This document shows, piece by piece, positions 1 to 64,000 of a DNA stretch of 64,000 bases. The stretch's first letter is position 1. Each line of letters opens with the position of its first letter. Source of the stretch: Fluviicola taffensis DSM 16823. Lineage in GTDB: Bacteria; Bacteroidota; Bacteroidia; Flavobacteriales_D; Crocinitomicaceae. Made by a program: the position numbers and the translations under genes. The stretch lies in the NCBI RefSeq assembly GCF_000194605.1, contig NC_015321.1, positions 4,278,001-4,342,000 of the forward strand, written 5' to 3'. The notes below the pieces were generated by a model. It was not told the origin of the DNA. It saw nothing but the letters and a program-made list of their open reading frames with translations, and did not search any database.

Positions 1-396
1 CGTTTGATTTGACTGTTGTTTGATAAACTCCGGAACAAGTTCTCTACGATTCATTATAGGAAGCTCAGATTTCACAACATATAAAACCAAGTAAGACTGT
101 CCGTTGTCGCAAAGAACGTTTTTTACTTCTCCTTCTACTGTAATATTTTCTTCATTGAAAATTTCATAAAAACTTCCTGGCTCCGTATCAAAACAGATTG
201 TCATTGTGTACGCATTTCCATCAGAAGCCACATAAGCTAAAAGTCCTTGCGTACTGCACCCACACGTTACTGTATTTGCACTGTTTTTATAATATGTTCC
301 TGAAATTCGTTGATATCCTTGCTGAGCATAAGAAGCTGTCATTGCAAAAGCAAATACGAAAAATAATGTGGCTTTTTTTAATAAGATTGGTTTCAT
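1..396 (-). CDS. Secreted hypothetical protein, 3' end outside the window
   Basis: Reading the minus strand from the ATG at 396, the frame stays open for 132 codons to the left edge, so the C-terminus is missing. The first 24 residues form a typical signal peptide: two lysines, a hydrophobic run, then ASYAQQ as the likely cleavage site. The mature part has a short CGC motif and no domain I recognise. It is probably exported. Function unknown. Confidence 0.7.
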   Translation of the reverse strand, partial: MKPILLKKATLFFVFAFAMTASYAQQGYQRISGTYYKNSANTVTCGCSTQGLLAYVASDGNAYTMTICFDTEPGSFYEIFNEENITVEGEVKNVLCDNGQSYLVLYVVKSELPIMNRRELVPEFIKQQSNQT

Positions 397-609
397 GTTT
401 TTTGTTTTTAGTTTCAGCTCTTGATACAAAACACAGACCAAATTGATCCTATCCTGCATCTATTTTTTGTTTTATTTAAATCCAAATGTACTTCATGTGT
501 TTTGTTTTATACTGGTAATTTTCACGCTTTTTTTAGGCGATTTTCACGCACTTTCAAGTCCAAAAACCATTCAAGTAATTGAAAATCAAAATCATCACTC
601 TCATCTACT

Positions 610-3600
610 TTAATCTGTTTTGATTTTTTCAAATTCTGAAGGAGGAACTCCAAATTGTTTTTTAAAAACCTTTCCAAAATAAGATGGATCTTCAAATCCA
701 ACAGTCCATGAGACATCCGAAATACTCATTCCGTTTTTGAGTAATTCAATGGCTTTTTGAAGACGGATATGTCGAATGAAATCAGCAGGTGTTTGCCCAA
801 TAAGCGATTTGAGCTTTCTCGTAAGCTGACTTGAACTTAAGTTCGCAAATTCGGCAAGAGGATTCACTCCGAACTGGGAATTCGACAAATTACCCTCTGT
901 TGCCGTAATGAGGGTTTGAAGAAATTCACGGTCTCTTTGAGAAAGTTCTGGAAGATCGTTTGAAAGTGGAATATTTCCATCAACAAATTTGTCGCGAAGC
1001 GCTTGCCTTAAACGCAGTATATTTCGAACCCGCAGTTTTAATTCTGCAACTGAAAAAGGTTTTGTGAGATAATCATCAGCCCCAATTTCAAGTCCAACTT
1101 CTTTATCTTCTTGGTCGGATTTAGCAGTAAGTAAAATGATTGGAATGTGTGATGTCAGATCATTATTTTTCAACTCACCACACAATTCAACACCATTCAT
1201 TTCGGGCATCATCACATCGCTAATCAGAATATCTGGAAGGTATTCCTTGGCCATTTCAACTCCTTGAATTCCATTTTCAGCCTCCATATATCGATATTGA
1301 TCTCCCAAGCATTCACAAATAAATTTGCGAAGTTGTTCTTGGTCTTCCACGACTAAAACTAGCGGAAGTTCTTCAGTTCCTGTTTCTATTTCTATTTCTC
1401 GATTTGCTGATTTCTCAATTAAATCTAATGGAACAAATTCTTCGGTAGAAACAGGATTTAATTCTGAATCATCTTTGTGATTCTCCATGTTTGCAAGTGA
1501 AATCGAAAAAACACATCCACTTTCTGGGGCATTTTTCACCGAAACTTCTCCTCCATGCATGATTGCTAGCTCTTTTACGATAGCTAATCCAATACCAGAT
1601 CCTGATTGAAAACGCTGATTTACAGAATCTACTTGATAAAAACGATCAAATACTTTATCTAATTGATTGTCAGGAATTCCTATTCCTGTATCTGCTACTG
1701 AAATCAATAAATGATTTTCTGAAATATCAATGGAGGTATATATAGTTCCTGAAGAAGGCGTGAATTTTAGAGCATTAGACAATAAATTAACCAAAATGGT
1801 AGTCAACGCTTCCGATGAATAGTAAAAAGGTTTCTGATTCAATTGTTGCTTTGCGCTTTCTGATATTTCTATTGTAAGCTCAATCCCCAATCGCAAAGCA
1901 TGTGAGTGAAACGCTTGTACATGCGCTTGTATTTCATTTAAAAGATTTCCATTTTGAAATTGAAGCTCGTATTGACCGCTTTCCATTTTCGATAAATCCA
2001 ACAAATGATTGATGAGCTGCAACAGTCTTTTTCCATTGTTCTCCATCTCATTATAGCGTACAACATCTTCCTTGCTAGCATTTTGTTTCAACAATTCCAA
2101 ATGCCCGTTAATAAAAGTCAACGGTGTTCTAAACTCATGAGAAATATTTGCTAAAAAGCGTGATTTGAATTTCTCCGTCTCTTTTACTGTTTCTATTTCT
2201 CTGCGTTTGAGTTCCACATTTAACCTTTCTGCTGCCAATTTTTTACTTCTCAAACGAAACAAATACAGCAATGAAGCTACCAGTAAAGTCATTAAAGTAA
2301 ATCCAACAATGGCAGTATTTCGCTGAATACTTTTCGTTCGAATTTCTTTATCTGTTAATGCATCTTTTTTTTCCTGTTCAGCACGAGACTCTTCTTCCTT
2401 CTTTTTGAACTCATACTTCATTGCAAGTTTTGAAGCGTCGTTTTTTTCAACTTGATTATTGTATTTCACATACTCCTTATGATTTTCGTAAGCTTCTTTG
2501 TATTCACCAAGAGCTTTATTAACATCAGACAAAATCAAGTAGTTTGCCGCTAAATCACGCATCATATACATTTCCTGATGGAGCTTCAAGCTAGTCATCA
2601 ACCATTTTTTGGCTTCACTATATTTCTTCTTTTCATAAAGTAATCTTCCTATACGTTCGCTAGAAGATGCTTTCCATTGATTGCTATTTTGCTCTAATGC
2701 GGACTCATAAACCAATTGAAATCCTTTTAAAGCTAAATCAACTCTTTTCTGCTCACGATAGGTTTCTGCTATAAAAAAATCACTAATTAGAACACGTAAA
2801 GGATCTTCCATCTTCACACTCAAAGTCTTTGCTTTTTGAAGATAAGCATGTGCTTTGGGGAAGTTTTTCATCATCATGTAGGAACGTCCAAGAAGAATAT
2901 AAGACTCTACTGTCTGCCACCACTCGTTAATTTCCTTACTAATCGTTAATGCATTCTTATAACTTTTCAAAGCAAGTTCATAATTCCCCGCATCACTGTA
3001 AATATTTCCAATTAAATTACTCGTCCAAATTTCTCCACTCAGATTTTTAGTCGATTTATAATATTTCAATGATGTATAAAAATGCTTTAACGCAAGCTGA
3101 TAATTCCCAATAAAATAATATTGAGAACCAACATTACCAGCTGCTAATGCAATTCGAGATTCATCGTGGAGATTTTGAAAATTTTGCAAAGACGCTTCAA
3201 AATACTTGACCGCATGAACAAAATCATGTTTGGAAGAATAGATATATCCAATGTTCTCATTGGAATTTCCAATTCCATATTGATCATTCGCTTTTATTCG
3301 AATTTCAAGTGATTTCAGATGATTTTCAAGCGCCTTTACGGTGTCTTCTTTTGCCAAGAATAGATGACCAAAATTATCGTATCCATCGCCCTTCCCTATT
3401 TCATCTCCCGTTTTTTCGGAAATTTTCAAAAGCAACCTCAAATGTTTTTCCGCTTCAGAAAACACATTCATTTCCCGATATGTCACCCCCAAATTTAAAT
3501 ATGCCACCGTCATTCCTTTTTCATACTGAAGGCGCTCTGAAAGATTTTTGGCTTTTTTGGCATAAATCAGAGAGGAATCTCTAAATCCTTTATCTCTAAA

Positions 3601-3768
3601 ATCACGACCAAGCTGATTAAACAGGTCCACCTTTTCTTTTGAAGGTGAAAGCTTCGCTAATTCATGAATCAGTTCACGGGTTGTTTTCTTAGGGGAATCT
3701 TGGGCAAAAAATAAAGAGTTTGAGCAAAAAATAAAGAATAGGAAAATGAGCAGGCGCAGAAAGATCAT
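610..3768 (-). CDS. Hybrid two-component system protein: TPR sensor, histidine kinase, receiver and AraC output
   Basis: This 1052-residue protein joins a whole phosphorelay in one chain. A signal peptide (about 1-22) is followed by tandem tetratricopeptide repeats (about 30-440), a coiled stretch and one membrane segment (about 480-500, LLVASLLYLF). The cytoplasmic part has HisKA with SHEFRTP (phospho-acceptor His at about 544), HATPase with DTGIGIP and GSGIGLAIVK, a receiver (VLVVEDQ, phospho-Asp at about 851 in SDVMMPE) and a C-terminal AraC-type HTH ending in SYFGKVFKKQFGVPPSEF. It resembles the Bacteroidota one-protein hybrid systems that regulate polysaccharide use, but with periplasmic TPRs in place of a beta-propeller, so the ligand cannot be guessed. 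No target operon is visible next to it. Confidence 0.93.
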   Translation of the reverse strand: MIFLRLLIFLFFIFCSNSLFFAQDSPKKTTRELIHELAKLSPSKEKVDLFNQLGRDFRDKGFRDSSLIYAKKAKNLSERLQYEKGMTVAYLNLGVTYREMNVFSEAEKHLRLLLKISEKTGDEIGKGDGYDNFGHLFLAKEDTVKALENHLKSLEIRIKANDQYGIGNSNENIGYIYSSKHDFVHAVKYFEASLQNFQNLHDESRIALAAGNVGSQYYFIGNYQLALKHFYTSLKYYKSTKNLSGEIWTSNLIGNIYSDAGNYELALKSYKNALTISKEINEWWQTVESYILLGRSYMMMKNFPKAHAYLQKAKTLSVKMEDPLRVLISDFFIAETYREQKRVDLALKGFQLVYESALEQNSNQWKASSSERIGRLLYEKKKYSEAKKWLMTSLKLHQEMYMMRDLAANYLILSDVNKALGEYKEAYENHKEYVKYNNQVEKNDASKLAMKYEFKKKEEESRAEQEKKDALTDKEIRTKSIQRNTAIVGFTLMTLLVASLLYLFRLRSKKLAAERLNVELKRREIETVKETEKFKSRFLANISHEFRTPLTFINGHLELLKQNASKEDVVRYNEMENNGKRLLQLINHLLDLSKMESGQYELQFQNGNLLNEIQAHVQAFHSHALRLGIELTIEISESAKQQLNQKPFYYSSEALTTILVNLLSNALKFTPSSGTIYTSIDISENHLLISVADTGIGIPDNQLDKVFDRFYQVDSVNQRFQSGSGIGLAIVKELAIMHGGEVSVKNAPESGCVFSISLANMENHKDDSELNPVSTEEFVPLDLIEKSANREIEIETGTEELPLVLVVEDQEQLRKFICECLGDQYRYMEAENGIQGVEMAKEYLPDILISDVMMPEMNGVELCGELKNNDLTSHIPIILLTAKSDQEDKEVGLEIGADDYLTKPFSVAELKLRVRNILRLRQALRDKFVDGNIPLSNDLPELSQRDREFLQTLITATEGNLSNSQFGVNPLAEFANLSSSQLTRKLKSLIGQTPADFIRHIRLQKAIELLKNGMSISDVSWTVGFEDPSYFGKVFKKQFGVPPSEFEKIKTD

Positions 3769-3907
3769 TAATAGAGAGTCAATTTGGTTTCAGACTCTGA
3801 AAATACGAATAAACAAATTATTCGACAAGTCGATTCTATATGAAAAATCAGCGAGATAAATCAATCATTTGAAAATTAAACAAGTAGATTTTTAGTAAGC
3901 AAATATA

Positions 3908-4465
3908 TCAAACGCGTACCATTCCTCTAAATCCTCTTGCCGCATAATACGATTCAGCGCCGTTGCAATATGTGAAAATAGTTTGGAAACGATTATCACA
4001 AAAAATAGCACCACCTAGCTTTCTAATTTTTTCAGGTGTTTGTACCCAACTTGATGTTTTTTTATCGAAATCTCCCAATTGCTGCAATGATCTGTACTCT
4101 TCTTCTGTCAAGAGCTCAATTCCCATCTCGTCTGCCATATCCAATACACTATTTGCTGGCTTATGCTCTTTCCGAGAATTTAAAGCTTCGCGGTCGTAAC
4201 ACAAACTTCTTCTACCTTTGGGACTTTCTGCCGAACAATCTACAAAAAGATATTCATCCGTTTTCTTGTCATAACCTATTACATCTGGTTCGCCATCTGT
4301 GCTTTCCATTTCATCCAACGACCACAATTTGGTTGGATTTGCTTCCAATTTAGCTACAATCTTTGACCAATCAAGACCTTTATGGCGATCCATATTCTTC
4401 TCAAAACGCGCTTTCAACATCTTCAACAATTCTTGCGTTTCTTGCGACGATAATTCCTTACTCAT
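3908..4465 (-). CDS. DUF4256 family protein
   Basis: A 185-residue soluble protein with the conserved core of DUF4256: the GLDWSKI segment, then EPDVIGYDKKTDEYLFVDCS, and a C-terminal GGAIFCDNRF...YYAARGFRG block. Its molecular role is not known. The start overlaps the end of the upstream YdeI-family gene by 8 bp, so the two are translationally linked. It closes a minus-strand set that begins with the ArsR regulator near 6400. The length is normal for the family. Confidence 0.85.
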   Translation of the reverse strand: MSKELSSQETQELLKMLKARFEKNMDRHKGLDWSKIVAKLEANPTKLWSLDEMESTDGEPDVIGYDKKTDEYLFVDCSAESPKGRRSLCYDREALNSRKEHKPANSVLDMADEMGIELLTEEEYRSLQQLGDFDKKTSSWVQTPEKIRKLGGAIFCDNRFQTIFTYCNGAESYYAARGFRGMVRV

Positions 4466-5075
4466 TCTTCTTTTTTTTGTTCATCAAATATTCATTTACA
4501 TCGTTCAATCCTTTTCCATTGAGTATGTAGGGTATGCATTTTTCAATCCGAATCTCACGTGTTTTCGCTTGTTTGGGTTGCGACAAATGAAGTAAATAAG
4601 CTCTTTGTCGACCTGGAGTTAGCGCTTCAAAAGCCTTCTTCAAATCTGGGAGTTCGTTAAATTTAACTTCCAATTCTACTGTCACAGGAAATTCCTTCGT
4701 CTTTTTCAAAGGTACTTTCACTCCCGATTCTTCCACTTCAATTGCGTGAAAAATATACTTCTTCAAATCAGAACTCAGTTTTTTAATTTCTTTCAAACTC
4801 GTAAATCGGATTTGTCTTGCTGCTTGTACATTTTCAGTTTGTTGAATTAAAATTCCCTTCGGATCCTTCATCAAAGCGCCTTTAAAAAGCAGAAAAGCAC
4901 AGTATTCTTTGAAAACATGAATCAAAAGAATGTTTTTATCCTCGTAAGTGTAACAAGGACAACCCCATTTCAAATCTTCTGTCAAGTGACATTCGAGAAC
5001 AATCTTTCTCAGTTCAGTCACCTCCTCTTTCCATTTTTCTTCTTTCTCAAAGAACCAATCAACTTTCGGATTCAT
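4458..5075 (-). CDS. YdeI/OmdA family protein with N-terminal DUF1801 domain
   Basis: A 205-residue protein. The N-terminal half is DUF1801-like (LKWGCPCYTYEDKNILLIHV, then GALMKDPKG). The C-terminal half has the YdeI/OmdA signature: LPDLKKAFEALTPGRQRAYLLHLSQPKQAKTRE is the seed region, followed by RIEKCIPYIL and a lysine-rich tail. YdeI-type proteins have been linked to bacteriocin or peptide resistance in enterobacteria, but the activity is unknown. It overlaps the DUF4256 gene and lies 4 bp after the DoxX-like gene. Two other YdeI/OmdA-type genes occur in this window (14057-14638 and the broken one at 56456-56961). Confidence 0.88.
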   Translation of the reverse strand: MNPKVDWFFEKEEKWKEEVTELRKIVLECHLTEDLKWGCPCYTYEDKNILLIHVFKEYCAFLLFKGALMKDPKGILIQQTENVQAARQIRFTSLKEIKKLSSDLKKYIFHAIEVEESGVKVPLKKTKEFPVTVELEVKFNELPDLKKAFEALTPGRQRAYLLHLSQPKQAKTREIRIEKCIPYILNGKGLNDVNEYLMNKKKKNE

Positions 5076-5079
5076 ACGC

Positions 5080-5457
5080 TCAATGTATTACGACAACCTT
5101 TCTATTCACTGGTCTCAAACACCAAGATACACCAGTTAAAATTAAAAGCAAGAGCGACGGAAAGATTTCAATCATCGGACTTCCAGATGCAATATGCGAA
5201 AATACTGCTCCCGACATAGCGAAGAAAAAACCTGCATACGCCCATTCTTTCAAGATTGGAAATTTTGGAATCAGAATCGCAATAACTCCCAGTATTTTCC
5301 AAATTCCTAAGAGGGTCAACAAATAAACTGGATATTGCAACTCAGCCATTCGGTCTACATCTTGTTTCATTTTTAGCAACTGTACAATTCCGGTTGAAAG
5401 CATTCCCAGAGAAAGCCAAATCGTGGCAATCCAATAAATTATTTTTTTTGTTCTCAT
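5080..5457 (-). CDS. DoxX-like membrane protein
   Basis: A 125-residue integral membrane protein with four predicted helices (about 8-25, 45-65, 72-90, 98-115). The pattern YPVYLLTLLGIWKILGVIAIL followed by LKEWAYAGFFFAMSGAV is typical of DoxX-like proteins. The family has no agreed biochemical role; some members act with thiol/redox proteins. It sits between the AHSA1 gene and the YdeI gene, a combination common in Bacteroidota behind a small ArsR regulator. Confidence 0.82.
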   Translation of the reverse strand: MRTKKIIYWIATIWLSLGMLSTGIVQLLKMKQDVDRMAELQYPVYLLTLLGIWKILGVIAILIPKFPILKEWAYAGFFFAMSGAVFSHIASGSPMIEIFPSLLLLILTGVSWCLRPVNRKVVVIH

Positions 5458-5538
5458 ATATTAATTCTCTAATTATCAATTATCAAGGGGATTTTCTCTT
5501 TATTCAATAAATCTCCTTAATAATTGGCCCATTTATAA

Positions 5539-5994
5539 TTATTTCAAAATCTCTTCCATTCGATTATGCGCCATGTTCAATCCCATTTCAAATGGCATTT
5601 TCAATTGCATAGCACGTGCTTCAACGGAACGATAAATAACCTGCATAGTCAATTTACTCCTGCTATCAGATAATTTCTCGAACTCCAGAAATTCCAATTG
5701 AGGACCAATCGCAGCACTTTCCATTTCAAAGGTTCTAACTATTTTCTGGTTCGGAATGAAATCATGTATCGTTCCATGGAAACCATGTTTATTTCCCATT
5801 GGGTCAGTTGTTTCAAACTGATAAGCACCATGCTTTTTGTTTTCCAATTTCAACACTTTGGTTCCCATCCATTGCTCCACGATTTCTGCTTCTTCATACG
5901 CTTTAAAAAGTAATTTCAAGGGCAAATCAAATTCCCGTGTGATTGTTAATTCCTGTTTGCCATCTTCGGCGTGAATGTGTGTTTTTCGTTCCAT
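5539..5994 (-). CDS. SRPBCC (AHSA1-like) protein
   Basis: A 151-residue START/Bet v1-fold protein of the AHSA1 type. Visible signatures are ITREFDLPLKLLFKAY near the N-terminus, IVEQWMG, then GAYQFETTDPMGNKHGF and the C-terminal helix FEMGLNMAHNRMEEIL. The fold forms a hydrophobic ligand cavity; the ligand is unknown. I place the start at MERKTHIHAEDG rather than seven codons upstream, because this is where family members normally begin. It is paired with the ArsR regulator immediately upstream, an arrangement in which the regulator commonly controls the AHSA1 gene. Confidence 0.85.
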   Translation of the reverse strand: MERKTHIHAEDGKQELTITREFDLPLKLLFKAYEEAEIVEQWMGTKVLKLENKKHGAYQFETTDPMGNKHGFHGTIHDFIPNQKIVRTFEMESAAIGPQLEFLEFEKLSDSRSKLTMQVIYRSVEARAMQLKMPFEMGLNMAHNRMEEILK

Positions 5995-6087
5995 AATCTT
6001 TTTTTTATTCCCCACAGACGTGCACGGATGAACAAGGAGGTTTGATTCAATATTTCTTCTGTGTTCCTATGTGGGAGAATTTTTGTC

Positions 6088-6408
6088 TTATTTATCCTTA
6101 TAAGTTTTCATGATCTCTTCCAGTTTGTTGAATCGGTCATCCCAGAGTTGGCGAAATGGTTCGATAAAGTCGGCGACTTCTTTCATGTTTTTGGCGTTAA
6201 TTTGATAATAAACTTCTCTCCCATTTTGAGTTTGTTGTAACAATTCACATTCGGTGAGAATTTGTAAATGTTTCGACACGGTTGGTCTTGCAGTATCAAA
6301 ATTAGAGGCAATAGCTCCAGCTGTCATGGATTGTGAAGCCAACAGCAATAGAATCGCTCTTCTAGTTGGATCTGCTATAGCCTGAAATACATCTCGTCTT
6401 AAATTCAT
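6088..6408 (-). CDS. ArsR family winged-helix repressor
   Basis: A 106-residue winged-helix regulator. It starts [24 protein letters not shown], has a recognition helix in [18 protein letters not shown] and a wing in [15 protein letters not shown]. It has no ArsR metal-binding cysteines (ELCVCDL type), so it belongs to the non-metal group usually linked to AHSA1 genes. An ATG 54 bp upstream (6462) is in frame but would leave a leader of only about 12 nt from the predicted promoter, and the sequence matches the family only from 6408. Two 18-bp palindromic operators overlap its promoter, suggesting autorepression of the regulator and the genes that follow. Confidence 0.88.
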
Positions 6409-6464
6409 TCGTAACTTTTTATTTTTTAATATCGGATGAAACTCAATATAGCCTCGCTTCATCG

Positions 6465-6506
6465 TGTAGCTATTTGACTACAAATATATGTAGCTATTTA
6501 ACTACA
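6465..6506 (-). promoter_or_regulatory. Paired palindromic operators over the arsR promoter
   Basis: Two copies of an 18-bp imperfect palindrome, TGTAGCTATTTRACTACA on the plus strand, occupy 6465-6482 and 6489-6506 and differ at one base. The 6 bp between them complete a minus-strand TATATTTG box (6481-6488), which fits the Bacteroidota -7 element TAnnTTTG. A TTTG lies about 18 bp further upstream and can serve as the -33 element. The spacing is 24 bp centre to centre. Binding of the ArsR protein here would block the promoter; that step is inferred. Confidence 0.75.
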
Positions 6507-6584
6507 CAAATATTTACAAAAAAAAATATTTCACTGGCTTCATATCATTCGGCATTAAGTATTCGTAATTAGATAAAATAGCCA

Positions 6585-6592
6585 TACTTTTG
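6585..6592 (+). promoter_or_regulatory. -7 promoter element for the radical SAM gene
   Basis: TACTTTTG matches the Bacteroidota -7 consensus TAnnTTTG. It lies 27 bp before the TTG start at 6619, and the expected transcription start is near 6599. A convincing -33 TTTG is not present (TTCG at 6562). Confidence 0.5.
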
Positions 6593-6618
6593 CAGTTGTA
6601 TTTACTTAAAGTCTTCTC

Positions 6619-8817
6619 TTGAAAAATCAGCTCTTATTAGTTACTCCTCCATTTACGCAGCTCAATACTCCGTATCCGGCCACGGCTTACCTAAAAGGGT
6701 TTTTGAATACCAAAAACATCGCTTCCATTCAGGCAGATTTAGGAATCGAAGTTATTCTTGAATTGTTTTCTAAAACTGGATTAACGACACTTTTTGCTGA
6801 AATAGAGACGAAAGATTTACAACTTTCAGAGAATGCCGAGCGAATCGTTGCGCTAAAAGCAGATTACATTCAAACCATTGATTCTGTTATTGGCTTCTTA
6901 CAAGGAAAAAATCCAAGCTTGGCACACCCTATTTGTCAGGATGATTTTTTACCCGAAGCATCTCGCTTCAACCAACTGGAAGAACTAGATTGGGCGTTTG
7001 GAATCATGGGAACCCAGGATAAAGCAAAACATTTAGCTACGCTTTATTTGGAAGACATTTCCGATTTAATCGTTGAAACAGTTGATTCTCATTTTGGGTT
7101 TAGCCGGTATGCTGAACGATTAGGACGATCTGCACTGAAGTTTGACGAATTATACGATGCTCTCCAACAAGAAATTACTTTTACCGATAAAATCCTACTC
7201 GAAATCCTTGAAAAACGCTTTCAGGAAGTTGATCCAAACATGGTGGCCTTTTCCGTTCCTTTTCCAGGAAATCTATATGCGGCTTTTCGCTGTGCACAAT
7301 ACATTAAAAAACAATATCCCAAAGTAAAAACTGCCATGGGAGGCGGATTTCCCAATACTGAATTGCGTTCCGTTTCTGATGCGCGTGTATTTGAGTTCTT
7401 CGATTTCATTACACTCGATGACGGTGAGGCTCCGATTGAGAATTTGGTGGAATATTTGCACGGAAAACGAGCTATTCAAGAACTGAAACGCACCTTTGCA
7501 CTTATTGACAATCAGGTTGTCTATATAAACAATTCCAAAACACCCGATTACAAACAAAAAGACCTCGGAACTCCCGATTACAGTGATTTACTGCTTGATC
7601 AATACATTTCGGTTATAGAAATTGTAAATCCGATGCACCGTATGTGGAGCGATGGCAGATGGAATAAGTTAACAATGGCACACGGCTGTTACTGGGGGAA
7701 ATGCACCTTTTGCGATATTTCTTTGGATTACATCAAAATCTACGAACCAGCTACAGCAAAGATTCTTGTTGACCGCATGGAAGAATTGATTCTTCAAACT
7801 GGTCAAAATGGATTTCACTTTGTAGATGAAGCAGCTCCTCCAGCTTTGATGCGTGAATTGGCATTGGAAATCATTCGAAGAAAACTAGTAGTGAGTTGGT
7901 GGACCAATATTCGCTTTGAAAAGAGCTTTACTCACGATTTATGTATTCTACTTAAAAATTCTGGTTGTATTGCGGTTTCTGGTGGACTAGAAGTTGCTTC
8001 AGATCGTTTATTAACACTCATAGACAAAGGCGTAACTGTTTCACAGGTTGCCAAAGTAACCCGCAATTTCACAGAAACTGGAATTATGGTTCATGCCTAT
8101 TTGATGTATGGATTCCCAACACAAACCGTTCAAGAAACAATTGATTCACTTGAAATGGTGCGTCAATTATTTGAAACAGGCGTACTACAATCAGGTTTCT
8201 GGCATCAATTTGCAATGACTGCTCATAGTCCGATTGGATTGAATCCTGAGCAATTTAATGTCATTCGAGAAACAGGATTAGGAACTTTCGCTAATAACGA
8301 CCTTGTTCATCAAGATAAAACAGGAATTGATCACGAACAGTTCAGTTTTGGACTCAAAAAATCATTGTACAACTTCATGCATGGCATCGGTTTCGACATG
8401 CCTTTGCAAAGCTGGTTTGACTTTAAAATTCCACGAACCAACATTTCTCCCAATTTCATTCTAGATGCTATTGAAGAGCTAGAAATTCCTTCGACAAAAG
8501 CCAGTTCAAAAATTGTTTGGCTGGGTAAAAAGCCCACCTTGAATTTCTATACAAAGAATAAAAAAGGAAATCAATGGGAAATGTCTGAACTGACCTTTCA
8601 TACCAAAAGGAATGTTTTTTCGATTCAAGTCAGCAAAAGTCAAGGAATCTGGCTGGAGAAAATTCTTCAAGAACTTTCAACTTCGAATAATAAAAACAAG
8701 TTGTTCCAGGAAATCAAATCTGATTACGAGAAACACAACAGCATAGAAGATTTTGAACCATTCTGGTACGGAAAACAAGTAGCACAATTAAAAGATGCAG
8801 GATTACTGGTATTATAA
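6619..8817 (+). CDS. B12-binding-type radical SAM protein
   Basis: A 732-residue enzyme with a B12-binding-like N-terminal part (LLLVTPPFTQLNTPYPATAY; AFSVPFPGNLYAAFRCAQYI; GGGFPNTELR) followed by a radical SAM core. The cluster motif is GCYWGKCTFCD (about 352-362), giving C-x4-C-x2-C rather than the commoner C-x3-C-x2-C. Downstream are GGLEVASDRLL and YLMYGFPTQTVQETIDSL, typical of the SAM barrel. Such proteins carry out methyl transfers or rearrangements on unknown small molecules or peptides. The start is TTG, chosen because the protein begins in the usual way and the -7 box lies just upstream. It is a single-gene transcript. Confidence 0.9.
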   Translation: MKNQLLLVTPPFTQLNTPYPATAYLKGFLNTKNIASIQADLGIEVILELFSKTGLTTLFAEIETKDLQLSENAERIVALKADYIQTIDSVIGFLQGKNPSLAHPICQDDFLPEASRFNQLEELDWAFGIMGTQDKAKHLATLYLEDISDLIVETVDSHFGFSRYAERLGRSALKFDELYDALQQEITFTDKILLEILEKRFQEVDPNMVAFSVPFPGNLYAAFRCAQYIKKQYPKVKTAMGGGFPNTELRSVSDARVFEFFDFITLDDGEAPIENLVEYLHGKRAIQELKRTFALIDNQVVYINNSKTPDYKQKDLGTPDYSDLLLDQYISVIEIVNPMHRMWSDGRWNKLTMAHGCYWGKCTFCDISLDYIKIYEPATAKILVDRMEELILQTGQNGFHFVDEAAPPALMRELALEIIRRKLVVSWWTNIRFEKSFTHDLCILLKNSGCIAVSGGLEVASDRLLTLIDKGVTVSQVAKVTRNFTETGIMVHAYLMYGFPTQTVQETIDSLEMVRQLFETGVLQSGFWHQFAMTAHSPIGLNPEQFNVIRETGLGTFANNDLVHQDKTGIDHEQFSFGLKKSLYNFMHGIGFDMPLQSWFDFKIPRTNISPNFILDAIEELEIPSTKASSKIVWLGKKPTLNFYTKNKKGNQWEMSELTFHTKRNVFSIQVSKSQGIWLEKILQELSTSNNKNKLFQEIKSDYEKHNSIEDFEPFWYGKQVAQLKDAGLLVL

Positions 8818-8840
8818 TCGATTGAATCATTCTTTTCCCC

Positions 8841-9345
8841 ACCAAAGAGGACAAAAGGGCACACAAGCTAAATACATTTTTAAAAACATCAGTGCTCATA
8901 AGTGCACCTAAGTGGGAAATAACTAAGTGGGATTAGATCGTGATCGTGGTTTGTATTCTTACAGGTTTCAAACTCTTTAGTTTCTCCCACTATAGAACAC
9001 GAAGGGCTCCAAAAGCCAAATACATATTTAAAAACATCAGTGCTCATAAGTGCACCTAAGTGGGAAATAACTAAGTGGGATTAGATCGAAATCGTGGTTT
9101 GTATTCTTACAGGTTTCAAACTCTTTAGTTTCTCCCACCAAAGAGGACCAAAGGACACACAAGCTAAATACATTTTTAAAAACATCAGTGCTCATAAGTG
9201 CACCTAAGTGGGAAATAACTAAGTGGGATTAGATCGTGATCGTGGTTTGTATTCTTACAGGTTTCAAACTCTTTAGTTTATCCCACTATAGAACACGAAG
9301 GGCACACAAGCTAAATTCCATTCAAAAACATATGTGCAAATAAGT
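8841..9345. repeat. Tandem array of a 148-bp unit, 3.4 copies
   Basis: Three full copies begin at 8841, 8989 and 9137, spaced exactly 148 bp, followed by a partial fourth copy from 9285 to about 9345. The unit includes AGTGCTCATAAGTGCACC and AAGTGGGATTAGATCG. Copies 1 and 3 share one opening (ACCAAAGAGGAC) while copies 2 and 4 share another (ACTATAGAACACGAAGGG), so a 296-bp dimer was probably duplicated. No reading frame runs through it. The phrase GTAAGTGGGAAAT recurs at about 9927-9939, so the family is also dispersed. The stretch 8818-9478 holds no gene. Confidence 0.92.
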
Positions 9346-9478
9346 GTGTCAGATTGGAAGATCAATAGAGCTAAAAGTCTTTATCTTAAATCCATCGAAC
9401 AATAATATAACGAAATAAAACGGAAAATAATACTATCTATCCTATTGGATATCAACTTTCTTCATCTGAACTTTAAGT

Positions 9479-9856
9479 ATGACAGAAAATGAAATCAGCA
9501 CACACATTTGTTCGTCCATCTATGAAGTTTACTTCACATTGGGTCCTGGACTACTCGAATCATCTTACGAATTTGCATTAAAACATGAATTAGAATTTCG
9601 TGGATTAAATGTTAAATCTCAAGTGAAACTTGCATTAAATTACAAAGGTGCAATTTGGGAAGACGCTTACAGAGTGGATTTGCTAGTTGAAGGCCAAGTA
9701 ATCATCGAAATAAAATCCATTGAATCCTTAAACAATGTTCACCACAAACAATTGATTAGCTATCTGAAATTAGCAGGATTGAGACTTGGTATCTTGGTGA
9801 ATTTCAATACAGATTTCATAAAAGGAAACATTTTCCGAAAACTGAATGGTTATTAA
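9479..9856 (+). CDS. GxxExxY family protein (PD-(D/E)XK_3 fold)
   Basis: A 125-residue protein with the family hallmark GPGLLESSYEFALKHEL near residues 23-39. A nuclease-like core follows: RVDLLVEGQVIIEIKS has the D-x(n)-E-x-K arrangement of PD-(D/E)XK enzymes. The family is widespread in Bacteroidota and environmental bacteria, usually as a single gene; no function is established. It directly follows the 148-bp tandem repeat. Confidence 0.88.
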   Translation: MTENEISTHICSSIYEVYFTLGPGLLESSYEFALKHELEFRGLNVKSQVKLALNYKGAIWEDAYRVDLLVEGQVIIEIKSIESLNNVHHKQLISYLKLAGLRLGILVNFNTDFIKGNIFRKLNGY

Positions 9857-9944
9857 TCTAGTATCTCATAAATATGAGTTTGTGAAAAATAACATGTTAC
9901 ATATACCTCCGTGTTCATCTGTACACGTAAGTGGGAAATAAAAA

Positions 9945-10970
9945 TCACGCAAACTCCAATTCGAAATGAACCCCCACTTCGGTATCAATCCGTTGAATAG
10001 AACCATTCAATTGTTCTGCAAAACCTTCTATCAAAAAGTGACCTAAGTGATGATCATTTTCATCCTGATTCACCTCTTTGAATCCAACACCGTCATCTTT
10101 GTAGGTTAGGAGATATTTATCATTCTTAAGTCTCAATGAAAGATAAATGGAGCCGTGATTTTGTCCTTTGAAGCCATGCAAAATGGAATTGGTCACTAAT
10201 TCATTGATTAACAATGCAAGTGGAATCATTTTATCTACCGGAAACTCTAGATAATCGATGTCGAGATTGAGTTTGAAATTTGCGGGCTCATTCACCAATG
10301 AATTCAAACAATCATTGATTAACTTCTCCCAATAATTAGCCACATTAATCAATGCTAAATCCTTGTGCTTGTAGAGAGATTCGTGAATACTGGCAATTGT
10401 TTCTATTCGTGATTGCGTTTTGTCCAATACGCCGTTGAAGTTATTATCTCCCTCATCTATTTGTAATCGAATGAGACTGGAAATTATTTGCAGGTTATTC
10501 TTGACCCGATGATGCATTTCTTTTAGAATAACATCTTTTTCATTGTTCAACTTTTCAAGTTCAGCAGTTCGCTTTTGAACCTTCTTTTCGAGACTATTCT
10601 TCAATTGAAGTAGCTCCTTTTCTGCTTTTTTTCGATTCGTAATATTAGTCGACAAAACGAAAATCCCTTCAGGAATGGGCTCTATTCGTAATTCAAACCA
10701 ATTTTTAGTTTTATTGTTATAGGTGAATTCATTTTCAAACTGGAGAGTTACACGTTCTTCCATACAGATTTTCAATTGGCTAAACATCGTAGTGTTTTCA
10801 ATACCAGGATAACATTCCATCATCGTTTTACCAATGAGCGTTTCAGTAGTACTTTGACCTTGAACTGCAACCGTTTGATTGACATAAAGGTATTTCCAAT
10901 TGTAATCTATTACTTGAAATCCTTCAAGCAAGCTGTCGAGAATACTTAAGTTTAAAATAGAGCGCTTCAA
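9945..10970 (-). CDS. PAS sensor histidine kinase of the HisKA_2 type
   Basis: A 341-residue cytoplasmic kinase. Residues 1-115 form a PAS domain (LEGFQVIDYNWKYLYVN, ending VLSTNITNRKKAE). A coiled coil (115-148) leads to the HisKA_2 motif EMHHRVKNNLQIISSL, phospho-acceptor His at about 153/154. The ATPase domain has LLINELVTNSILHGF as N box and YKDDGVGF as G1 box. No membrane segment is seen. Kinases of this class often signal through separate receivers; none is adjacent. A minus-strand near-match to TAnnTTTG (TATCTTGG, 11013-11020) could be its promoter. Confidence 0.9.
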   Translation of the reverse strand: MKRSILNLSILDSLLEGFQVIDYNWKYLYVNQTVAVQGQSTTETLIGKTMMECYPGIENTTMFSQLKICMEERVTLQFENEFTYNNKTKNWFELRIEPIPEGIFVLSTNITNRKKAEKELLQLKNSLEKKVQKRTAELEKLNNEKDVILKEMHHRVKNNLQIISSLIRLQIDEGDNNFNGVLDKTQSRIETIASIHESLYKHKDLALINVANYWEKLINDCLNSLVNEPANFKLNLDIDYLEFPVDKMIPLALLINELVTNSILHGFKGQNHGSIYLSLRLKNDKYLLTYKDDGVGFKEVNQDENDHHLGHFLIEGFAEQLNGSIQRIDTEVGVHFELEFA

Positions 10971-11154
10971 TGAAATAGTGTTTAGTTATGCAACTAGTTA
11001 GTAATTAACGTCCCAAGATACAAAAAGCAAGGAAACTTCAAAAAATAAATGTGTGATTTTTCAAAACAACCAAAAGTTGTCAAAAACAGCTAAAAGTAAT
11101 TCAATTACAACCATAAGTAGTTGTACATTTATCGATGCTCGGAATGCATGCAAA

Positions 11155-11162
11155 TACCTTTG
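11155..11162 (+). promoter_or_regulatory. -7 promoter element for the XRE-pentapeptide gene
   Basis: TACCTTTG matches TAnnTTTG and lies 28 bp before the ATG at 11191. This spacing is the same as at the other promoters in the window. Confidence 0.55.
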
Positions 11163-11190
11163 CAGGGTCTAATTTTTAATAAATAGTCTT

Positions 11191-12087
11191 ATGTTAAGTA
11201 CAAAAATTATCGGTCAACGAATTGCAGATGCAAGAAAAAAAACAACCATTTCTCAAGCTCAACTTTCAGAGCGTTTATTTATCAGTCCTCAGGCAGTTGG
11301 AAAATGGGAACGTGGAGAATCAATGCCAGATATTATTACACTGAATCGTTTATCAGAAATTTTGGATGTTGATTTAAATTACTTCTCAGATGGATTTACG
11401 TCGGCAGTATCAGAGGAAAAGAAGTCTTCTAATTCATTGCAAGAATTGTTGGAAAAACCTAAAAAGTCAGAAAAAAAACTCAACTGGGATATGTCTAGAG
11501 GGAATTGGCTAGATGCTGATTTTTCTGGTTTGAAAGGGTTAAATGAGAAATTTAGCTCATCCAACATGCAACGCTGTAAATTCATCAGCTCAGACTTGTC
11601 TGGACTTATCCTAAAAGGGAATAACATTGATCGTTGTGATTTCTCAAATTCCGATTTCAGTCATAGTTCTATCCAAGGCTCCCACTTATCTGGAAATCTA
11701 TTTAAGAACTGTTCTTTAGTAGAAACAGAATTTTCAGGAAGCCATATTATTGGTGGAGATTTTTCAGGGGCAAACTTTACGGGAGCAATCATTAAAGCTG
11801 GTGGAATTGAGAATAGTATCCTTGAAAATACGACCTGGAAAGACACCTCTTTTTCACTATCATACATTGCCGATCTTGTTTTTACAGGCACCTTGAAAGA
11901 TTGTTCTTTTGAGAACTGTGCTTTTAAAAGAGTTACGTTTCAGGATGCAATTCTTACCAATACCTTCTTTAAAAACAAAAGTCTAAAACAAATCAAGTTT
12001 ATTAATTGTCAAGCAGATCGAATCACCTATGAGTTTTTAAAAAATGGCAAAGCCGATTTGAGTGGTATTCAATTAGTCATGGTTTGA
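11191..12087 (+). CDS. XRE-type HTH protein with C-terminal pentapeptide repeats
   Basis: A 298-residue fusion. Residues 6-62 are a Cro/CI-type HTH (ISQAQLSERLFISPQAVGKW, then GESMPDIITLNRLSEIL). From about 105 to 290 the chain follows the pentapeptide pattern A(D/N)LxX, for example LSGLILKGNNIDRCDFSNSD and GGDFSGANFTGAII, which builds a right-handed square helix. HTH plus pentapeptide proteins occur in many Bacteroidota and Firmicutes; the role of the helix is unknown. DNA binding is expected, targets are not visible. Confidence 0.9.
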   Translation: MLSTKIIGQRIADARKKTTISQAQLSERLFISPQAVGKWERGESMPDIITLNRLSEILDVDLNYFSDGFTSAVSEEKKSSNSLQELLEKPKKSEKKLNWDMSRGNWLDADFSGLKGLNEKFSSSNMQRCKFISSDLSGLILKGNNIDRCDFSNSDFSHSSIQGSHLSGNLFKNCSLVETEFSGSHIIGGDFSGANFTGAIIKAGGIENSILENTTWKDTSFSLSYIADLVFTGTLKDCSFENCAFKRVTFQDAILTNTFFKNKSLKQIKFINCQADRITYEFLKNGKADLSGIQLVMV

Positions 12088-12222
12088 AGGAAACCTTGTT
12101 CACTATTTGGAGATCTTATTCGATTACCTGGATTTTGAGTAAATTTCAAATGAATTTAAACCTAGGAAGAAAAATCAGAGTTGGGTCGTTTTTTTGACGA
12201 CTCTACTCTTTTTTGTAATTCA

Positions 12223-12230
12223 TATCTTTG
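12223..12230 (+). promoter_or_regulatory. -7 promoter element for the DUF2200 gene
   Basis: TATCTTTG fits TAnnTTTG, 24 bp before the ATG at 12254. It also argues against an in-frame TTG start at 12194, which would lie upstream of the promoter. Confidence 0.55.
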
Positions 12231-12253
12231 CAAGAGACTTAAAGCCAAACAGT

Positions 12254-12616
12254 ATGAGCACATCTCCCATACACAATGAGCGCATGGCAAAAATGACCTT
12301 TGCTACGGTTTACCCACACTATGTTGCAAAAGTTGAAAAGAAAGGCCGAACCGAGCAAGAATTGAATCAAGTGATTGAATGGCTTACTGGATTTGACATC
12401 ACAAAACAACAACAACTAATTGATGAGAAAGCCACTTTTGAAACCTTTTTTGAACAAGCAATCTTACACCCAAATGTAGAACTCATTACTGGAATGATTT
12501 GTGGTTATCGCATTGAAGAAATTGAAAATCCACTTACCAAAAAAGTTCGATACCTTGATAAATTAGTCGATGAATTGGCCAAGAGAAAGAAAATGGAAAA
12601 AATATTACGCTCTTAA
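12254..12616 (+). CDS. DUF2200 family protein
   Basis: A 120-residue protein with the DUF2200 core: MAKMTFATVYPHYVAKVEKKGR, then LNQVIEWLTGFD, a HPNVELITGMICGYRIEEIE block and a lysine-rich C-terminal helix (LDKLVDELAKRKKMEKIL). The function is unknown. The start at MSTSPIHNER was chosen because the -7 promoter box lies 24 bp upstream of it and because family members start there. Confidence 0.88.
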   Translation: MSTSPIHNERMAKMTFATVYPHYVAKVEKKGRTEQELNQVIEWLTGFDITKQQQLIDEKATFETFFEQAILHPNVELITGMICGYRIEEIENPLTKKVRYLDKLVDELAKRKKMEKILRS

Positions 12617-12639
12617 ATTTGATTGAAACAGATTTTCAA

Positions 12640-13695
12640 TCAATGTCGGCTATCGCATTTCGTATAAATGAATCGTTGAGGTTGGCCCATAAAGTAAATC
12701 AATGAGCAACCGAAAGAATTGTTTGTAAAACCAAAAATAACTGGACTTCTATTCTTAAAAAGCTGCCCAGTCCACTGATTAGTTTCTCGAGAATCCTTGA
12801 ATATCCCGTTCAAATGAGCAATTCCTACACTCTCATTTTCGGTGTAAAGCTCTTCAAATTCAACCTTCCCTGACTTCGTATTTATCACTATTACATGTCT
12901 AGCAGATCGATTATAATCTGCTTTTTCTTCTTTGAGCTCTTGGGCAAAAAAATGAAGTGTATCTAATTGACATATATTTGTTTCCAGCTTCCGAAAGTTC
13001 TTCAGTTCACTCACAATATCCGATCGGAATTTTACAGCAGGGAATTTTTCGGAATCAACTTTACTCCATGTTATCAAGTTCAGTTTTTTGACTAGAAAGG
13101 GGTTTTTCTTTCCAACAGAAACCAAGACATGATTGTAATAATCTCCTCCAATCTCGCTCAGCATGGATCTATCGATTCCAAATCCAATCATGTAGGAAAA
13201 CTGATCAAAAGTAGCATCGCCTTCTGAAGCATAAGGATTAATTAAAGCAGATAAAGGTAGTTTCTTGATTAAGAATGACTGAATTTTCCCTGTGGAATAA
13301 TTAAAAACGAACAATTTATCATCTTCAGAAACACCCGTTTTATTCAAAAATTGTTCTCGGTATTTCCCTGTAAGTTCAAAGTATTGAATCGAATCGTAAG
13401 GCATGTCTGAAATATCTGGAATTGCTAGCGAATCTGGATGCTCACTCAATGGATAATCATCCGAAAAAGAAATGAACCCGATATTTTCAGCTCCTTTCGC
13501 CCGTTCTTCCCAACGGACATAATAAATCTTAAACTCCTCCGAAAGCTTCGGTTGGCTAGCTGCAGAATATTGTATCGAAACTTCAGGAGTAGTACTATCT
13601 TTAGTCGATTTACTGGGAGTAGATCCACATGAAGTAAATAGAACTACAAACAACATTATTTGAAGTGATACTTTAACTGATTTGATGCTATTCAT
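12640..13695 (-). CDS. Predicted lipoprotein, unknown function
   Basis: A 351-residue protein with a lipoprotein signal peptide (LFVVLFTSCGS; lipidated Cys at about 23) and a serine/threonine-rich linker. The mature part has no domain I recognise. It is probably anchored in the inner or outer membrane facing the periplasm. It converges on the DUF2200 gene with 23 bp between the stops. Confidence 0.75.
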   Translation of the reverse strand: MNSIKSVKVSLQIMLFVVLFTSCGSTPSKSTKDSTTPEVSIQYSAASQPKLSEEFKIYYVRWEERAKGAENIGFISFSDDYPLSEHPDSLAIPDISDMPYDSIQYFELTGKYREQFLNKTGVSEDDKLFVFNYSTGKIQSFLIKKLPLSALINPYASEGDATFDQFSYMIGFGIDRSMLSEIGGDYYNHVLVSVGKKNPFLVKKLNLITWSKVDSEKFPAVKFRSDIVSELKNFRKLETNICQLDTLHFFAQELKEEKADYNRSARHVIVINTKSGKVEFEELYTENESVGIAHLNGIFKDSRETNQWTGQLFKNRSPVIFGFTNNSFGCSLIYFMGQPQRFIYTKCDSRH

Positions 13696-14021
13696 AGAAA
13701 ATCATTATCTCATAAAGGTAAAATATTCCAATTGAAAAGAAACCAATAATACATAAAGAAGCTTCGAACATCCAATCTATTTAACGATTAAAATAGAAAT
13801 GTTCAACCTCGAACAAGACTTAATTTCAGTAATGAATCCGTCATTTTGAGAAACTGTTCTTAACCACAGACGTCTTTACAATTGTCTATTTTTCTTTCAT
13901 TGATATTTGTCCTGTTCGGTACAAGTCTAATGGGTTCTGCAAGATGCTTTCGATCATTTTTAAAGGTAAATATTAGTTTGGATTTATTCTCAAAATTTTC
14001 ATTCAAAGCACTTAAATAGAC
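13696..14021. other. Intergenic stretch without a gene
   Basis: About 330 bp of AT-rich sequence between the lipoprotein gene start and the distal end of the accessory region. No ORF, tRNA or strong hairpin is visible. The phrase AACCACAGACGT near 13862 resembles short dispersed repeat words seen elsewhere (for example CCCCACAGACGTGCACGG at about 6010). Confidence 0.5.
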
Positions 14022-14062
14022 ACTTATACAAAACCCCACTAGCGTATGTGTGTTTTCTATCG
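14022..14062 (-). repeat. Degenerate cassette-end element at the distal edge of the array
   Basis: On the minus strand, just after the YdeI stop, the sequence reads ATACGCTAGTGGGGTTTTGT. The arm of the intact element at 27884-28020 reads ATACGCAAGCAGGGGTTTCG, so this looks like one decayed arm of the same family. The matching YAAC core and the second arm are not seen. It probably marks the old distal end of the cassette array. Confidence 0.4.
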
Positions 14063-14638
14063 CAAGTGCTTCGGCTTCAGATTCTGCCCAGCACTTTGTG
14101 CAATTTCGTCAATACGTTTTTGCCGCGTTTCTTGTAGTTTCGCAAGGACAATCCAGCTCAACATCATTTTTTGTGCCGATTTACTCAAACTTAGAAAATA
14201 GTCCTTTGAACCTTTGTGAATTTTGAACGCTTGTTCTAAGTCGTTCGGGATTATCAATGCTTCAACTTCGTCCAGAATTATCCAGGATCCGTTTTGTTTT
14301 GCAGTTTCAACACTTTCGTAACCCGCTTTTGTCATTCGCCCGTTTTCAATGAGTTGCTGAACTTTTTCCTTGTTGATTTTTGACCATATGCTTTTAGGTT
14401 TACGTTTGCAAAAAAACTGCATAAACGAAGAATCATCAATTGTTTTTTTGGTACTGTCAATCCAACCGAAGCAAAGAGCTTCATCAACGGCTTCACTCCA
14501 ACTTATTGAAGGAATAGTAGACTTTTTTGTGTAATAAACAAGCCAAACAGATTGTTTGGACTGATGGTTTTTTTCCAGCCATTGTCTCCAATCTGTTTGG
14601 CTTTGAGGACAATATGTTTCTATTTCCTTATTAAGCAT
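14057..14638 (-). CDS. YdeI/OmdA family protein
   Basis: A 193-residue protein of the YdeI (bacteriocin-protection type) family: YCPQSQTDWRQWLEKNHQ, SVWLVYYTKKS, ISWSEAVDEALCFGWIDS (the strongest signature), FFCKRKPKSIWSKINKEKV and LSLSKSAQKMMLSWI. It overlaps the upstream hydrolase gene by 8 bp. It is the last gene of the minus-strand accessory block and probably shares a cassette with the hydrolase and the WYL regulator. Function uncertain. Confidence 0.9.
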   Translation of the reverse strand: MLNKEIETYCPQSQTDWRQWLEKNHQSKQSVWLVYYTKKSTIPSISWSEAVDEALCFGWIDSTKKTIDDSSFMQFFCKRKPKSIWSKINKEKVQQLIENGRMTKAGYESVETAKQNGSWIILDEVEALIIPNDLEQAFKIHKGSKDYFLSLSKSAQKMMLSWIVLAKLQETRQKRIDEIAQSAGQNLKPKHLR

Positions 14639-15593
14639 TCTGTTGTTCTAGCCATTTTAAAATTGATTGGGTTGTTTCCTCTTGCTTTTCTTGCTGAATC
14701 CAATGACCACAATCCAGACTAACAACATCCAAATTAGGAACGATATTTTTTAGGTTTTCAGATTTTGGAATTGTATCCTGTTCACCATATATCATAAGAG
14801 TCGGCTGATGAATGATTGGTTTTACATTTTCCATTAAGTGCCAATTTCTATCCATGTTTCTGTACCAATTTATACTTCCTGTAAACCCTGATGATTCGAA
14901 AGCAGACACGAACACAGACAGTTCATTATCCTCCATTAAGGGGTCTCCTAGTGGTTTTTCTGCTCTTGCAAGATTTATCATTAGCATGCCAGGCTCTGGT
15001 AGTGTGGGAGGAACATTTTTACGAAATATGTTACGTAGGAACTGGGATGTGTTTTCATTCATTATAGCATCTGCTACTCCTGGTTGTCGATTGAAGTGAA
15101 CAAAATAGAAGTCTCCTCCAAATAGTACTTCCATAAACTCGATCCATGGCTTTTCTCCACGCTCTTGATAAGGCAAAGCCAAGTTTATTATTTTATTTAC
15201 TCGTTCAGGATGTAATAGTGCCAGACTCCAAACGACATTTGCACCCCAATCGTGACCAACAAAAGTGGCATCTTCATATCCAAAGTAATCGAGTAATGCG
15301 ACTAGGTCACCTGTCAAGTGTTCAATGTCGTATTCAGTTACTTCAGTCGGACAGGATGAGTTCCCATAACCTCTTTGGTTTGGAATGATAACATGATAGC
15401 CAGCCGCAACAAGTGCAGGTACCTGATGACGCCAAGAAAAAGCATGTTCTGGAAAACCGTGACAGAGTACAATAGGTTTTCCAGCATTTTGTTTACCAGC
15501 TTCAAAGACTTCCAGTTTCACACCGTTGACTGAAATAAGAGTGGGTTTGGGAAAATTGGTTGAGTTAATCATTGAATTAATTACGTTTGTCAT
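14631..15593 (-). CDS. Alpha/beta hydrolase, epoxide-hydrolase-like
   Basis: A 320-residue alpha/beta hydrolase. The oxyanion region is CHGFPEHAFSWRHQ (HGFPE), the nucleophile elbow is FVGHDWGANV (Asp nucleophile, as in epoxide hydrolases and haloalkane dehalogenases), a late acid lies in LMIYGEQDTIP and the catalytic His in LDCGHWIQQEKQEE. Substrate unknown. A minus-strand TAAGTTTG box lies 28-35 bp upstream. It is flanked by a WYL-domain regulator and a YdeI-type gene, and the three are likely one regulated unit. Confidence 0.9.
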   Translation of the reverse strand: MTNVINSMINSTNFPKPTLISVNGVKLEVFEAGKQNAGKPIVLCHGFPEHAFSWRHQVPALVAAGYHVIIPNQRGYGNSSCPTEVTEYDIEHLTGDLVALLDYFGYEDATFVGHDWGANVVWSLALLHPERVNKIINLALPYQERGEKPWIEFMEVLFGGDFYFVHFNRQPGVADAIMNENTSQFLRNIFRKNVPPTLPEPGMLMINLARAEKPLGDPLMEDNELSVFVSAFESSGFTGSINWYRNMDRNWHLMENVKPIIHQPTLMIYGEQDTIPKSENLKNIVPNLDVVSLDCGHWIQQEKQEETTQSILKWLEQQNA

Positions 15594-15620
15594 TTTTCTG
15601 TCTTTTAAAGATTAATGATG

Positions 15621-15628
15621 CAAACTTA
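15621..15628 (-). promoter_or_regulatory. -7 promoter element for the hydrolase-YdeI pair
   Basis: TAAGTTTG on the minus strand fits TAnnTTTG, about 28 bp before the hydrolase ATG. Immediately upstream on the same strand TGTCACTTGTCA contains a direct repeat of TGTCA that could be a site for the WYL regulator; that link is a guess. Confidence 0.4.
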
Positions 15629-15670
15629 TACCTGACAAGTGACAGCCTTATGGCAAGGGTCAAAAATAAA

Positions 15671-16360
15671 CTAGTGGTATTTCTCAAAATATTCCTGCAA
15701 AGTCATTTTATGTGGTTCAAACTGATCGGTAAGTATTTCCAGTTTTCTAATTCTGTCCAAACGAAAAAATCGAAATTCTCTTCTTAATAGACAATAGGCA
15801 ACCAACAACCAATTTTCGGTGCTTAGCAGAGCAAATGGTTCAATGAGTCTGGTTGTAGTTTCATTTTTTTCGTTGGTGTATTCAATTTTTGTAAGACGAA
15901 AATTTGTCAGAGCAAATTGTAAGTCAGACAAATGATTACTGTTGCTTTCCTGATAGGTATTTTGGTCAAATCGTGTTCTTTCTGAAAGAAAGTTAGCTTT
16001 CTCTTGTATGTTGTATTTCAGTACCGCTTTTATTTTCTCAATGGCTTCAGTGTACTCTTTAATGAATGAAATGTCTTTGTTTTGTAGAACCCATTGTTCT
16101 GCGGTAATTAGCGCATTTGCTTGTGCTTCTGTAAACATTACAGGTGGCACATTGTAACCTTCCATGAGCGAATAACCTTTACCTTCCTCTGTAAGTATTG
16201 GAATACCTGACTGTTCCAAAGCCCGTATGTCTCTATAAATGGTCCTTTTACTAACCGAAAATTTGTTTGCTAATTCTGCAGCTGTCAAAATTCGTTTGGT
16301 TTGCAATTGGGTTAGGATTGCAGTCAGTCTGGAAAGTCGTTTAGTATCATTTTCGTTCAT
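15671..16360 (-). CDS. YafY/WYL family transcriptional regulator
   Basis: A 229-residue regulator. The N-terminal winged helix reads RLSRLTAILTQLQTKRILTAAELA and the recognition helix SVSKRTIYRDIRALEQSGIP. A WYL domain follows (ENWLLVAYCLLRREFRFFRLDRI) in place of the canonical W-Y-L. Such proteins sense small ligands and repress adjacent genes. It lies directly upstream of the hydrolase gene on the same strand. Its own start is about 42 bp inside a cassette core (GTTAGCCC on the minus strand, 16403-16410). Confidence 0.9.
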   Translation of the reverse strand: MNENDTKRLSRLTAILTQLQTKRILTAAELANKFSVSKRTIYRDIRALEQSGIPILTEEGKGYSLMEGYNVPPVMFTEAQANALITAEQWVLQNKDISFIKEYTEAIEKIKAVLKYNIQEKANFLSERTRFDQNTYQESNSNHLSDLQFALTNFRLTKIEYTNEKNETTTRLIEPFALLSTENWLLVAYCLLRREFRFFRLDRIRKLEILTDQFEPHKMTLQEYFEKYH

Positions 16361-16402
16361 TTTTTCTGACTTTTGATGTTTGGGTGTTCGCTTCTAGCAT
16401 TA

Positions 16403-16503
16403 GGGCTAACGTTGTGGTGGAAATAGAATTCCTACTGTCTTGGAGCTCAGGATTTCATAGAAACACTTCAGCCGCACTATTACCAAACCGATGTTGTGCG
16501 TTC
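16403..16503. repeat. Cassette junction E12 (attC-like palindrome)
   Basis: The left core is GGGCTAAC (16403-16410) and the right core is GTTGTGCGTTC (16493-16503). The inner arms GGTGGAAATAG and CTATTACCAAACC pair imperfectly. The right core supplies the last codons of the neighbouring gene. It separates the WYL gene cassette from the 16480-17079 gene. Confidence 0.6.
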
Positions 16504-17079
16504 GCTTTTTTTTATTCGGTTAAATATCTGTTTTCCAATATAGTCATTCAGTTTTTTATACTTTGTTCGTCTGTAATAAGCATCCCAATAACTTATCATT
16601 CTACTTTCGATTTGTTGTCTATATTTTGGATTTTCATGAAAAAATTTCAAATAGTTATCAATTGTCTTGTCGTTAATGTGTTTGTCAGCAACTTCTAAAA
16701 TTTCCATCACATATTCTCCTAAAAGCTGAAAAATGTATGGAATTACAAAGTAGTCAAATGTATTGTCTATTAATTTTTCTAACCGCTGTTGTCTAACAAA
16801 GCCATTATGATGTTTTAAATAAATACAGTTTAAAATAGTTTGTTGCTTAATTGTCAGATTATTTCCTGTTGTTTCGTTAGGATTGTTAAAATAAACCCGT
16901 GCTGGAATGATTAATTTATTTCCGTCAAGTATAACTTCTTGTTCAACAGTTGGGTGAATATCAAAGTTTTTGTCAAGCAAAAAGTCTGCAACAATTTCAA
17001 CATCTTGTTTTAAGTCTGCCGGAAAAGCATTCAGTAGTTTTTGTCTGTTAACTTTTAATATGTCAGTTGAAATTTTCAT
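16480..17079 (-). CDS. Unknown cassette protein (C12)
   Basis: A 199-residue, probably cytoplasmic, mostly helical protein rich in lysine, isoleucine and asparagine. I recognise no domain. The last residues, SERTTSVW, are encoded by the cassette core itself (GAACGCACAAC on the minus strand), so the gene runs into its recombination site. The 5' boundary is GACACATAAC (17102-17111) and the 3' boundary GTTGTGCGTTC; they pair with two or three mismatches. Confidence 0.7.
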   Translation of the reverse strand: MKISTDILKVNRQKLLNAFPADLKQDVEIVADFLLDKNFDIHPTVEQEVILDGNKLIIPARVYFNNPNETTGNNLTIKQQTILNCIYLKHHNGFVRQQRLEKLIDNTFDYFVIPYIFQLLGEYVMEILEVADKHINDKTIDNYLKFFHENPKYRQQIESRMISYWDAYYRRTKYKKLNDYIGKQIFNRIKKSERTTSVW

Positions 17080-17101
17080 TCAGTTTAGGGTTTCATAAAG
17101 T

Positions 17102-17140
17102 GACACATAACATTTCTCGGCTTGGCGATGTTATGCGTTC
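17102..17140. repeat. Short cassette junction E11
   Basis: GACACATAACAT and ATGTTATGCGTTC enclose only about 16 bp, with inverted repeats ACACATAACAT and ATGTTATGCGT. It is much shorter than the other junctions (130-190 bp) and looks like a minimal form. The inner part includes CTCGGCTTGGCG. Confidence 0.65.
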
Positions 17141-17142
17141 TT

Positions 17143-17568
17143 TTATACTTGTTGAATAAAATTGCTGTCCAACATTTGTAGAAGAAAGGTGGAATTGTTT
17201 TTGTTTTTTAATTCTTTAACGATTGGTATCAGATAGTTAAATATTAGTTCATTAAATTTTTCATCACCAAAATCGTGATTGTGTTGAATTTTCTGTCCAT
17301 TAATTTCAAATTCCGGATCATCTTTTTCATATTCCTCTTGCCATTCGTGTAATTCAAGAAAATCAAATTCAACAAATTGAAAATCCGGGCAATTGTTTTG
17401 TGTTTCCTCAAGTGTCTTGTCTATGTTGAAATTTGTTGTCAACCAACCAGCCCAAGGACAACAATATATTCCAATTGAATTCGGATCGCTGTTATCCATT
17501 CTAAATTTATCAATTGAATTCTGTATAAATTCTTCTATTTTTTTTGTGTTTTGGTCAATGTTTATCAT
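17143..17568 (-). CDS. Unknown cassette protein (C11)
   Basis: A 141-residue acidic protein with no domain I recognise. It has a CCPWAGW motif at about 36-42 and a segment with many Glu and Asp residues (FDFLELHEWQEEYEKDD). There is no signal peptide, so it is probably cytoplasmic. The 3' core GTTATGCGTTC begins a few bases after the stop. The matching 5' core was not found; the upstream junction at 17569-17613 is degenerate. Confidence 0.65.
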   Translation of the reverse strand: MINIDQNTKKIEEFIQNSIDKFRMDNSDPNSIGIYCCPWAGWLTTNFNIDKTLEETQNNCPDFQFVEFDFLELHEWQEEYEKDDPEFEINGQKIQHNHDFGDEKFNELIFNYLIPIVKELKNKNNSTFLLQMLDSNFIQQV

Positions 17569-17613
17569 AATTCTTTATCCGTTTTGAAGTGATGCAAAAG
17601 CCTTGTTAGCAGT
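17569..17613. repeat. Degenerate cassette junction E10
   Basis: Only one clear core is present, GTTAGCAGT (17605-17613), which belongs to the next gene's 3' end. The opposite YAAC core is lost. No gene fits in the gap. Confidence 0.4.
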
Positions 17614-17616
17614 TCT

Positions 17617-18396
17617 TTATTTTTCGTATAATTCTGGTTTATTTTTCAAAAGTCCCCATTTTAATTTTGGCAATGTAATTAGTTCATTGTAAAGTTTTGA
17701 AACTTCTTGGTTGCTTCTTAAAGTCAAATGTTCTACATTTTTTAATTCTAAAACTGGTGTGTAGTCTTTGCTTTGAAGTCGCTCCGTTAAAAGTTTAAAG
17801 AATCGAAGTTGAGACATTCTACTTACAAAATTAATATTGTCAATTTTAATGAACTTTGGTCCCATTCCATCGCCAACAATACTTAAACTTTCGAGTGTTG
17901 TCATTTCGGAAAAGTCGTCATAGTTTGCTATTTTCTGAAAATTTTCTACTGATAATGCTACAATGTTTTTTAGTTTGGATAATGGTTTTATACTTTCAAC
18001 ACTCGCTCCTGAACCAATATGCAACAATTCAATACTTGTCAAGTTTTCAATTGCAGAGATATCTTTATAAGCTCCCCATTTTATGTCTAATTGTTTTAAT
18101 CGTTTTTGGCTACAAACTGCATCAAATAGTTCTTGTGGCATTCGTGTGCAAAAATGCAATTCAGTAAAAGCCATTGGGTTTTGATGTAAAAATTCACACC
18201 ATTCTAAAACAACACGCTTTTTCTCTTTTTGTGTTTTGTATTGAGGCGTAAAAGAGTCACCAAGTTGTGTGCAATTAATGGTCAATTTTTCTTCTCCATT
18301 ATACTCAGCAAGTTCTACAACGCTTTTTATTTTGTCGTTTTCTTCTTTGAAATAGTAATTAAATCCGTATTCAATTTGTCTGTCGTTTAATTTCAT
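17617..18396 (-). CDS. Leucine-rich-repeat-like protein (C10)
   Basis: A 259-residue soluble protein. Residues 75-245 show leucine-rich spacing: FTELHFC, LKQLDIKWG, SIELLHIGSG, IVALSVENF, LESLSIVGDG, LRFFKLL, VEHLTLRSN. There is no signal peptide. It overlaps the end of the methyltransferase gene by 26 bp, so the two form one cassette. The role is probably protein binding; the partner is unknown. Confidence 0.7.
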   Translation of the reverse strand: MKLNDRQIEYGFNYYFKEENDKIKSVVELAEYNGEEKLTINCTQLGDSFTPQYKTQKEKKRVVLEWCEFLHQNPMAFTELHFCTRMPQELFDAVCSQKRLKQLDIKWGAYKDISAIENLTSIELLHIGSGASVESIKPLSKLKNIVALSVENFQKIANYDDFSEMTTLESLSIVGDGMGPKFIKIDNINFVSRMSQLRFFKLLTERLQSKDYTPVLELKNVEHLTLRSNQEVSKLYNELITLPKLKWGLLKNKPELYEK

Positions 18397-19009
18397 AGTG
18401 TCGTTTAAAGCTACAAAATAGAAAATTTTGCAGCGTGCTAAATGGTGTTTTATGATCTTCTGTTATGCAACGAATTTTGTCAAAACCGTTTTCAAGTTCT
18501 TTTGTCAAAGTTTTTTCTGTGTATTGTTTAATTTGAAGTCCGCTACATTTTGTCGGTCCATTTTCCGAAAAAGTTCCGATTGTCATAAAACCTATTACAG
18601 ATTTTCTTGCTATTTCCATATATTTTGCAACTTGTTCAGGCGTTGTCAAAAAGTGAAAAGTTGCTCTGTCGTGCCAAATGTCAAAAGTCGTATTTGGTTC
18701 AAATTCTGTTATGTCGCTAACAACCCAATTTACTTTTTTGGCTTTGTCGCCCAAGCGTTTTTTTGCTTTTTCAAGTGCTTTTTCAGAAATATCCAAAACT
18801 GTTATATTTTCAAAACCTTTGTCAAGCAAATAATCCACAAGTTTGCTGTCGCCACCACCAATATCAATAATTTTAGCATCTTTTGTTATTCCAAAAGATG
18901 AAATGAAGTCAAGCGAAGTTTTAGGAATTTCTTGTGTCCAACTTACTTGGTCTGGGTTTTTAGTTTCATAAACTGTTTCCCAATGATTTTTTCTATTTGT
19001 ATTGTCCAT
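18371..19009 (-). CDS. Class I SAM-dependent methyltransferase (C10)
   Basis: A 212-residue Rossmann-fold methyltransferase. Motif I is IIDIGGGDSKLVDYLL, the acidic loop is ITVLDISEKALEKA, then VNWVVSDITEF and FDIWHDRATFHFL. The substrate is unknown; similar proteins include thiopurine- and toxic-anion-type methyltransferases. I start at MDNTNRKNHWE, the usual start for relatives, rather than five codons upstream. It is the first gene of a two-gene cassette with the LRR-like protein. Confidence 0.85.
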   Translation of the reverse strand: MDNTNRKNHWETVYETKNPDQVSWTQEIPKTSLDFISSFGITKDAKIIDIGGGDSKLVDYLLDKGFENITVLDISEKALEKAKKRLGDKAKKVNWVVSDITEFEPNTTFDIWHDRATFHFLTTPEQVAKYMEIARKSVIGFMTIGTFSENGPTKCSGLQIKQYTEKTLTKELENGFDKIRCITEDHKTPFSTLQNFLFCSFKRHYEIKRQTN

Positions 19010-19047
19010 TTTTTGTCTGTTCAATGTTTTTTACGGTTGTTTGGGTT

Positions 19048-19169
19048 GCTGCTAATTTCGCGGTAGGCAAAGTAGCGCTTTTTTTCGAATATAATTATGC
19101 GCCATTTTGTTTACAGCATGCTAGTATTATTTATTTTTTAAAGTTCCGAAATATCTTGAATTCATAGTT
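19048..19169. repeat. Decayed cassette junction and gene remnant
   Basis: GCTGCTAATT (19048-19057) is a damaged 5' core for the methyltransferase cassette (TAAT in place of TAAC). Adjacent GCGGTAGGCAAAGTAGCGC could be an arm. Further right a minus-strand frame (MKEEKQFGLIPISEY, about 19125-19214) looks like the first 30 codons of a lost gene cut by the IS3 fragment. Confidence 0.4.
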
Positions 19170-19412
19170 TCAATATATTCTGAAATCGGAATTAACCCAA
19201 ACTGCTTTTCTTCTTTCATCAAGTTTCTCTGCTTCTAACTCCTTTAAACGCTTCAAGTGAGCTGCATCCATCCCCGAATATTTCTTCTTCCAAGAATAAA
19301 AAGTAGGCTGACTGATTCCATGTTCTCGGCAAATATCATTTACTGACATTCCAGAATCTTGCTGTTTTAAAATTGCAATAATTTGCGTCTCATTAAATTT
19401 TGAACTTTTCAT
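19170..19412 (-). pseudogene. Truncated IS3-type transposase OrfA
   Basis: An 80-residue frame beginning MKSSKFNETQIIAILKQ, with an HTH in SVNDICREHGISQPTFYSWK and KKYSGMDAAHLKRLKELEAE. This is the OrfA HTH of IS3-family elements of the IS407 type. After LKELEAE the sequence departs from the family and stops after about 18 unrelated residues; OrfB is absent. It is a remnant beside the IS1182-type remnant at 19469-19578. Confidence 0.85.
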
Positions 19413-19468
19413 ACTTCCTAATTTACGAACTCTATTTTTAAACGTTTCGTTTTTTGGGGAAGCTTACC

Positions 19469-19578
19469 GAATGAATTTCATACTTGAAGATAGCTAAAAT
19501 CAGTTTTTTGGCAATCAAAAAAGGTTGATTTTTATGAAAATTCGTTTGTGGAAAAAGGAAGGGTTTTTAGACAGTTTG
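19469..19578. mobile_element. Solo end of the IS1182-type element
   Basis: These 110 bp match 25527-25636, the upstream end of the intact element, with one mismatch seen (G for C in CGTTTGTGG). They end with the terminal inverted repeat GGGTTTTTAGACAGTTTG and are followed by ACGT and an attC-like palindrome. The transposase and other end are deleted. The insertion position within the palindrome is the same as for the intact copy. Confidence 0.9.
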
Positions 19579-19706
19579 ACGTTTGGCAGATTTGCGATGG
19601 GTGGGATTTTTAGCACTAAACTTCATTGATGCACAAAGCATGAATTTAGCACTTCACTGTCAAAGAAGCACGATACCCCCGCTTTTGCAAAACGGCTGTT
19701 AGCGGT
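19579..19706. repeat. Cassette junction E9, right part, entered by an IS remnant
   Basis: After the IS end the sequence reads ACGTTTGGCAGATTTGCG and ends with the core GTTAGCGGT (19698-19706). The arms TTTGCGATGGGTGGG and CCCCCGCTTTTGCAAAA pair imperfectly. The conserved interior words CACTGTC and GAAGCACGATACCCC are present. The left core is lost with the IS and deletion. Confidence 0.8.
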
Positions 19707-20343
19707 TCGGCTTTATTGTGGGTTTAATATTCAAATCGTTTCTACCAATAAAATAATAAAACCCAACCGTGTCTTTTTTGTTCTTAAACAATTTTAAGGC
19801 ATACTTATTTTCAGTATAAACTTCCAATTCTTCAATTACACCAAACTCCCACAGTATATCTTCTTGTTTCCCACGTTTCACATTCTCAAAGTGGATTGTG
19901 TCATTGGATATCCTATATGAACCAATCACTTCGGAGACTCCGAAACGAACATTTTTTTCTCTAAATGTAAAATCACTTTTTAATTTAAAGGTTTCAGCAC
20001 GTGTACACTCATCGTATCTATTTGCAACTAAAACATTGTTATTATCTATTTCAGCAAACTCCATAAAAAAATAATTCTTCAAAAAAGTAAGAGGTTTTGA
20101 AAAAGTTAGAATTAATATCGTAATAATAATACAGCAATTCAATAAACGTGTTTTATCAGTGAATTTTTCTTTAATCAAAAGGAAAATTTGCCTTAATAGT
20201 AGGAAGCTGAATACCAAATAAATTATCACAAGTACTATAAAAAAAGGTACTGTTATAAGTCCAAGTTTTCCTTCCCAATAGTAACTTAGGGTGAGGATCA
20301 AAAAGTAAATGATAGTCGATATTAATAGTCCTTTATTTTTCAA
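19699..20343 (-). CDS. Predicted membrane protein (C9), unknown
   Basis: A 214-residue protein with three hydrophobic segments (about 5-23, 28-50, 62-82) followed by a soluble domain of about 125 residues. The soluble part has DECTRAETFKLKSDFTFREK, a pattern seen in lipocalin-like lipoproteins. The stop codon TAA is part of the cassette core (CGCTAAC on the minus strand). The 3' core GTTAGCGGT pairs perfectly with ACCGCTAAC at 22041-22049, so the IS110-type element now lies within this cassette. Confidence 0.7.
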   Translation of the reverse strand: MKNKGLLISTIIYFLILTLSYYWEGKLGLITVPFFIVLVIIYLVFSFLLLRQIFLLIKEKFTDKTRLLNCCIIITILILTFSKPLTFLKNYFFMEFAEIDNNNVLVANRYDECTRAETFKLKSDFTFREKNVRFGVSEVIGSYRISNDTIHFENVKRGKQEDILWEFGVIEELEVYTENKYALKLFKNKKDTVGFYYFIGRNDLNIKPTIKPNR

Positions 20344-20390
20344 TTTTCTTGTCTGCTATTTATTCACAATATCGGTTCTTAAGCTTCTGA

Positions 20391-22010
20391 CTAACGTTTT
20401 CAATAGTAACTCAAAATCAATTTGTTACAAATCCCAATTCTTCCCTAGTCAACTCAAATTTATTGATTTGTTTTTTAACCCTTGCGACTAGTTTCAATTT
20501 TCTTTTTTCATCCAAGAATAAGTATTCAGTTGGTGGATTGTAAGCTTGTCCTTTTACGAGCATGTTCCATACAATAACTGCCAATTTTCTTGCTAGTGCA
20601 GTGACCGCTGTTGCACGTCCTTTTTTGTAGTTTATTCTTTTGAAGAAATCTACGAGCCAACCTTCTTTTAAATTTCCGATTGCATTTGCAGTATTTCTGA
20701 ATGCAATTTTTAGTCTCGAACTACCTTTGGGGATGTGATGTGAAAGTACTTTTCCACCGCTGATTTTGTTGTTTGGTGCTAGCCTGAGCCATGCTGTAAA
20801 TTGTTTGGATGACGGAAATTTCCGTATTCCTTCCAATCCTATCTCACTGATTATTGCTATTATAAGTCCTTCATTGATACCTTCAATAGCCATCAAATCA
20901 ATCCCTTCGAAGTATTGGTATGCAAGTAAATTCAAATCTGTATCGGTCAGACCATTTTTATTTTTTCGCTTGTGCTTTTTTTTTCAATGTAGTGTTGCTT
21001 TTTGTTGTCATTCTTGTCGACTATGTGTTTAAGCAAATCATTGATTTCAAGGTCGGTTTGTTGTATTTGTTTTTGAATGTACTTGTAAGTCTCCCACTCT
21101 TGCTTAAGTGCGAATAGGTAATCTTGTCTATTATTGTATTGCAATGCTCTGGCGATTTCATCTTCTGATTTTCGGCAATTTCCGTGTCTTAATTTTGCTA
21201 ATTCAGTTCCATTATATTCACCATTTACAAATGCCTCAATAATACTTGTGCCTGTGAGTCCAACAATATCCCTCACAACAACTTCCAACCTCATATTCAT
21301 CAAGCGAAGGTACTTTTGTATGCGCTTTACACAAGATGCACTTCTGTTTAACAGATTAAGTCGATGCCTTGAATAAGTTCTTACTGTATCTGTATCAGAA
21401 TCAGGTAAAAAACTTGCAGAAAGAAGTCCAAGCGAGTGTAGCTTTTGTATCCATTGACAATCCTTGATATCCGTCTTTTTTCCTTTAATGTTTTTAGTTT
21501 GTCGACCATTAACTAAAATGACATCAAATCCTTGACCAACCAATGTTGAAAACAGATTTTGCCAATAGGTACCGGTACTTTCCAAGGCAATTGAATTTAC
21601 ATTTTTGGCTTTTAACCACTCGCATAAATCCATTTGATCCTGACTGTAAACACCAAATTCCTTCACATCTTCGGCATTCTGTCCCACAGCAACCCAATGA
21701 CTTCTGCTACCAATGTCGATTCCTGCTGCATTGGGATTTACCACCTCCAACGAAATTTTCTTTTCTTCCATAACACTGTTTTTGAAATGAATAAAAACTC
21801 CAAGGGTTGTGTCTTTAGAATTTGGAATTATTCTGATCGGGATTCCCAAAGCTTCGGTATCACCATTTAACTCTAACACAATGCAACTGAAAAATCACCT
21901 ACACATACACAACCTTACCTTGATGACGCCAGGGGTTCTAAGACACCATTGCTTAAACCGGTCTTTACAAGGAGCAATTTAAAGATAAAAAAATGGTCGT
22001 TAGCAACAAA
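20391..22010. mobile_element. IS110-family element in the cassette array, ends unresolved
   Basis: The element around the split transposase is flanked on one side by CTAACGTTTTC (20391-20401) and on the other by GTCGTTAGC (22002-22010). These look like two halves of a cassette junction, so it may be inserted in one. IS110 elements usually lack terminal inverted repeats and target duplications, so I cannot fix the ends. Between 21880 and 22004 there is no gene. Confidence 0.6.
20417..21879 (-). pseudogene. IS110-family transposase split by a frameshift
   Basis: The N-terminal part (20947-21879) has the DEDD-type catalytic domain: PNAAGIDIGSRSHWVAVG, ALESTGTYWQNL, GRQTKNIKGKKTDIKDC. The C-terminal part (20417-20935) is the transposase_20 domain with IEGINEGLIIAIISEIG, FTAWLRLAPNNKISGGK and the serine region GSSRLKIAFRNTANAIG. 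The frames are joined across a run of nine A (minus strand; 20976-20984), where one base gained or lost would restore a single protein. It may be inactive, a slippage site, or a sequence error. Confidence 0.88.
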
Positions 22011-22049
22011 ACTCAACCGTTTTGAAATGGTAGGGGGATGACCGCTAAC
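22005..22049. repeat. Gene-less 45-bp segment between two cassette cores
   Basis: GTTAGCAAC at the left and ACCGCTAAC at the right enclose 27 bp of unrelated sequence. It may be the leftover 5' end of cassette C9 after IS110 insertion, or the remains of a deleted cassette. Confidence 0.4.
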
Positions 22050-22231
22050 GTTTGGCGGCTACCAGTAGTTGGCGTTTGGAACACTCAACTGTTTATACCT
22101 CCAAATGTTTATTGAAAGATACAAATGTTTGTTAGCAAAGCCAAAACAAATTAAAGGTCTGCGAAGCAGGCAATAAATGGCTTTGCGATGACCACGTCCG
22201 CGCCAATTACTGGTAGGTGCTGTTAGCGGCA
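22041..22231. repeat. Cassette junction E8 (attC-like palindrome)
   Basis: The left core is ACCGCTAAC (22041-22049) and the right core GTTAGCGGCA (22222-22231). The arms 22055-22074 and 22201-22220 pair at 17 of 20 positions; the shared part includes CTACCAGTA and TTGGCG. The interior is about 125 bp, the longest seen here, and contains a further TGTTAGCAAAGCC word. Confidence 0.85.
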
Positions 22232-22232
22232 G

Positions 22233-23165
22233 TTAAAATTTCCAACAGGTTATTATATTTGGTTTGAGATATTCATAGCTAATAAACACCTCTTGTTCGT
22301 CAAAAAGTTGAGCAATTTTTACTTTTTCGTTCAGTATTATTTCTTTTTCTATTTCGTTTTTTATAAGCGAATAAACCCAAATTTTATTATTGTGAATAAG
22401 ATATAGCATTTCTTCATTTTCGGAAACAACGAATTGATCAAAATGAAATTCAAATTTAATTTCTCTATTGTTTGTTAGGTTTAATGTTGAGCAAATGTTA
22501 ATTTGATTTATGGGTCCAATTCTTTCAGGTGTGTTTGAAGTGGCTTCAACTACTTTTCCCAATTGCAGATAAAATTTGTCTGTTTTGCTTTTATATGCAC
22601 TGTGAAAAATTCCAGTATGCAAAACCTCCTTTAGCTTGTTAGTAGTTAAATCATATTGTTGTATGCTTCCAATTCTAGGGCAAAAAATAAAGTATGTATT
22701 TTCACTTTCTTTGTAAATTCCTCTACAAGTCTTTAGCTTTTTTTTAAGTCCTGTCTCGTTTTCGTAGTTGTAAACAAAGAGAAAGTCGGCATTATAGTTC
22801 ATTAATAAAAGCGTATCCTTGTCATTTGATGAAATGTAATCGCTATATTTTAGGATGCCTTTTTCAAACTTTTTGATAACTGAAAAGTCCCTTCTATTAA
22901 TTTGAAAAATTTTATTGTCAGAAATCGCGAAAATGTTTGTTTTGTCAGGGTTGAAATATAAACAACGAACAGAATTTTTAATTGATACTGTTTTCAATTC
23001 TTTTCCGTCCTCAAATGAAAGTTGTCTTAATTTCATTGAAGGATAAGATGAACCCCAACCGTCCGAAATATAAAATTTTGTATTGTCAAATGGGTCTATA
23101 ATTGGTGTTAGTCCACCAAAAATTCCGTTTTTTAATTCTGTTGTCCAAATTTCTGTTGGCTTCAT
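22233..23165 (-). CDS. Beta-propeller-like protein (C8), unknown
   Basis: A 310-residue soluble protein with repeated blade-like segments: LRQLSFEDGKELKTVS, CLYFNPDKTNIFAISD, NKIFQINRRDFSVIKKF, YNADFLFVYNYENETG, IGSIQQYDLTTNKLKEVL and NKIWVYSLIKNEIEKEI. The spacing of about 40 residues suggests a WD40/YncE-like propeller. There is no signal peptide. The start at MKPTEIWTTEL is chosen because an upstream in-frame Met (23201) lies in the recombination core. The cassette cores pair at 9 of 10 positions. Confidence 0.75.
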   Translation of the reverse strand: MKPTEIWTTELKNGIFGGLTPIIDPFDNTKFYISDGWGSSYPSMKLRQLSFEDGKELKTVSIKNSVRCLYFNPDKTNIFAISDNKIFQINRRDFSVIKKFEKGILKYSDYISSNDKDTLLLMNYNADFLFVYNYENETGLKKKLKTCRGIYKESENTYFIFCPRIGSIQQYDLTTNKLKEVLHTGIFHSAYKSKTDKFYLQLGKVVEATSNTPERIGPINQINICSTLNLTNNREIKFEFHFDQFVVSENEEMLYLIHNNKIWVYSLIKNEIEKEIILNEKVKIAQLFDEQEVFISYEYLKPNIITCWKF

Positions 23166-23183
23166 TGAGTAGTCTGGGTTAAT

Positions 23184-23322
23184 TGCAGCTAACGTGCTCA
23201 CGCTTGGAGAAGGAGCCGAGTTTAAAATTAATATTATTTGCGATCCAAGATCGTTTTGTTTTCAATTATTCGTTTTTCGTAATCAAGATACCGGCTCTTG
23301 CGCTAGACGTGTGTTAGCAGTA
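23184..23322. repeat. Cassette junction E7 (attC-like palindrome)
   Basis: The left core is TGCAGCTAAC (23184-23193) and the right core GTTAGCAGTA (23313-23322). The arms ACGCTTGGAGAAGGAGCCG and CCGGCTCTTGCGC pair imperfectly. The 5' core overlaps the region just upstream of the C8 start. Confidence 0.8.
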
Positions 23323-23325
23323 GCT

Positions 23326-23913
23326 TTATTCCCAAAATTCATAATATACCTTGTGAATTGTTTTGTCGGCATTCTTTATTTGTATCAGTAGATTTCGATT
23401 GTCATATTTATATTTAAAAGTCAAATTAATACCGCATGAAAAATGACGAGTCTCTTTAATTAGATTCCCGTTTGAGTTATAAAACCTTATATATATATCA
23501 TTTTTTAGTGTTGCGTCATTATAAACATATATCATAGTTACTTTTCGGTTTAGATATTCAAATAGAATCTCCTTTACATTATAATTGGAGGGATTAATTA
23601 TTTTAATGATTCGCTCTAAAGAGTCATAAACAAATTGATGTTTTTTTTTATATTCAATTTTTGAAGCGGTGTCTTTTCTCGAGAAAAACTGATTTGTCAC
23701 TTCATTCCCATTTTTGTCAAAACTTGAAGATATGGTGTCAATTACTCCTTCAAGATTTTCAATAACAAAAACTGTTTTGACTTTATTACTTGAAATAATT
23801 TCTTTTCGAAATGCAGTTTGATAAATGTCTTCGTCAAATGGGTTTTGTGAGTAGCAATTGAGCGAAACACTCAAAATGGATATGGTAATGATACATGTTA
23901 AAAGTGCTCTCAT
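23326..23913 (-). CDS. Exported protein with YD-like repeats (C7)
   Basis: A 195-residue protein with a signal peptide (ALLTCIITISILSVSLNCYSQ). The mature part has tyrosine/aspartate-rich repeats such as KKHQFVYDSLERIIKI, YIRFYNSNGNLIKETRH and FKYKYDNRNLLIQIKNADKT, similar in style to RHS/YD repeats of Bacteroidota exported proteins. The cassette cores GTTAGCAGTA and TACTGCTAAC are perfect reverse complements over 10 bp and lie within 12 bp of the gene ends. Confidence 0.75.
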   Translation of the reverse strand: MRALLTCIITISILSVSLNCYSQNPFDEDIYQTAFRKEIISSNKVKTVFVIENLEGVIDTISSSFDKNGNEVTNQFFSRKDTASKIEYKKKHQFVYDSLERIIKIINPSNYNVKEILFEYLNRKVTMIYVYNDATLKNDIYIRFYNSNGNLIKETRHFSCGINLTFKYKYDNRNLLIQIKNADKTIHKVYYEFWE

Positions 23914-23923
23914 TTTCTATATT

Positions 23924-23935
23924 TACTGCTAACGT
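23924..23935. repeat. Cassette junction E6, left fragment
   Basis: The core TACTGCTAAC (23924-23933) is followed by GT, and the IS1182-type element begins at 23936. The ACGT at 23932-23935 is repeated at 25637-25640 as the probable target duplication. Removing the IS gives GCTAACGTTTTGCAG, the same as at 27184-27197 apart from one base. Confidence 0.8.
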
Positions 23936-25636
23936 CAGTCTGTCTAAAAACCCATTTTAAGATTCTAAACAATCTGTTTTTTGGATAAATATACCTGTTT
24001 TAAGAGCGCTGTATAACTTGTTTCACAAAATGTTTCGGAGTAAATCCTTTCTTTAAAATCTTCGCAAATCGTCTTGAAATGGCTGCTCAGAATCAAAAAT
24101 AGAAAACCAAGTTCTCTTAAGAAATTTTTGAGTGTATTTTGGTCAAGTAAATTGAATATTCGACGCAAATTGTAGCAGGTAAAAATCAATCCAACATCTG
24201 CAGTTGCATGTTTCATTGTCTTTTTAGTCATCACATAATAAAAATCCCATTGACGCTTTATGACACCGAACGGATGTTCCACGATTGCTTGTCGTTTGCG
24301 GTAAGTTTCCATGTTTCGTTGAAGTCGTTTTTTGTTTGCGTCAATTAAATCCATGTGTTCCGAACGCTCGATGAAACGCCCCGTTTTATTGCGTGTGCAT
24401 TTTTCAAAAAGACTGCATGTCAAACAAGCTTTTGTTTTATAGTGTTTTACGCGGTTGATCGTTTTCCCGCTTGCCTTGTTGTACCAACGACCGTTTGTGG
24501 TGAGCAACTCTCCAGCTGGACAGGTATATTCATCGCGCTCCTTATTGTAGTTGAAATGTTCTACATCAAAGGAAATATCTGGAGCATGTGAAGCAACATC
24601 AGGGAAAGCTACCAATACTTCTACCCCTTGTTTGTGTGCGTAATCGAATTCGGTTCCAGTATGATAGCCTTTATCGAAAAGTATTGTGAAATCTGATTTT
24701 CCAAGAATGGTTTTAGCCCTGCGAGCCATTGCACCCATGGCTTTTGAATCGTTTTTATTGGTGACCTTAAAATCAATTGGAATGTTGTGTTTTGCATCAA
24801 CGGTCGATTGAACATTATATGCCACCTCAGTTATGTTATTGCGCACAATCATTTGTCTGCTGTCGGGATCGGAAGTTGAAATTTGTACTTGTCCAGTTTC
24901 GTCGAGTTGCTTTTTATATGCTTCGTATTTGTTCTTGTACTGCTTGTGCTTATCGATTTTAGCGTTGATTTCCTGCTTTTTCTCCGCTGTTAAATCATTG
25001 TCTTCACTTGCCAGGATAGCACTGTATTCATTGAGTTTGTCGTCAATATAAGCAATATGACGCTCAATTTTCTTTTCGTTAAAGTTGTTTTTCTTCGAGT
25101 TCTGTGCACGCAACTTGGTTCCATCACCAGCCAGTAATTTTCCACCAATCAATTCAAAGTTTTTGGCAAGCGAAACCGTTGCATGAAACACTTTTCGGAT
25201 AGCTCTTGGGTTATCTTTTCTAAAATTGGCAATCGTATTGTGGTCGGGCGCCAAACCTTTCATGAGCCACATCAGTTCAATATTACGTTTGCATTCCTTT
25301 TCCAATTGTCGGGATGAACGAACACGGTTCAAATACCCATAAATAAAGAGTTTCAATAAATCAGCGGGGTGGTAAGCTGGCCGACCGTTCTCTATAAACG
25401 ACATATCGAAACCATAATCTGAAAGCTTTATGGCTCCAACAAACAAATCGATTAATCGCACTTCATTGTCTTCTGAAACCGCTTGATCTAAACAGAAAAA
25501 CTCTGTCTGATTTCGATCTTTTCCTTGAATGAATTTCATACTTGAAGATAGCTAAAATCAGTTTTTTGGCAATCAAAAAAGGTTGATTTTTATGAAAATT
25601 CGTTTCTGGAAAAAGGAAGGGTTTTTAGACAGTTTG
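23936..25636. mobile_element. IS1182-family insertion sequence, intact
   Basis: A 1701-bp element. The ends are CAGTCTGTCTAAAAACCC and the inverse of CAAACTGTCTAAAAACCC (two mismatches in 18). It is flanked by ACGT on both sides, the probable 4-bp target duplication. It contains one transposase gene. The insertion point is within a cassette palindrome, a few bases inside the core. Confidence 0.88.
23965..25539 (-). CDS. IS1182-family transposase
   Basis: A 524-residue transposase. The N-terminal DUF772-type domain includes RPAYHPADLLKLFIYGYL and SSRQLEKECKRNIELMWLM, PDHNTIANFRKDNP. The DDE residues are in LLAGDGTKLRAQNS, FTILFDKGYHTGTEFD and IVEHPFGVIKRQW. A cysteine cluster (CPAGELL, CLTCSLFEKC) is present as in other members. 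The gene appears complete, so the element could still move. Confidence 0.95.
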   Translation of the reverse strand: MKFIQGKDRNQTEFFCLDQAVSEDNEVRLIDLFVGAIKLSDYGFDMSFIENGRPAYHPADLLKLFIYGYLNRVRSSRQLEKECKRNIELMWLMKGLAPDHNTIANFRKDNPRAIRKVFHATVSLAKNFELIGGKLLAGDGTKLRAQNSKKNNFNEKKIERHIAYIDDKLNEYSAILASEDNDLTAEKKQEINAKIDKHKQYKNKYEAYKKQLDETGQVQISTSDPDSRQMIVRNNITEVAYNVQSTVDAKHNIPIDFKVTNKNDSKAMGAMARRAKTILGKSDFTILFDKGYHTGTEFDYAHKQGVEVLVAFPDVASHAPDISFDVEHFNYNKERDEYTCPAGELLTTNGRWYNKASGKTINRVKHYKTKACLTCSLFEKCTRNKTGRFIERSEHMDLIDANKKRLQRNMETYRKRQAIVEHPFGVIKRQWDFYYVMTKKTMKHATADVGLIFTCYNLRRIFNLLDQNTLKNFLRELGFLFLILSSHFKTICEDFKERIYSETFCETSYTALLKQVYLSKKQIV

Positions 25637-25765
25637 ACGTTTTGCAGCTACCCGAAGGGCGGGCCTTTTACCACAAAAATTGATTTGAAAAACTAATGTT
25701 TGATTAACCACAAAACTGTCTGTGGAACACGAAACCCCGCCTTTTGGGTAGGTGCTGTTAGGTGC
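25637..25765. repeat. Cassette junction E6, right fragment
   Basis: It continues the junction broken by the IS: ACGTTTTGCAGCTACCCG to the core GTTAGGTGC (25757-25765). The arms 25648-25668 and 25732-25751 pair well (CTACCC...GGCGGG). The conserved interior CACAAAACTGTC and GGAACACGAAACCCC is present. Confidence 0.85.
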
Positions 25766-25823
25766 TGGCGTTCCTTTGTTCGAGGTAATTGTAGAATTCA
25801 TTAGTGCGTGTTATTTTGGCATG

Positions 25824-26336
25824 TTAATACTCTGATTTTGAAGATTTTTCAAGTATTCGAAATGAACTTTTTAGAAACAAAGCATTAGGTATTGTTAAAG
25901 TGCCGCTATTAGGAGTTTTTATGAATGCAAAAAAGTAAGTAATATCAATCAACTCACCCTCAATGTCCTTTCCTTCGTGTGTTATAGCAACAGTGTCACC
26001 AACTTTTATAGGATGCTGAAAAAAAAGTATCAGGCAAGCAGTAATATTTGAAAGTATAGACATTTCTGCAAAAAGGGAAACCCCCAACACAGTTAAAAGA
26101 GAACTAGCTACAATTAATATATTTTCCTGTTTTACACTCCAAATAGCTACTATTATTATTACAAATATAACGGCTAGTATGAGATTAATTAATTTTAAAA
26201 CATCCTTTTTTTCTGAATTTTTAAAAAAGGATTTCAAAATTTTAAGTTTTACAAAATACCTTAGTGTGAACTTTGAAATTAAGAAGATTAACAAAGCAAT
26301 TATGCTTTCAATAATTTGAATTTTGTACGCTTCCAT
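25824..26336 (-). CDS. Small MscS-type mechanosensitive channel protein (C6)
   Basis: A 170-residue membrane protein. Three helices (about 7-27, 46-66, 71-90) precede an MscS beta domain: FFQHPIKVGDTVAI, GELIDITYFFAFIKTPNSGTLTIPNALFL. The pore helix (LTVLGVSLFAEMSILSNITACLILF) is recognisable. It lacks the usual C-terminal vestibule, so it is a short form. Its ATG overlaps the Fic stop by one base, so the two genes are coupled within one cassette. Confidence 0.85.
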   Translation of the reverse strand: MEAYKIQIIESIIALLIFLISKFTLRYFVKLKILKSFFKNSEKKDVLKLINLILAVIFVIIIVAIWSVKQENILIVASSLLTVLGVSLFAEMSILSNITACLILFFQHPIKVGDTVAITHEGKDIEGELIDITYFFAFIKTPNSGTLTIPNALFLKSSFRILEKSSKSEY

Positions 26337-27136
26337 TAGCTATGATTTTTATTTGTTTTTTCTCTCTCTAGTCCGATTTTATTTACTGTTTCATAAAGTA
26401 AAGTCGCATTAACTAATAAACGGTTAAGTTCTTGTTCAAAAAAGTTTTCAGTATGCTCATTCCATTTTTTGGGCGAATTACTCAGCTCTCTAAAACTTTT
26501 TGAAAGTGTAGCAATGTATTCTTTTTTCTGTGGGGCATCATTAATGAATATTGGAGGATATAAATCATACATCAACATCCAGTTTTTTGCAATTCTTGTT
26601 ACTCGTCCATTTCCGTCAACAAAGGGGTGAATTCTTATTAACTCGTGATGAAAATAAATAGCTCTAATAATTGGATTTGTTATACTTTTCATTTGATAAA
26701 AAAGTTCTGAAACTAATTGCGGAACGATGTTTTGGTTTGGACAAATATGTCCTCCTATTTGCACTAAAGTTTGTCTATAACGATTTGGGTGAATGGCATT
26801 GGTCTCAGGAGAAACTAAACGGAGAAGTTGAAAAAGTTGTAATTCTTTTTCAAAATTATTGTGTGTTATTATCTCCACAATTACAAAGTCCAGCGATATT
26901 TTCAAGTTTTTTAAATATTCCTCTGCCTCCTCTTCGTTTTGAGCTTCCATTTGTGCATTTTTCAAAGTAAGAAGCTCTCCGAGTTCTTGAACACTAGCCA
27001 AATATGTGTCTAAAAGGTCGTCATCCAAATGGTTTCGGCTATATATAATTAGTCGATAAATTGACTTTACTAAATGGTCAATTCTATTTATTTTGGTCTC
27101 ATTGATTTTTATTTCTTCAACTGGTAGTAATTCCAT
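26336..27136 (-). CDS. Fic family protein (C6)
   Basis: A 266-residue Fic-domain protein. The active-site motif is HPFVDGNGRVTR (about 170-181), matching HPFx(D/E)GNGR, so it should transfer AMP or another nucleotide monophosphate to a target protein. The N-terminal 110 residues are helical (HLVKSIYRLI, SVQELGELLTLKNAQMEAQ) and may bind the target. It is followed by a coupled MscS-type gene. The pairing is unusual and suggests a toxin-like or stress role, but no antitoxin is obvious. Confidence 0.9.
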   Translation of the reverse strand: MELLPVEEIKINETKINRIDHLVKSIYRLIIYSRNHLDDDLLDTYLASVQELGELLTLKNAQMEAQNEEEAEEYLKNLKISLDFVIVEIITHNNFEKELQLFQLLRLVSPETNAIHPNRYRQTLVQIGGHICPNQNIVPQLVSELFYQMKSITNPIIRAIYFHHELIRIHPFVDGNGRVTRIAKNWMLMYDLYPPIFINDAPQKKEYIATLSKSFRELSNSPKKWNEHTENFFEQELNRLLVNATLLYETVNKIGLEREKTNKNHS

Positions 27137-27179
27137 TTTGTCTGTAAATTTGTAATGATGTTTGTCGTCTGCTACGCTT

Positions 27180-27315
27180 GCACCTAACGTTTTGCAGATT
27201 TGCGATGGGCGGGATTTTTACCACTGATGCTTAATAGGAGCACAAAACTTTCGGCTACCACAAAACTGTCTGCGGAGCACGAAACCCCGCCTATTGCAAA
27301 TGTGCTGTTACCTGC
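27180..27315. repeat. Cassette junction E5 (attC-like palindrome)
   Basis: The left core is GCACCTAAC (27180-27188) and the right core GTTACCTGC (27307-27315). The arms 27198-27217 and 27282-27301 pair at 17 of 20 positions (ATTTGCGATGGGCGGG against its partner). The interior has CACAAAACTTTCGG, CACAAAACTGTC and GGAGCACGAAACCCC. It is the clearest intact member of the family. Confidence 0.9.
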
Positions 27316-27321
27316 TGGCAT

Positions 27322-27870
27322 TTATCTGTCTTCAATTTTATGTCCAAGGTCAATAAAATATTGTCTCAACAAGTCGTAAGTTTTATTGTCTCCATTTATG
27401 TGACTAAACATTTTGGTTTCCATATATTCACAACTCAAACAAACATTTAAGGTCGAAACAATTCGGTTCAACTTGTCATAAAAAACTATTGCGTCACGAT
27501 ACATTGGCGCACACATCCATGCAGGTATATCTATAATTTCAGTTCGTAAAATGTTTTTCAATTTGTCGATTTGTGGGTCTGTCGATTTAAAAGTATGAGT
27601 CTTTGTGCTAGAAGGATGAAATTGTCCTTTGCCGTTGATTAAATATTGAGTGAACCCAAAAAGGTCGTGCAATTCCAAAAATTGCTTTTCTTCAAGGACT
27701 GTCAAATCGTTATGCTTGTCTTTTCTAACCTTTAACTTCTCATATTCTGGTCGACTTGTCTTATGGTTTTCCTCAAATTCACTTCCTCGTTGAAATGAAT
27801 ACGTCTCAACATAGTCAAATGTCAAGTTGTTAATATAGTCAATCGATGATATGTATGTGTATTGCGTCAT
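27322..27870 (-). CDS. Unknown cassette protein (C5)
   Basis: A 182-residue soluble protein with no recognised domain. It has a tyrosine-rich N-terminus (MTQYTYISSIDYINNL), a helical middle and a CLSCEYMETKMF motif. It is alone in a 585-bp cassette whose boundary cores GTTACCTGC and GCAGGTAAC are perfect reverse complements over 9 bp. Confidence 0.7.
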   Translation of the reverse strand: MTQYTYISSIDYINNLTFDYVETYSFQRGSEFEENHKTSRPEYEKLKVRKDKHNDLTVLEEKQFLELHDLFGFTQYLINGKGQFHPSSTKTHTFKSTDPQIDKLKNILRTEIIDIPAWMCAPMYRDAIVFYDKLNRIVSTLNVCLSCEYMETKMFSHINGDNKTYDLLRQYFIDLGHKIEDR

Positions 27871-27882
27871 TGTCTTATGCTT

Positions 27883-28020
27883 GCAGGTAACGGTTCTCAG
27901 CTATACGCAGGCAGGGATTTTAACCACTGAACTTCCTACGAAGAATTGAACTTCAAATTTACCACTATCCTGTCCTGCGAAGCACGAAACCCCTGCTTGC
28001 GTATAGGTGATGTTGTGCGT
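27883..28020. repeat. Cassette junction E4 (attC-like palindrome)
   Basis: The left core is GCAGGTAAC (27883-27891) and the right core GTTGTGCGT (28012-28020). The arms 27901-27920 and 27987-28006 pair at 18 of 20 positions (CTATACGCAGGCAGGG). The interior has CCTGTCCTGCGAAGCACGAA. An in-frame open stretch here (27901-28137) is not a gene. Confidence 0.9.
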
Positions 28021-28141
28021 TCGGTGTTCTTTTTTCGTCTGTCCGTAAGCGTTGGCAAAGACATACTCTTTTGCAATTTTTGGTTGCAGGGTTGGCTGGT
28101 GCGAATTGCAAATGTGTATGGCTTTTAGCGTTGGCATTGTT
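28021..28141. other. Structured spacer at the 3' end of the six-gene cassette
   Basis: About 120 bp between the core and the GIY-YIG stop. It holds two copies of GCGTTGGC about 80 bp apart and an inner inverted repeat TTTGCAATT/AATTGCAAA. The word GCGTTGGCATT also occurs near the other end of the cassette (about 38245). It may be a nested, older junction or a terminator-like structure. Confidence 0.4.
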
Positions 28142-29350
28142 CTATTTCAATTTTATTTTTTTTGTCAATGGGTCGTATTCGTAATTCACAATATTTTCAT
28201 TTAAAATCAACTGGATTGTTTCTTCAATTACGTCAAAAGGGACTACAAACCATTCTCTCGGATTTAGTCTTTGTCCTTTTTCATTAAACAAGTCAATGTC
28301 TAAACAAGCATTGGCAAAAAATCTATGTAAAAGACCTTCTAATTTGTCGGCATTTCTGTTGTAAATTTTATAGGTCGCTACTTTTTGAACGTCTGCAAAC
28401 AGATAGGTCGCTTCGTATCGAGCATTTTTTATTCTTTCATCTACGGAATTACTTGCAAAACCAACTTTGTATAGGTCTTTAATATTCGCAATTTGTGAGT
28501 TGGTTGATTTTGATTTCAATACGTAAATCCAACCTGATTGTATATCTTCTTCCTTTACAAGACCTGTGTTCACAAACAAATCTTGTTCTATTTTCTCATA
28601 AGTATTGGTAATTAATTTTCCGTTTTTTTGGATTTGCTTACCAAGTGAGCGATAGAGCATATTACTGTATGTACCGTTTTCAAAAATGGTTCTTGTTCTA
28701 CCTTCAATCCTTACTCTATTGCCTGACTTTTGCTCCCATTCTTCTTTTTTCAAATTCGCTGATTCTAAATAGAGCAGTAAGCCATCCATTATGTAAAAGT
28801 CGCCAACGTGTAAGTTTTTTTCAATGTTCGTAAATGGCAAAATCTTTCTTTTACCCTCTTTAATTTCTTTATGCACTTTTTGAAACATTACTTCATATTT
28901 CTCAAACTCCTTTTCTTTTAGCGGTTTCCGTTGTGCAACAAAATCTGCTTCGGCTCTTTCCTCTGGTCTTGGTGTATGTTTGAATTTGAAAATATCTAAA
29001 TCTTTATCAGCATCTAACAAACCTAAATCATCATCATTTAAAATGTCGTCAATGGTTTGTTTTTCCATTTCCACATAACCCAAAAGGTTGTGCCTGTCGA
29101 ATGGTTTTAGAATTTTCTTTTGAGCTTCATTTTCTCTGAAATTTTTCAGTTTTGCCATCAACCCATATTCAGACATACTCGACTTATTTGGCTCTCTATT
29201 ATTTTTATCAAAGAAAGCGTTTATCTCTTCAAACGAATCAATAAGTCTGTCCTCATCTGATTTTACAGTTGAAGTTTTGGCTTTTGAATCTAACAATCCA
29301 AAATCGTCATCATTGAAAATATCGTCTATTGTTAGTTTCTTCTTAGCCAT
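28142..29350 (-). CDS. GIY-YIG (T5orf172/MUG113-type) nuclease protein
   Basis: A 402-residue protein. The C-terminal nuclease-like domain runs from about 273 to 385: GWIYVLKS as the GIY element, LYKVGFAS as the YIG element, an Arg in SVDERIKNAR, and a candidate catalytic Glu in KLEGLLHRFF. The N-terminal part has a duplicated acidic motif, LTIDDIFNDDDFGLLD (6-21) and TIDDILNDDDLGLLD (99-113), which may bind a partner. Its start overlaps the helicase gene by 8 bp. It is the last gene of the six-gene operon and probably its nuclease. Confidence 0.85.
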   Translation of the reverse strand: MAKKKLTIDDIFNDDDFGLLDSKAKTSTVKSDEDRLIDSFEEINAFFDKNNREPNKSSMSEYGLMAKLKNFRENEAQKKILKPFDRHNLLGYVEMEKQTIDDILNDDDLGLLDADKDLDIFKFKHTPRPEERAEADFVAQRKPLKEKEFEKYEVMFQKVHKEIKEGKRKILPFTNIEKNLHVGDFYIMDGLLLYLESANLKKEEWEQKSGNRVRIEGRTRTIFENGTYSNMLYRSLGKQIQKNGKLITNTYEKIEQDLFVNTGLVKEEDIQSGWIYVLKSKSTNSQIANIKDLYKVGFASNSVDERIKNARYEATYLFADVQKVATYKIYNRNADKLEGLLHRFFANACLDIDLFNEKGQRLNPREWFVVPFDVIEETIQLILNENIVNYEYDPLTKKIKLK

Positions 29351-31304
29351 TTTCTAGTGCTTTTTTACGTTTCAATTCTCTTAAAAACACTAATGCTTCC
29401 GCCATTCTCTTTTCCTTGTGGTCAAATGCTTGAATGTTCGGTTGCTCTCCATTGTTGTTTTTTACCCATTCTTTAATTTTTGGCCATAACAAAATCGCTT
29501 CTTCTTCGGTCATTTCAATTTTGGTCGATTGAATATGCTCGTCAATTAGTTTTAAAACTTGGGTTGTTACCGATTTTGATAAAATTTCGAACGCTTTTTG
29601 AAACGGATTTATTCTATCAATTAGGTCAATATGGATGTCATCAATGTTTACAAAACTGCCTGCCATTCTTATAAACTTTTTGTCGCCTTGTTCTTCAATG
29701 GTACTGTTTTTTATAACAGAATCGACTACTACGTGTTGTCTAACTGCTTCTACATCATCATCACTCAAATCGGGATATATTTCTCGGATGATTTTAGGAA
29801 TTAAAACCGTATTGATAACCTCCGGCTCAACATTTCCCGGCATTGCTTTAAGCATTTGAGGGTCTTGCAATAATTTTGCCTTTAGATCATTCAAATCTGT
29901 ATCAATTATGTCTTTGGCTCTTTGAGAAGTGGGTAATTTGAAACCTCTTATTTTAATTGTATTGTCTTCTTCTTCGTTCTCATCATCTTCATCTTTTTTC
30001 AGTTTGAATTTGAAGTTTGGAGCCAATACTTGTTCCATTAGTAATGATGCGGTAATGGCTTTTAGCATATTGTTTACAGAAAGTTTCACATCATCATCTT
30101 GTGCATCAGGTTGAGCAATTAGGTTTGTGAATTGTGCGTGAATTTTATTGTTGCTGTCTCGTGTTGCTCTTCCAATAATTTGTATAATCTCAGTTAGTGA
30201 ACCTCTATAACCTATGGTTAAAGCGTGTTGGCAATAGGGCCAATCAAAGCCTTCTTTTGCCATTCCTAAAGCAATGATTATATCAATATCATCTGCCGAT
30301 TTTACTTCACGTAAATACGCACTTATTTTATCCCTTGATTTTGGGTTGTCATTTACCAAATCGGCAACTTTCAACGTCTTGCCCGTAAGGTGGCTTTTAA
30401 TATGCAAAACGCCTGTTTTTTCATCTTGAAATTCTAATTCACCCAAAACATCAATGATATGATTGACTTCTTCGTATTTTTCTTTTGAAGATTCAGCAGA
30501 GTTTACGCTCGGTATGTGAATAATTGTTTTTTGATTTTCGTCCACTATTTCAGCCAAAGCAGAAATTCCTGTTTCAGGATTTTTTTTAAAATACCTACCT
30601 GTATAAAAATGATAACCAATGCCCAACGATTTAAGGTACTCATAGCCGTTTAATTGTTGGTAATAAGAATAGGTTACTTTAGTAAATTTCGCTTCGTCTT
30701 CTGGCATTAAAACAGGCACATTATCTCCTCTGAAATAAGATCCCGTCATAGCCACAATATGAGCGGTAGAATTGTGCATTATGCTTTTCAAAACCTGACC
30801 TAAAATATTATCGCCTTCGGCTGAAACGTGGTGAAATTCATCAATGGCAACTAAAGTTTCATTCAACTTTTTTACGTCCAAACCATCAAATGCAAAACGT
30901 AATGTAGCGTGTGTGCAAACCAAAATTTGTTCCTCAGATTCCAAAAAGTTTAAAAATGCCGTTACTTTACTTTTTTCTTCTCCCGGTGCACAGAGATTGT
31001 ATTTTGGATTTGGATTCCAATCGGCAAAAAAGCCATACTTCTTAAGTTCTGTTGCCCCAAAAGATGCTCCAATTGATTTTTCAGGAACGGCAACAATTAC
31101 CTTTTTTATGCCTTGATTTTTTAATTTATCCAAAGCAATAAACATTAAAGCCCTTGATTTCCCTGATGCTGGCGGTGCTTTTAGTAATAAATATTGGGCA
31201 GTTCTGCCTTCATAAGCTTTCTCCTGCATTTCTCGCATCCCCAACGCATTGGTGCTTTTGCTTTTCCCTGTTTGGTCGTATGTTACGTGTACTAAATTTG
31301 GCAT
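29343..31304 (-). CDS. Superfamily 2 DNA helicase of a restriction-type locus
   Basis: A 653-residue helicase with Walker A APPASGKS (43-50), motif II DEFHH (155-159), motif III MTGSY, and motif VI QIIGRATRDS (376-384). It belongs to the DEAD/DEAH group seen in type I and III restriction enzymes, but lacks a visible nuclease domain. The C-terminal 250 residues are acidic and helical. It is 3 bp downstream of the rhuM-like gene and overlaps the GIY-YIG gene, so the three are tightly coupled. Confidence 0.88.
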   Translation of the reverse strand: MPNLVHVTYDQTGKSKSTNALGMREMQEKAYEGRTAQYLLLKAPPASGKSRALMFIALDKLKNQGIKKVIVAVPEKSIGASFGATELKKYGFFADWNPNPKYNLCAPGEEKSKVTAFLNFLESEEQILVCTHATLRFAFDGLDVKKLNETLVAIDEFHHVSAEGDNILGQVLKSIMHNSTAHIVAMTGSYFRGDNVPVLMPEDEAKFTKVTYSYYQQLNGYEYLKSLGIGYHFYTGRYFKKNPETGISALAEIVDENQKTIIHIPSVNSAESSKEKYEEVNHIIDVLGELEFQDEKTGVLHIKSHLTGKTLKVADLVNDNPKSRDKISAYLREVKSADDIDIIIALGMAKEGFDWPYCQHALTIGYRGSLTEIIQIIGRATRDSNNKIHAQFTNLIAQPDAQDDDVKLSVNNMLKAITASLLMEQVLAPNFKFKLKKDEDDENEEEDNTIKIRGFKLPTSQRAKDIIDTDLNDLKAKLLQDPQMLKAMPGNVEPEVINTVLIPKIIREIYPDLSDDDVEAVRQHVVVDSVIKNSTIEEQGDKKFIRMAGSFVNIDDIHIDLIDRINPFQKAFEILSKSVTTQVLKLIDEHIQSTKIEMTEEEAILLWPKIKEWVKNNNGEQPNIQAFDHKEKRMAEALVFLRELKRKKALENG

Positions 31305-31307
31305 TGG

Positions 31308-32333
31308 CTATTTCTTTTTCTTGTCTATTATTTTTTTCATTTCCTTATCAAAATCGGAAACATAATTTTGGTCTTGAATCACACGGAATTTATCATACTC
31401 ACTTTCGGCTTTTAGCTTTGCTTCCAACATTGATATTTTTCCTTTGTCTTTTAAAATAGGATAATCCGCTAATTCCAAAAATTGAACTAAAAAGCTATCC
31501 CAATCCTTCATATTCATTACTTGCCTGTTTCTTGCTCGGTTTTCCGCTAAGTCTAAATAAGAAGTGACTATTCTTTCTAAAGCTTTTAAATGCTCTACGT
31601 TCAAATAATTTTTAGCAATCGTTACATCACTCTTTAAAATCTTTCCGTCAGGGGCTTGTTTCCAAGTTTTTAAACCCATATAGATTTTGGTAGCATCTGC
31701 TTCTGTATATATAATCTCAGCAGCCGTTTTCCCTGTTATTGCCCAATGTAGCTTGTTTTGAACCGAAGCAAAAAAGTGTTGAGTTATTTCCGATTTGTTA
31801 TCATAATCAGCAGATAGAGCATAAATGTCCGTAATTTTTTGATATAAACGTCTTTCACTTAATCGAATCTCACGGATTCGCTCCAACATTTCTTCAAAAT
31901 AATCTTCTCCAAAATGTTTGATTTGTTTCAATCGCTCATCATCCATAGCAAAACCTTTGATGATATATTCGTGTAAAATTTCAGTCGCCCATTTTCTAAA
32001 TTCAATGGCTCTTTGTGAGTTTACCCTGTAACCAACCGCTGTTATAGCTCTTAAATTATAGTATTTTGTTTGGTAGGTTTTACCGTCTTCGGCAGTGTGT
32101 CGGAAATCCCGACATACTGAAGCTTCATCCAATTCGGCATCTTCAAATATTTTTTTAAGGTGTTCGGTTATAGTAGAACGTCCTTTTTCAAAAAGTTCAG
32201 CTATTGTTTTTTGAGTTAACCAAAGTGTTTTGTCTTGATAAAAAACGTCTATATTTACTTTGCCACTTTCGGTTTTGAAAATAACAAAGTTGTTTATAGG
32301 CTGTAAATCGTTATTTTGATTTTCTTTGCTCAT
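31308..32333 (-). CDS. RhuM family protein
   Basis: A 341-residue protein of the RhuM (virulence RhuM) family. The HTH-like N-terminus reads LWLTQKTIAELFEKGRSTITEHLKKIFEDAELDE, and the core reads YYNLRAITAVGYRVNSQRAIEFRKWATEIL. The middle has RLYQKITDIYALSADYD and MGLKTW. RhuM genes are frequently found within type I restriction loci, with no proven role. Two bases separate it from the ATPase gene upstream, and three from the helicase gene. Confidence 0.9.
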   Translation of the reverse strand: MSKENQNNDLQPINNFVIFKTESGKVNIDVFYQDKTLWLTQKTIAELFEKGRSTITEHLKKIFEDAELDEASVCRDFRHTAEDGKTYQTKYYNLRAITAVGYRVNSQRAIEFRKWATEILHEYIIKGFAMDDERLKQIKHFGEDYFEEMLERIREIRLSERRLYQKITDIYALSADYDNKSEITQHFFASVQNKLHWAITGKTAAEIIYTEADATKIYMGLKTWKQAPDGKILKSDVTIAKNYLNVEHLKALERIVTSYLDLAENRARNRQVMNMKDWDSFLVQFLELADYPILKDKGKISMLEAKLKAESEYDKFRVIQDQNYVSDFDKEMKKIIDKKKK

Positions 32334-32334
32334 T

Positions 32335-34956
32335 TCACTGTCTTCTTTTCCTAATGTCTTTAATGTAATCTTCTAAAACTTTCAAGTCGGCAAGGAATTC
32401 ATCAGAGTCAGGCATTTCTTCAATCAAAGTTCCTGCCGTATCGTGTCCCGTAAAATAGGTAGAACATTTGCTCATATTGGCATCAACTAGTTTGTAATCA
32501 TCGTCTGTTAAGTCGATAACTTTTGACAACCTTTGAGTTTGAATAGCTCTACTAAATCGTTGAATTGCACCATTTAAAAAGACTTCTTCTATAAACCGTT
32601 CCCAAGTTTCTCGAAGTTTACCATACAGAACTTTAGCTCGTTCTTTATATACTTCTTCAGTTTCTGTTCTTTCAATTTTCTCTAGTTGTTGATATGCACC
32701 TTTCAATAGTCCAATACGTTTACCAACAGGTAAAGCATCCCAAGGTGGGTTACTAGCTATCAGTCCCGTTTCCGTCTTTTTCCTTGTAAGACTCTTTATA
32801 TCTAAAGCACAATTTAAACTCTCCGAGTGTTCTTGAATCATTAAAAGAAATGAAATATCGTGTGTAAATACTATTACTTGTCTTTCAAGAGCTTCTTCTG
32901 TAATTCTTTTCGATATTTTATTTCGCCATTTGTGGTCAAGTGAAGAAACAGGGTCATCAAAAATAATTGCACTTTTATGTTCTGAAATTGATAACTCAGA
33001 CAAGAATGTAGCTAAAGAAATACACCTGTGTTCTCCCTCGCTTAAAATATCTTTTAAAGCAATATTATTTGAGTTGTTTTCATCAAGTCTTAAATAGTGA
33101 TATTGTTTTCCTCTTTGTCCTTTTGTTTCAGTTTCTATTTTAATGTTTTTAAAACCAAGTTTGTTTAATTCTGTTTTGAAATTTTGTTTAAGATTCTGAT
33201 TTATATAACGTGTTGTTAGTTCATTGCTTAATGTTGTGATTGTTCGAGTGTTACATTTGCCTACACATTGATTTAGCAAGCCAACTCTTTTTTGTCTATA
33301 AATTTCACGAGCTAATTTTGGTTTATGCTCGTAAATTTTCTTTTCACCATTTAATTGATTTAGTTCTTTTAATAAAGGCTTTAAATCTTCATCAATAGAT
33401 TGAACTTTCAATTTTTCATTCACTTCAGATAAGGATTTATTTAATTCGTTAATTAAAGTTTTTGGGGTGCTGTCAACTTCAATTGCATTAATGTCTTCAA
33501 TGGTTTTCATTGAATTAAATAATCCAACTATATATTCTTTTTGCTCTGAAAGTACATTTAGATATTCGGCTTGTTTTTCCGAGTAATTTTCAATTAGCTC
33601 ATTTAATTCAAGAGAAATAGGGTTTTGTTCTTCAAAATTAAACTCCAGTTTGTTCAAATTTTCAATTGCTGACTCATATTTTTCTTTAGCTTCGTCAAAT
33701 GATTTTTGAATGTCATTTTTTACGAAATCTTCAAATTTTGTAAATCTTTCTCTGGCTTCATCCTCTAAATCTTGAAGGCAAAGTGGACAACTACTACCTT
33801 CTGAGACATTGGGAAAACTTTCTGATTGAGTGCTTTCGTTGTAAAATTTCCTTGCACTTTCCCATAAAATTTTCCAAGCATTATTTCCAACACCTTGTAT
33901 TGGTAAATCTGAAAATGCTGTGTTTGAAGATTCCCTTAATGCTTCTTTAGCTACACAAAAATTATTTAATATCTCCTTCAGATTATTTAAAGCTTGACCT
34001 ATTAAGTTGTTTTCCAGATTTTGAAACTTATTTACTAAAATTTCAAACCGTTTGATTTTCTCTTCGTTGGACTTTAAGCTTTTCTTAGGGTCAGTTGCTT
34101 TTAATTTATCTATTTCCTTTTCAACAGCTTCAATTCTTGCATTTTTTGTAGAATTCCATATTGATTCTGCTCGCAATTCATTTAAAGTTGAGTTTAAGTT
34201 TAGTTTTTCAAGAAATAATTTTGCGGTTGTTCCTTCTGGAACTTCTAATAGTTCATAGTCAAACTTTCGCATTGAGGGATTGGAAAGCTCTATGCTTAAT
34301 TGTGTTTCAATATTTTTTACAGCTTCTGCCAATTTTTCCACAATAGATAGCCCTTGAGGTATAAAAGCTATTTCATCTTCTCCCTCGATATAATGATTTG
34401 CACTAAAGGTATCGAATACATCAATTTTTTTTAATGTGTTTTCACTTACTGTTCCATTGATAAGATTAACAGTTGTGAAATTTATTCCATCAGAGGTATA
34501 TTCTATGTCTGCCTTTTTATCATTTCCTGCACAAGCAGGATCAAACAAATTGTCATTCATTCTAGGTTTTTGACCTCTTGTGTTACAAGAATGCTTTAAA
34601 ATACTTACATAACTAGATTTTCCTGAACCATTATCTCCATAAACAATAGTTAGCCCATTTGGTGCAAACTCCAATTCACTAGTTTTAGATAAAGCATTAA
34701 TGTTATCAATGTTTTTGATTTTGGAAAGTATGATATTGCCATCATTTGCAGAGTTATCCGCAAAATCTCTCAAATCATCAAAGTCAACAGCATCAAATTC
34801 AAACTCAGAAAGTTTAAAATCAACCTTACAGATTTCCTTTAGTTCAGAAATATCGGTATTCGTTAGTTCATTATTTCGGATTAATCGGTCAATAGCTACT
34901 TGCCAAAATGAAGGCTTGTTTTCTACCCAATCTATTATGTCTTTCAGTATTGGCAT
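32335..34956 (-). CDS. RloC/AAA_13-like ATPase with zinc-hook motif
   Basis: An 873-residue SMC/Rad50-like ATPase. Walker A is GDNGSGKSS (107-115), long coiled coils run from about 200 to 590 around a CPLC motif (390-393) like a Rad50 zinc hook, the signature region is LSEGEHRCISLATFLSEL, and Walker B is SAIIFDDPVSSLDH (near 666). A C-terminal domain of about 200 residues follows, with LRETWERFIEEVF (R782, E786) and FTGHD (H838). The anticodon nuclease RloC combines the same parts, including an Arg-Glu-His triad. Whether this copy cleaves tRNA is an inference. Confidence 0.8.
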   Translation of the reverse strand: MPILKDIIDWVENKPSFWQVAIDRLIRNNELTNTDISELKEICKVDFKLSEFEFDAVDFDDLRDFADNSANDGNIILSKIKNIDNINALSKTSELEFAPNGLTIVYGDNGSGKSSYVSILKHSCNTRGQKPRMNDNLFDPACAGNDKKADIEYTSDGINFTTVNLINGTVSENTLKKIDVFDTFSANHYIEGEDEIAFIPQGLSIVEKLAEAVKNIETQLSIELSNPSMRKFDYELLEVPEGTTAKLFLEKLNLNSTLNELRAESIWNSTKNARIEAVEKEIDKLKATDPKKSLKSNEEKIKRFEILVNKFQNLENNLIGQALNNLKEILNNFCVAKEALRESSNTAFSDLPIQGVGNNAWKILWESARKFYNESTQSESFPNVSEGSSCPLCLQDLEDEARERFTKFEDFVKNDIQKSFDEAKEKYESAIENLNKLEFNFEEQNPISLELNELIENYSEKQAEYLNVLSEQKEYIVGLFNSMKTIEDINAIEVDSTPKTLINELNKSLSEVNEKLKVQSIDEDLKPLLKELNQLNGEKKIYEHKPKLAREIYRQKRVGLLNQCVGKCNTRTITTLSNELTTRYINQNLKQNFKTELNKLGFKNIKIETETKGQRGKQYHYLRLDENNSNNIALKDILSEGEHRCISLATFLSELSISEHKSAIIFDDPVSSLDHKWRNKISKRITEEALERQVIVFTHDISFLLMIQEHSESLNCALDIKSLTRKKTETGLIASNPPWDALPVGKRIGLLKGAYQQLEKIERTETEEVYKERAKVLYGKLRETWERFIEEVFLNGAIQRFSRAIQTQRLSKVIDLTDDDYKLVDANMSKCSTYFTGHDTAGTLIEEMPDSDEFLADLKVLEDYIKDIRKRRQ

Positions 34957-34976
34957 TTCTACTTATTTAAATATCA

Positions 34977-37679
34977 TTATTTCTTTTTTCTTGATTGCTT
35001 CTGCTTCGCAAAAAGCGTGTCTTTCTGCAACATTTCTTCATACTGTTTAAACAAGTATTCCAAACGCTCGGTGTCGTTTTTGAAAGGTTGCAAACGGTAA
35101 CATTGCTCTATGGCAGTATCGAGTGCTTGATGAGCTTGTAACAACCCTTTGGGCATTGTGGTTGGATTATACAATTGTGCCATTGTTTTACTTGGATGTT
35201 TAGCTCGCTCATCTAATATGGCAAAAACATAAAGATTTAAATTTTCCTTTTGCTTGTTTGTGATGTCTGGAAACGGAAAGGTGTTGTAGCAAAGAGTATT
35301 TGAATATTGCATATCCATTTTTAATCTTCCTGCAACAGCTTTTACCCAAACTATATGCATTCTTGAAGATATAACACCAAAAAGCCACGGCTGAACTTTA
35401 TATATCACTCTTGTGGCGTTTGAAGGAACGTATGAATCATCAAAATAACCTATCGGAATATAGTTTCTTCTTTCAGAACCTGTTTGAGGAACCAAAATAA
35501 ATTCTCCTTCTTGATGTTTATCTTCGTCAAAAAAGTGAGGCGTTTCTGCTTTCTTCTTTGTAGCTAGCTTTTTACTATTTAATCTAAAAATTTCTACCTT
35601 TTCAAATCGTTCAGCGAGCTCTTTAATTTTATATGCTTCTTTAACGTTATCTTCTGTTATGTGTATGCAATATCTGTTCGTTCCTTTTATAAACTCGGAT
35701 GCTCCAATATATCTTTTTATAAATTTTGCAGTAATTGGGTTTTTCGATATTATTTTGTCTTTTTCCTCTTGGTCTAATAGTAAATTACCATTGTCTCCGG
35801 GAGAACTTCCTTTAATCATTGGGGATAATTTACTTAAAGTTTTATTTCTCGGTATAACATAAACATTCGAGGTATTTGCTAAATAAGGGCTTATATTTTT
35901 TACACTTTGCTTTAGATTTTGATTGTAAAGGAATTTGTCTGTGCCATCAATATTTCTAACCCCTATTATTACTACTGCAACTCCTGCGTTTCCTTTGGCG
36001 TTATTCGTCCATTTAAAAGATTGGTGTGCAAAGTCAATTTCTTGTCCTTTACTCAAAACTAATGGCCACAATAAAGCTACTTGTTCCCCTTGCGTTATAG
36101 AATTGGTGGTTACAAAAGCATATTTAGCTTTTGTATTCTGAATGTAATTGGTTCCCTTATAAAACCAACACGCTATGTAATCAAGTTTTTTATAGTTATT
36201 TACTCGTGAAAAGACGATTTTCATATCTTCCTTTTGGGTTTCGTCTTGTCGGCTATAACCCAAATAAGGCGGATTCCCAATCACATATACTTCATCTGTT
36301 GAAGAAATTGGGCATACCTCATTCCAATCTCTTCTTGTAGCATTACCTTGTTTTATTTGTCCTGCTTCTTTTAATGGTAATATAGGTTTCGATTTTCCGT
36401 AATCAAACAATCGTTCTTCAAACACTTTGTTCATTTGATGTTCTGCTAACCAAAGTGAGAGTATTGCCATTTCGTGGGCAAAATCGTCTATTTCAATGCC
36501 ATAAAATTGCGAAAGCTGTATCTCAGTCCATTTTATAGTTGGACTTTGTCCTTCTAAATCTGTAATTTTTTCTAAAATCTTGATTTCTAAAAGGCGTATT
36601 TCCTTATAGGTAATGATTAAGAAATTTCCACTACCACAAGCTGGGTCAAAGAATTTGATTTTTGAAATTCTTTTGATGAGTGCTCTTAACTGATTTATGG
36701 TTGTTGCATTTTCATAGGCATCATACAATTCATCCAAAAACAAAGGTTTTATCAATTTCAAGATGTTTTCTACCGAAGTGTAGTGCATCCCCAAATCGCT
36801 TCGGTAGTCTTTGTCGACCACCGCTTGTATCATCGATCCAAAAATATCGGGATTGATTTCGGACCAATTTAAATCGCCCAATTCAATTAGTGTTTTACGC
36901 GCTTTTGAGGTAAAAATTGGAGATGCTATTTTTTGACCAAACAAACCACCGTTTACGTATTCAAACTTCCTCAGGTATTCGGGCAAATGGTCTGCATTTT
37001 CGGTATTCAAACGATCAAATAAATCATTTAAAAACAGATGCGTGTCTTTACCGCTTTCTGCAGTGTGTTGTGCTAATGTATCGGTAAAAATACTTTTGTC
37101 TTTAAATATCTCGGTATCTTCTGCAAAAAAACAAAACAGCAAACGCGACAAGAAAATATTGAGGTTGTGAATACTTTCTTTGGAATTGTAAATAGCTGGA
37201 TTTTCCTCAATCAACAAATCATATAAATCTGCCATTTTGTAGGAAGCGTTTCTGTCGGCTTCATTATTGTTGGATGCGTTATAAACTTCGCTACCTGCTA
37301 ATGGCAAAAAGAAATCAAAGTAATTGGGTAATTCTTTTAATTGGATATCTAAGTTCTTGCCTAATTTTAAATCTTTTGCAACGAGTTGTTTGAAGTCGGT
37401 AAGAATGGCAAATCTAGGTTGCTGTTTTAAGATACGTTCTTCTTTTGCGACCTCTTCAATGCTACTCAGCAGTTTGTCTGATGCTTCAACTTTATAAAAA
37501 ATCTTCTTTTTGTAAAGTAGTTCTCCGTCAACCTTAGATAAATTGTAATCTCCTTTTTTTAGTCGTGTTACAGATGTTTTAGAAATGCCGTATGCAACCA
37601 GCAAATCAAAGACAAATTCTTCTTTTGAGAAGTTGTCAATTAGGTTCTGAACATTATGTTTTATTTCGGTTGATTTCAC
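34977..37679 (-). CDS. MmeI-like N6-adenine DNA methyltransferase
   Basis: A 900-residue protein of the MmeI type. Methylase motif I is FFDPACGSGNFL (about 342-353) and motif IV is VIGNPPYLGYS (about 466-476), typical of gamma-class N6-adenine enzymes. A TRD follows, with LVPQTGSERRNYIPIGYF, and the C-terminal signature LFGVISSRMHIVWVKAVAGR and CYNTFPFP. I do not see the MmeI N-terminal PD-(D/E)XK motif, so it may only methylate, with cutting left to other operon members. The start is GTG. It is the modification component of the cassette. Confidence 0.88.
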   Translation of the reverse strand: MKSTEIKHNVQNLIDNFSKEEFVFDLLVAYGISKTSVTRLKKGDYNLSKVDGELLYKKKIFYKVEASDKLLSSIEEVAKEERILKQQPRFAILTDFKQLVAKDLKLGKNLDIQLKELPNYFDFFLPLAGSEVYNASNNNEADRNASYKMADLYDLLIEENPAIYNSKESIHNLNIFLSRLLFCFFAEDTEIFKDKSIFTDTLAQHTAESGKDTHLFLNDLFDRLNTENADHLPEYLRKFEYVNGGLFGQKIASPIFTSKARKTLIELGDLNWSEINPDIFGSMIQAVVDKDYRSDLGMHYTSVENILKLIKPLFLDELYDAYENATTINQLRALIKRISKIKFFDPACGSGNFLIITYKEIRLLEIKILEKITDLEGQSPTIKWTEIQLSQFYGIEIDDFAHEMAILSLWLAEHQMNKVFEERLFDYGKSKPILPLKEAGQIKQGNATRRDWNEVCPISSTDEVYVIGNPPYLGYSRQDETQKEDMKIVFSRVNNYKKLDYIACWFYKGTNYIQNTKAKYAFVTTNSITQGEQVALLWPLVLSKGQEIDFAHQSFKWTNNAKGNAGVAVVIIGVRNIDGTDKFLYNQNLKQSVKNISPYLANTSNVYVIPRNKTLSKLSPMIKGSSPGDNGNLLLDQEEKDKIISKNPITAKFIKRYIGASEFIKGTNRYCIHITEDNVKEAYKIKELAERFEKVEIFRLNSKKLATKKKAETPHFFDEDKHQEGEFILVPQTGSERRNYIPIGYFDDSYVPSNATRVIYKVQPWLFGVISSRMHIVWVKAVAGRLKMDMQYSNTLCYNTFPFPDITNKQKENLNLYVFAILDERAKHPSKTMAQLYNPTTMPKGLLQAHQALDTAIEQCYRLQPFKNDTERLEYLFKQYEEMLQKDTLFAKQKQSRKKK

Positions 37680-37714
37680 GTGTCCTTGTTTATTTGTTTT
37701 TTAGCGGTCACGTG
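37676..37714 (-). promoter_or_regulatory. Two TCACGTG words before the methyltransferase
   Basis: TCACGTG occurs at 37676-37682, over the GTG start codon, and at 37708-37714, 32 bp apart. CACGTG is a palindrome, and the small XRE protein just upstream could bind it, as controller proteins do in restriction loci. No experimental basis. Confidence 0.3.
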
Positions 37715-37764
37715 GAACTCGCTATTAGCAATTGGTTTATTAATCAATATTTTGGTTGCTCGTT

Positions 37765-37974
37765 TCATTTACTTTCTTGTTCAGGTTTGTTAGAAATAAT
37801 CAATTCTTTCACGTCAATGTCCAAAATCTCTGCTATTTCCATTAAGGTTTCCAATCTCGGTTGTTGTCTATTTTGAGCATAAGCGTTTACCATATTGTAG
37901 CTTTTTCCAAGTTTCTCAGCCAACCAAGTTTGTTTAATTCCTTTTTGTTCTAACACTTCCTTAATTCTGTTCAT
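37765..37974 (-). CDS. Small XRE-type regulator (controller-like)
   Basis: A 69-residue HTH protein: IKQTWLAEKLGKSYNMVNAYAQNR is the HTH, followed by QPRLETLMEIAEILDIDVKELI. It is the length of restriction controller (C) proteins and is the first gene of the six-gene operon, so it probably regulates it. The following methyltransferase starts 85 bp after its stop. Confidence 0.88.
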   Translation of the reverse strand: MNRIKEVLEQKGIKQTWLAEKLGKSYNMVNAYAQNRQQPRLETLMEIAEILDIDVKELIISNKPEQESK

Positions 37975-38264
37975 TGTAATTCGATCTTGTCTATTTTCAA
38001 AGGTCTCATTGATTACTCACAGCACTTTTATTTTTTATTAGTGTTCGTGAATCTTTCAGATTTCGCTTCGCTTATTTCAAACGTTAATTTGTCAGCCGCT
38101 AAATTAGTCAGTTTATTTTAAATATCTCAAAAAATTGTGTATATAATGTGGGTATTCTGTTCAGGTGCGGTGGGAAAGGGCAAGCTCTTTTGGTTTTTTA
38201 GCGTTGGGTTTGAGTGTCGGAAAAAACCAAATGTGCTTGACCGAGCGTTGGCATTTTTACACTG
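37975..38264. other. 5' leader of the six-gene cassette
   Basis: About 290 bp between the XRE start and the core at 38265. It is longer than other cassette leaders and should carry the operon promoter. An imperfect inverted repeat is present (GGCAAGCTCTTTTGGTTTTTT-like arms near 38178 and 38240), flanked by GCGTTGG words that match the 3' spacer at 28021-28141. Confidence 0.45.
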
Positions 38265-38401
38265 ACGCACAACGGTTTCTTGCTTGGCGGCGTGCCGACT
38301 TTTTAAAGTAATCTCAAGCCCGAAGTTAGATTATTAATTTTCATAAAAATAGTTTTTCGAAGCAAGATCGAAGGCATGTAGCCAAACAAGTGTTACAGGA
38401 T
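38265..38401. repeat. Cassette junction E3 (attC-like palindrome)
   Basis: The left core is ACGCACAAC (38265-38273) and the right core GTTACAGGAT (38392-38401). The arms 38279-38296 and 38373-38390 pair at 14 of 18 positions (CTTGCTTGGC). The interior differs from the E4/E5 subtype. Confidence 0.85.
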
Positions 38402-38405
38402 GTGA

Positions 38406-38771
38406 TTATTTAATTTGCTTCCAAATGAGATTCTTAAACAACCAACCAATTAATTTAAACGGAAACAAAATTAAACTTAACCAAATTGGTCGACTTTTCT
38501 TTTCGTTTGATTTTGGTTTAGCGGATGTGCTGTTTTTATCATTTCCACTAGTTGAACCTTTTTCACTTATATACAAAACATCAAATTCTCCCAATTTACA
38601 TGGTTTGGAAATCTCAGGATGTTGTGAAAGAACAGTTGATTTGAAAAAAATAGTTTTATCGTCTTTCTTTATAGGAATTTTAACATCTTCATCAATTGTA
38701 ACATCAACACTCATTTGAGAATTGTTTGCGGAACATGCTCTCTTAATTGTAACATTATAAATTTTCGCCAT
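38406..38771 (-). CDS. Unknown protein with C-terminal hydrophobic helix (C3)
   Basis: A 121-residue protein. The first 70 residues look like a small beta-rich domain (MAKIYNVTIKRAC, MSVDVTIDEDVKIPIKKDDKT). A charged Ser/Lys linker (about 75-95) leads to a hydrophobic amphipathic C-terminus (WLSLILFPFKLIGWLFKNLI), likely a membrane anchor or pore-like tail. It overlaps the preceding gene by 17 bp. The architecture would suit a membrane effector, but there is no direct evidence. Confidence 0.7.
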   Translation of the reverse strand: MAKIYNVTIKRACSANNSQMSVDVTIDEDVKIPIKKDDKTIFFKSTVLSQHPEISKPCKLGEFDVLYISEKGSTSGNDKNSTSAKPKSNEKKSRPIWLSLILFPFKLIGWLFKNLIWKQIK

Positions 38772-39249
38772 ACTTAAATTGTTTAGTTTTTGGGTTATTA
38801 ATTAATTTGTTTCTATTCAATCTTTTACCATCAAATTCTTCGATTTCCTCTTCATTTAACAGAATATATTTCCCTTCTAATAAATTCTTTTTAAGAAAAA
38901 TAATCAATAAACCGTTCAATTTTTGAGTTATAGTTTTATGTTTGAAATGAAGATGAACTTTTGATGAAATCCCAGTTTCGGAATAATCTGAAATGGTTTT
39001 TATTTGAAAATAATGTAAGTTTTTATTGTCATTTATCGAAATATCAAAGCCTTTTTGTGAATGATTTTTTGAAAGTTCAATTATTGCTTTTGGGTAGATT
39101 GTTTTTAAAATGTAAGCACCTAAAAACTCACCTATTACACCAGTTTTCTGATCACCAATAGGAATTATTTCATTATTGTTTTTTTGAAAATTTTCCAGTT
39201 TTTCATAGGCATTCGCGTATTCAGTAATTATATCAATGACGTTGTTCAT
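38755..39249 (-). CDS. PD-(D/E)XK-like protein (C3)
   Basis: A 164-residue protein. KTGVIGEFLGAYIL (helix with Glu), then GFDISINDNKNLHYFQIKTIS, matches a nuclease-fold core: Asp in the first strand and Q-x-K in the second. This is typical of small restriction-endonuclease-like domains (DUF with E...D...QxK). It shares a cassette with a small hydrophobic-tail protein. Both cores, GTTACAGGAT and ATCCTGTAAC, are perfect reverse complements over 10 bp. Confidence 0.7.
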   Translation of the reverse strand: MNNVIDIITEYANAYEKLENFQKNNNEIIPIGDQKTGVIGEFLGAYILKTIYPKAIIELSKNHSQKGFDISINDNKNLHYFQIKTISDYSETGISSKVHLHFKHKTITQKLNGLLIIFLKKNLLEGKYILLNEEEIEEFDGKRLNRNKLINNPKTKQFKYGENL

Positions 39250-39274
39250 TATTTCTCGGTTGTGTTCTTCTCAT

Positions 39275-39411
39275 ATCCTGTAACGTTCTCGCGCTACAAG
39301 CAGTTTGGGATTAAATTAAGCCTTATCTTCGGATTTGCCAAAACTTCCAAATACAAGACCAATTTCAAATTAAGCCAAATGCCCAAATTGCTTGTAGCGT
39401 GTGTTGGTGGC
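39275..39411. repeat. Cassette junction E2 (attC-like palindrome)
   Basis: The left core is ATCCTGTAAC (39275-39284) and the right core GTTGGTGGC (39403-39411). The arms 39292-39309 and 39382-39399 pair at 17 of 18 positions (CGCTACAAGCAGTTTGGG), the best pairing of all the junctions. Confidence 0.92.
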
Positions 39412-39416
39412 TGGCA

Positions 39417-41348
39417 CTATTTCTGTCCAAATAGTTTTTGATACCATTTTAAATTTCTTAATCGTTTAATTTCCTGTTCGTTCTGTTTTGTTGTTGCTTC
39501 CAATTCAGAGATAGTTTTTTTCTGTTCTAGTATAGTTTTTTGATATTGTTGTATTGACTTTTTAGCGTTTTCTTTTTCGCTTATCAAAATAACAATTTCT
39601 TTTTTTTGTTTTTCGTTTTCTTTTTCAATTTCAACTGTCTTGTCAAGCAGGAGTTTTATTGCATTATTCTGTTCGTTGATTTTTATTAGTTGACTATTTT
39701 TCTGTATTTCTATACTTTCAATCGTGCGTCCAAAATTGATATTTTCTTGGATTCTTTTTTCAAGTTCTTCAATTGTATTATTGAATTTTTGTTTAAACGA
39801 GCCAAGTTTAGAGGCAGTAACAGTGAAATATTTTTTGAAACTTTCAGTTTCAATATCATTTCTATATTTTATAGCTTTTGTGAAGTTGCTATAAGCTTCC
39901 GCAAAGTCAAGCAATTTAATTCCTTCACGAACTTTTTTGTAAAAGAAATCAGCTTTCCCTGAATTTAATTCTTGTACAATTAATGTACTTGGTGTTTCAT
40001 TTTCTGCAAACTTAAGAACTTGTGGATCAGTTTTAATAGCTGTAAAGTCAATTTTAGTTTTTAGTACTAAACCATTGAAGGAAGTGCAACGGCTTAACGC
40101 AACATATACCTGTCCAGATGCAAAAGCACTTCCTAAATCTGCTATAACTTTTTCAAAAGTTAAGCCTTGACTTTTGTGAACAGTTATTGCCCAAGCAAGT
40201 TTTATGGGGTATTGTGTGCATGTTCCAATAATTTCTTCTTCAATAATTTCTTTTTCCTTATTCCAACTATATCTTATGTTATTCCAAATCTGCTTTTCAA
40301 TAATTAGCTCAATGATTTCTCCTCTATCTTCATATTCAGCAGTAATTTTATGGCCTTCTATTTTGCTAATTTTGGCTATTTTACCATTGTAAATTCTTTT
40401 AGGCTTATCATTTTTAATAAACATTATTTGAGCACCTTCTTTTAATTGTAGTACTCTGTCAGTTGGCATTATGTTGTCAGGAAAATCATTTGTAATTGTT
40501 GCTTCAAAAAGTTGCATTTCTCCTGGTAAATCTGCTAACTTAGATAAATTAGTACTTTCTACTATTTTATTATGTGTTGCAAGAGTTATGTAATTTGCAT
40601 TTTCTGTTGTTGAAAAAGTGGGGTTGAATTTTGAGTTAAGTAAGTTAAGTTCGTTTTGGTTTACTTTATTAATCCTTACCCTGTTTAAAAGTTCAATAAA
40701 TTCTTGTTCGTTTTGGCGATAAATCTTTTTAAGTTCGATATAAACAGGTTTATTATTCAAAATTACTTTTGAGCTAAAAAAGAAAGTGCTTTCATAGAAT
40801 GGTTGAAGAATATGCCATTCCTTGTCAATAGGAGGTAATTGAAAAGTATCACCTATGAGAATGACTTGTACTCCACCAAATGCTTCATTTTCTCTTTTTC
40901 TGTAAACACGAAGAAGTCTGTCAATTACATCTAATAAGTCGCACCTGACCATAGATATTTCATCTATGATTAGTAATTCAATTCCTCGAATTATTTCTAA
41001 TTTTTCTTTATTATATTGAAAGTGATTATAAATAGTACTTCTATCTATATCACCATCTTCTGGACTTGTCCTTAATCTTTTGTCATTTGGTACAAATGGT
41101 CCAAAAGGAATTTTGAAAAATGAATTAATTGTTTGTCCACCTGCATTCATTGCAGCAACGCCTGTATAAGCTAAAACAATTGTATTTTTTTCGGTAGTAT
41201 GCCTTAGATATTTTAAAAATGTAGTTTTACCAGTGCCTGCTTTTCCTGTTAAGTAAATAAGTGGATGACCATATTTTACAAGTTCAGAAGCCCAAAAGAA
41301 TTCTTCATTTGTTTCATCTAACTCTATATTGTCAATTACTGTTGCCAT
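39417..41348 (-). CDS. PIF1-like helicase with C-terminal coiled coil (C2)
   Basis: A 643-residue helicase of superfamily 1B. Walker A is LTGKAGTGKTTFLKYL (near 25-40), then AYTGVAAMNAGGQTINSFFKIP, motif II IIDEISMVR, motif III ILIGDTFQLPP, and the C-terminal AWAITVHKSQGLTFEKVI with YVALSRC. From about 480 a long coiled coil follows (EKENEKQKKEIVIL). The start at MATVIDNIEL is chosen because upstream in-frame codons to 41432 lie in the recombination site. Such helicases occur in anti-phage and mobile loci. It is alone in its cassette. Confidence 0.88.
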   Translation of the reverse strand: MATVIDNIELDETNEEFFWASELVKYGHPLIYLTGKAGTGKTTFLKYLRHTTEKNTIVLAYTGVAAMNAGGQTINSFFKIPFGPFVPNDKRLRTSPEDGDIDRSTIYNHFQYNKEKLEIIRGIELLIIDEISMVRCDLLDVIDRLLRVYRKRENEAFGGVQVILIGDTFQLPPIDKEWHILQPFYESTFFFSSKVILNNKPVYIELKKIYRQNEQEFIELLNRVRINKVNQNELNLLNSKFNPTFSTTENANYITLATHNKIVESTNLSKLADLPGEMQLFEATITNDFPDNIMPTDRVLQLKEGAQIMFIKNDKPKRIYNGKIAKISKIEGHKITAEYEDRGEIIELIIEKQIWNNIRYSWNKEKEIIEEEIIGTCTQYPIKLAWAITVHKSQGLTFEKVIADLGSAFASGQVYVALSRCTSFNGLVLKTKIDFTAIKTDPQVLKFAENETPSTLIVQELNSGKADFFYKKVREGIKLLDFAEAYSNFTKAIKYRNDIETESFKKYFTVTASKLGSFKQKFNNTIEELEKRIQENINFGRTIESIEIQKNSQLIKINEQNNAIKLLLDKTVEIEKENEKQKKEIVILISEKENAKKSIQQYQKTILEQKKTISELEATTKQNEQEIKRLRNLKWYQKLFGQK

Positions 41349-41375
41349 TGTTTCTTGTTTGCAGTTTCTATGCTT

Positions 41376-41512
41376 GCCACCAACGTTTTGGCGCTTGGCG
41401 CAGTGGCGGATTTCGGAGCACAAAACTGTCAATACACCACAAAAGTTGATGCGAGGTAGAATGTTGAATTAACCACGTCATCCGCCATTGAGCCAAACGC
41501 CTGTTATGTGCC
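41376..41512. repeat. Cassette junction E1 (attC-like palindrome)
   Basis: The left core is GCCACCAAC (41376-41384) and the right core GTTATGTGCC (41503-41512). The arms 41390-41411 and 41480-41501 pair at 19 of 22 positions (GGCGCTTGGCGC...). The interior has GGAGCACAAAACTGTC. Confidence 0.92.
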
Positions 41513-41513
41513 G

Positions 41514-42218
41514 CTATTCTTCGCATATATTTATTATTCTGTGACTTTTTTCAGTCCAAATATTTGTCTTTTTGTCAAGATTGTAAATATGTTCTCCTAA
41601 GCCACAAACTCCTGCATGAACATAAGTTGTTAAAGTTTTAGACTTACTATTAATTTTCGATGGAAAAAATACAACAGAGTCCGTTAAGAACTTATCTAAG
41701 ATGAATTTCTTGTCAGTTGCTTGAGTATAATAGCTGTACAAGGGGCCGCCATTTCCGCCCCCTTCATTAATAACGGCAATGTCGTCATATCCGTCAAAGT
41801 TCAAATCCGCTACCACTATATCACCATAATAGTTGTCTACAATTTCTCTTTCTACATTAAATTTTGTTGTGAATGAAGTCATACTGTCGCAACTTAAAAA
41901 CATAAATGAATAATAGAACAAAGATGAAATAGAGAAACTGTCAATCGTTAATTTCGTTTTTTTGTCCTTTATGTAAACAGTCAAGTAGCAAGAGTCTTGT
42001 TTTTCAATGGTGTCCGAATAACGTTTAAAGTCAATAGATAAGTCGAATTGAGTTGAAAGATTTACTTGTTCACATTTATTTGTCTCAGTAGTAATGAATT
42101 TTTGTTTAGGTTCATTCATTTGTCGAGGAGTGTCAGTGGAAGTACTGTCGTCCTTCTGTTCTTGTCTTGTCGAACAGCCGAAAAGTATAATTGTCAATAT
42201 GATTATTGTCTGTCTCAT
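41514..42218 (-). CDS. Lipoprotein with FG-GAP-like motif (C1)
   Basis: A 234-residue lipoprotein: signal peptide IIILTIILFGCST, lipidated Cys at about 15, then a low-complexity linker. It contains VADLNFDGYDDIAVINEGGG, a calcium-binding FG-GAP/VCBS-like strand. It is the first cassette next to the recombinase. The cores GTTATGTGCC and GGCACATAAC are perfect reverse complements over 10 bp. Confidence 0.8.
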   Translation of the reverse strand: MRQTIIILTIILFGCSTRQEQKDDSTSTDTPRQMNEPKQKFITTETNKCEQVNLSTQFDLSIDFKRYSDTIEKQDSCYLTVYIKDKKTKLTIDSFSISSLFYYSFMFLSCDSMTSFTTKFNVEREIVDNYYGDIVVADLNFDGYDDIAVINEGGGNGGPLYSYYTQATDKKFILDKFLTDSVVFFPSKINSKSKTLTTYVHAGVCGLGEHIYNLDKKTNIWTEKSHRIINICEE

Positions 42219-42224
42219 TATAGT

Positions 42225-42300
42225 GGCACATAACTTATATATACAAGATCAAAATGATCCCTTTAGGTCTTGTTGAAAGAAATAGGCGAACAAATGATTC
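42225..42300 (-). other. attI-like junction between the array and the recombinase
   Basis: The first cassette ends at GGCACATAAC (42225-42234). Beyond it the palindromic arm seen at all other junctions is missing. Instead there is ACAAGATC...GTCTTGT (about 42241-42270), a short inverted repeat that could bind the recombinase. Then comes the recombinase stop codon at 42327. The one-sided structure is what a primary integration site should look like. Confidence 0.55.
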
Positions 42301-42326
42301 GTGTTTTTCAAATATAATAGATTTTT

Positions 42327-43439
42327 CTATAGCTCATCGAACGGACTGCGAATGCTTTGTATTGATTTATTAGATACATGTGTGTAAATCTCAGTAGTCG
42401 TACTGCTTTTATGCCCCAATAATTCTTGAATGAAACGAATATCGGTACCGCTTTCTAATAAATGAGTTGCATAACTGTGGCGCAGCCAATGCAGTGTAAC
42501 ATCCTTTTTGATATTCGTTTTTGTTAATGCTCGTTTCAAAACCAATTGCAAACTTCGTTCGCCATATTTCTCACCAGGCTTTTCTCCTTCAAAAATCCAT
42601 TTTATAGGACGGTATATTTTGTAATATTCTCTCAATTGCTCTAATAATAGTTTGCTTAACGGAACTACTCTGTCCTTTTTCCCTTTTGCTTGATGGATAT
42701 GAATTAATAATCGGTCTGATAAAATATCTTTCGGTTGAAGGCTAAGTAATTCGCTGCGTCTTAATCCGCAAGCATAAATAACACTCAGCATCATTCGGTG
42801 CTTAAGATTCGTTGTAGCATACAACAGCTGCTTCACTTCTTGTTTACTCAAGACATTGGGTAAAGTCTTCGCTGATCGTGGTCGTTTTACCAATTCTGGA
42901 TCCAATTTTACACCTGCATGTACCTTGCAAAATAATTTCACGGCATTCAATACCTGATTTTGATACGATGCAGATAATTTTTTCGCAATAATATACTCGT
43001 TGTTAAACTGCGCCAAATCATCATTCGTTATCAGGTTTGTGGATTTAACTCCAACAAAACGCAAAAACACTCCTATACTTTCGCTATAGGTTTTAATGGT
43101 ACTTTCACTGTAACGGGTTCGTTGCATATAGGCAACAAATACAGCAATGGCTACTTTGCTTTCGGTATTCAAATCAGTAAGTTGACTGTCAATTTGTTGA
43201 AGTCTCAATTTCTCTTTTACTTCTTGAAGACCTTCTGCTTTTGGAAAGATCTCCACCACTTTTTCTACATGTTCTTCGGTAAAAGACACATACCAACAAC
43301 GATGCGTGGCACTCCAAAATACTGCTGGAAATTGATCCCTAATTTTTAGAACCAATTCCTTATTCCACATAAAATGAAATCCCAATTGTTGCTGACTTTT
43401 ATGTCTAAAAATAGATAGTCGGATAGTTGTTTCAAGCAT
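42327..43439 (-). CDS. Tyrosine recombinase with integron-integrase-like tail
   Basis: A 370-residue tyrosine recombinase. An N-terminal domain (1-70, FHFMWNKELVLKIRDQF, WSATHRCWYV) precedes a SAM-like core-binding domain (90-185) and the catalytic domain. Catalytic residues: R227 (GLRRSELLSL), K252 (AKGKKDR), H317 and R320 (HWLRHSYATHLL), H343 (LGHKSS), Y352 (TEIYTHV). The last residues, SIRSPFDEL, resemble the GVRSPLDAL-type tail of integron integrases. The extra IntI domain before the HxxR motif is absent. It lies at one end of the cassette array, reading toward it. Confidence 0.92.
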   Translation of the reverse strand: MLETTIRLSIFRHKSQQQLGFHFMWNKELVLKIRDQFPAVFWSATHRCWYVSFTEEHVEKVVEIFPKAEGLQEVKEKLRLQQIDSQLTDLNTESKVAIAVFVAYMQRTRYSESTIKTYSESIGVFLRFVGVKSTNLITNDDLAQFNNEYIIAKKLSASYQNQVLNAVKLFCKVHAGVKLDPELVKRPRSAKTLPNVLSKQEVKQLLYATTNLKHRMMLSVIYACGLRRSELLSLQPKDILSDRLLIHIHQAKGKKDRVVPLSKLLLEQLREYYKIYRPIKWIFEGEKPGEKYGERSLQLVLKRALTKTNIKKDVTLHWLRHSYATHLLESGTDIRFIQELLGHKSSTTTEIYTHVSNKSIQSIRSPFDEL

Positions 43440-43529
43440 AATTTCTGATTCAGCTTATTGAATATAAGAAAAAACAACACCTTTTACAAGCTAAAAAATC
43501 GACAGATTAGCACTTTTTACTTCAATTTC

Positions 43530-43615
43530 GACCCTGGATAGTAGCGGCATCCTCCAAGAGGTGCAACCGATTCGGAGATACAGCGAATAGCCAGTCCCGA
43601 TTTTTTTTATCGGGA
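43530..43615. ncRNA. Structured RNA candidate
   Basis: The sequence folds into a three-way junction: CCTGG (43533) pairs with CCAG (43591), GCATCCTC with GAGGTGC (hairpin, bulged T) and ATTCG with CGAAT (hairpin). A stem TCCCGAT/ATCGGGA (43595-43615) with a T-rich loop follows. This type of repeat is frequent in flavobacterial intergenic regions; it may belong to a known class such as Flavo-1, but I cannot confirm it. The strand is not settled. Confidence 0.4.
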
Positions 43616-43715
43616 TGGGCGCCACCCTCTTTTACAAATTTTCTTTCAACTAGAAACCTGAAGTTCGGGTCGGTCTACGGCTTTTACACGGTAACCGCCT
43701 CCGCCCTGGCGCAAA

Positions 43716-43743
43716 AAAAGGCGATTCAAAAGAATCGCCTTTT
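43716..43743 (-). terminator. Rho-independent terminator of the SIMPL gene
   Basis: AAGGCGATTC and GAATCGCCTT form a 10-bp perfect stem around AAAA, followed on the minus strand by seven T. It ends the SIMPL-domain gene at 43801. Confidence 0.85.
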
Positions 43744-43800
43744 CAACAAGTTTATGTTTCATTCACTCCGTGAATCGTTTATCGAAAGCGATGCTTTCTC

Positions 43801-44514
43801 TTATTCAATATACCAAACTACCGTTACTGCTTCCTGTAATTCTACAGCTTGTGGAGAAAAACTGAGATTCGCACCATCAGATGATTCAGCACTAGCATAC
43901 ATCCGCATGTCTGATTTATAATAAACTGATGACGGAGATTCACTTCCGAAAATGATTGCTTTTAGTGTTGTAACTTTTACTCCTGCAGCCGTTGATAAAT
44001 TCGTTGCTTTCTTGCGCGCATCTGCTACCGCTTTCCCTTGAAGATCTGCTTCCGTGTTCTCACGCAAAGAATCTGAAAGATAAAAACCGATGCTAAAATC
44101 TACCGGATCTTTTACTTCTGAAAAACGCGCCACGATTTTCTGCAACGTTGCTTGATCGTAAGCAAATTTCAATGTCAAATTCTGGGAAACCACATAACCG
44201 CTGTCTATTGGTCCATTTTGACGGTAAATTCTATTTTTTGATGCGGAAAAATTAGTTGTTTTCACATCTGTTTCCTTGAATCCCAAATCTTTCAGTATTT
44301 TCAGGTATTTCTGAGTTTGGTCACCAATTGCTTTAGTGGCATCAGCCATATTCATTTTTAGCGATGAAACATGAATATTGAGCTCCGTCATGTCAGGAAT
44401 AATGGAAACTTTGGCAGTTCCGTTTACCGTAACCGTTGGTTTTGAATTCTGTTGTTCTGTCTGGCCGAATACTGTTCCGGATACAAGCGCTAATACTAAA
44501 AGAAGCTTTTTCAT
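43801..44514 (-). CDS. SIMPL-domain (DUF541) exported protein
   Basis: A 237-residue protein with a signal peptide (LLLVLALVSGTVFGQ). SIMPL core: VTVNGTAKVSIIPDMTELNIHV, LKDLGFKETDVKTTNFSA, LTLKFAYDQATLQKIVARFSE and KAVADARKKATNLSTAAGVKV. SIMPL proteins are periplasmic and have been linked to oxidative stress and channel-like ring assembly. It is likely monocistronic with a clear terminator downstream. Confidence 0.92.
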   Translation of the reverse strand: MKKLLLVLALVSGTVFGQTEQQNSKPTVTVNGTAKVSIIPDMTELNIHVSSLKMNMADATKAIGDQTQKYLKILKDLGFKETDVKTTNFSASKNRIYRQNGPIDSGYVVSQNLTLKFAYDQATLQKIVARFSEVKDPVDFSIGFYLSDSLRENTEADLQGKAVADARKKATNLSTAAGVKVTTLKAIIFGSESPSSVYYKSDMRMYASAESSDGANLSFSPQAVELQEAVTVVWYIE

Positions 44515-44714
44515 GATTTCTAGTTATTTAATTTTTCTTCGTGTGTGGAATAGCAAGAGGTGTGCCAAATAATCTCCATTGATGGCTTAATTATTAAGTC
44601 TGATAACTTGGCAATTATAACCCATTGAGAGTTTGTTGATTACTTCAGGAATTTTTTTCAACGAGTCATATTGTACTAGTATTTTCTATTGGCAATTCCT
44701 TTCTTAAAGAGATA

Positions 44715-46142
44715 CTAATCTTTTCTAACAATCCGAATCACCTCCACCAAGGTATGATCAATGGTGTTATCAAGAGTCAAAGGGATCGGAAAATCGGGTT
44801 TGATTCCATATCCAAACTGGCCTTTGGTTGAGTTCGATTTTACGTGATACGCCGGAATATCGACCTTAATTCCTGAATGGGGTAAAACGAGTTTGTAGGT
44901 TAATATTCCATTGCATCCGAGTTCTGCACCTCCAGTTTCCTGTCCAAAAAATACGGCTCCATGTTCTCTCAAATGCGAAGAAACCAATGCAGCCTGAGAA
45001 AAGGTTATTCCGTTTGTAATCACATACAGCTTTCCGGTATGCGCATTTTTTTTCGGTCTGTATGTAAACGTTTCGGTGATTTGCCCTTCTGCTTTGTATT
45101 TACGCGGCTTAATCGCGAAAGCAAACTTTACCACCTTATCCCAACCACTAAATTTGACAAATTCGTTTTCTGTACGATCTTTTCTGGGTCTTTCGAAATT
45201 TAAGTTGACTTTTTCAGAGCTTAAATACGTCAAGAATCTATTTCCATGTCTAAAATCTCCTCCTGGATTCTCTCGTAAATCAAGAATCAGCTTTGAATTC
45301 GGGTGTTGTTTCAGATACTTGAATACTTGTTTGTAGTATTTTTTGTATTCTTTTTTATCTAAAAAACTGGTAATTTTTAAATACCCCAAATTGGCATTCG
45401 GATCAAAACGAAAGCTACTCCAACTAGTTTCAAAGATCATTTTTAGATTGTCAGGAATGCTTGGTTGTGAAATCCCTTTGGCTCTTTTACTCGTTGGTTG
45501 AACGGCAGTTTGTTTAACCTCGCCTTTACTGTTTTTAAACTCAATGACATATTCCTGGGGAATTCCTGAAAGAAACAGCATATAAATGCCAAATCTTCTT
45601 TCAATAAGGGCATTCCTGAAAATTGGTGTGAATCCATCGCCTGTCTCCATTTCCAATAACTGATCAATAATATCCTTCACTGGTCTATTATTAATTCGAA
45701 TCAGTTCATCATTCATTTGGAAATCAAGCGAATCATCAACCGTATTTGAAATATAGATTCGGCCTTCAATATGCTTTATTTCAAAAGGTATCTGATTGTT
45801 CAAACCTTTTACTGATGCAAACCAATGATCCGATGGTAAAGCCTGAGTATGCCCGCATTTAATCTGTTCAACCAGTTTTCTACATAAAAAGAGAAAGTCG
45901 ATTTCACTCAAGCTGTCAGTGATTAACCCTTTTTGGCTTTCATAAAATGCTGCCAAATCAACTTCTTTCACATAAAAGAAAGGAGCAGGATGATAATTAA
46001 TGAGGGAGGAATATAAAATGTTATAATCTTCGATCGTTTTCTCTTTGGAAAACATTTTTCCCTTGGCAAATGAGGTGTTTTGGGCAAGAACTGTTGCATT
46101 ATAAGATAATCCAACTAATAAAATAAATAGGACTCGTTTCAA
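44715..46142 (-). CDS. S41-family peptidase
   Basis: A 475-residue protein with a signal peptide (ILLVGLSYNATVLAQ). A PDZ-like segment (DFQMNDELIRINNRPVKDI) precedes the S41 catalytic domain: ANLGYLKITSFLDKKEY, KLILDLRENPGGDFRHG, and the nucleophile Ser in VITNGITFSQAALVSSHL. A Lys/Glu partner was not assigned. It acts outside the cytoplasm; the target is unknown. Confidence 0.88.
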   Translation of the reverse strand: MKRVLFILLVGLSYNATVLAQNTSFAKGKMFSKEKTIEDYNILYSSLINYHPAPFFYVKEVDLAAFYESQKGLITDSLSEIDFLFLCRKLVEQIKCGHTQALPSDHWFASVKGLNNQIPFEIKHIEGRIYISNTVDDSLDFQMNDELIRINNRPVKDIIDQLLEMETGDGFTPIFRNALIERRFGIYMLFLSGIPQEYVIEFKNSKGEVKQTAVQPTSKRAKGISQPSIPDNLKMIFETSWSSFRFDPNANLGYLKITSFLDKKEYKKYYKQVFKYLKQHPNSKLILDLRENPGGDFRHGNRFLTYLSSEKVNLNFERPRKDRTENEFVKFSGWDKVVKFAFAIKPRKYKAEGQITETFTYRPKKNAHTGKLYVITNGITFSQAALVSSHLREHGAVFFGQETGGAELGCNGILTYKLVLPHSGIKVDIPAYHVKSNSTKGQFGYGIKPDFPIPLTLDNTIDHTLVEVIRIVRKD

Positions 46143-46167
46143 GAATAGATCGCTTTTGTATAATTAT

Positions 46168-46542
46168 TTAAATTATTTTCAACTCCCACACCTCCAAATC
46201 ATCCTCTGGGTAATCCCCCAATTTATTCCAAATCTCCACACGGTCTATCAATCCATTTGTGAAATGAACGCTTGTTTCAGCTTCTATCTTCAAATCTTCG
46301 TTGATCAATTCAACTTTGGATAATTCAGGAGTTGATTCACCAAACGTTTCGTACAATTGAGCATCCGTTAACCAAAATTCTTTTGCTGCCTTTCTGTATT
46401 CAATGAAAATCAAAAGACCAGAATCCGTATGCTCGTATTCCACTTCTTCCAGATGCTCCAGTTGCTTGGTAATTTGCTCTTCGTATTTTTCACCTTTCAG
46501 TGTTGCGGTAATAATATCTAATGTGAGTTTTGACTCTATCAT
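46168..46542 (-). CDS. Hypothetical acidic protein
   Basis: A 124-residue acidic protein (EEQITKQLEHLEEVEYEH). No domain recognised and no signal peptide. It lies 25 bp after the S41 peptidase start, reading in the same direction. Coding character is good, function unknown. Confidence 0.7.
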   Translation of the reverse strand: MIESKLTLDIITATLKGEKYEEQITKQLEHLEEVEYEHTDSGLLIFIEYRKAAKEFWLTDAQLYETFGESTPELSKVELINEDLKIEAETSVHFTNGLIDRVEIWNKLGDYPEDDLEVWELKII

Positions 46543-46951
46543 GTTTTTTCGTTTGTGAGAACGCTACTTCTCTTCCATTTTACAGCAAAGATAGTCGGTT
46601 TGGTTAATGACGGTTAAAAGTTGTTCGAATGATTCTAGATTTAAAAAAAAGAAAGCTTTTTTCAAGTTGTTCCCAAAATTTATCCTGCATGAATTGAAGG
46701 CATTACTGATATATTCTTCTGCGAATATACCTGGTAACACATTTACAAACATGCTTTTCTAGGTGTTTACCAAAAAATTAATCAGTGACCAAATAAACTT
46801 TAAGATTAGCCGATCTCAAGTAGAAGAGCGGACTTTAGACTCCGCTCTTCAATTATGCCTTATAAGTATCAAATAGATTTTACGATTAAGATGTAACAGT
46901 AATTTTATCGAGAAAATAAAGTTAATTTCTAAATTTTAGTTTACTCACGTA
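46543..46951. other. Intergenic stretch with one hairpin
   Basis: About 400 bp without a convincing gene. A short frame of 62 codons at 46564-46752 on the minus strand has no family signature or clear start signal, so it is left out. A perfect 10-bp hairpin, GAAGAGCGGA/TCCGCTCTTC (46823-46850), has no T run. Confidence 0.5.
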
Positions 46952-47764
46952 TTATTCATAAATGATGTAAGAACAGAGTGGATTGTTTACATCTCTATGA
47001 ATTTTATAATTATTTATCCCAAGCACCTCTTTAAAAGCAAGTGTTTCTCCTGGGAAATTGTGAAAGTTCAATTCGTCAAACCCAATAATAGCTCCTTTTG
47101 TTAAATGAGGCAAAATAGCTTCCAAACAAGCCTTTGTAGGTTCATAAATATCAAAATCAAAATATGCAAATGCAATTATTGTTTCAGGGTTATCTTTTAA
47201 GTATTTTTTAATCGTAACAGAAGCATCTCCTTTAACCAATTCAAACTTTTTGATATGAGGAATCGGCGATTCAGATTCATGATATTTAAGAACTTGCTCT
47301 AAATATTCTTCGTAACCTTTTGTTGTTGAATATGCTCCCTTTTCAATAATCTTAGAATTACCATCCTTTTCATGAACACTTGGAAAACCTTCAAACGTAT
47401 CAAACCCAACAATTTTCCTGTTGTAATTATAAGGTTCATACATCCCCCGAAATGACTCAAAAAGAGCTAAATTATTCCCCCAATGAACACCAAATTCACA
47501 AACTATCCCATGTAAATTGACAATTTTTTTGTACATGTCATTCATCATTAGGATTCTAGACAAGACTTGTCTTTTCGCAAATAATCCAAGATTATTAAGA
47601 ATCTGTTCTTTGGGAATTGGGCATTGTTCATAGAGTTTAAAAAAATCTTCTCTTGTCTCACTCTCTTTTTTAGATGAACCGCTCATTACTTTAGAATCAC
47701 CCGTTTCAATTATTTCATGCCCCATTTTTTTTCTTTTATTTATTGTTAATTTTTTTGTTCGCAT
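46952..47764 (-). CDS. TylF/MycF-type methyltransferase
   Basis: A 270-residue protein. GIVCEFGVHWGNNLALFE is the SAM-binding motif, KIVGFDTFEGFPSVHE a typical TylF segment, then VKGDASVTIKKYLKDN, AFAYFDFDIYEPTKACLE and KGAIIGFDELNFHNFPGE. Members methylate sugars and macrolides; here the substrate is unknown. An alternative start is MGHEIIETGD at 47725, since the first 13 residues are very basic. Confidence 0.85.
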   Translation of the reverse strand: MRTKKLTINKRKKMGHEIIETGDSKVMSGSSKKESETREDFFKLYEQCPIPKEQILNNLGLFAKRQVLSRILMMNDMYKKIVNLHGIVCEFGVHWGNNLALFESFRGMYEPYNYNRKIVGFDTFEGFPSVHEKDGNSKIIEKGAYSTTKGYEEYLEQVLKYHESESPIPHIKKFELVKGDASVTIKKYLKDNPETIIAFAYFDFDIYEPTKACLEAILPHLTKGAIIGFDELNFHNFPGETLAFKEVLGINNYKIHRDVNNPLCSYIIYE

Positions 47765-47855
47765 TGAAGATTAGGCAAAGTCGCCTTTTGTTTTTCAAAT
47801 ATAATCGTTTTGGCGCTTTTTAGAAGGTTATTTTAAGACTAAGAACTGTCTAAAG

Positions 47856-47891
47856 CAAAAAAGCGATCTATCTGAAGATAAATCGCTTTTT
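47856..47891. terminator. Bidirectional terminator hairpin
   Basis: AAAAAGCGAT and ATCGCTTTTT enclose an inner ATCT/AGAT stem. Runs of T on both strands suit termination in either direction, between typA and the methyltransferase gene. Confidence 0.75.
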
Positions 47892-47915
47892 AAATTATTT
47901 AATTCTGTAATTATA

Positions 47916-47941
47916 AATTATCAAGAGTACTCTTGATAATT
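47916..47941. repeat. 26-bp perfect palindrome downstream of typA
   Basis: AATTATCAAGAGT is followed at once by its exact reverse complement. It lies 20 bp after the typA stop and could be a second terminator, a transcript end-protecting hairpin, or a binding site. Confidence 0.6.
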
Positions 47942-47961
47942 AAATCATGGATAATTGCTAA

Positions 47962-49758
47962 TTACTTACCAGCTCTTTTACGATCGCCTTCTTTCAAAAA
48001 GATTTTGCGGATACGTAAGTTTTCTGGAGTTACTTCAACATATTCATCTCCTTGGATGTACTCCAAACACTCTTCCAAGCTGAAGATTTTTGCTGGTGCC
48101 AAACGAACTTTTTCGTCAGCTCCCGATGAACGCATGTTAGACATTTTCTTTGTCTTCGTTACGTTCACACACAAATCTCCTGCACGTGAGTTTTCACCGA
48201 TTACTTGTCCTTCGTAGATATTCTCATTTGGATTAATGAAGAATTTACCACGATCTTGTAAGTTATTCAATGAGAATGGAATCGATGTTCCTTGCTCCAA
48301 TGAAATCATAGATCCATTTTGGCGTCCAGGAATATCTCCTTTGTATGGTTGGTATTCCAAGAAACGGTGAGTCATAATTGCTTCACCAGCAGTTTGTGTC
48401 AATAAGTAGTTACGTAAACCAATGATTCCACGTGATGGAATTTGGAATTGAATGATCATACGAGCTCCTTTCGGTTCCATATTTGTCATTTCACCTCTAC
48501 GTTTTGTAACTGCTTCAACAGCTGTTCCTGAAAACTCCTCTGGTAAATCGATTGTCAATTCTTCAATTGGCTCACATTTTTTACCGTCAATTTCTTTCAA
48601 AATTACTTGTGGCTGACCAACTTGTAATTCGTATCCTTCACGACGCATTGTTTCAATCAATACCGATAAATGCAATACACCACGACCAGCAACGATCCAT
48701 TTGTCTGCTTTATCCGTATCCGAAACACGCATTGCCAAGTTTTTCTCTAGTTCTTTTTGCAAACGCTCTTGGATATGACGAGAAGTTACCTTCTTACCTT
48801 CTTTTCCGAAGAACGGTGAATCATTGATAGAGAACAACATATTCATTGTAGGCTCATCAATTTTGATAGATGCCAATGGCTCTGGATTTTCAGCATCACA
48901 AATAACATCACCAATTTCGAATCCTTCAATTCCAGTTACCGCACAAATATCTCCAGCAACAACTGAATCTACTTTACGACGCTCTGTACCGTCAAAAACA
49001 AACAATTCTTTCACGCGGTGTTTCTCTTGAGTTCCATCGCGTTTTGCCAAAATAATTGGCTGATTTTCTTTTAAATCTCCACGGTGCAAACGACCAATAG
49101 CGATACGTCCAACGTAAGTAGAGAAATCTAAAGAAGTAATCAACATTTGCGTATTTCCTTCTTCAATAGGACGAGGTGGGAAATAATCCAAAATTTGATC
49201 TAATAAATCCGTGATATCAGTTTTAGGCTGTTTCCAGTCTGTAGACATCCATCCGTTTTTTGCAGAACCATAGATCGTTGGAAATTCCAACTGAGCTTCG
49301 TTTGCATCTAATTCAAACATTAAATCGAATACTTTTTCATGCACTTCATCTGGAGTACAATTGTCTTTGTCAACCTTGTTGATTACCAACAATGGTTTGA
49401 TCCCCATTGACAACGCTTTTCCTAAAACGAAACGTGTTTGTGGCATTGGACCTTCAAAAGCATCCACCAATAAACACACACCATCTGCCATGTTCAATAC
49501 ACGCTCTACCTCACCACCAAAATCGGCGTGACCTGGAGTGTCAATGATGTTAATCTTTGTTCCTTTGTACGAAACGGAAACGTTTTTAGATACGATGGTG
49601 ATACCACGTTCGCGCTCTAAATCGTTACTGTCCATGATCAAATCTCCTGTTGGACGATCACGTTCATTAATTACATTTCCTGCCTCAATCATTTTATCAA
49701 CCAATGTTGTCTTACCGTGGTCAACGTGTGCAATAATTGCGATGTTTCTAATTTCCAT
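47962..49758 (-). CDS. typA: Translational GTPase TypA/BipA
   Basis: A 598-residue GTPase of the EF-G-like group. G1 is AHVDHGKTTLVDK, G2 RERGIT, G3 DTPGHADFGGE, G4 INKVDKDN. The C-terminal domain includes LSVLIETMRREGYELQVGQP and PSRGIIGLRNYLL, diagnostic of TypA. It binds ribosomes in stress and low temperature. The start at MEIRNIAIIAHVD matches all family members; 19 upstream codons in frame are not conserved. Confidence 0.98.
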   Translation of the reverse strand: MEIRNIAIIAHVDHGKTTLVDKMIEAGNVINERDRPTGDLIMDSNDLERERGITIVSKNVSVSYKGTKINIIDTPGHADFGGEVERVLNMADGVCLLVDAFEGPMPQTRFVLGKALSMGIKPLLVINKVDKDNCTPDEVHEKVFDLMFELDANEAQLEFPTIYGSAKNGWMSTDWKQPKTDITDLLDQILDYFPPRPIEEGNTQMLITSLDFSTYVGRIAIGRLHRGDLKENQPIILAKRDGTQEKHRVKELFVFDGTERRKVDSVVAGDICAVTGIEGFEIGDVICDAENPEPLASIKIDEPTMNMLFSINDSPFFGKEGKKVTSRHIQERLQKELEKNLAMRVSDTDKADKWIVAGRGVLHLSVLIETMRREGYELQVGQPQVILKEIDGKKCEPIEELTIDLPEEFSGTAVEAVTKRRGEMTNMEPKGARMIIQFQIPSRGIIGLRNYLLTQTAGEAIMTHRFLEYQPYKGDIPGRQNGSMISLEQGTSIPFSLNNLQDRGKFFINPNENIYEGQVIGENSRAGDLCVNVTKTKKMSNMRSSGADEKVRLAPAKIFSLEECLEYIQGDEYVEVTPENLRIRKIFLKEGDRKRAGK

Positions 49759-49843
49759 ATTATTAATTATGAATGTTGAATTCAGAATGAAGAGAGAGAC
49801 TCCCCCTCTCATCATTCGTCATTCTTAATTCGACATTTATTTG

Positions 49844-51901
49844 TTATTTGCTATAGCTGTTTGAACTAAACTTACGTCCGCCACCACCAGATGAGCGACG
49901 TTCTGATGAACCACCTTCTCTTCTGCTAGATGATCCAGCACCTGAACCTCCTGATGCAGAACCGTAAGATTTGTTTCCACCAGAGAATCCACCTCTACTT
50001 CGGTCACGGTCACCACCACTGCTTCTGCGATCGCTTCCACCTTCAGTTGGTTTTCCGTAGCTTGAATTTCCTCCACGGAAACCTCCACCTCCTCCAGACG
50101 AACGACGATCTCCGCCTCCACCTGATGAACGATCACGGTCTCCAAAAGAACGACGTTCTCCACCACCTGATCGGCTGCGGTCTCCACCTTCTTTTTTCTG
50201 AGTAATTTCAATACTTACGCTATGCCCTTCGTAATCTGCTCCATTTACTTTCGATAAAATTGCAGATTCATCTGTTTTGTCAGCTTCAAAGAATGAGAAG
50301 TTTGGCATCACATCGATACGACCAATTGAACCTGAATTCAATCCAGTTGAGTCACAAATCACACGCAATAAACCACCTGGGTTCAATCCATCGCGTTTAC
50401 CAAGACTTACAAAGAAACGAGTTCTGTTTGCATCATCACGGTCTGCTCTAGGAGCACGCTCAGTTCTTTCACCTCTATCACTTCTTTCGCCACGGTCGCT
50501 TCTTTCAAAACGATCTTTGCGGTCAAAACGATCATTTCCAGCTCTATCTTTGCGATCTTCACGATCACCTCTTCCAGCGCTTACATTCAAATCTCCTGCA
50601 CGATCGTAGTATTCAATAAAACGATTGAATTCAGCAGAGATGAATTTTTTGATCACTTCTTCTTTTGACAACTCTTCGAAATCTGCCATGATTGCAGGCA
50701 AGAAAGGAGCGATATCATTTTCTTTCACTTCAATTTCTTTCACTTTAGAAATCAATTTATTCAATTGAATTCCACAGATCTCTGAAGCTTCAGGAATCAA
50801 AGCAGCTTTAAACGTAGTACGAATCTGACGCTCAATTGCTTTAATTTTAAAGTTCTCACGTGTATTAATCAATACCAAAGATTTCCCTTGTTTACCAGCA
50901 CGAGCTGTACGACCTGAACGGTGCGTATAATTCTCGATATCATCTGGCAAGTTGTAATTGATAACGTGTGTAATATTGTCTACGTCAATTCCACGAGCAG
51001 CAACGTCTGTTGCAACTAACAATTGGATTGAACGCTCACGGAAACGATCCATAACACGGTCACGCATTGCTTGAGATAAATCTCCATGCAACGGTTCAGC
51101 ACTATATCCTTCTTTCGCTAATTTCTCAGCAACGGTAGCCGTTTCATTACGTGTACGACAGAAAACCAATCCAAAAATGTCTGGACTAGCGTCGATTAAT
51201 CGTTTTAATGCATCATAACGATCACGCTCTTTTACTGTATAGTAAATGTGCTCAATGTTTTCGTTACTTTGATTTTTGTGGCCCATTGCAACTTCCAAAG
51301 GATCTGTCATGTAATTTTTAGCAATTGCAGCCACTTCTTTGGGCATTGTTGCTGAAAATAACCAAACACTCTTTGTATCAGGAGTAGCACTCAAAATTGC
51401 ATCAATGTCTTCTTTGAAGCCCATATTTAGCATTTCATCTGCTTCGTCAAGCACAACTGTTTCAACTGTTTTCAAGTTGATTGCTTTACGATTGATCAAA
51501 TCAACCAAACGCCCTGGAGTTGCTACAACTACGGTTGCACCACGCTTAATGTCCGTAATTTGCTTACGAATATCCGTACCACCGTAAACGGCAACTACTT
51601 TTATTTGCTGATCAAATTTGGCGAACGCCTCTAAGTCTTTGGAGATTTGTAAACACAATTCACGCGTTGGAGCGATGACTAGTCCTTGTGTTTCAGTTGG
51701 TCGGTCTGTAACTTTGTGAATTAGCGGTAAACCAAATGCCGCTGTTTTCCCTGTCCCTGTTTGTGCGAGTCCGACGAAATCGCTTTCTAATTGTAATAAG
51801 TGCGGAATGGCACTTTGTTGGATCGGAGTTGGTTCTGCAAAACCCAGTGCTTCTATCGACTGCAGAACCTCAACTCGTAACCCGAGTTCTTTAAAGGTCA
51901 T
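49844..51901 (-). CDS. DEAD-box RNA helicase with RGG-rich tail
   Basis: A 685-residue helicase. Q motif EPTPIQQSAIP, Walker A AQTGTGKT, PTRELCLQ, DEAD in VVLDEADEMLN, SAT, ARGIDVDN and HRSGRTARAGK. A DbpA-type RNA-binding domain lies at about 480-560 (TRFFVSLGKRDGLNPGGLL). The last 120 residues are rich in Gly, Arg and Ser (FRGGNSSYG), an RNA-binding low-complexity tail. It resembles DeaD/CsdA in ribosome assembly and cold adaptation. A promoter box lies just upstream. Confidence 0.96.
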   Translation of the reverse strand: MTFKELGLRVEVLQSIEALGFAEPTPIQQSAIPHLLQLESDFVGLAQTGTGKTAAFGLPLIHKVTDRPTETQGLVIAPTRELCLQISKDLEAFAKFDQQIKVVAVYGGTDIRKQITDIKRGATVVVATPGRLVDLINRKAINLKTVETVVLDEADEMLNMGFKEDIDAILSATPDTKSVWLFSATMPKEVAAIAKNYMTDPLEVAMGHKNQSNENIEHIYYTVKERDRYDALKRLIDASPDIFGLVFCRTRNETATVAEKLAKEGYSAEPLHGDLSQAMRDRVMDRFRERSIQLLVATDVAARGIDVDNITHVINYNLPDDIENYTHRSGRTARAGKQGKSLVLINTRENFKIKAIERQIRTTFKAALIPEASEICGIQLNKLISKVKEIEVKENDIAPFLPAIMADFEELSKEEVIKKFISAEFNRFIEYYDRAGDLNVSAGRGDREDRKDRAGNDRFDRKDRFERSDRGERSDRGERTERAPRADRDDANRTRFFVSLGKRDGLNPGGLLRVICDSTGLNSGSIGRIDVMPNFSFFEADKTDESAILSKVNGADYEGHSVSIEITQKKEGGDRSRSGGGERRSFGDRDRSSGGGGDRRSSGGGGGFRGGNSSYGKPTEGGSDRRSSGGDRDRSRGGFSGGNKSYGSASGGSGAGSSSRREGGSSERRSSGGGGRKFSSNSYSK

Positions 51902-51923
51902 AAAATAAATCTAAAATTGGGTG

Positions 51924-51931
51924 CAAAGATA
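51924..51931 (-). promoter_or_regulatory. -7 promoter element of the DEAD-box helicase gene
   Basis: TATCTTTG on the minus strand matches TAnnTTTG exactly, 22 bp before the ATG at 51901. Confidence 0.6.
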
Positions 51932-52105
51932 CCACCTTTTTTCGGAACTATGTTAATAAAGTTGCAATGAATTGTTAATTAATTCTTTATCAATCGATTT
52001 CAGTGCCTCAAAACCAAAGATAACAGACTCTAAAGGTCATAAGTCTGTTATCCTTAAGTCTTACATTTATTTTATTCATTCGTATTCAACACTTTATCCA
52101 ATCCT

Positions 52106-52942
52106 TTAATCCGGCTCAACAAAAAGTGCTTGCTTCGTAACTTCATAAAACGACGGAATCTTAATTTTCTTCGCTTTTTTTGTGTCTCCGTCTCCAAGGG
52201 AGTTCTTCATGGATTTGTAATCTTTTAAAGACATTTTAACGAATTTATACTCAATTGGATACCCTTCTAATTCAAATAGGAGTACTTTTCGGAAAACAGG
52301 TCGATCCGGATGCTCCTGGTATAATGAATCATTGAATGCAGAAGTTGTAACTAACTCGTTTCGGTAATTAATCAACGATAACATAGAATCGGCATCAACT
52401 TCAGCGTCTCCATTTCGAGCACTTTCCATGAGTTTATCATCTATCTTTTCCATTAAATTCACGAACAAGATAACTTTTTTGCCTTCTATCTTGAACACTT
52501 CCGCATCAAAATTCACATCTCCGTTATTGGTAAACAACAGATGATCACCAACAGCAGGATTATCGAAGAATCGTTGCTGCATCTCAGCAAACTCTATTGC
52601 ATCTGATCGATTTTGGCTTTCCTTCACTACATGATTTATCTGAATACCTAGTGTTATTAATATGACCAATATCGGTAAAGTCCATGCATACCATTTTCCA
52701 CGAACTTTAATTTGCTCCGTATCTACCATTTTCATTAAACTTGGAGGAACATGGTAGGCTTTTTTGTCCATCACTAAATCATAACGTTTCCCCATTGGAA
52801 AAACTGGAATATAAAACAAGTGAAAATAAGATTGTGCTACTTGAAAGGTCGCATTCGGGAATTGTTCTAATTCTGGCAAATTTAATTCCTGAAAAGTGAA
52901 TGATTTAAGTCGAAAACGGTTCCAGCCGAAAAGAATTGTCAT
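52106..52942 (-). CDS. Single-pass membrane protein, unknown
   Basis: A 278-residue protein. The N-terminus FGWNRFRLKSF and FHLFYIPVFPMGKRYD are a conserved-looking start in Bacteroidota membrane proteins. One helix at about 86-107 (WYAWTLPILVILITLGIQI) separates a cytoplasmic part from a larger domain of 165 residues. No known domain recognised. Confidence 0.75.
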   Translation of the reverse strand: MTILFGWNRFRLKSFTFQELNLPELEQFPNATFQVAQSYFHLFYIPVFPMGKRYDLVMDKKAYHVPPSLMKMVDTEQIKVRGKWYAWTLPILVILITLGIQINHVVKESQNRSDAIEFAEMQQRFFDNPAVGDHLLFTNNGDVNFDAEVFKIEGKKVILFVNLMEKIDDKLMESARNGDAEVDADSMLSLINYRNELVTTSAFNDSLYQEHPDRPVFRKVLLFELEGYPIEYKFVKMSLKDYKSMKNSLGDGDTKKAKKIKIPSFYEVTKQALFVEPD

Positions 52943-53106
52943 TTTTAAGTAGGTTTAAGCCCTTAAAATTATAAAAGTTTCGAATTAAATCTTGTTTTGA
53001 ACAGAAAATTAGTCACCAATTAATCAGGTAGCTAACAGCTTTTCATTCTATCATTAGCGAGAGCATCAGTCAATCATGACTCCTATCTCTCAAACCATTG
53101 ACTTTA

Positions 53107-54180
53107 TTAACGAATAACCAATTTTGAACGATTAACAACTCCTTCATCATTCCGGACTTCCACAAAGTACACCCCAGCTGATTGTTGCAGGTGAATATTT
53201 GAGTTGTAGTAACCTATTCTACCCGATTTCGAAATAGGATCCAAGTCTTGTTGAAGAACAATCTGTCCTATTTCATTTCGCAAAATCAGCATCACTGGTG
53301 ATTCCGATTTATCAGAGAATGAAACAAATACGCTACCATCAGAAGAAGGATTTGGATACAACCTAAAATCAGATTCTCCAAAAGGAATGTATTTTATAGC
53401 CAATTCATTTCTAGTCCCATCAATATCCGTTTGACTTAATTTATAATAAACTGATCTCTGTGTGTTTTTGATATCTAAAAATGTATACGTTTTTATTTCA
53501 GTAGAACTAATCTCTCCTTTCACTCTTGATAATTCACTCCAATTCGTTCCATCGGCACTTGTTTCAAGCGTGAAATAATCATTTCTATGTTGAGATTCAA
53601 CCGCCCAATTCAACAAATTTCCAGAATCAGTACGTTCACCATCAAATGATAAAAATTCTACTGGCAGGTTTATTGGCGGGGCTGGTGATGGTGGGTTACA
53701 ATGAATTGTTTGAGTTGGAATTCCTGGACCTTGAATAAGAACATCAATCGAAGTACAATTTAATGTTGCAACAGTTGCAGCGGTACAACTAACATAGGGA
53801 GAATTGTATCCATAGGCGGTTCCATTATGAGGAATAGCAGGATTTGTAGTTGTTGTTCCTGTTCCAGAACCTCCATTTAATGGCAAAGAATACGCACCGT
53901 TCATTTGAGAATTGACACAATAAATAAATGCTTGTAACGTATACTGAGCTGCTGCACCCGGACCAGTAATCGAAATATTGTAACTGAAATTTACATTGTA
54001 ATTATATCCCCATGGACAATCAGTACTGCTTACAACAATGGATTGAGGGACAATTGATACCGAAACCGTATATCCTAAAGAGGATGTGACTGTACATTGT
54101 GCATTTGCTTGATACGAGTAAATGATTGAAAATAATACAGATAGAAAGGTTAGCTTCATTAAGCTTAAACTCTTACGCAT
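53107..54180 (-). CDS. Secreted protein with T9SS type A sorting domain
   Basis: A 357-residue exported protein. The signal peptide ends SYQANAQ. The mature N-terminal half is Gly/Thr/Pro-rich. The centre has LPVEFLSFDGERTDSGNLLNW, a typical T9SS-linker, and the end is a type A sorting domain: FRLYPNPSSDGSVFVSF, IVLQQDLDP, SAGVYFVEVRNDEG, KLVIR. It should be secreted across the outer membrane by the type IX system. The start at 54180 is a choice among three Met codons. Confidence 0.88.
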   Translation of the reverse strand: MRKSLSLMKLTFLSVLFSIIYSYQANAQCTVTSSLGYTVSVSIVPQSIVVSSTDCPWGYNYNVNFSYNISITGPGAAAQYTLQAFIYCVNSQMNGAYSLPLNGGSGTGTTTTNPAIPHNGTAYGYNSPYVSCTAATVATLNCTSIDVLIQGPGIPTQTIHCNPPSPAPPINLPVEFLSFDGERTDSGNLLNWAVESQHRNDYFTLETSADGTNWSELSRVKGEISSTEIKTYTFLDIKNTQRSVYYKLSQTDIDGTRNELAIKYIPFGESDFRLYPNPSSDGSVFVSFSDKSESPVMLILRNEIGQIVLQQDLDPISKSGRIGYYNSNIHLQQSAGVYFVEVRNDEGVVNRSKLVIR

Positions 54181-54408
54181 TGAGGAAAATTTAAATACCA
54201 TGGCAGATATACGAAGTTATGCGGGCATTGGATTTTTAAACGCTATAATTAAACTAAATTTAACGTTAATTTTTCCTAACCCACTTATTCAATCGCATGC
54301 CATTAAATTTTAACAATCCATGCATAATTGCTCTTCTCCTGAAATTTGGCAAGAATACTATTACAAACTTCTATTTCTAAAGCTCATTAAATCAGCCAAG
54401 TTTACTCA

Positions 54409-54873
54409 TCATCTTTTCATCCGTTGATTTTTAGGGACCCCAATAACTCCAGCTCCGTCAACTAGCCATTCGTTATTGATTTTCTTTACTTTTAAAGTCA
54501 CTTTAAAATCTGGAGAATCAATTCCCTGAATAATTACAGTCCGAGTTTTAGAATTTAAAGAAGAAATTTCAAATCCTTTATCGGGGTAATCTTGTGCATC
54601 GAAAATGGGGTCGAAATCCAGCCCCATCTCAGGGTCTTCGGCATAAGCAATCTCAAACAATTCTTTGTATTCCTTTTTGAAAGCATCACTCAACAATTTA
54701 TTGGAACCGACCCATGGTTTAGGATCAATTCGTTTATTACAAAGGGCAACATACTCGTTCATGAATTTTAATGCAACCAAAGAATCAAAATCGGTATTAG
54801 AAACTTCTTTGTTCCCAGTGGTACATGAACCAAAAATAAACAGGATAAACAGGCAAAAATAAAATCTCATCAC
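54409..54873 (-). CDS. Small lipoprotein
   Basis: A 154-residue lipoprotein with a signal FCLFILFIFGSCTTG (lipidated Cys at about 17). The mature part has FKVTLKVKKINNEWLVDGAGVIG, like DUF3828-type proteins. The role is unknown. It lies between two T9SS cargo genes. Confidence 0.75.
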   Translation of the reverse strand: MMRFYFCLFILFIFGSCTTGNKEVSNTDFDSLVALKFMNEYVALCNKRIDPKPWVGSNKLLSDAFKKEYKELFEIAYAEDPEMGLDFDPIFDAQDYPDKGFEISSLNSKTRTVIIQGIDSPDFKVTLKVKKINNEWLVDGAGVIGVPKNQRMKR

Positions 54874-54904
54874 TTTTAGGTTTAATGTTTAAAGTAAAAA
54901 ACTC

Positions 54905-56299
54905 TTAATGAATCTCTGCTGATTGTTCCAATTGACTGGCAATTTTCATGAATTTTTGACGCTGAATTTCAGACACACCAATAAACTTAATTTCAACAGA
55001 ATACATTCCTACTGGAAGCATACTGATATCGATTTGTGTTCCTTGTTCCACTTGTTTCAATTCCAAAACTGATTTACCATTCAAATCAAGAATAGAAACT
55101 TGTTCTGCCCGATTTTCTGATAAAAGTTGAATGAACGTATTGGAAGGATTTGGGAAAATTGAAAAAAGACTTGTTTGAAATTCAGTTGTTCCTAATGTTG
55201 TTGGCGGAGTAATTCTGATAATGGAATGATCACCCGAATTAGTTGCGATATAAATTTCTTGATTCGGACCAATCGCAATATCTCTTAAACGACCAAATTG
55301 GCCTTGAAAGTATTGATCTTCATCCATAACTGAAGTTGACGTTGCATTCAATTCCATAGCTACAACTCGTTGACCATTTAGCGTAACCATCAGCACACGA
55401 TTGTTCCATTCTGGAAATGCTGAGTTTTGATAATAAACCAAGTCAGAAGTTGCAATGGTTGGTGTCCAAGCATGAATTGGTTCCGTATATAAACCTGTTC
55501 CACAAGGAGTATTCTCAAACGGCTCATCACAAAATCCATGAATTAAAGGCCAACCATAATTTTTTCCCGATTGAAGAATTTGGAGTTCATCATCTGTAGA
55601 TGGTCCGTGTTCCGAAATAAGAATTTTACCATCTGGCAAAGCACAAATTCCTTGTGAATTTCGATGTCCTAATGAATAAACATATGAACCTGAAGTTGGA
55701 TTATTCGCTGGAATTGATCCGTCCATATTTAAACGCAAATATTTTCCTGAAAGTGAATTTGGATCTTGTGCCAGCTGATCTTCATAACACTCTCCAGTCG
55801 ACATTAACAAGGTATTATCGGGAAGAAAATGCAAACGCGATCCGTTGTGATTGTTCCAAGCCAAAATATTATCAAGCAAAATAGCAGGATTAATCAAATT
55901 CGTTCCGTTGAACGTATATTTCACCAAACGCTCCTTAAAAAATCCTTGACCATCGGGCGTACCATATGTATACACTAGAAAAACTTCTGGAGTATTTTCA
56001 AAGTCTGGGTGAAGTGCCATACCTAGCAATCCACTTTCACTGACTGCACGAACGGTTGACGTAAGATTGAGGACAACTGTTTTAACTCCTGTCGTTAAGT
56101 CAATCCGACTTACCAAACCACTGCGTTCTGTAACCCACAAATGTGTATTCCCTTCCACTTTAATTTCCCACGGAGTAGAGACATCTGATGTCAATGTATC
56201 AATGGTAACAGTCGTTGAACCAATTTGCTGAGTTGTTTGTGCCTGAACCAAAGGAACAAGTCCACATGAAACGATGAAAAGTAAATTTTTGAATTCCAT
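54905..56299 (-). CDS. PQQ-type sugar dehydrogenase-like protein with T9SS sorting domain
   Basis: A 464-residue exported protein. After a signal peptide (FIVSCGLVPLVQAQ), a GSDH-type beta-propeller carries STPWEIKVEGNTHLWVTERSG, GLLGMALHPDFENTPEVFLVY, HNGSRLHFLPDNTLLMSTGE, SLGHRNSQGICALPDGKILI and GKNYGWPLIHG. This family oxidises aldoses using PQQ in related enzymes. The C-terminus is a T9SS type A domain (FSIFPNPSNTFIQLLSEN, GMYSVEIKF). I start at MEFKNLL, the usual signal start. Confidence 0.88.
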   Translation of the reverse strand: MEFKNLLFIVSCGLVPLVQAQTTQQIGSTTVTIDTLTSDVSTPWEIKVEGNTHLWVTERSGLVSRIDLTTGVKTVVLNLTSTVRAVSESGLLGMALHPDFENTPEVFLVYTYGTPDGQGFFKERLVKYTFNGTNLINPAILLDNILAWNNHNGSRLHFLPDNTLLMSTGECYEDQLAQDPNSLSGKYLRLNMDGSIPANNPTSGSYVYSLGHRNSQGICALPDGKILISEHGPSTDDELQILQSGKNYGWPLIHGFCDEPFENTPCGTGLYTEPIHAWTPTIATSDLVYYQNSAFPEWNNRVLMVTLNGQRVVAMELNATSTSVMDEDQYFQGQFGRLRDIAIGPNQEIYIATNSGDHSIIRITPPTTLGTTEFQTSLFSIFPNPSNTFIQLLSENRAEQVSILDLNGKSVLELKQVEQGTQIDISMLPVGMYSVEIKFIGVSEIQRQKFMKIASQLEQSAEIH

Positions 56300-56455
56300 A
56301 ACTGTAGATTTTAAATTTATGTTTTTCAAGTTAGGAAAACCAATTGCATTTACAAAGTTGGGAACGTTAATAAATGGTAACTGATTATTGCGACTGAAAA
56401 TGTCATGGAACTCGAACGGACCTATCTATATTGATCAAGAACCAAGGCCGTTTTA

Positions 56456-56961
56456 TTAACCAATATTCATAGCGTCCCGACCGATGAAGCGTTCTTTTCC
56501 AAGTAAAAAATTAATCGCTTTGATCACGTTTCGTTCGACACTTTCTTCCGTTTTCAGATTGGCAATATAACGAACAATTTCATTCTGAAGAGAAGGAGTT
56601 AACCCCCTGAAAATTTCATTCGCCTTGGGGTTTTCTTGGAAAGCTTTTAGCTTGGATGTGGATAAATTGTTCGATCGGAATCATCAATCTGAATACTTAC
56701 CTCCACACGTTCTCCTATTCTTTTTGGTGATTTTGGAAGCATTTTGGTGTTGATATACAACCTCCAGTGCCCGCTAAATTTCATCAGTGTTTGTTGATAT
56801 TCCTTTCCATTTAGAGTTCCTTTAATCGGAATTGGTCCTTTATCCTTTCCGAATACACGAAACAGATCTTCCAAAATAGGGTTTGGCACAAATACAAAGG
56901 GATTGATTCCAATAATCTCAATTACTGCACTAAAACTAGCTGTCTCTTTACTTAGATCCAT
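56456..56961 (-). pseudogene. DUF1905-YdeI/OmdA protein broken by a frameshift
   Basis: The first frame (about 56647-56961) encodes DUF1905: FSAVIEIIGINPFVFVPNPI, GKDKGPIPIKGTLNGKEYQQ and GHWRLYINTKML, then stops. From about 56646 another minus frame continues for 60 residues: KLKAFQENPKANEIFRGLTP, then ERNVIKAINFLLGKERF, the YdeI/OmdA domain. Known relatives carry both in one chain, so one base was gained or lost near 56646. This is the third YdeI/OmdA-type gene in the window. Confidence 0.8.
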
Positions 56962-56987
56962 TTATTCAAAAAGAGACTAAAATACGA

Positions 56988-57848
56988 TTATTGATTTTGT
57001 TTTCTAAAATTAGAAGGAGAAATACCAACAGATTTTGAGAATAGTCGAATGAAATACTTGTAGTCTTCATACCCCAATTGAAAAGCTATTTCTTTGATAC
57101 TTTTATTGGTGTAACAAAGCAAACGCTGAGATTCTCTAAAAATCTCTTGCTGAATAAAATGGGTAGCTGTAAAACCTGAAATTGACTTTACTGTATCATT
57201 TAAATAACTAACGCTAATATTCATTATTACAGCATATTCCGAAGGCTTTTTCATTTGAACAAATTGTTCTCGAACTAATTTTCGAAAGGTTTTTACAATC
57301 TCAATACTTCTAGATGAATAGTCCAAAATACGCTCCGTTTCCTGCAATTGAAATAAGCTGGCAGTTTTAGAGAAGAATCCATTTATCAAATGTCCAATGA
57401 TAGGATTACTTATACTCGAATCTCCTTGTGTTACCTCAGATTTAATCAATTCGAAAAGAGAAGAAAACCAGGTTTGTTGTTCTTTGGTAAAAGGAATTAA
57501 AATGATATCTGAAAAAGATTCTTCGATGGAAGCAGAAACGTTTTGGTGAATGAATTTCGGATCAAAAGCCAATATCCACCCGTCAAACACATTTACTTTC
57601 TTCACTTGATGCATTTGACCTGGATAAGAAATCAATAAAGATGGACCTTCAACGATTACCTCCTGAAAATCAATCGTATGAACAATTGTTCCATACTCCA
57701 CAAAAAAACACGTATAGTGGTCGTGACGATGAGGAGATGAAGCAATTTCCCGTTGAAGAAGCGGAATCATCTCATCTGTCATTCTAAAAATTTCAATTCC
57801 GCGTGTCTTTTCAGGTAATTGAACCAAATGAATATGCTCCTTTCCCAT
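56988..57848 (-). CDS. AraC family transcriptional regulator
   Basis: A 286-residue regulator. The N-terminal cupin-like sensor includes HRHDHYTCFFVEYGTIVH and GPSLLISYPGQMHQVKKV. The C-terminal double HTH reads SEYAVIMNISVSYLNDTVKSIS, IKEIAFQLGYEDYKYFIRLF, KSVGISPSNF. It is 10 bp downstream of the siderophore-interacting-type gene and has its own -7 box (57879-57886) inside that gene. Confidence 0.92.
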   Translation of the reverse strand: MGKEHIHLVQLPEKTRGIEIFRMTDEMIPLLQREIASSPHRHDHYTCFFVEYGTIVHTIDFQEVIVEGPSLLISYPGQMHQVKKVNVFDGWILAFDPKFIHQNVSASIEESFSDIILIPFTKEQQTWFSSLFELIKSEVTQGDSSISNPIIGHLINGFFSKTASLFQLQETERILDYSSRSIEIVKTFRKLVREQFVQMKKPSEYAVIMNISVSYLNDTVKSISGFTATHFIQQEIFRESQRLLCYTNKSIKEIAFQLGYEDYKYFIRLFSKSVGISPSNFRKQNQ

Positions 57849-57858
57849 TTACATTTTT

Positions 57859-58554
57859 TTAAGACCAAAACCCATGTGCAAAGATACGCGCTTCGACTTC
57901 TGGAATGGCTTTTAATTTCTTTCTCAATAGAGAAACCATTGGTGTGTTACCTACAACGCAAATAGACTCATAGCTCTCCATTTTTTTTGACATCATCCAT
58001 TTTTCCAAAACCACACTATTTTCTTCATTCTCCTCATAAAGAAATTCAAACTCCGGATTTTCTTTCCGAAGCGATTCTGGAATCTGATATTCTTCGTGAA
58101 GGAAAACAGCTACTTCGAGCGGAAATTTATCGGTGTCAATTAATTGCTTTAAACTTAAGGCATGTCCAAGAGCACTTAAATCTATCAAACAGAGAATCCG
58201 CCCTTCTTTAGATGGAATTTGAGCCGCATGAACAGCCCCAAACAAAATTTCATCACCAACTTTAATTTGTTGCGCCCACTGACTTCCCGCACCCTCATGA
58301 CCAGCTTCAACATACAATTTAAACGTTCCTTTTTCGAAATCCCAAGATGTTGGTGTATAATCACGGTATTCTAAATCTCCAACTCGGCATTTCACACGGT
58401 GAATAGTTTTCCATTTCTCCAGTTTTAACGTTGAAATATGAACATCTATTTCAACCATTGATGAAGGCTCCCAGCGATTTACATTAATTACTTTACTTGT
58501 GCTGAGCATTTTATCAAATAAACCAGATACTGCCTTTTTTAGAACGTTTGCCAT
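57859..58554 (-). CDS. Siderophore-interacting-type flavoprotein
   Basis: A 231-residue protein of the FAD-binding SIP type. The FAD motif is DYRDYTPTSWD (RxYT), followed by FKLYVEAGHEGAGSQWAQQIKVGDEILFG. The C-terminal NAD-binding-like part has DLSALGHALSLKQL and CVVGNTPMVSLLRKKL. Family members reduce ferric siderophores or act as other oxidoreductases. It is adjacent to an AraC regulator on the same strand. No transporter is next to it. Confidence 0.82.
   Translation of the reverse strand: MANVLKKAVSGLFDKMLSTSKVINVNRWEPSSMVEIDVHISTLKLEKWKTIHRVKCRVGDLEYRDYTPTSWDFEKGTFKLYVEAGHEGAGSQWAQQIKVGDEILFGAVHAAQIPSKEGRILCLIDLSALGHALSLKQLIDTDKFPLEVAVFLHEEYQIPESLRKENPEFEFLYEENEENSVVLEKWMMSKKMESYESICVVGNTPMVSLLRKKLKAIPEVEARIFAHGFWS
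57879..57886 (-). promoter_or_regulatory. -7 promoter element of the AraC gene
   Basis: TATCTTTG on the minus strand matches TAnnTTTG. It lies within the last codons of the preceding gene, 30 bp before the AraC ATG, giving the regulator its own transcript. Confidence 0.5.
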
Positions 58555-58632
58555 GTGCTATGTTTTTACAAAAATAACCGTGCTTTAGCAGGCATTCGTC
58601 CAACAGACAGCCTAAAAAGGTGGACAAATCAC

Positions 58633-59103
58633 TTATTTTTCATGAGCCAGCAGCTTTTTTATGATGACAACTTGTCCCAAATGATAATGTACGTGTTCTA
58701 TAATTCCCGCAATATTTCGGTAATAGGTTCCATATTTTGGGTCCAGGAACTCTTTTGTTAGCTTTTCATCTGGCAATTTTTCGATGAGTAATGTAACTCT
58801 TTCTACTTTTTCCCAGATTGTTTCTTGGAATATCTTCCACTCCTCTTCTGTTCCAGGAGTATCAAAAACCCAACTTAATTCATCCTTTCCGTTCAAAACA
58901 TTTTCTTCCAAAACGCCAATGAGTACATCCAGATAATAAGCCATGTGGAAGGTAATTGCAAGAATTGAATTCAATGAATAAATTTTAGTAGTCGCTTCTT
59001 CTAAAGTTAAATCCGATAAGGTGTTTTTTAGATCTACAGTACTCCAATTTCCTCCAAAATGAACATCTCTTAAATGTTTCGCTAGTTGATTTGCTAGAGT
59101 CAT
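58633..59103 (-). CDS. DinB-like four-helix protein
   Basis: A 156-residue protein with a DinB/YfiT-type bundle. Candidate metal ligands are in ILAITFHMAYYLDVLIGVL (His) and GIIEHVHYHLGQVVII (His pair). Family members bind metal and act in thiol transfer or stress. I start at ATG 59103 and not at the TTG two codons upstream. Confidence 0.8.
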   Translation of the reverse strand: MTLANQLAKHLRDVHFGGNWSTVDLKNTLSDLTLEEATTKIYSLNSILAITFHMAYYLDVLIGVLEENVLNGKDELSWVFDTPGTEEEWKIFQETIWEKVERVTLLIEKLPDEKLTKEFLDPKYGTYYRNIAGIIEHVHYHLGQVVIIKKLLAHEK

Positions 59104-59121
59104 TTTCAATAACGAATCAAA

Positions 59122-60237
59122 TTACAAGCTCAGTTTTTCAGCTAAGAACAAATATTGCCTCGGCAAATGATGTTGCCAGATATTCGGATTTTCTGGATCA
59201 TTGCTAAATAGTTTCAAATACGCATCATCTGCATACAAAACAATCGTGTTTCCAGTTCTTACATAGTAATTACTTTTGTAATATTCTGGGGCAACATAAC
59301 CTGGAATTTGCTTTTTAACAGCTTGAGAAACCATTTTACCTAAATATTTCTCATAGTTTTTTTGAGCCTTCAAACTTGGTTTACTCATTTGTTTGTAAAC
59401 ATGTTTAAGTGCAATATTCTTTGGGAATTTTTGCTTTTTGATTATTTTTTTAGCTCCATAAAAAGGATTTACAGCCGTAAAATCATTTACTGTTTGAACT
59501 GTAAAAGGAACATCTGGCACCCAATCAACAGAATTGACCACATTGAAGGCCCAACCACCTGCTGTCATACGCTCATAGTCATACGCATAGTACAAATTAC
59601 CAGGTTTTGGACCCGCACTGCAATACGTTTTGAAACGAATATCTACTGGTAACTTCCCTTGTTTTTTCAAGCTTTCCAAATGAGAATTCATTAAAAAAGT
59701 AATTCCTCCTCCTTGACTATGTCCCGTTAAAACAAACTCCTTGATTCCAGCTTTGTAACAGGAATCAATTTGTGGAACAACCGTTTTTGATAGATAAGCC
59801 ATCGCAACAAACCAGCCCACATGCACAGCAGCATTCGGATTTTCAGAAAGTTGGTATTGAAACTTAAAGTCTTTATCCAGCTGAATTTCTCCTTTTGCAG
59901 GAATCATTGCTGCGTACAAATTCGCTAAAAAACTAGCTTCGGTTTGAACACTACCCTGAATAGAAATCAATGCAACCGCTTTCTCTTTGTGAACCCATAA
60001 ATCCCAAATATTATCGAACGCAACAACTGGTGAGCGATACACAAAATTATAGTCTTGAGGATAAGCAACATTGGTATCTGCATCCCATTTATCCAAAGGA
60101 ATATGCACTTTCTGATTGATTTTTAAGGTTTCAATATATTCAGATTTATCGAATCCTGATTTCAAAATTTGCCCGAACGTAGTTTGAGCTAAGATCAAAA
60201 AAACAATCATTAATTTCCTGTTTTGTTTCATTCTCAT
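59122..60237 (-). CDS. Exported class 3 lipase-like protein
   Basis: A 371-residue protein with a signal peptide (LMIVFLILAQTTFGQ). The nucleophile elbow is LTGHSQGGGITF, with AVALISIQGS upstream and VNSVDWVPDVP as the acid region. The His may be in NIALKHVYKQM. This is the class 3 lipase fold. Two in-frame Met codons (60237, 60231) are equally possible starts. Confidence 0.85.
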   Translation of the reverse strand: MRMKQNRKLMIVFLILAQTTFGQILKSGFDKSEYIETLKINQKVHIPLDKWDADTNVAYPQDYNFVYRSPVVAFDNIWDLWVHKEKAVALISIQGSVQTEASFLANLYAAMIPAKGEIQLDKDFKFQYQLSENPNAAVHVGWFVAMAYLSKTVVPQIDSCYKAGIKEFVLTGHSQGGGITFLMNSHLESLKKQGKLPVDIRFKTYCSAGPKPGNLYYAYDYERMTAGGWAFNVVNSVDWVPDVPFTVQTVNDFTAVNPFYGAKKIIKKQKFPKNIALKHVYKQMSKPSLKAQKNYEKYLGKMVSQAVKKQIPGYVAPEYYKSNYYVRTGNTIVLYADDAYLKLFSNDPENPNIWQHHLPRQYLFLAEKLSL

Positions 60238-60261
60238 TATTATTAGTTTGTGGCTCTTTTC

Positions 60262-60702
60262 TTATTTATTTGACCAATAATCTTGGTATGTCATTTCAAA
60301 TTTCACCTCTCCTTTTCCATGTAAGCCAATCTCTTTCCAACCAGACTTTCTGTAAAATTGTTCAGCGCGCGTTCCTGGAGCAGTTCCCAACCAAACGGTT
60401 TCTTTCGTCTGATTAAAATACCAATTCAGCATAATATCGTGTAATTTACGACCAATTCCTTGCTTCTCAAAGTCGGGATGCAGAAACAAAGCCCAAATAT
60501 TGTGCTCTTTCAAATCCGCAATTGAAAAACCTACAATTTTTGAGTCGATTTCGCAAATCCAGCCTTTTCCACGCACAGTTATAAACTCTTCACAATCCTC
60601 GTCGGTCACCAAATTTGGATCAGACAAGGTGTTTTCGGTTACAGAATTCCGAACAAATTGAATCTGAGGAATATCTTCTATTTTAGCTTCTCTGATAATC
60701 AT
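60262..60702 (-). CDS. GNAT family N-acetyltransferase
   Basis: A 146-residue acetyltransferase. IIREAKIEDIPQIQFVRN is the start, GWICEIDSKIVGFSIAD beta strands, LFLHPDFEKQGIGRKLHDIML the acetyl-CoA loop (QGIGRKL), and AEQFYRKSGWKEIG the final motif. Substrate unknown. Confidence 0.92.
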   Translation of the reverse strand: MIIREAKIEDIPQIQFVRNSVTENTLSDPNLVTDEDCEEFITVRGKGWICEIDSKIVGFSIADLKEHNIWALFLHPDFEKQGIGRKLHDIMLNWYFNQTKETVWLGTAPGTRAEQFYRKSGWKEIGLHGKGEVKFEMTYQDYWSNK

Positions 60703-60756
60703 GGTTATTTTATTCAGTGTAAATGGTGTTTGAATTTAGTGGTGGCAACTATCCTT

Positions 60757-61149
60757 TTAAGGAAACGGTATCTGTTCTAGCAACAATTCATTTCCTTGTT
60801 TGTCGTAATAAATACAAGTCATTGCATTGAGATCCATTATCCATTTTTCAACTCCGGTTTTAGCACAATCTTTGCAAAATGTATAGTAATCTGTCTGACC
60901 TTGTTGATGGATTTTCAAGCGTACTTTAAATTGGTCGATGTCAGTTCTATCTGCAACTGTCAGCTTTTCATATTTTGGCTGGGATTCTGTTTGAAAACCA
61001 CTTTCTCCAAAATAAACAGTATGGCTATCACTTACCCACGTTTCGAAGCTTTTCACCCCAAATCGCTTGATTTCTTGAATATATTGAGGGAATTCTGCTC
61101 CCGATTTCACTTTTTTGTGAGCTTCTTGTATTTGCGAGACTGTAAACAT
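60757..61149 (-). CDS. DUF1398 family protein
   Basis: A 130-residue protein: FTVSQIQEAHKKVKSGAEFP, GVKSFETWVSDSHTVYFG, then DQFKVRLKIHQQGQTDYYTF and CAKTGVEKWIMDLNAMTCIYYD. This matches DUF1398. Function unknown. Confidence 0.88.
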   Translation of the reverse strand: MFTVSQIQEAHKKVKSGAEFPQYIQEIKRFGVKSFETWVSDSHTVYFGESGFQTESQPKYEKLTVADRTDIDQFKVRLKIHQQGQTDYYTFCKDCAKTGVEKWIMDLNAMTCIYYDKQGNELLLEQIPFP

Positions 61150-61219
61150 CCTTTTTCCTTCAAATCAATATTGAAACACTAAAATAGCAAAACAACTGAT
61201 TCAAAGAGACTTCTATTAC

Positions 61220-61762
61220 CTACTTAATCATCCGAAATTGATTGTGATTCAACCAATAATCTAAAAATATTTGATCGCCCAGTTGATAATAATGTTCTTC
61301 GTTTTCAATACCTATGTTTATTAATTTACCAGGAACGGATTCATTTGGATTTAAATTCAAAATTCCTCCAAAATCAATAAATCCCCCAAATTTATTCAGT
61401 AAATCAGAAGCCATTTTCCCTAAAAGAGCATGGTCAATTACTCCATTACAGCTAGCATCTAATTGAATGTGTCCATAAGGTCGAAAGCCAATTACTTGTT
61501 CTAGCTGCTTCAATTCGTTTTCTTCTATTTCGTATGATCCACCATATTCAGCAATTAATCCTTCCCAAACGTATATTGAGAAAACACATCCTTTATCAGT
61601 GAAATCTCTTGGAATAATCTGATTTAATTTCACCAAAAAGCTCCAAGCCTGTAATCTTAAATCTTCTTGAATTTCTCCCTTTTCGGCTACGTAAAAAGCT
61701 ATTTCAAGCAATTGCGTATCAGTGAGTGGATTCTTCAGTAAGATTTTGCAAGTTGGTCCCAT
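61220..61762 (-). CDS. Hypothetical protein, DUF6368-like
   Basis: A 180-residue protein. MGPTCKILLKNPLTDTQ and FGGFIDFGGILN resemble DUF6368, a family of unknown role. No membrane segments. I am not certain of the family assignment. Confidence 0.7.
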   Translation of the reverse strand: MGPTCKILLKNPLTDTQLLEIAFYVAEKGEIQEDLRLQAWSFLVKLNQIIPRDFTDKGCVFSIYVWEGLIAEYGGSYEIEENELKQLEQVIGFRPYGHIQLDASCNGVIDHALLGKMASDLLNKFGGFIDFGGILNLNPNESVPGKLINIGIENEEHYYQLGDQIFLDYWLNHNQFRMIK

Positions 61763-61793
61763 TTTGAATTGAATCTAAATTCTTTCTATCCTC

Positions 61794-62261
61794 TTATAGA
61801 TTGGTATCAAAAAGTATAGCAATAATGGTATTTTCCAATGGAGAAGTCAAGGTTCCCAAACAATTCGAATAACTGGTTGAGTTCCCTTGATATACTTTCT
61901 TACCTTCAATCGTGAGCACGCAATTGGAATAACTCGTAGAATTGCCTTTGTAAACTTTATTATTGTCTATCGTGAACAAACAATCCGAATAACTGGTTGA
62001 GTTTCCCTTATAAACTTTATTTCCGTCGATTGTATAGCGGCAATTGGAATAACTCGTTGAGTTCCCTTCATACACTTTATTTCCTTCCACGGTGAAAGCA
62101 CAATCGGAATAACTAGTAGAATTGCTATGATAAATCTTCTTTCCGCTAAATGTAAACAAACAGTCAGAATAACTCGTAGAGTTTCCCTTATAGACCTTGG
62201 TTTGGGCATTTAAAGCTCCAAAACTCATTAAAATAGATGCAAGTAGAAGAAGTTGTTTCAT
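61794..62261 (-). CDS. Exported protein of six near-identical 20-residue repeats
   Basis: A 155-residue protein. The signal peptide (LLLLASILMSFGALNAQ) is followed by about six repeats of the form KVYKGNSTSYSDCLFTIDGN, then a hydrophobic tail (NTIIAILFDTNL). Each repeat has one cysteine at the same place. At DNA level the repeat is 60 bp and highly conserved, so copy number could vary. The start at MKQLLLLAS is preferred to one 10 codons upstream. Confidence 0.85.
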   Translation of the reverse strand: MKQLLLLASILMSFGALNAQTKVYKGNSTSYSDCLFTFSGKKIYHSNSTSYSDCAFTVEGNKVYEGNSTSYSNCRYTIDGNKVYKGNSTSYSDCLFTIDNNKVYKGNSTSYSNCVLTIEGKKVYQGNSTSYSNCLGTLTSPLENTIIAILFDTNL

Positions 62262-62360
62262 GGAATATTTTATATTGTTTTTAGTTTTCAAACAAAAACC
62301 TTGCCTTTATTAACATAAATTTACCTGGAAAGTAAAAAAATTGAATCAAAAATCAAGTTC

Positions 62361-64000
62361 TCAACGAAAACACTCCAAGCTCCATTGAGTCTTTTCATCC
62401 TTATACCAATACAATTCGTTTGTTAATCTCTTGGTTTCTTTCAACTGCGTTTGATTCACACATATTTTTAACAGCTTTGGATTCTTTTCTGTTGAGACAG
62501 TATGTAAGTTCATATTCTGACTCAAATCAAGCGTCGTCAAATTATTTCCCCAGCAAAAGAGACTTTCCAAATCCTGGTTTTTACTTATATCCAAAAAGGT
62601 GAGTTTATTCAACTGACAACTTAACTGCTCAAGATCACTATTTTTGCTGATATCCAAGGTAGAAAGCTTGTTGTTATAGATACTTAGGATTTTTAAAGCT
62701 CGATTTTGAGTAGTATTTATCTCTTCTAGATTATTGTGTTCGCAACTCAAATACTCCAGTTGATTATTGTTACTGATCTCCAATGTTTTCAGTTGATTGT
62801 TATTGATACTCATATTTCTCAAAAAACAATTCTCACTCAAATCAATAGAAGTGAGTTCATTATGCGTACATCTAAGTGTTTGAAGTTTCACATTGAGATT
62901 GACATTCAAAACAGTCAGTTGATTTGCTACACATGCCAATTCATCTATAAGAGGATTCTTACTCACATCTAATTGAGTCAGTTGATTACTACTGCAATCC
63001 AGTTTTTGTAAGTACGTGTTTTTGCTGCAATCCAATTCTGGAAGCTCGTTCTTGCTACAATGCAATATCACTAAAGCTTGATTGTGAGTTACATCGAGAG
63101 ACTTTAGTTTGTTCGAGGAACAATACAAATTCTCGAGATTCGTTAAACTTGTAATATCCAAAGACTTTAGTTGGTTGTAATCACACGATATTAATTTAAG
63201 CTTCGAATTTTCTTGACTAGTCAGTACCAAACTAATCAGTTTGTTTTTATTACAAACGAGGTAGTCCAGATGATGGTTATCGCTCAGATCCAATTTCACA
63301 AGGTTGTTCATCGTACATTCTAGCCGAACCAATGCCTTATTTTCACTTAGACTTAGTTCACTCAGATTGTTTGAAACACAATTCAATTTTATTAAATCTG
63401 GACTACTACAATAATATTTTGAAACGAAGTTGTATGAAAAATTCAGTTCTCTTACTGGAGCAGTGATAATTAATCGCTTTATCCGATTGTTATTACATTT
63501 GAGAAAGAAAAGCGAGTAGTTTCCCGTAAAATCCAAATTCTCAATCTGGTTTCTTGAACAATCTAGTGACAAAAGTTTAGATCCGAATTTTAAAACAGTA
63601 AGAGCATTCGATTCACAATTTAACCAATAAAGATTCTTGTTTTGAGAAAGATCCAATTGACTGAGTTGATTGAAACCAAGTCTTACATCTTTTAATTGAG
63701 TATTCAGTGTGTAAATAAGCGATGTGAGTTGGTTGTTCGTACAATCCAAATAATTTAATGCTGGTACATGACTAATATTGAGTGTTGTCAATTTATTTTC
63801 ACTACAGATCAGCTTTTGTAGTTCAGGAAGGGAACCAAAGTCTATCGCTGTTAATTCATTGGAAGAACAATGAAGTTCTTTCAAATGGGTATTAGCTTGA
63901 AGATTCAGTGTTTTCAGTTGATTTCCGTTACACAGGAATACCTCCAGAAGAAGGTTTTTACTCAAATCAATTTCAGTAATCAGTTTATTGTTTCCAATGA
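62361..64000 (-). CDS. Large leucine-rich-repeat protein, 5' end outside the window
   Basis: The frame is open to the right edge, giving about 546 codons with at least 24 repeats of about 21 residues, consensus L..L.C..N.L..LDLS.N. Examples are LQKLDCSSNQLTQLDVSKN and LEQLSCQLNKLTFLDISKN. The C-terminus (LKETKRLTNELYWYKDEKTQ) has no sorting domain. The real start and any signal peptide lie beyond 64000. A TTG-type start at 63965 is not credible, because the repeats continue upstream. Confidence 0.88.
   Translation of the reverse strand, partial: IGNNKLITEIDLSKNLLLEVFLCNGNQLKTLNLQANTHLKELHCSSNELTAIDFGSLPELQKLICSENKLTTLNISHVPALNYLDCTNNQLTSLIYTLNTQLKDVRLGFNQLSQLDLSQNKNLYWLNCESNALTVLKFGSKLLSLDCSRNQIENLDFTGNYSLFFLKCNNNRIKRLIITAPVRELNFSYNFVSKYYCSSPDLIKLNCVSNNLSELSLSENKALVRLECTMNNLVKLDLSDNHHLDYLVCNKNKLISLVLTSQENSKLKLISCDYNQLKSLDITSLTNLENLYCSSNKLKSLDVTHNQALVILHCSKNELPELDCSKNTYLQKLDCSSNQLTQLDVSKNPLIDELACVANQLTVLNVNLNVKLQTLRCTHNELTSIDLSENCFLRNMSINNNQLKTLEISNNNQLEYLSCEHNNLEEINTTQNRALKILSIYNNKLSTLDISKNSDLEQLSCQLNKLTFLDISKNQDLESLFCWGNNLTTLDLSQNMNLHTVSTEKNPKLLKICVNQTQLKETKRLTNELYWYKDEKTQWSLECFR

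What the first reader, a model, noticed from the sequence alone, without database searches (positions are those of the whole stretch)
14022..43439. An integron-like gene cassette array with a non-classical integrase
Over 25 kb all genes are on the minus strand, in units of one to six genes. Units are separated by imperfect palindromes ending in YAAC and GTTR. One end carries a tyrosine recombinase and a one-sided attI-like site. The 9-10 bp before and after each unit are unit-specific reverse complements. This is the organisation of an integron, but the recombinase lacks the IntI-specific domain and the cores do not fit RYYYAAC/GTTRRRY. Classical integrons are rarely reported in Bacteroidota, and a standard search would probably not see this one. 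I read it as a distinct cassette system.
Basis: partly seen in the sequence, partly recalled or inferred. Interest (0 to 1): 0.96.

Follow-up and report, generated by a model that had tools for sequence, protein, structure and literature searches.

The report
Integron without the IntI domain
A freshwater bacterium's chromosome carries a long row of gene packets next to an enzyme that likely inserts and removes them, laid out like the integrons known for spreading resistance genes but with an enzyme lacking the part that defines integron enzymes, and relatives of this enzyme beside such packets occur in many other Bacteroidota genomes.

Summary
Window 19,571-42,234 is the integrase-proximal part of a gene-cassette array in a 4,633,577-bp genome (the size of Fluviicola taffensis RW262T). 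Nine attC-like hairpins (two split by an IS) share a covarying stem (87% of cells paired). Cassettes begin with 9 nt complementary to their own attC R'' box (142 of 188 pairs, against 3.2% of other pairings), as expected of circles opened at G|TT. The array goes on outside the window: 35 sites, one orientation, 110 kb. The adjacent tyrosine recombinase lacks the ~41-residue IntI domain, as do all complete relatives aligned (59 rows), and lies apart from IntI in a tree. It occurs in 111 of 395 genomes of the phylum; 100 of these hold such sites, against 85 of 284 others. Two Chryseobacterium plasmids share backbone, integrase and attI and diverge exactly at G|TT into different cassettes. Near-identical cassettes recur in the array with core-precise ends. 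It works like an integron but fails the IntI-domain and GTTRRRY criteria: a new variant. Catalysis by this integrase is inferred, not shown.

The parts
42327..43439 (-). Integrase: tyrosine recombinase, 370 aa; N-terminal module (about 1-70), SAM-like domain, catalytic domain (R227, K252, H317, R320, H343, Y352); no IntI-specific insertion
42234..42326 (-). attI region between integrase stop and first cassette; TATATATAAG|TT, crossover G at 42234
   Evidence: motif in 45 of 62 family genes
41384..42234 (-). Cassette 1 (FG-GAP-like protein 41514-42218)
   Evidence: start and own R'' complementary at 13 of 14 nt by eye; core coordinates
41375..41515 (-). attC-like site of cassette 1
39284..41384 (-). 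Cassette 2 (PIF1-like helicase 39417-41432)
39275..39415 (-). attC-like site of cassette 2
38273..39284 (-). Cassette 3 (two proteins of unknown function, 38406-39249)
38264..38404 (-). attC-like site of cassette 3
27891..38273 (-). Cassette 4, 10.4 kb, six ORFs: type IIG restriction-modification (MmeI-like), PDC-S06-like ATPase, RhuM/PDC-S05, helicase, T5orf172 protein, 69-aa ORF
27882..28024 (-). attC-like site of cassette 4
27188..27891 (-). Cassette 5 (unknown protein 27322-27870)
27179..27319 (-). attC-like site of cassette 5
25638..27188 (-). Cassette 6 (Fic 26336-27136 and mechanosensitive-channel-like 25824-26336)
25629..25769 (-). attC-like site of cassette 6, its R' core split by the IS
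23930..25644 (-). IS1182-family element inserted in the attC core (4-bp flanking repeat ACGT; coordinates include it)
23193..23930 (-). Cassette 7 (unknown protein 23326-23913)
23184..23325 (-). attC-like site of cassette 7
22049..23193 (-). Cassette 8 (unknown protein 22233-23201)
22040..22234 (-). attC-like site of cassette 8
19580..22049 (-). Cassette 9 (19699-20343) with an IS110-family transposase inside (20417-21879)
19571..19710 (-). attC-like site of cassette 9, its R' core replaced by an IS1182 remnant (about 19469-19585)
19056..19119 (-). Decayed attC-like junction (E 0.33)
17102..17142 (-). Short decayed attC-like junction (E 0.31)
16401..16502 (-). Decayed junction seen by eye, no model hit

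Best explanation
The window holds the integrase end of a gene-cassette array that likely works as an integron, in which a tyrosine recombinase without the IntI-specific domain is predicted to insert and excise circular cassettes at a G|TT crossover shared by attI and by folded attC-like hairpins. Shown by sequence: stems conserved in structure rather than sequence; cassette starts complementary to their own R'' box, as a circle opened inside R' would leave them; sites reading away from the integrase; one attI crossover; core-precise cassette differences between two plasmids and core-precise cassette copies within the genome. Inferred: that this integrase is the catalyst, that the attC bottom strand folds as single-stranded DNA, and that a replicative step finishes the reaction as in known integrons (the last from established knowledge). 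Speculative: that the N-terminal module, which resembles HARP domains weakly, helps to recognise the folded site in place of the IntI domain.
For: Structure with covariation: 9 window sites; 91 rows from regions outside the window's genome, 92.9% paired, score 0.625 against 0.166 shuffled (fitted to the model, four rows are opposite-strand shadows). Own R'' rule: 142 of 188 pairs; 42 of 53 in loci not used to train the model, against 93 of 2756. Polarity: sites read away from the integrase at 28 of 28 loci with sites (of 51 examined) and 28 of 29 more (of 32). Association: sites in 100 of 111 genomes with the integrase, 85 of 284 without, 39 of 39 at E<=1e-80, 14 of 79 with IntI only. Plasmid pair diverging at AAG|TT. 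attI motif in 45 of 62 family genes, against a mean of 8.6 and a maximum of 13 in 50 shuffled runs; 5 of 17 contigs ending within 260 bp of the stop end 2-4 nt past the crossover. An 848-bp unit present five times and a 3077-bp block twice at 99.9-100% identity, six inspected ends all at YAACG. No TIGR02249 match over cut-off in the genome. G follows AAC in 256 of 257 sites, as in most classical attC (PMC2727003, passages).
Against: No excision or integration was observed; all is comparative. 11 of 111 genomes with the integrase show no site at the threshold, and 71 of 205 with neither integrase nor IntI do; Fisher's test there ignores kinship. One site points toward the integrase (G369), on a contig cut 3 nt past the attI crossover. 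23 of 51 integrases showed no site within 15 kb, several of them near contig ends. Cross-genome match ends: 9 of 248 lie within 12 nt of a core; random placement gives 1.4 (maximum 6 in 300 runs). Of 14 uncut ends in nine inspected pairs, 7 lie at a core, 1 at an R'' box, 6 elsewhere. HARP: 3 of 22 N-termini match (best E 0.0005, under Pfam's cut-off), not the window's own; 14 of 61 family ORFs, some truncated, lack the module.
Confidence: 0.9

Rival explanations
1. The array is an orphan cassette cluster made by another recombinase (a classical IntI in other hosts, or host XerC/XerD), and the neighbouring recombinase is unrelated to it.
For: Sites occur in 71 of 205 genomes with neither gene, so arrays can outlive or travel without an integrase; the own genome has small clusters and single sites far from the integrase.
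Against: Polarity at 56 of 57 loci with sites; 39 of 39 co-occurrence for E<=1e-80; homology of the Chryseobacterium plasmids runs through the integrase and attI and stops at the crossover; in 10 of 11 IntI neighbourhoods from genomes with both genes the model finds nothing, while the five neighbourhoods of the domain-less integrase scanned with them all have sites.
Confidence: 0.06
2. The junctions are ordinary repeats: a palindromic REP-like or IS-derived family scattered between operons, with gene units merely adjoining them.
For: Two IS families sit in the array and an IS shares sequence with two junctions.
Against: Unit-specific complementarity (142 of 188 against 3.2%), one orientation for the 35 sites of the array, attI, and cassette copies with core-precise ends are not expected. 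The IS1182 copies are inserted into the sites, not their source.
Confidence: 0.02
3. It is a classical IntI integron whose integrase has simply lost the domain by decay, so the array is now fixed.
For: Distal junctions in the window are decayed; several family members elsewhere have stops inside.
Against: The domain is missing in all complete relatives aligned (59 rows), and the catalytic residues are invariant in 74 aligned proteins; IntI is one separate clade; near-identical cassette copies look recent.
Confidence: 0.02

Closest known systems
IntI-type (classical) integrons
   Same: attI beside the integrase, one-way cassettes, attC with R''/stem/variable loop/R', G after AAC, cassette start complementary to own R'' (recalled for classical ones), orphan clusters
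   Different: integrase lacks the IntI-specific domain; R' fits GTTRRRY in 21 of 257; complementarity about 9 nt with a near-constant mismatch at position 11; attI carries TATAARYRAG|TT and an upstream inverted repeat
Treponema chromosomal integrons (PMC3607928, passages)
   Same: integrase transcribed toward attI, in the direction of the cassettes
   Different: Treponema integrase is an IntI; eleven loci of this family have the array beyond the 5' end instead (six, five)
XerA/XerC/XerD recombinases
   Same: fold and catalytic core; no IntI insertion; NCBIfam NF040815 is the best-scoring family (211 bits, cut-off 220)
   Different: patchy, array-linked, N-terminal module; the genome has two other Xer-like proteins at 36% and 30% identity
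'Integron-like' tyrosine recombinase subgroup (PMC8138268, passages)
   Same: the paper notes that the catalytic-domain insertion is not fully conserved in that subgroup
   Different: the passages seen describe no cassette arrays or attC sites for members without it

Membership tests
Integron (IntI type) | Integrase with the IntI-specific additional domain | tested here: not met
   TIGR02249 aligns 7-179 and 239-315 only, 197 bits against cut-off 265; span D256-H317 is 61-64 aa in 59 complete family rows (window gene counted twice), 103 in 20 of 20 IntI
Integron (IntI type) | attC sites: imperfect palindromes with R''/R' cores, stem and variable terminal structure | tested here: met
Integron (IntI type) | RYYYAAC/GTTRRRY core consensus (recalled) | tested here: not met
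   21 of 257 R' boxes fit; the YAAC/GTTR part is present in most
Integron (IntI type) | attI next to the integrase where cassettes insert | tested here: met
   (sequence comparison; insertion itself not observed)
Integron (IntI type) | Cassette start is complementary to its own attC R'' box (crossover at G|TT; recalled) | tested here: met
Integron (IntI type) | Cassettes in one orientation reading away from attI | tested here: met
   one exception, G369
Integron (IntI type) | Recombination of the folded bottom strand of attC | not testable with these tools
   structure conservation only
Integron (IntI type) | Integrase inside the IntI clade | tested here: not met
   14 IntI rows one clade, support 100; window in a separate 38-row clade, support 94 (quick tree, tool warns of long branches)
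Xer dimer-resolution recombinase | Present in nearly all genomes of the group as a housekeeping gene (recalled) | tested here: not met
   73 of 150 genomes of the order at E<=1e-40, 111 of 395 of the phylum at E<=1e-50
HARP domain (PF07443) | Score above the Pfam cut-off for the N-terminal module | tested here: not met
   3 of 22 N-termini match, best 20 bits against 25
HARP domain (PF07443) | Similar fold | tested here: inconclusive

The most novel reading that the evidence does not exclude
Bacteroidota run a second lineage of integrons, in which folded single-stranded attC recombination works without the IntI domain because an N-terminal HARP-like module, of a kind known for binding forked DNA, reads the hairpin instead; it may have arisen from a Xer-like recombinase independently of IntI.
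Probability: 0.3. Interest if true: 0.93.

Novelty: new variant of a known kind. Interest (0 to 1): 0.87.

Why it matters
Integron surveys recognise the integrase by the IntI domain, so this integrase should escape them; IntegronFinder 2.0 names one complete integron in Bacteroidetes proper, in Salinibacter ruber (PMC9024848, passages). Whether attC searches already report these arrays as orphan clusters was not tested. Here 111 of 395 genomes of the phylum carry the integrase, and two plasmids do. It makes testable whether the IntI domain is needed to recombine folded single strands, gives Bacteroidota a cassette-capture route that carries candidate defence genes, and supplies matching attI/attC pairs.
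Full report
What is there. The window is bases 4,278,001-4,342,000 of a single-contig genome of 4,633,577 bp, the size published for Fluviicola taffensis RW262T (PMC3236050, abstract; a search of its text found no 'integron' or 'integrase'). From 42,234 down to 19,571 lie cassettes of one to six ORFs read on the minus strand, separated by palindromic sites; at the upper end sit a 370-aa tyrosine recombinase (42327-43439, minus) and an attI-like site. Strand bias itself is not distinctive because most ORFs listed above 43.8 kb are also on the minus strand.

The sites. Nine sites align and share a stem in which 87.4% of cells are standard pairs, 14 of 23 pairs show changes on both sides, and covariation is 0.628 against 0.192 shuffled; sliding the partner by 1-3 columns drops pairing to 37-43%. 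A covariance model R1 from these nine finds 38 sites in the own genome at E<=1 (one is an opposite-strand shadow of another). With a broader model R2, 53 sites remain in the own-genome stretches fetched, after dropping gapped and overlapping rows: 35 of them, all in one orientation, run from 4,209,514 to 4,319,515 and end near the integrase at 4,320,330; 18 lie elsewhere in small clusters or alone. Between 4,265,165 and 4,297,571 no site was found, so the array is in two parts. Over 257 sites in 67 loci of the own and other genomes, G follows AAC in 256 and T precedes GTT in 245; G at that place is also found in most classical attC (PMC2727003, passages).

The cassette rule. In a circular cassette opened inside R', the first bases of the linear cassette should match the reverse complement of its own R'' box. 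On consecutive sites with R1, 80 of 117 pairs match at 6 or 7 of 7 variable positions against 471 of 13,572 other pairings. With R2 it is 142 of 188 against 1,112 of 35,156, and in loci not used to train R2, 42 of 53 against 93 of 2,756. Match is 0.79-0.99 for positions 1-9, 0.53 at 10, 0.03 at 11 and 0.69 at 12: a near-constant mismatch that could mark the recombining arm (inference). Pairs that pass are 428-10,382 bp apart, median 1,264 (n = 142).

The integrase. R227, K252, H317, R320, H343 and Y352 are invariant in 74 aligned proteins (their catalytic roles are assigned from knowledge of the family). NCBIfam TIGR02249 (integron integrase) covers it in two pieces, skipping profile positions 180-238, and scores 197 bits against a cut-off of 265. 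In an alignment with 20 IntI from the same GTDB phylum, the span where the IntI domain lies is 61-64 residues in the 59 complete family rows (the window gene twice; two further rows were truncated), 103 in 20 of 20 IntI and 65-69 in two Xer proteins. In a quick tree IntI is one clade (support 100) and the window lies in a separate clade of 38 rows (support 94); the tool warns that the IntI and Xer branches are long. The AlphaFold model has mean pLDDT 92 and pTM 0.62 and matches XerA (4a8e, 5hxy) and the integron integrase 2a3v with similar E-values. An N-terminal module of about 70 residues is detected in 47 of 61 family ORFs; Pfam HARP matches 3 of 22 such modules below its cut-off, not the window's. 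HARP domains bind forked DNA (recalled); the link is a lead only.

Association. The integrase matches at E<=1e-40 in 73 of 150 genomes of the order and at E<=1e-50 in 111 of 395 of the phylum. R1 sites at E<=0.001 occur in 79 of 100 genomes of the family, R2 sites at E<=1e-6 in 185 of 395 of the phylum: in 100 of 111 genomes with the integrase, 85 of 284 without, 39 of 39 with E<=1e-80, 14 of 79 with IntI only, 25 of 28 with both, 71 of 205 with neither (Fisher p 4e-29, kinship ignored). Genomes with neither resemble the orphan clusters known from classical integrons. In 11 neighbourhoods of IntI from genomes with both genes, R2 finds sites in one; in the five neighbourhoods of the domain-less integrase scanned beside them it finds sites in all five.

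Geometry. Of 51 integrases whose surroundings I had, 28 have sites within 15 kb and at all 28 they read away from the integrase, 22 beyond its 3' end and 6 beyond its 5' end; 23 show none, several of them near contig ends. Of 32 more that share a contig with a displayed site, 29 have sites within 15 kb: 28 away, one toward (G369, whose contig ends 3 nt past attI). Co-orientation of integrase and cassettes is also the layout of Treponema integrons (PMC3607928, passages).

attI and junction-precise change. Of 62 family genes, 45 have a motif TATAARYRAG|TT (7 or more of 10) after the stop, median 95 nt, range 67-136; shuffled sequences give 8.6 on average, 13 at most in 50 runs. The 87 nt around it (85 before the crossover) fold with mean z -3.0 (27 of 41 below -2) against -0.27 (2 of 38) inside first cassettes (mononucleotide shuffles). 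Chryseobacterium plasmids NZ_CP041688 and NZ_CP094530 share backbone and integrase at 86-90% identity; identity stops at CATATAAACAAG|TT and different cassettes follow. Of 17 contigs that end within 260 bp of the integrase stop, five end 2-4 nt past the crossover, as expected if assemblies branch there (inference). In the own array an 848-bp unit occurs five times and a 3,077-bp block twice at 99.9-100% identity with different neighbours; the six ends inspected lie at YAACG. Cross-genome matches support this less evenly: of 14 uncut ends in nine inspected pairs 7 lie at a core, 1 at an R'' box and 6 elsewhere, and over 248 ends 9 lie within 12 nt of a core against 1.4 expected.

IS elements as probes. 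All six full copies of an IS1182-family element found in the genome sit in the YA|ACGK core of such sites, in one orientation relative to the site: four in the main array and two in distant clusters. A partial copy lies at 917,218-917,474 and a remnant at about window 19469-19585.

Cargo. Cassette 4 carries a type IIG restriction-modification enzyme with matches to PADLOC candidates PDC-S06 and PDC-S05; cassette 6 a Fic protein (10 of the window's proteins scanned).

Known or not. IntegronFinder 2.0 names one complete integron in Bacteroidetes proper, in Salinibacter ruber, besides Chlorobi and Ignavibacteriae, and earlier work of the same authors had found only integrase-only elements in Bacteroidetes (PMC9024848, passages). 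Reviews list Bacteroidota among phyla with integrons (PMC8618304, PMC9668308, passages). PMC9668308 treats the IntI-specific domain as defining and cites Messier and Roy 2001 for its need (title seen in that reference list; the paper is not held). [quoted passage not shown] Ten searches listed no paper describing cassette arrays run by integrases without it; subscription papers and preprints were not searchable.

Verdict. The system works like an integron on the comparative tests that could be run, with the exceptions told above, and fails membership on the IntI domain, the IntI clade and GTTRRRY. I therefore call it an integron-like system, a new variant, not an IntI integron. Catalysis by this integrase, strand choice and the role of the N-terminal module await experiment.

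Noticed in passing
window 23930-25644; genome 4212205, 4229733, 4232141, 4301930, 4498379, 914852: IS1182-family element: six of six full copies are inserted in the YA|ACGK core of attC-like sites in one orientation; flanking 4-bp repeats ACGT or ACGG are equal at five copies, unequal at one. An attC-seeking IS of a family for which I recall no such habit.
   Followed up: partly
window 20417-21879; L252 19281-20282; L256 12868-14223: IS110-family transposases lie inside cassette arrays or among genes after the integrase, recalling the attC-targeting IS1111 group (recalled).
   Followed up: no
L255 9889-10739 (NZ_CP092416, Flagellimonas marinaquae plasmid): Two attC-like sites flank a dihydrofolate reductase family gene, beyond the 5' end of a 43.5% identical recombinase and reading away from it, with an erm(F) gene between; possible divergent-type cassette on a mobilizable plasmid.
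   Followed up: no
L252 30661-30763: A second copy of the attI region (93% identical to that of L253) lies at the far end of the Chryseobacterium plasmid array.
   Followed up: no
G073, G091, G051, G060, G085, G092; G448, G526, G408, G601, G252: A second architecture: eleven integrases at 36-47% identity with the array beyond their 5' end, divergent from them.
   Followed up: partly
257 aligned sites: Position 11 of the cassette start is A in 89% and matches its own R'' partner in only 3% of pairs; possible arm or strand marker.
   Followed up: partly
window 61794-62291 and L100 14935-16212: Proteins with STSYS- or STSSSK-type repeats; in L100 the repeat gene is fused to a segment shared at 100% identity with genome G198.
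   Followed up: no
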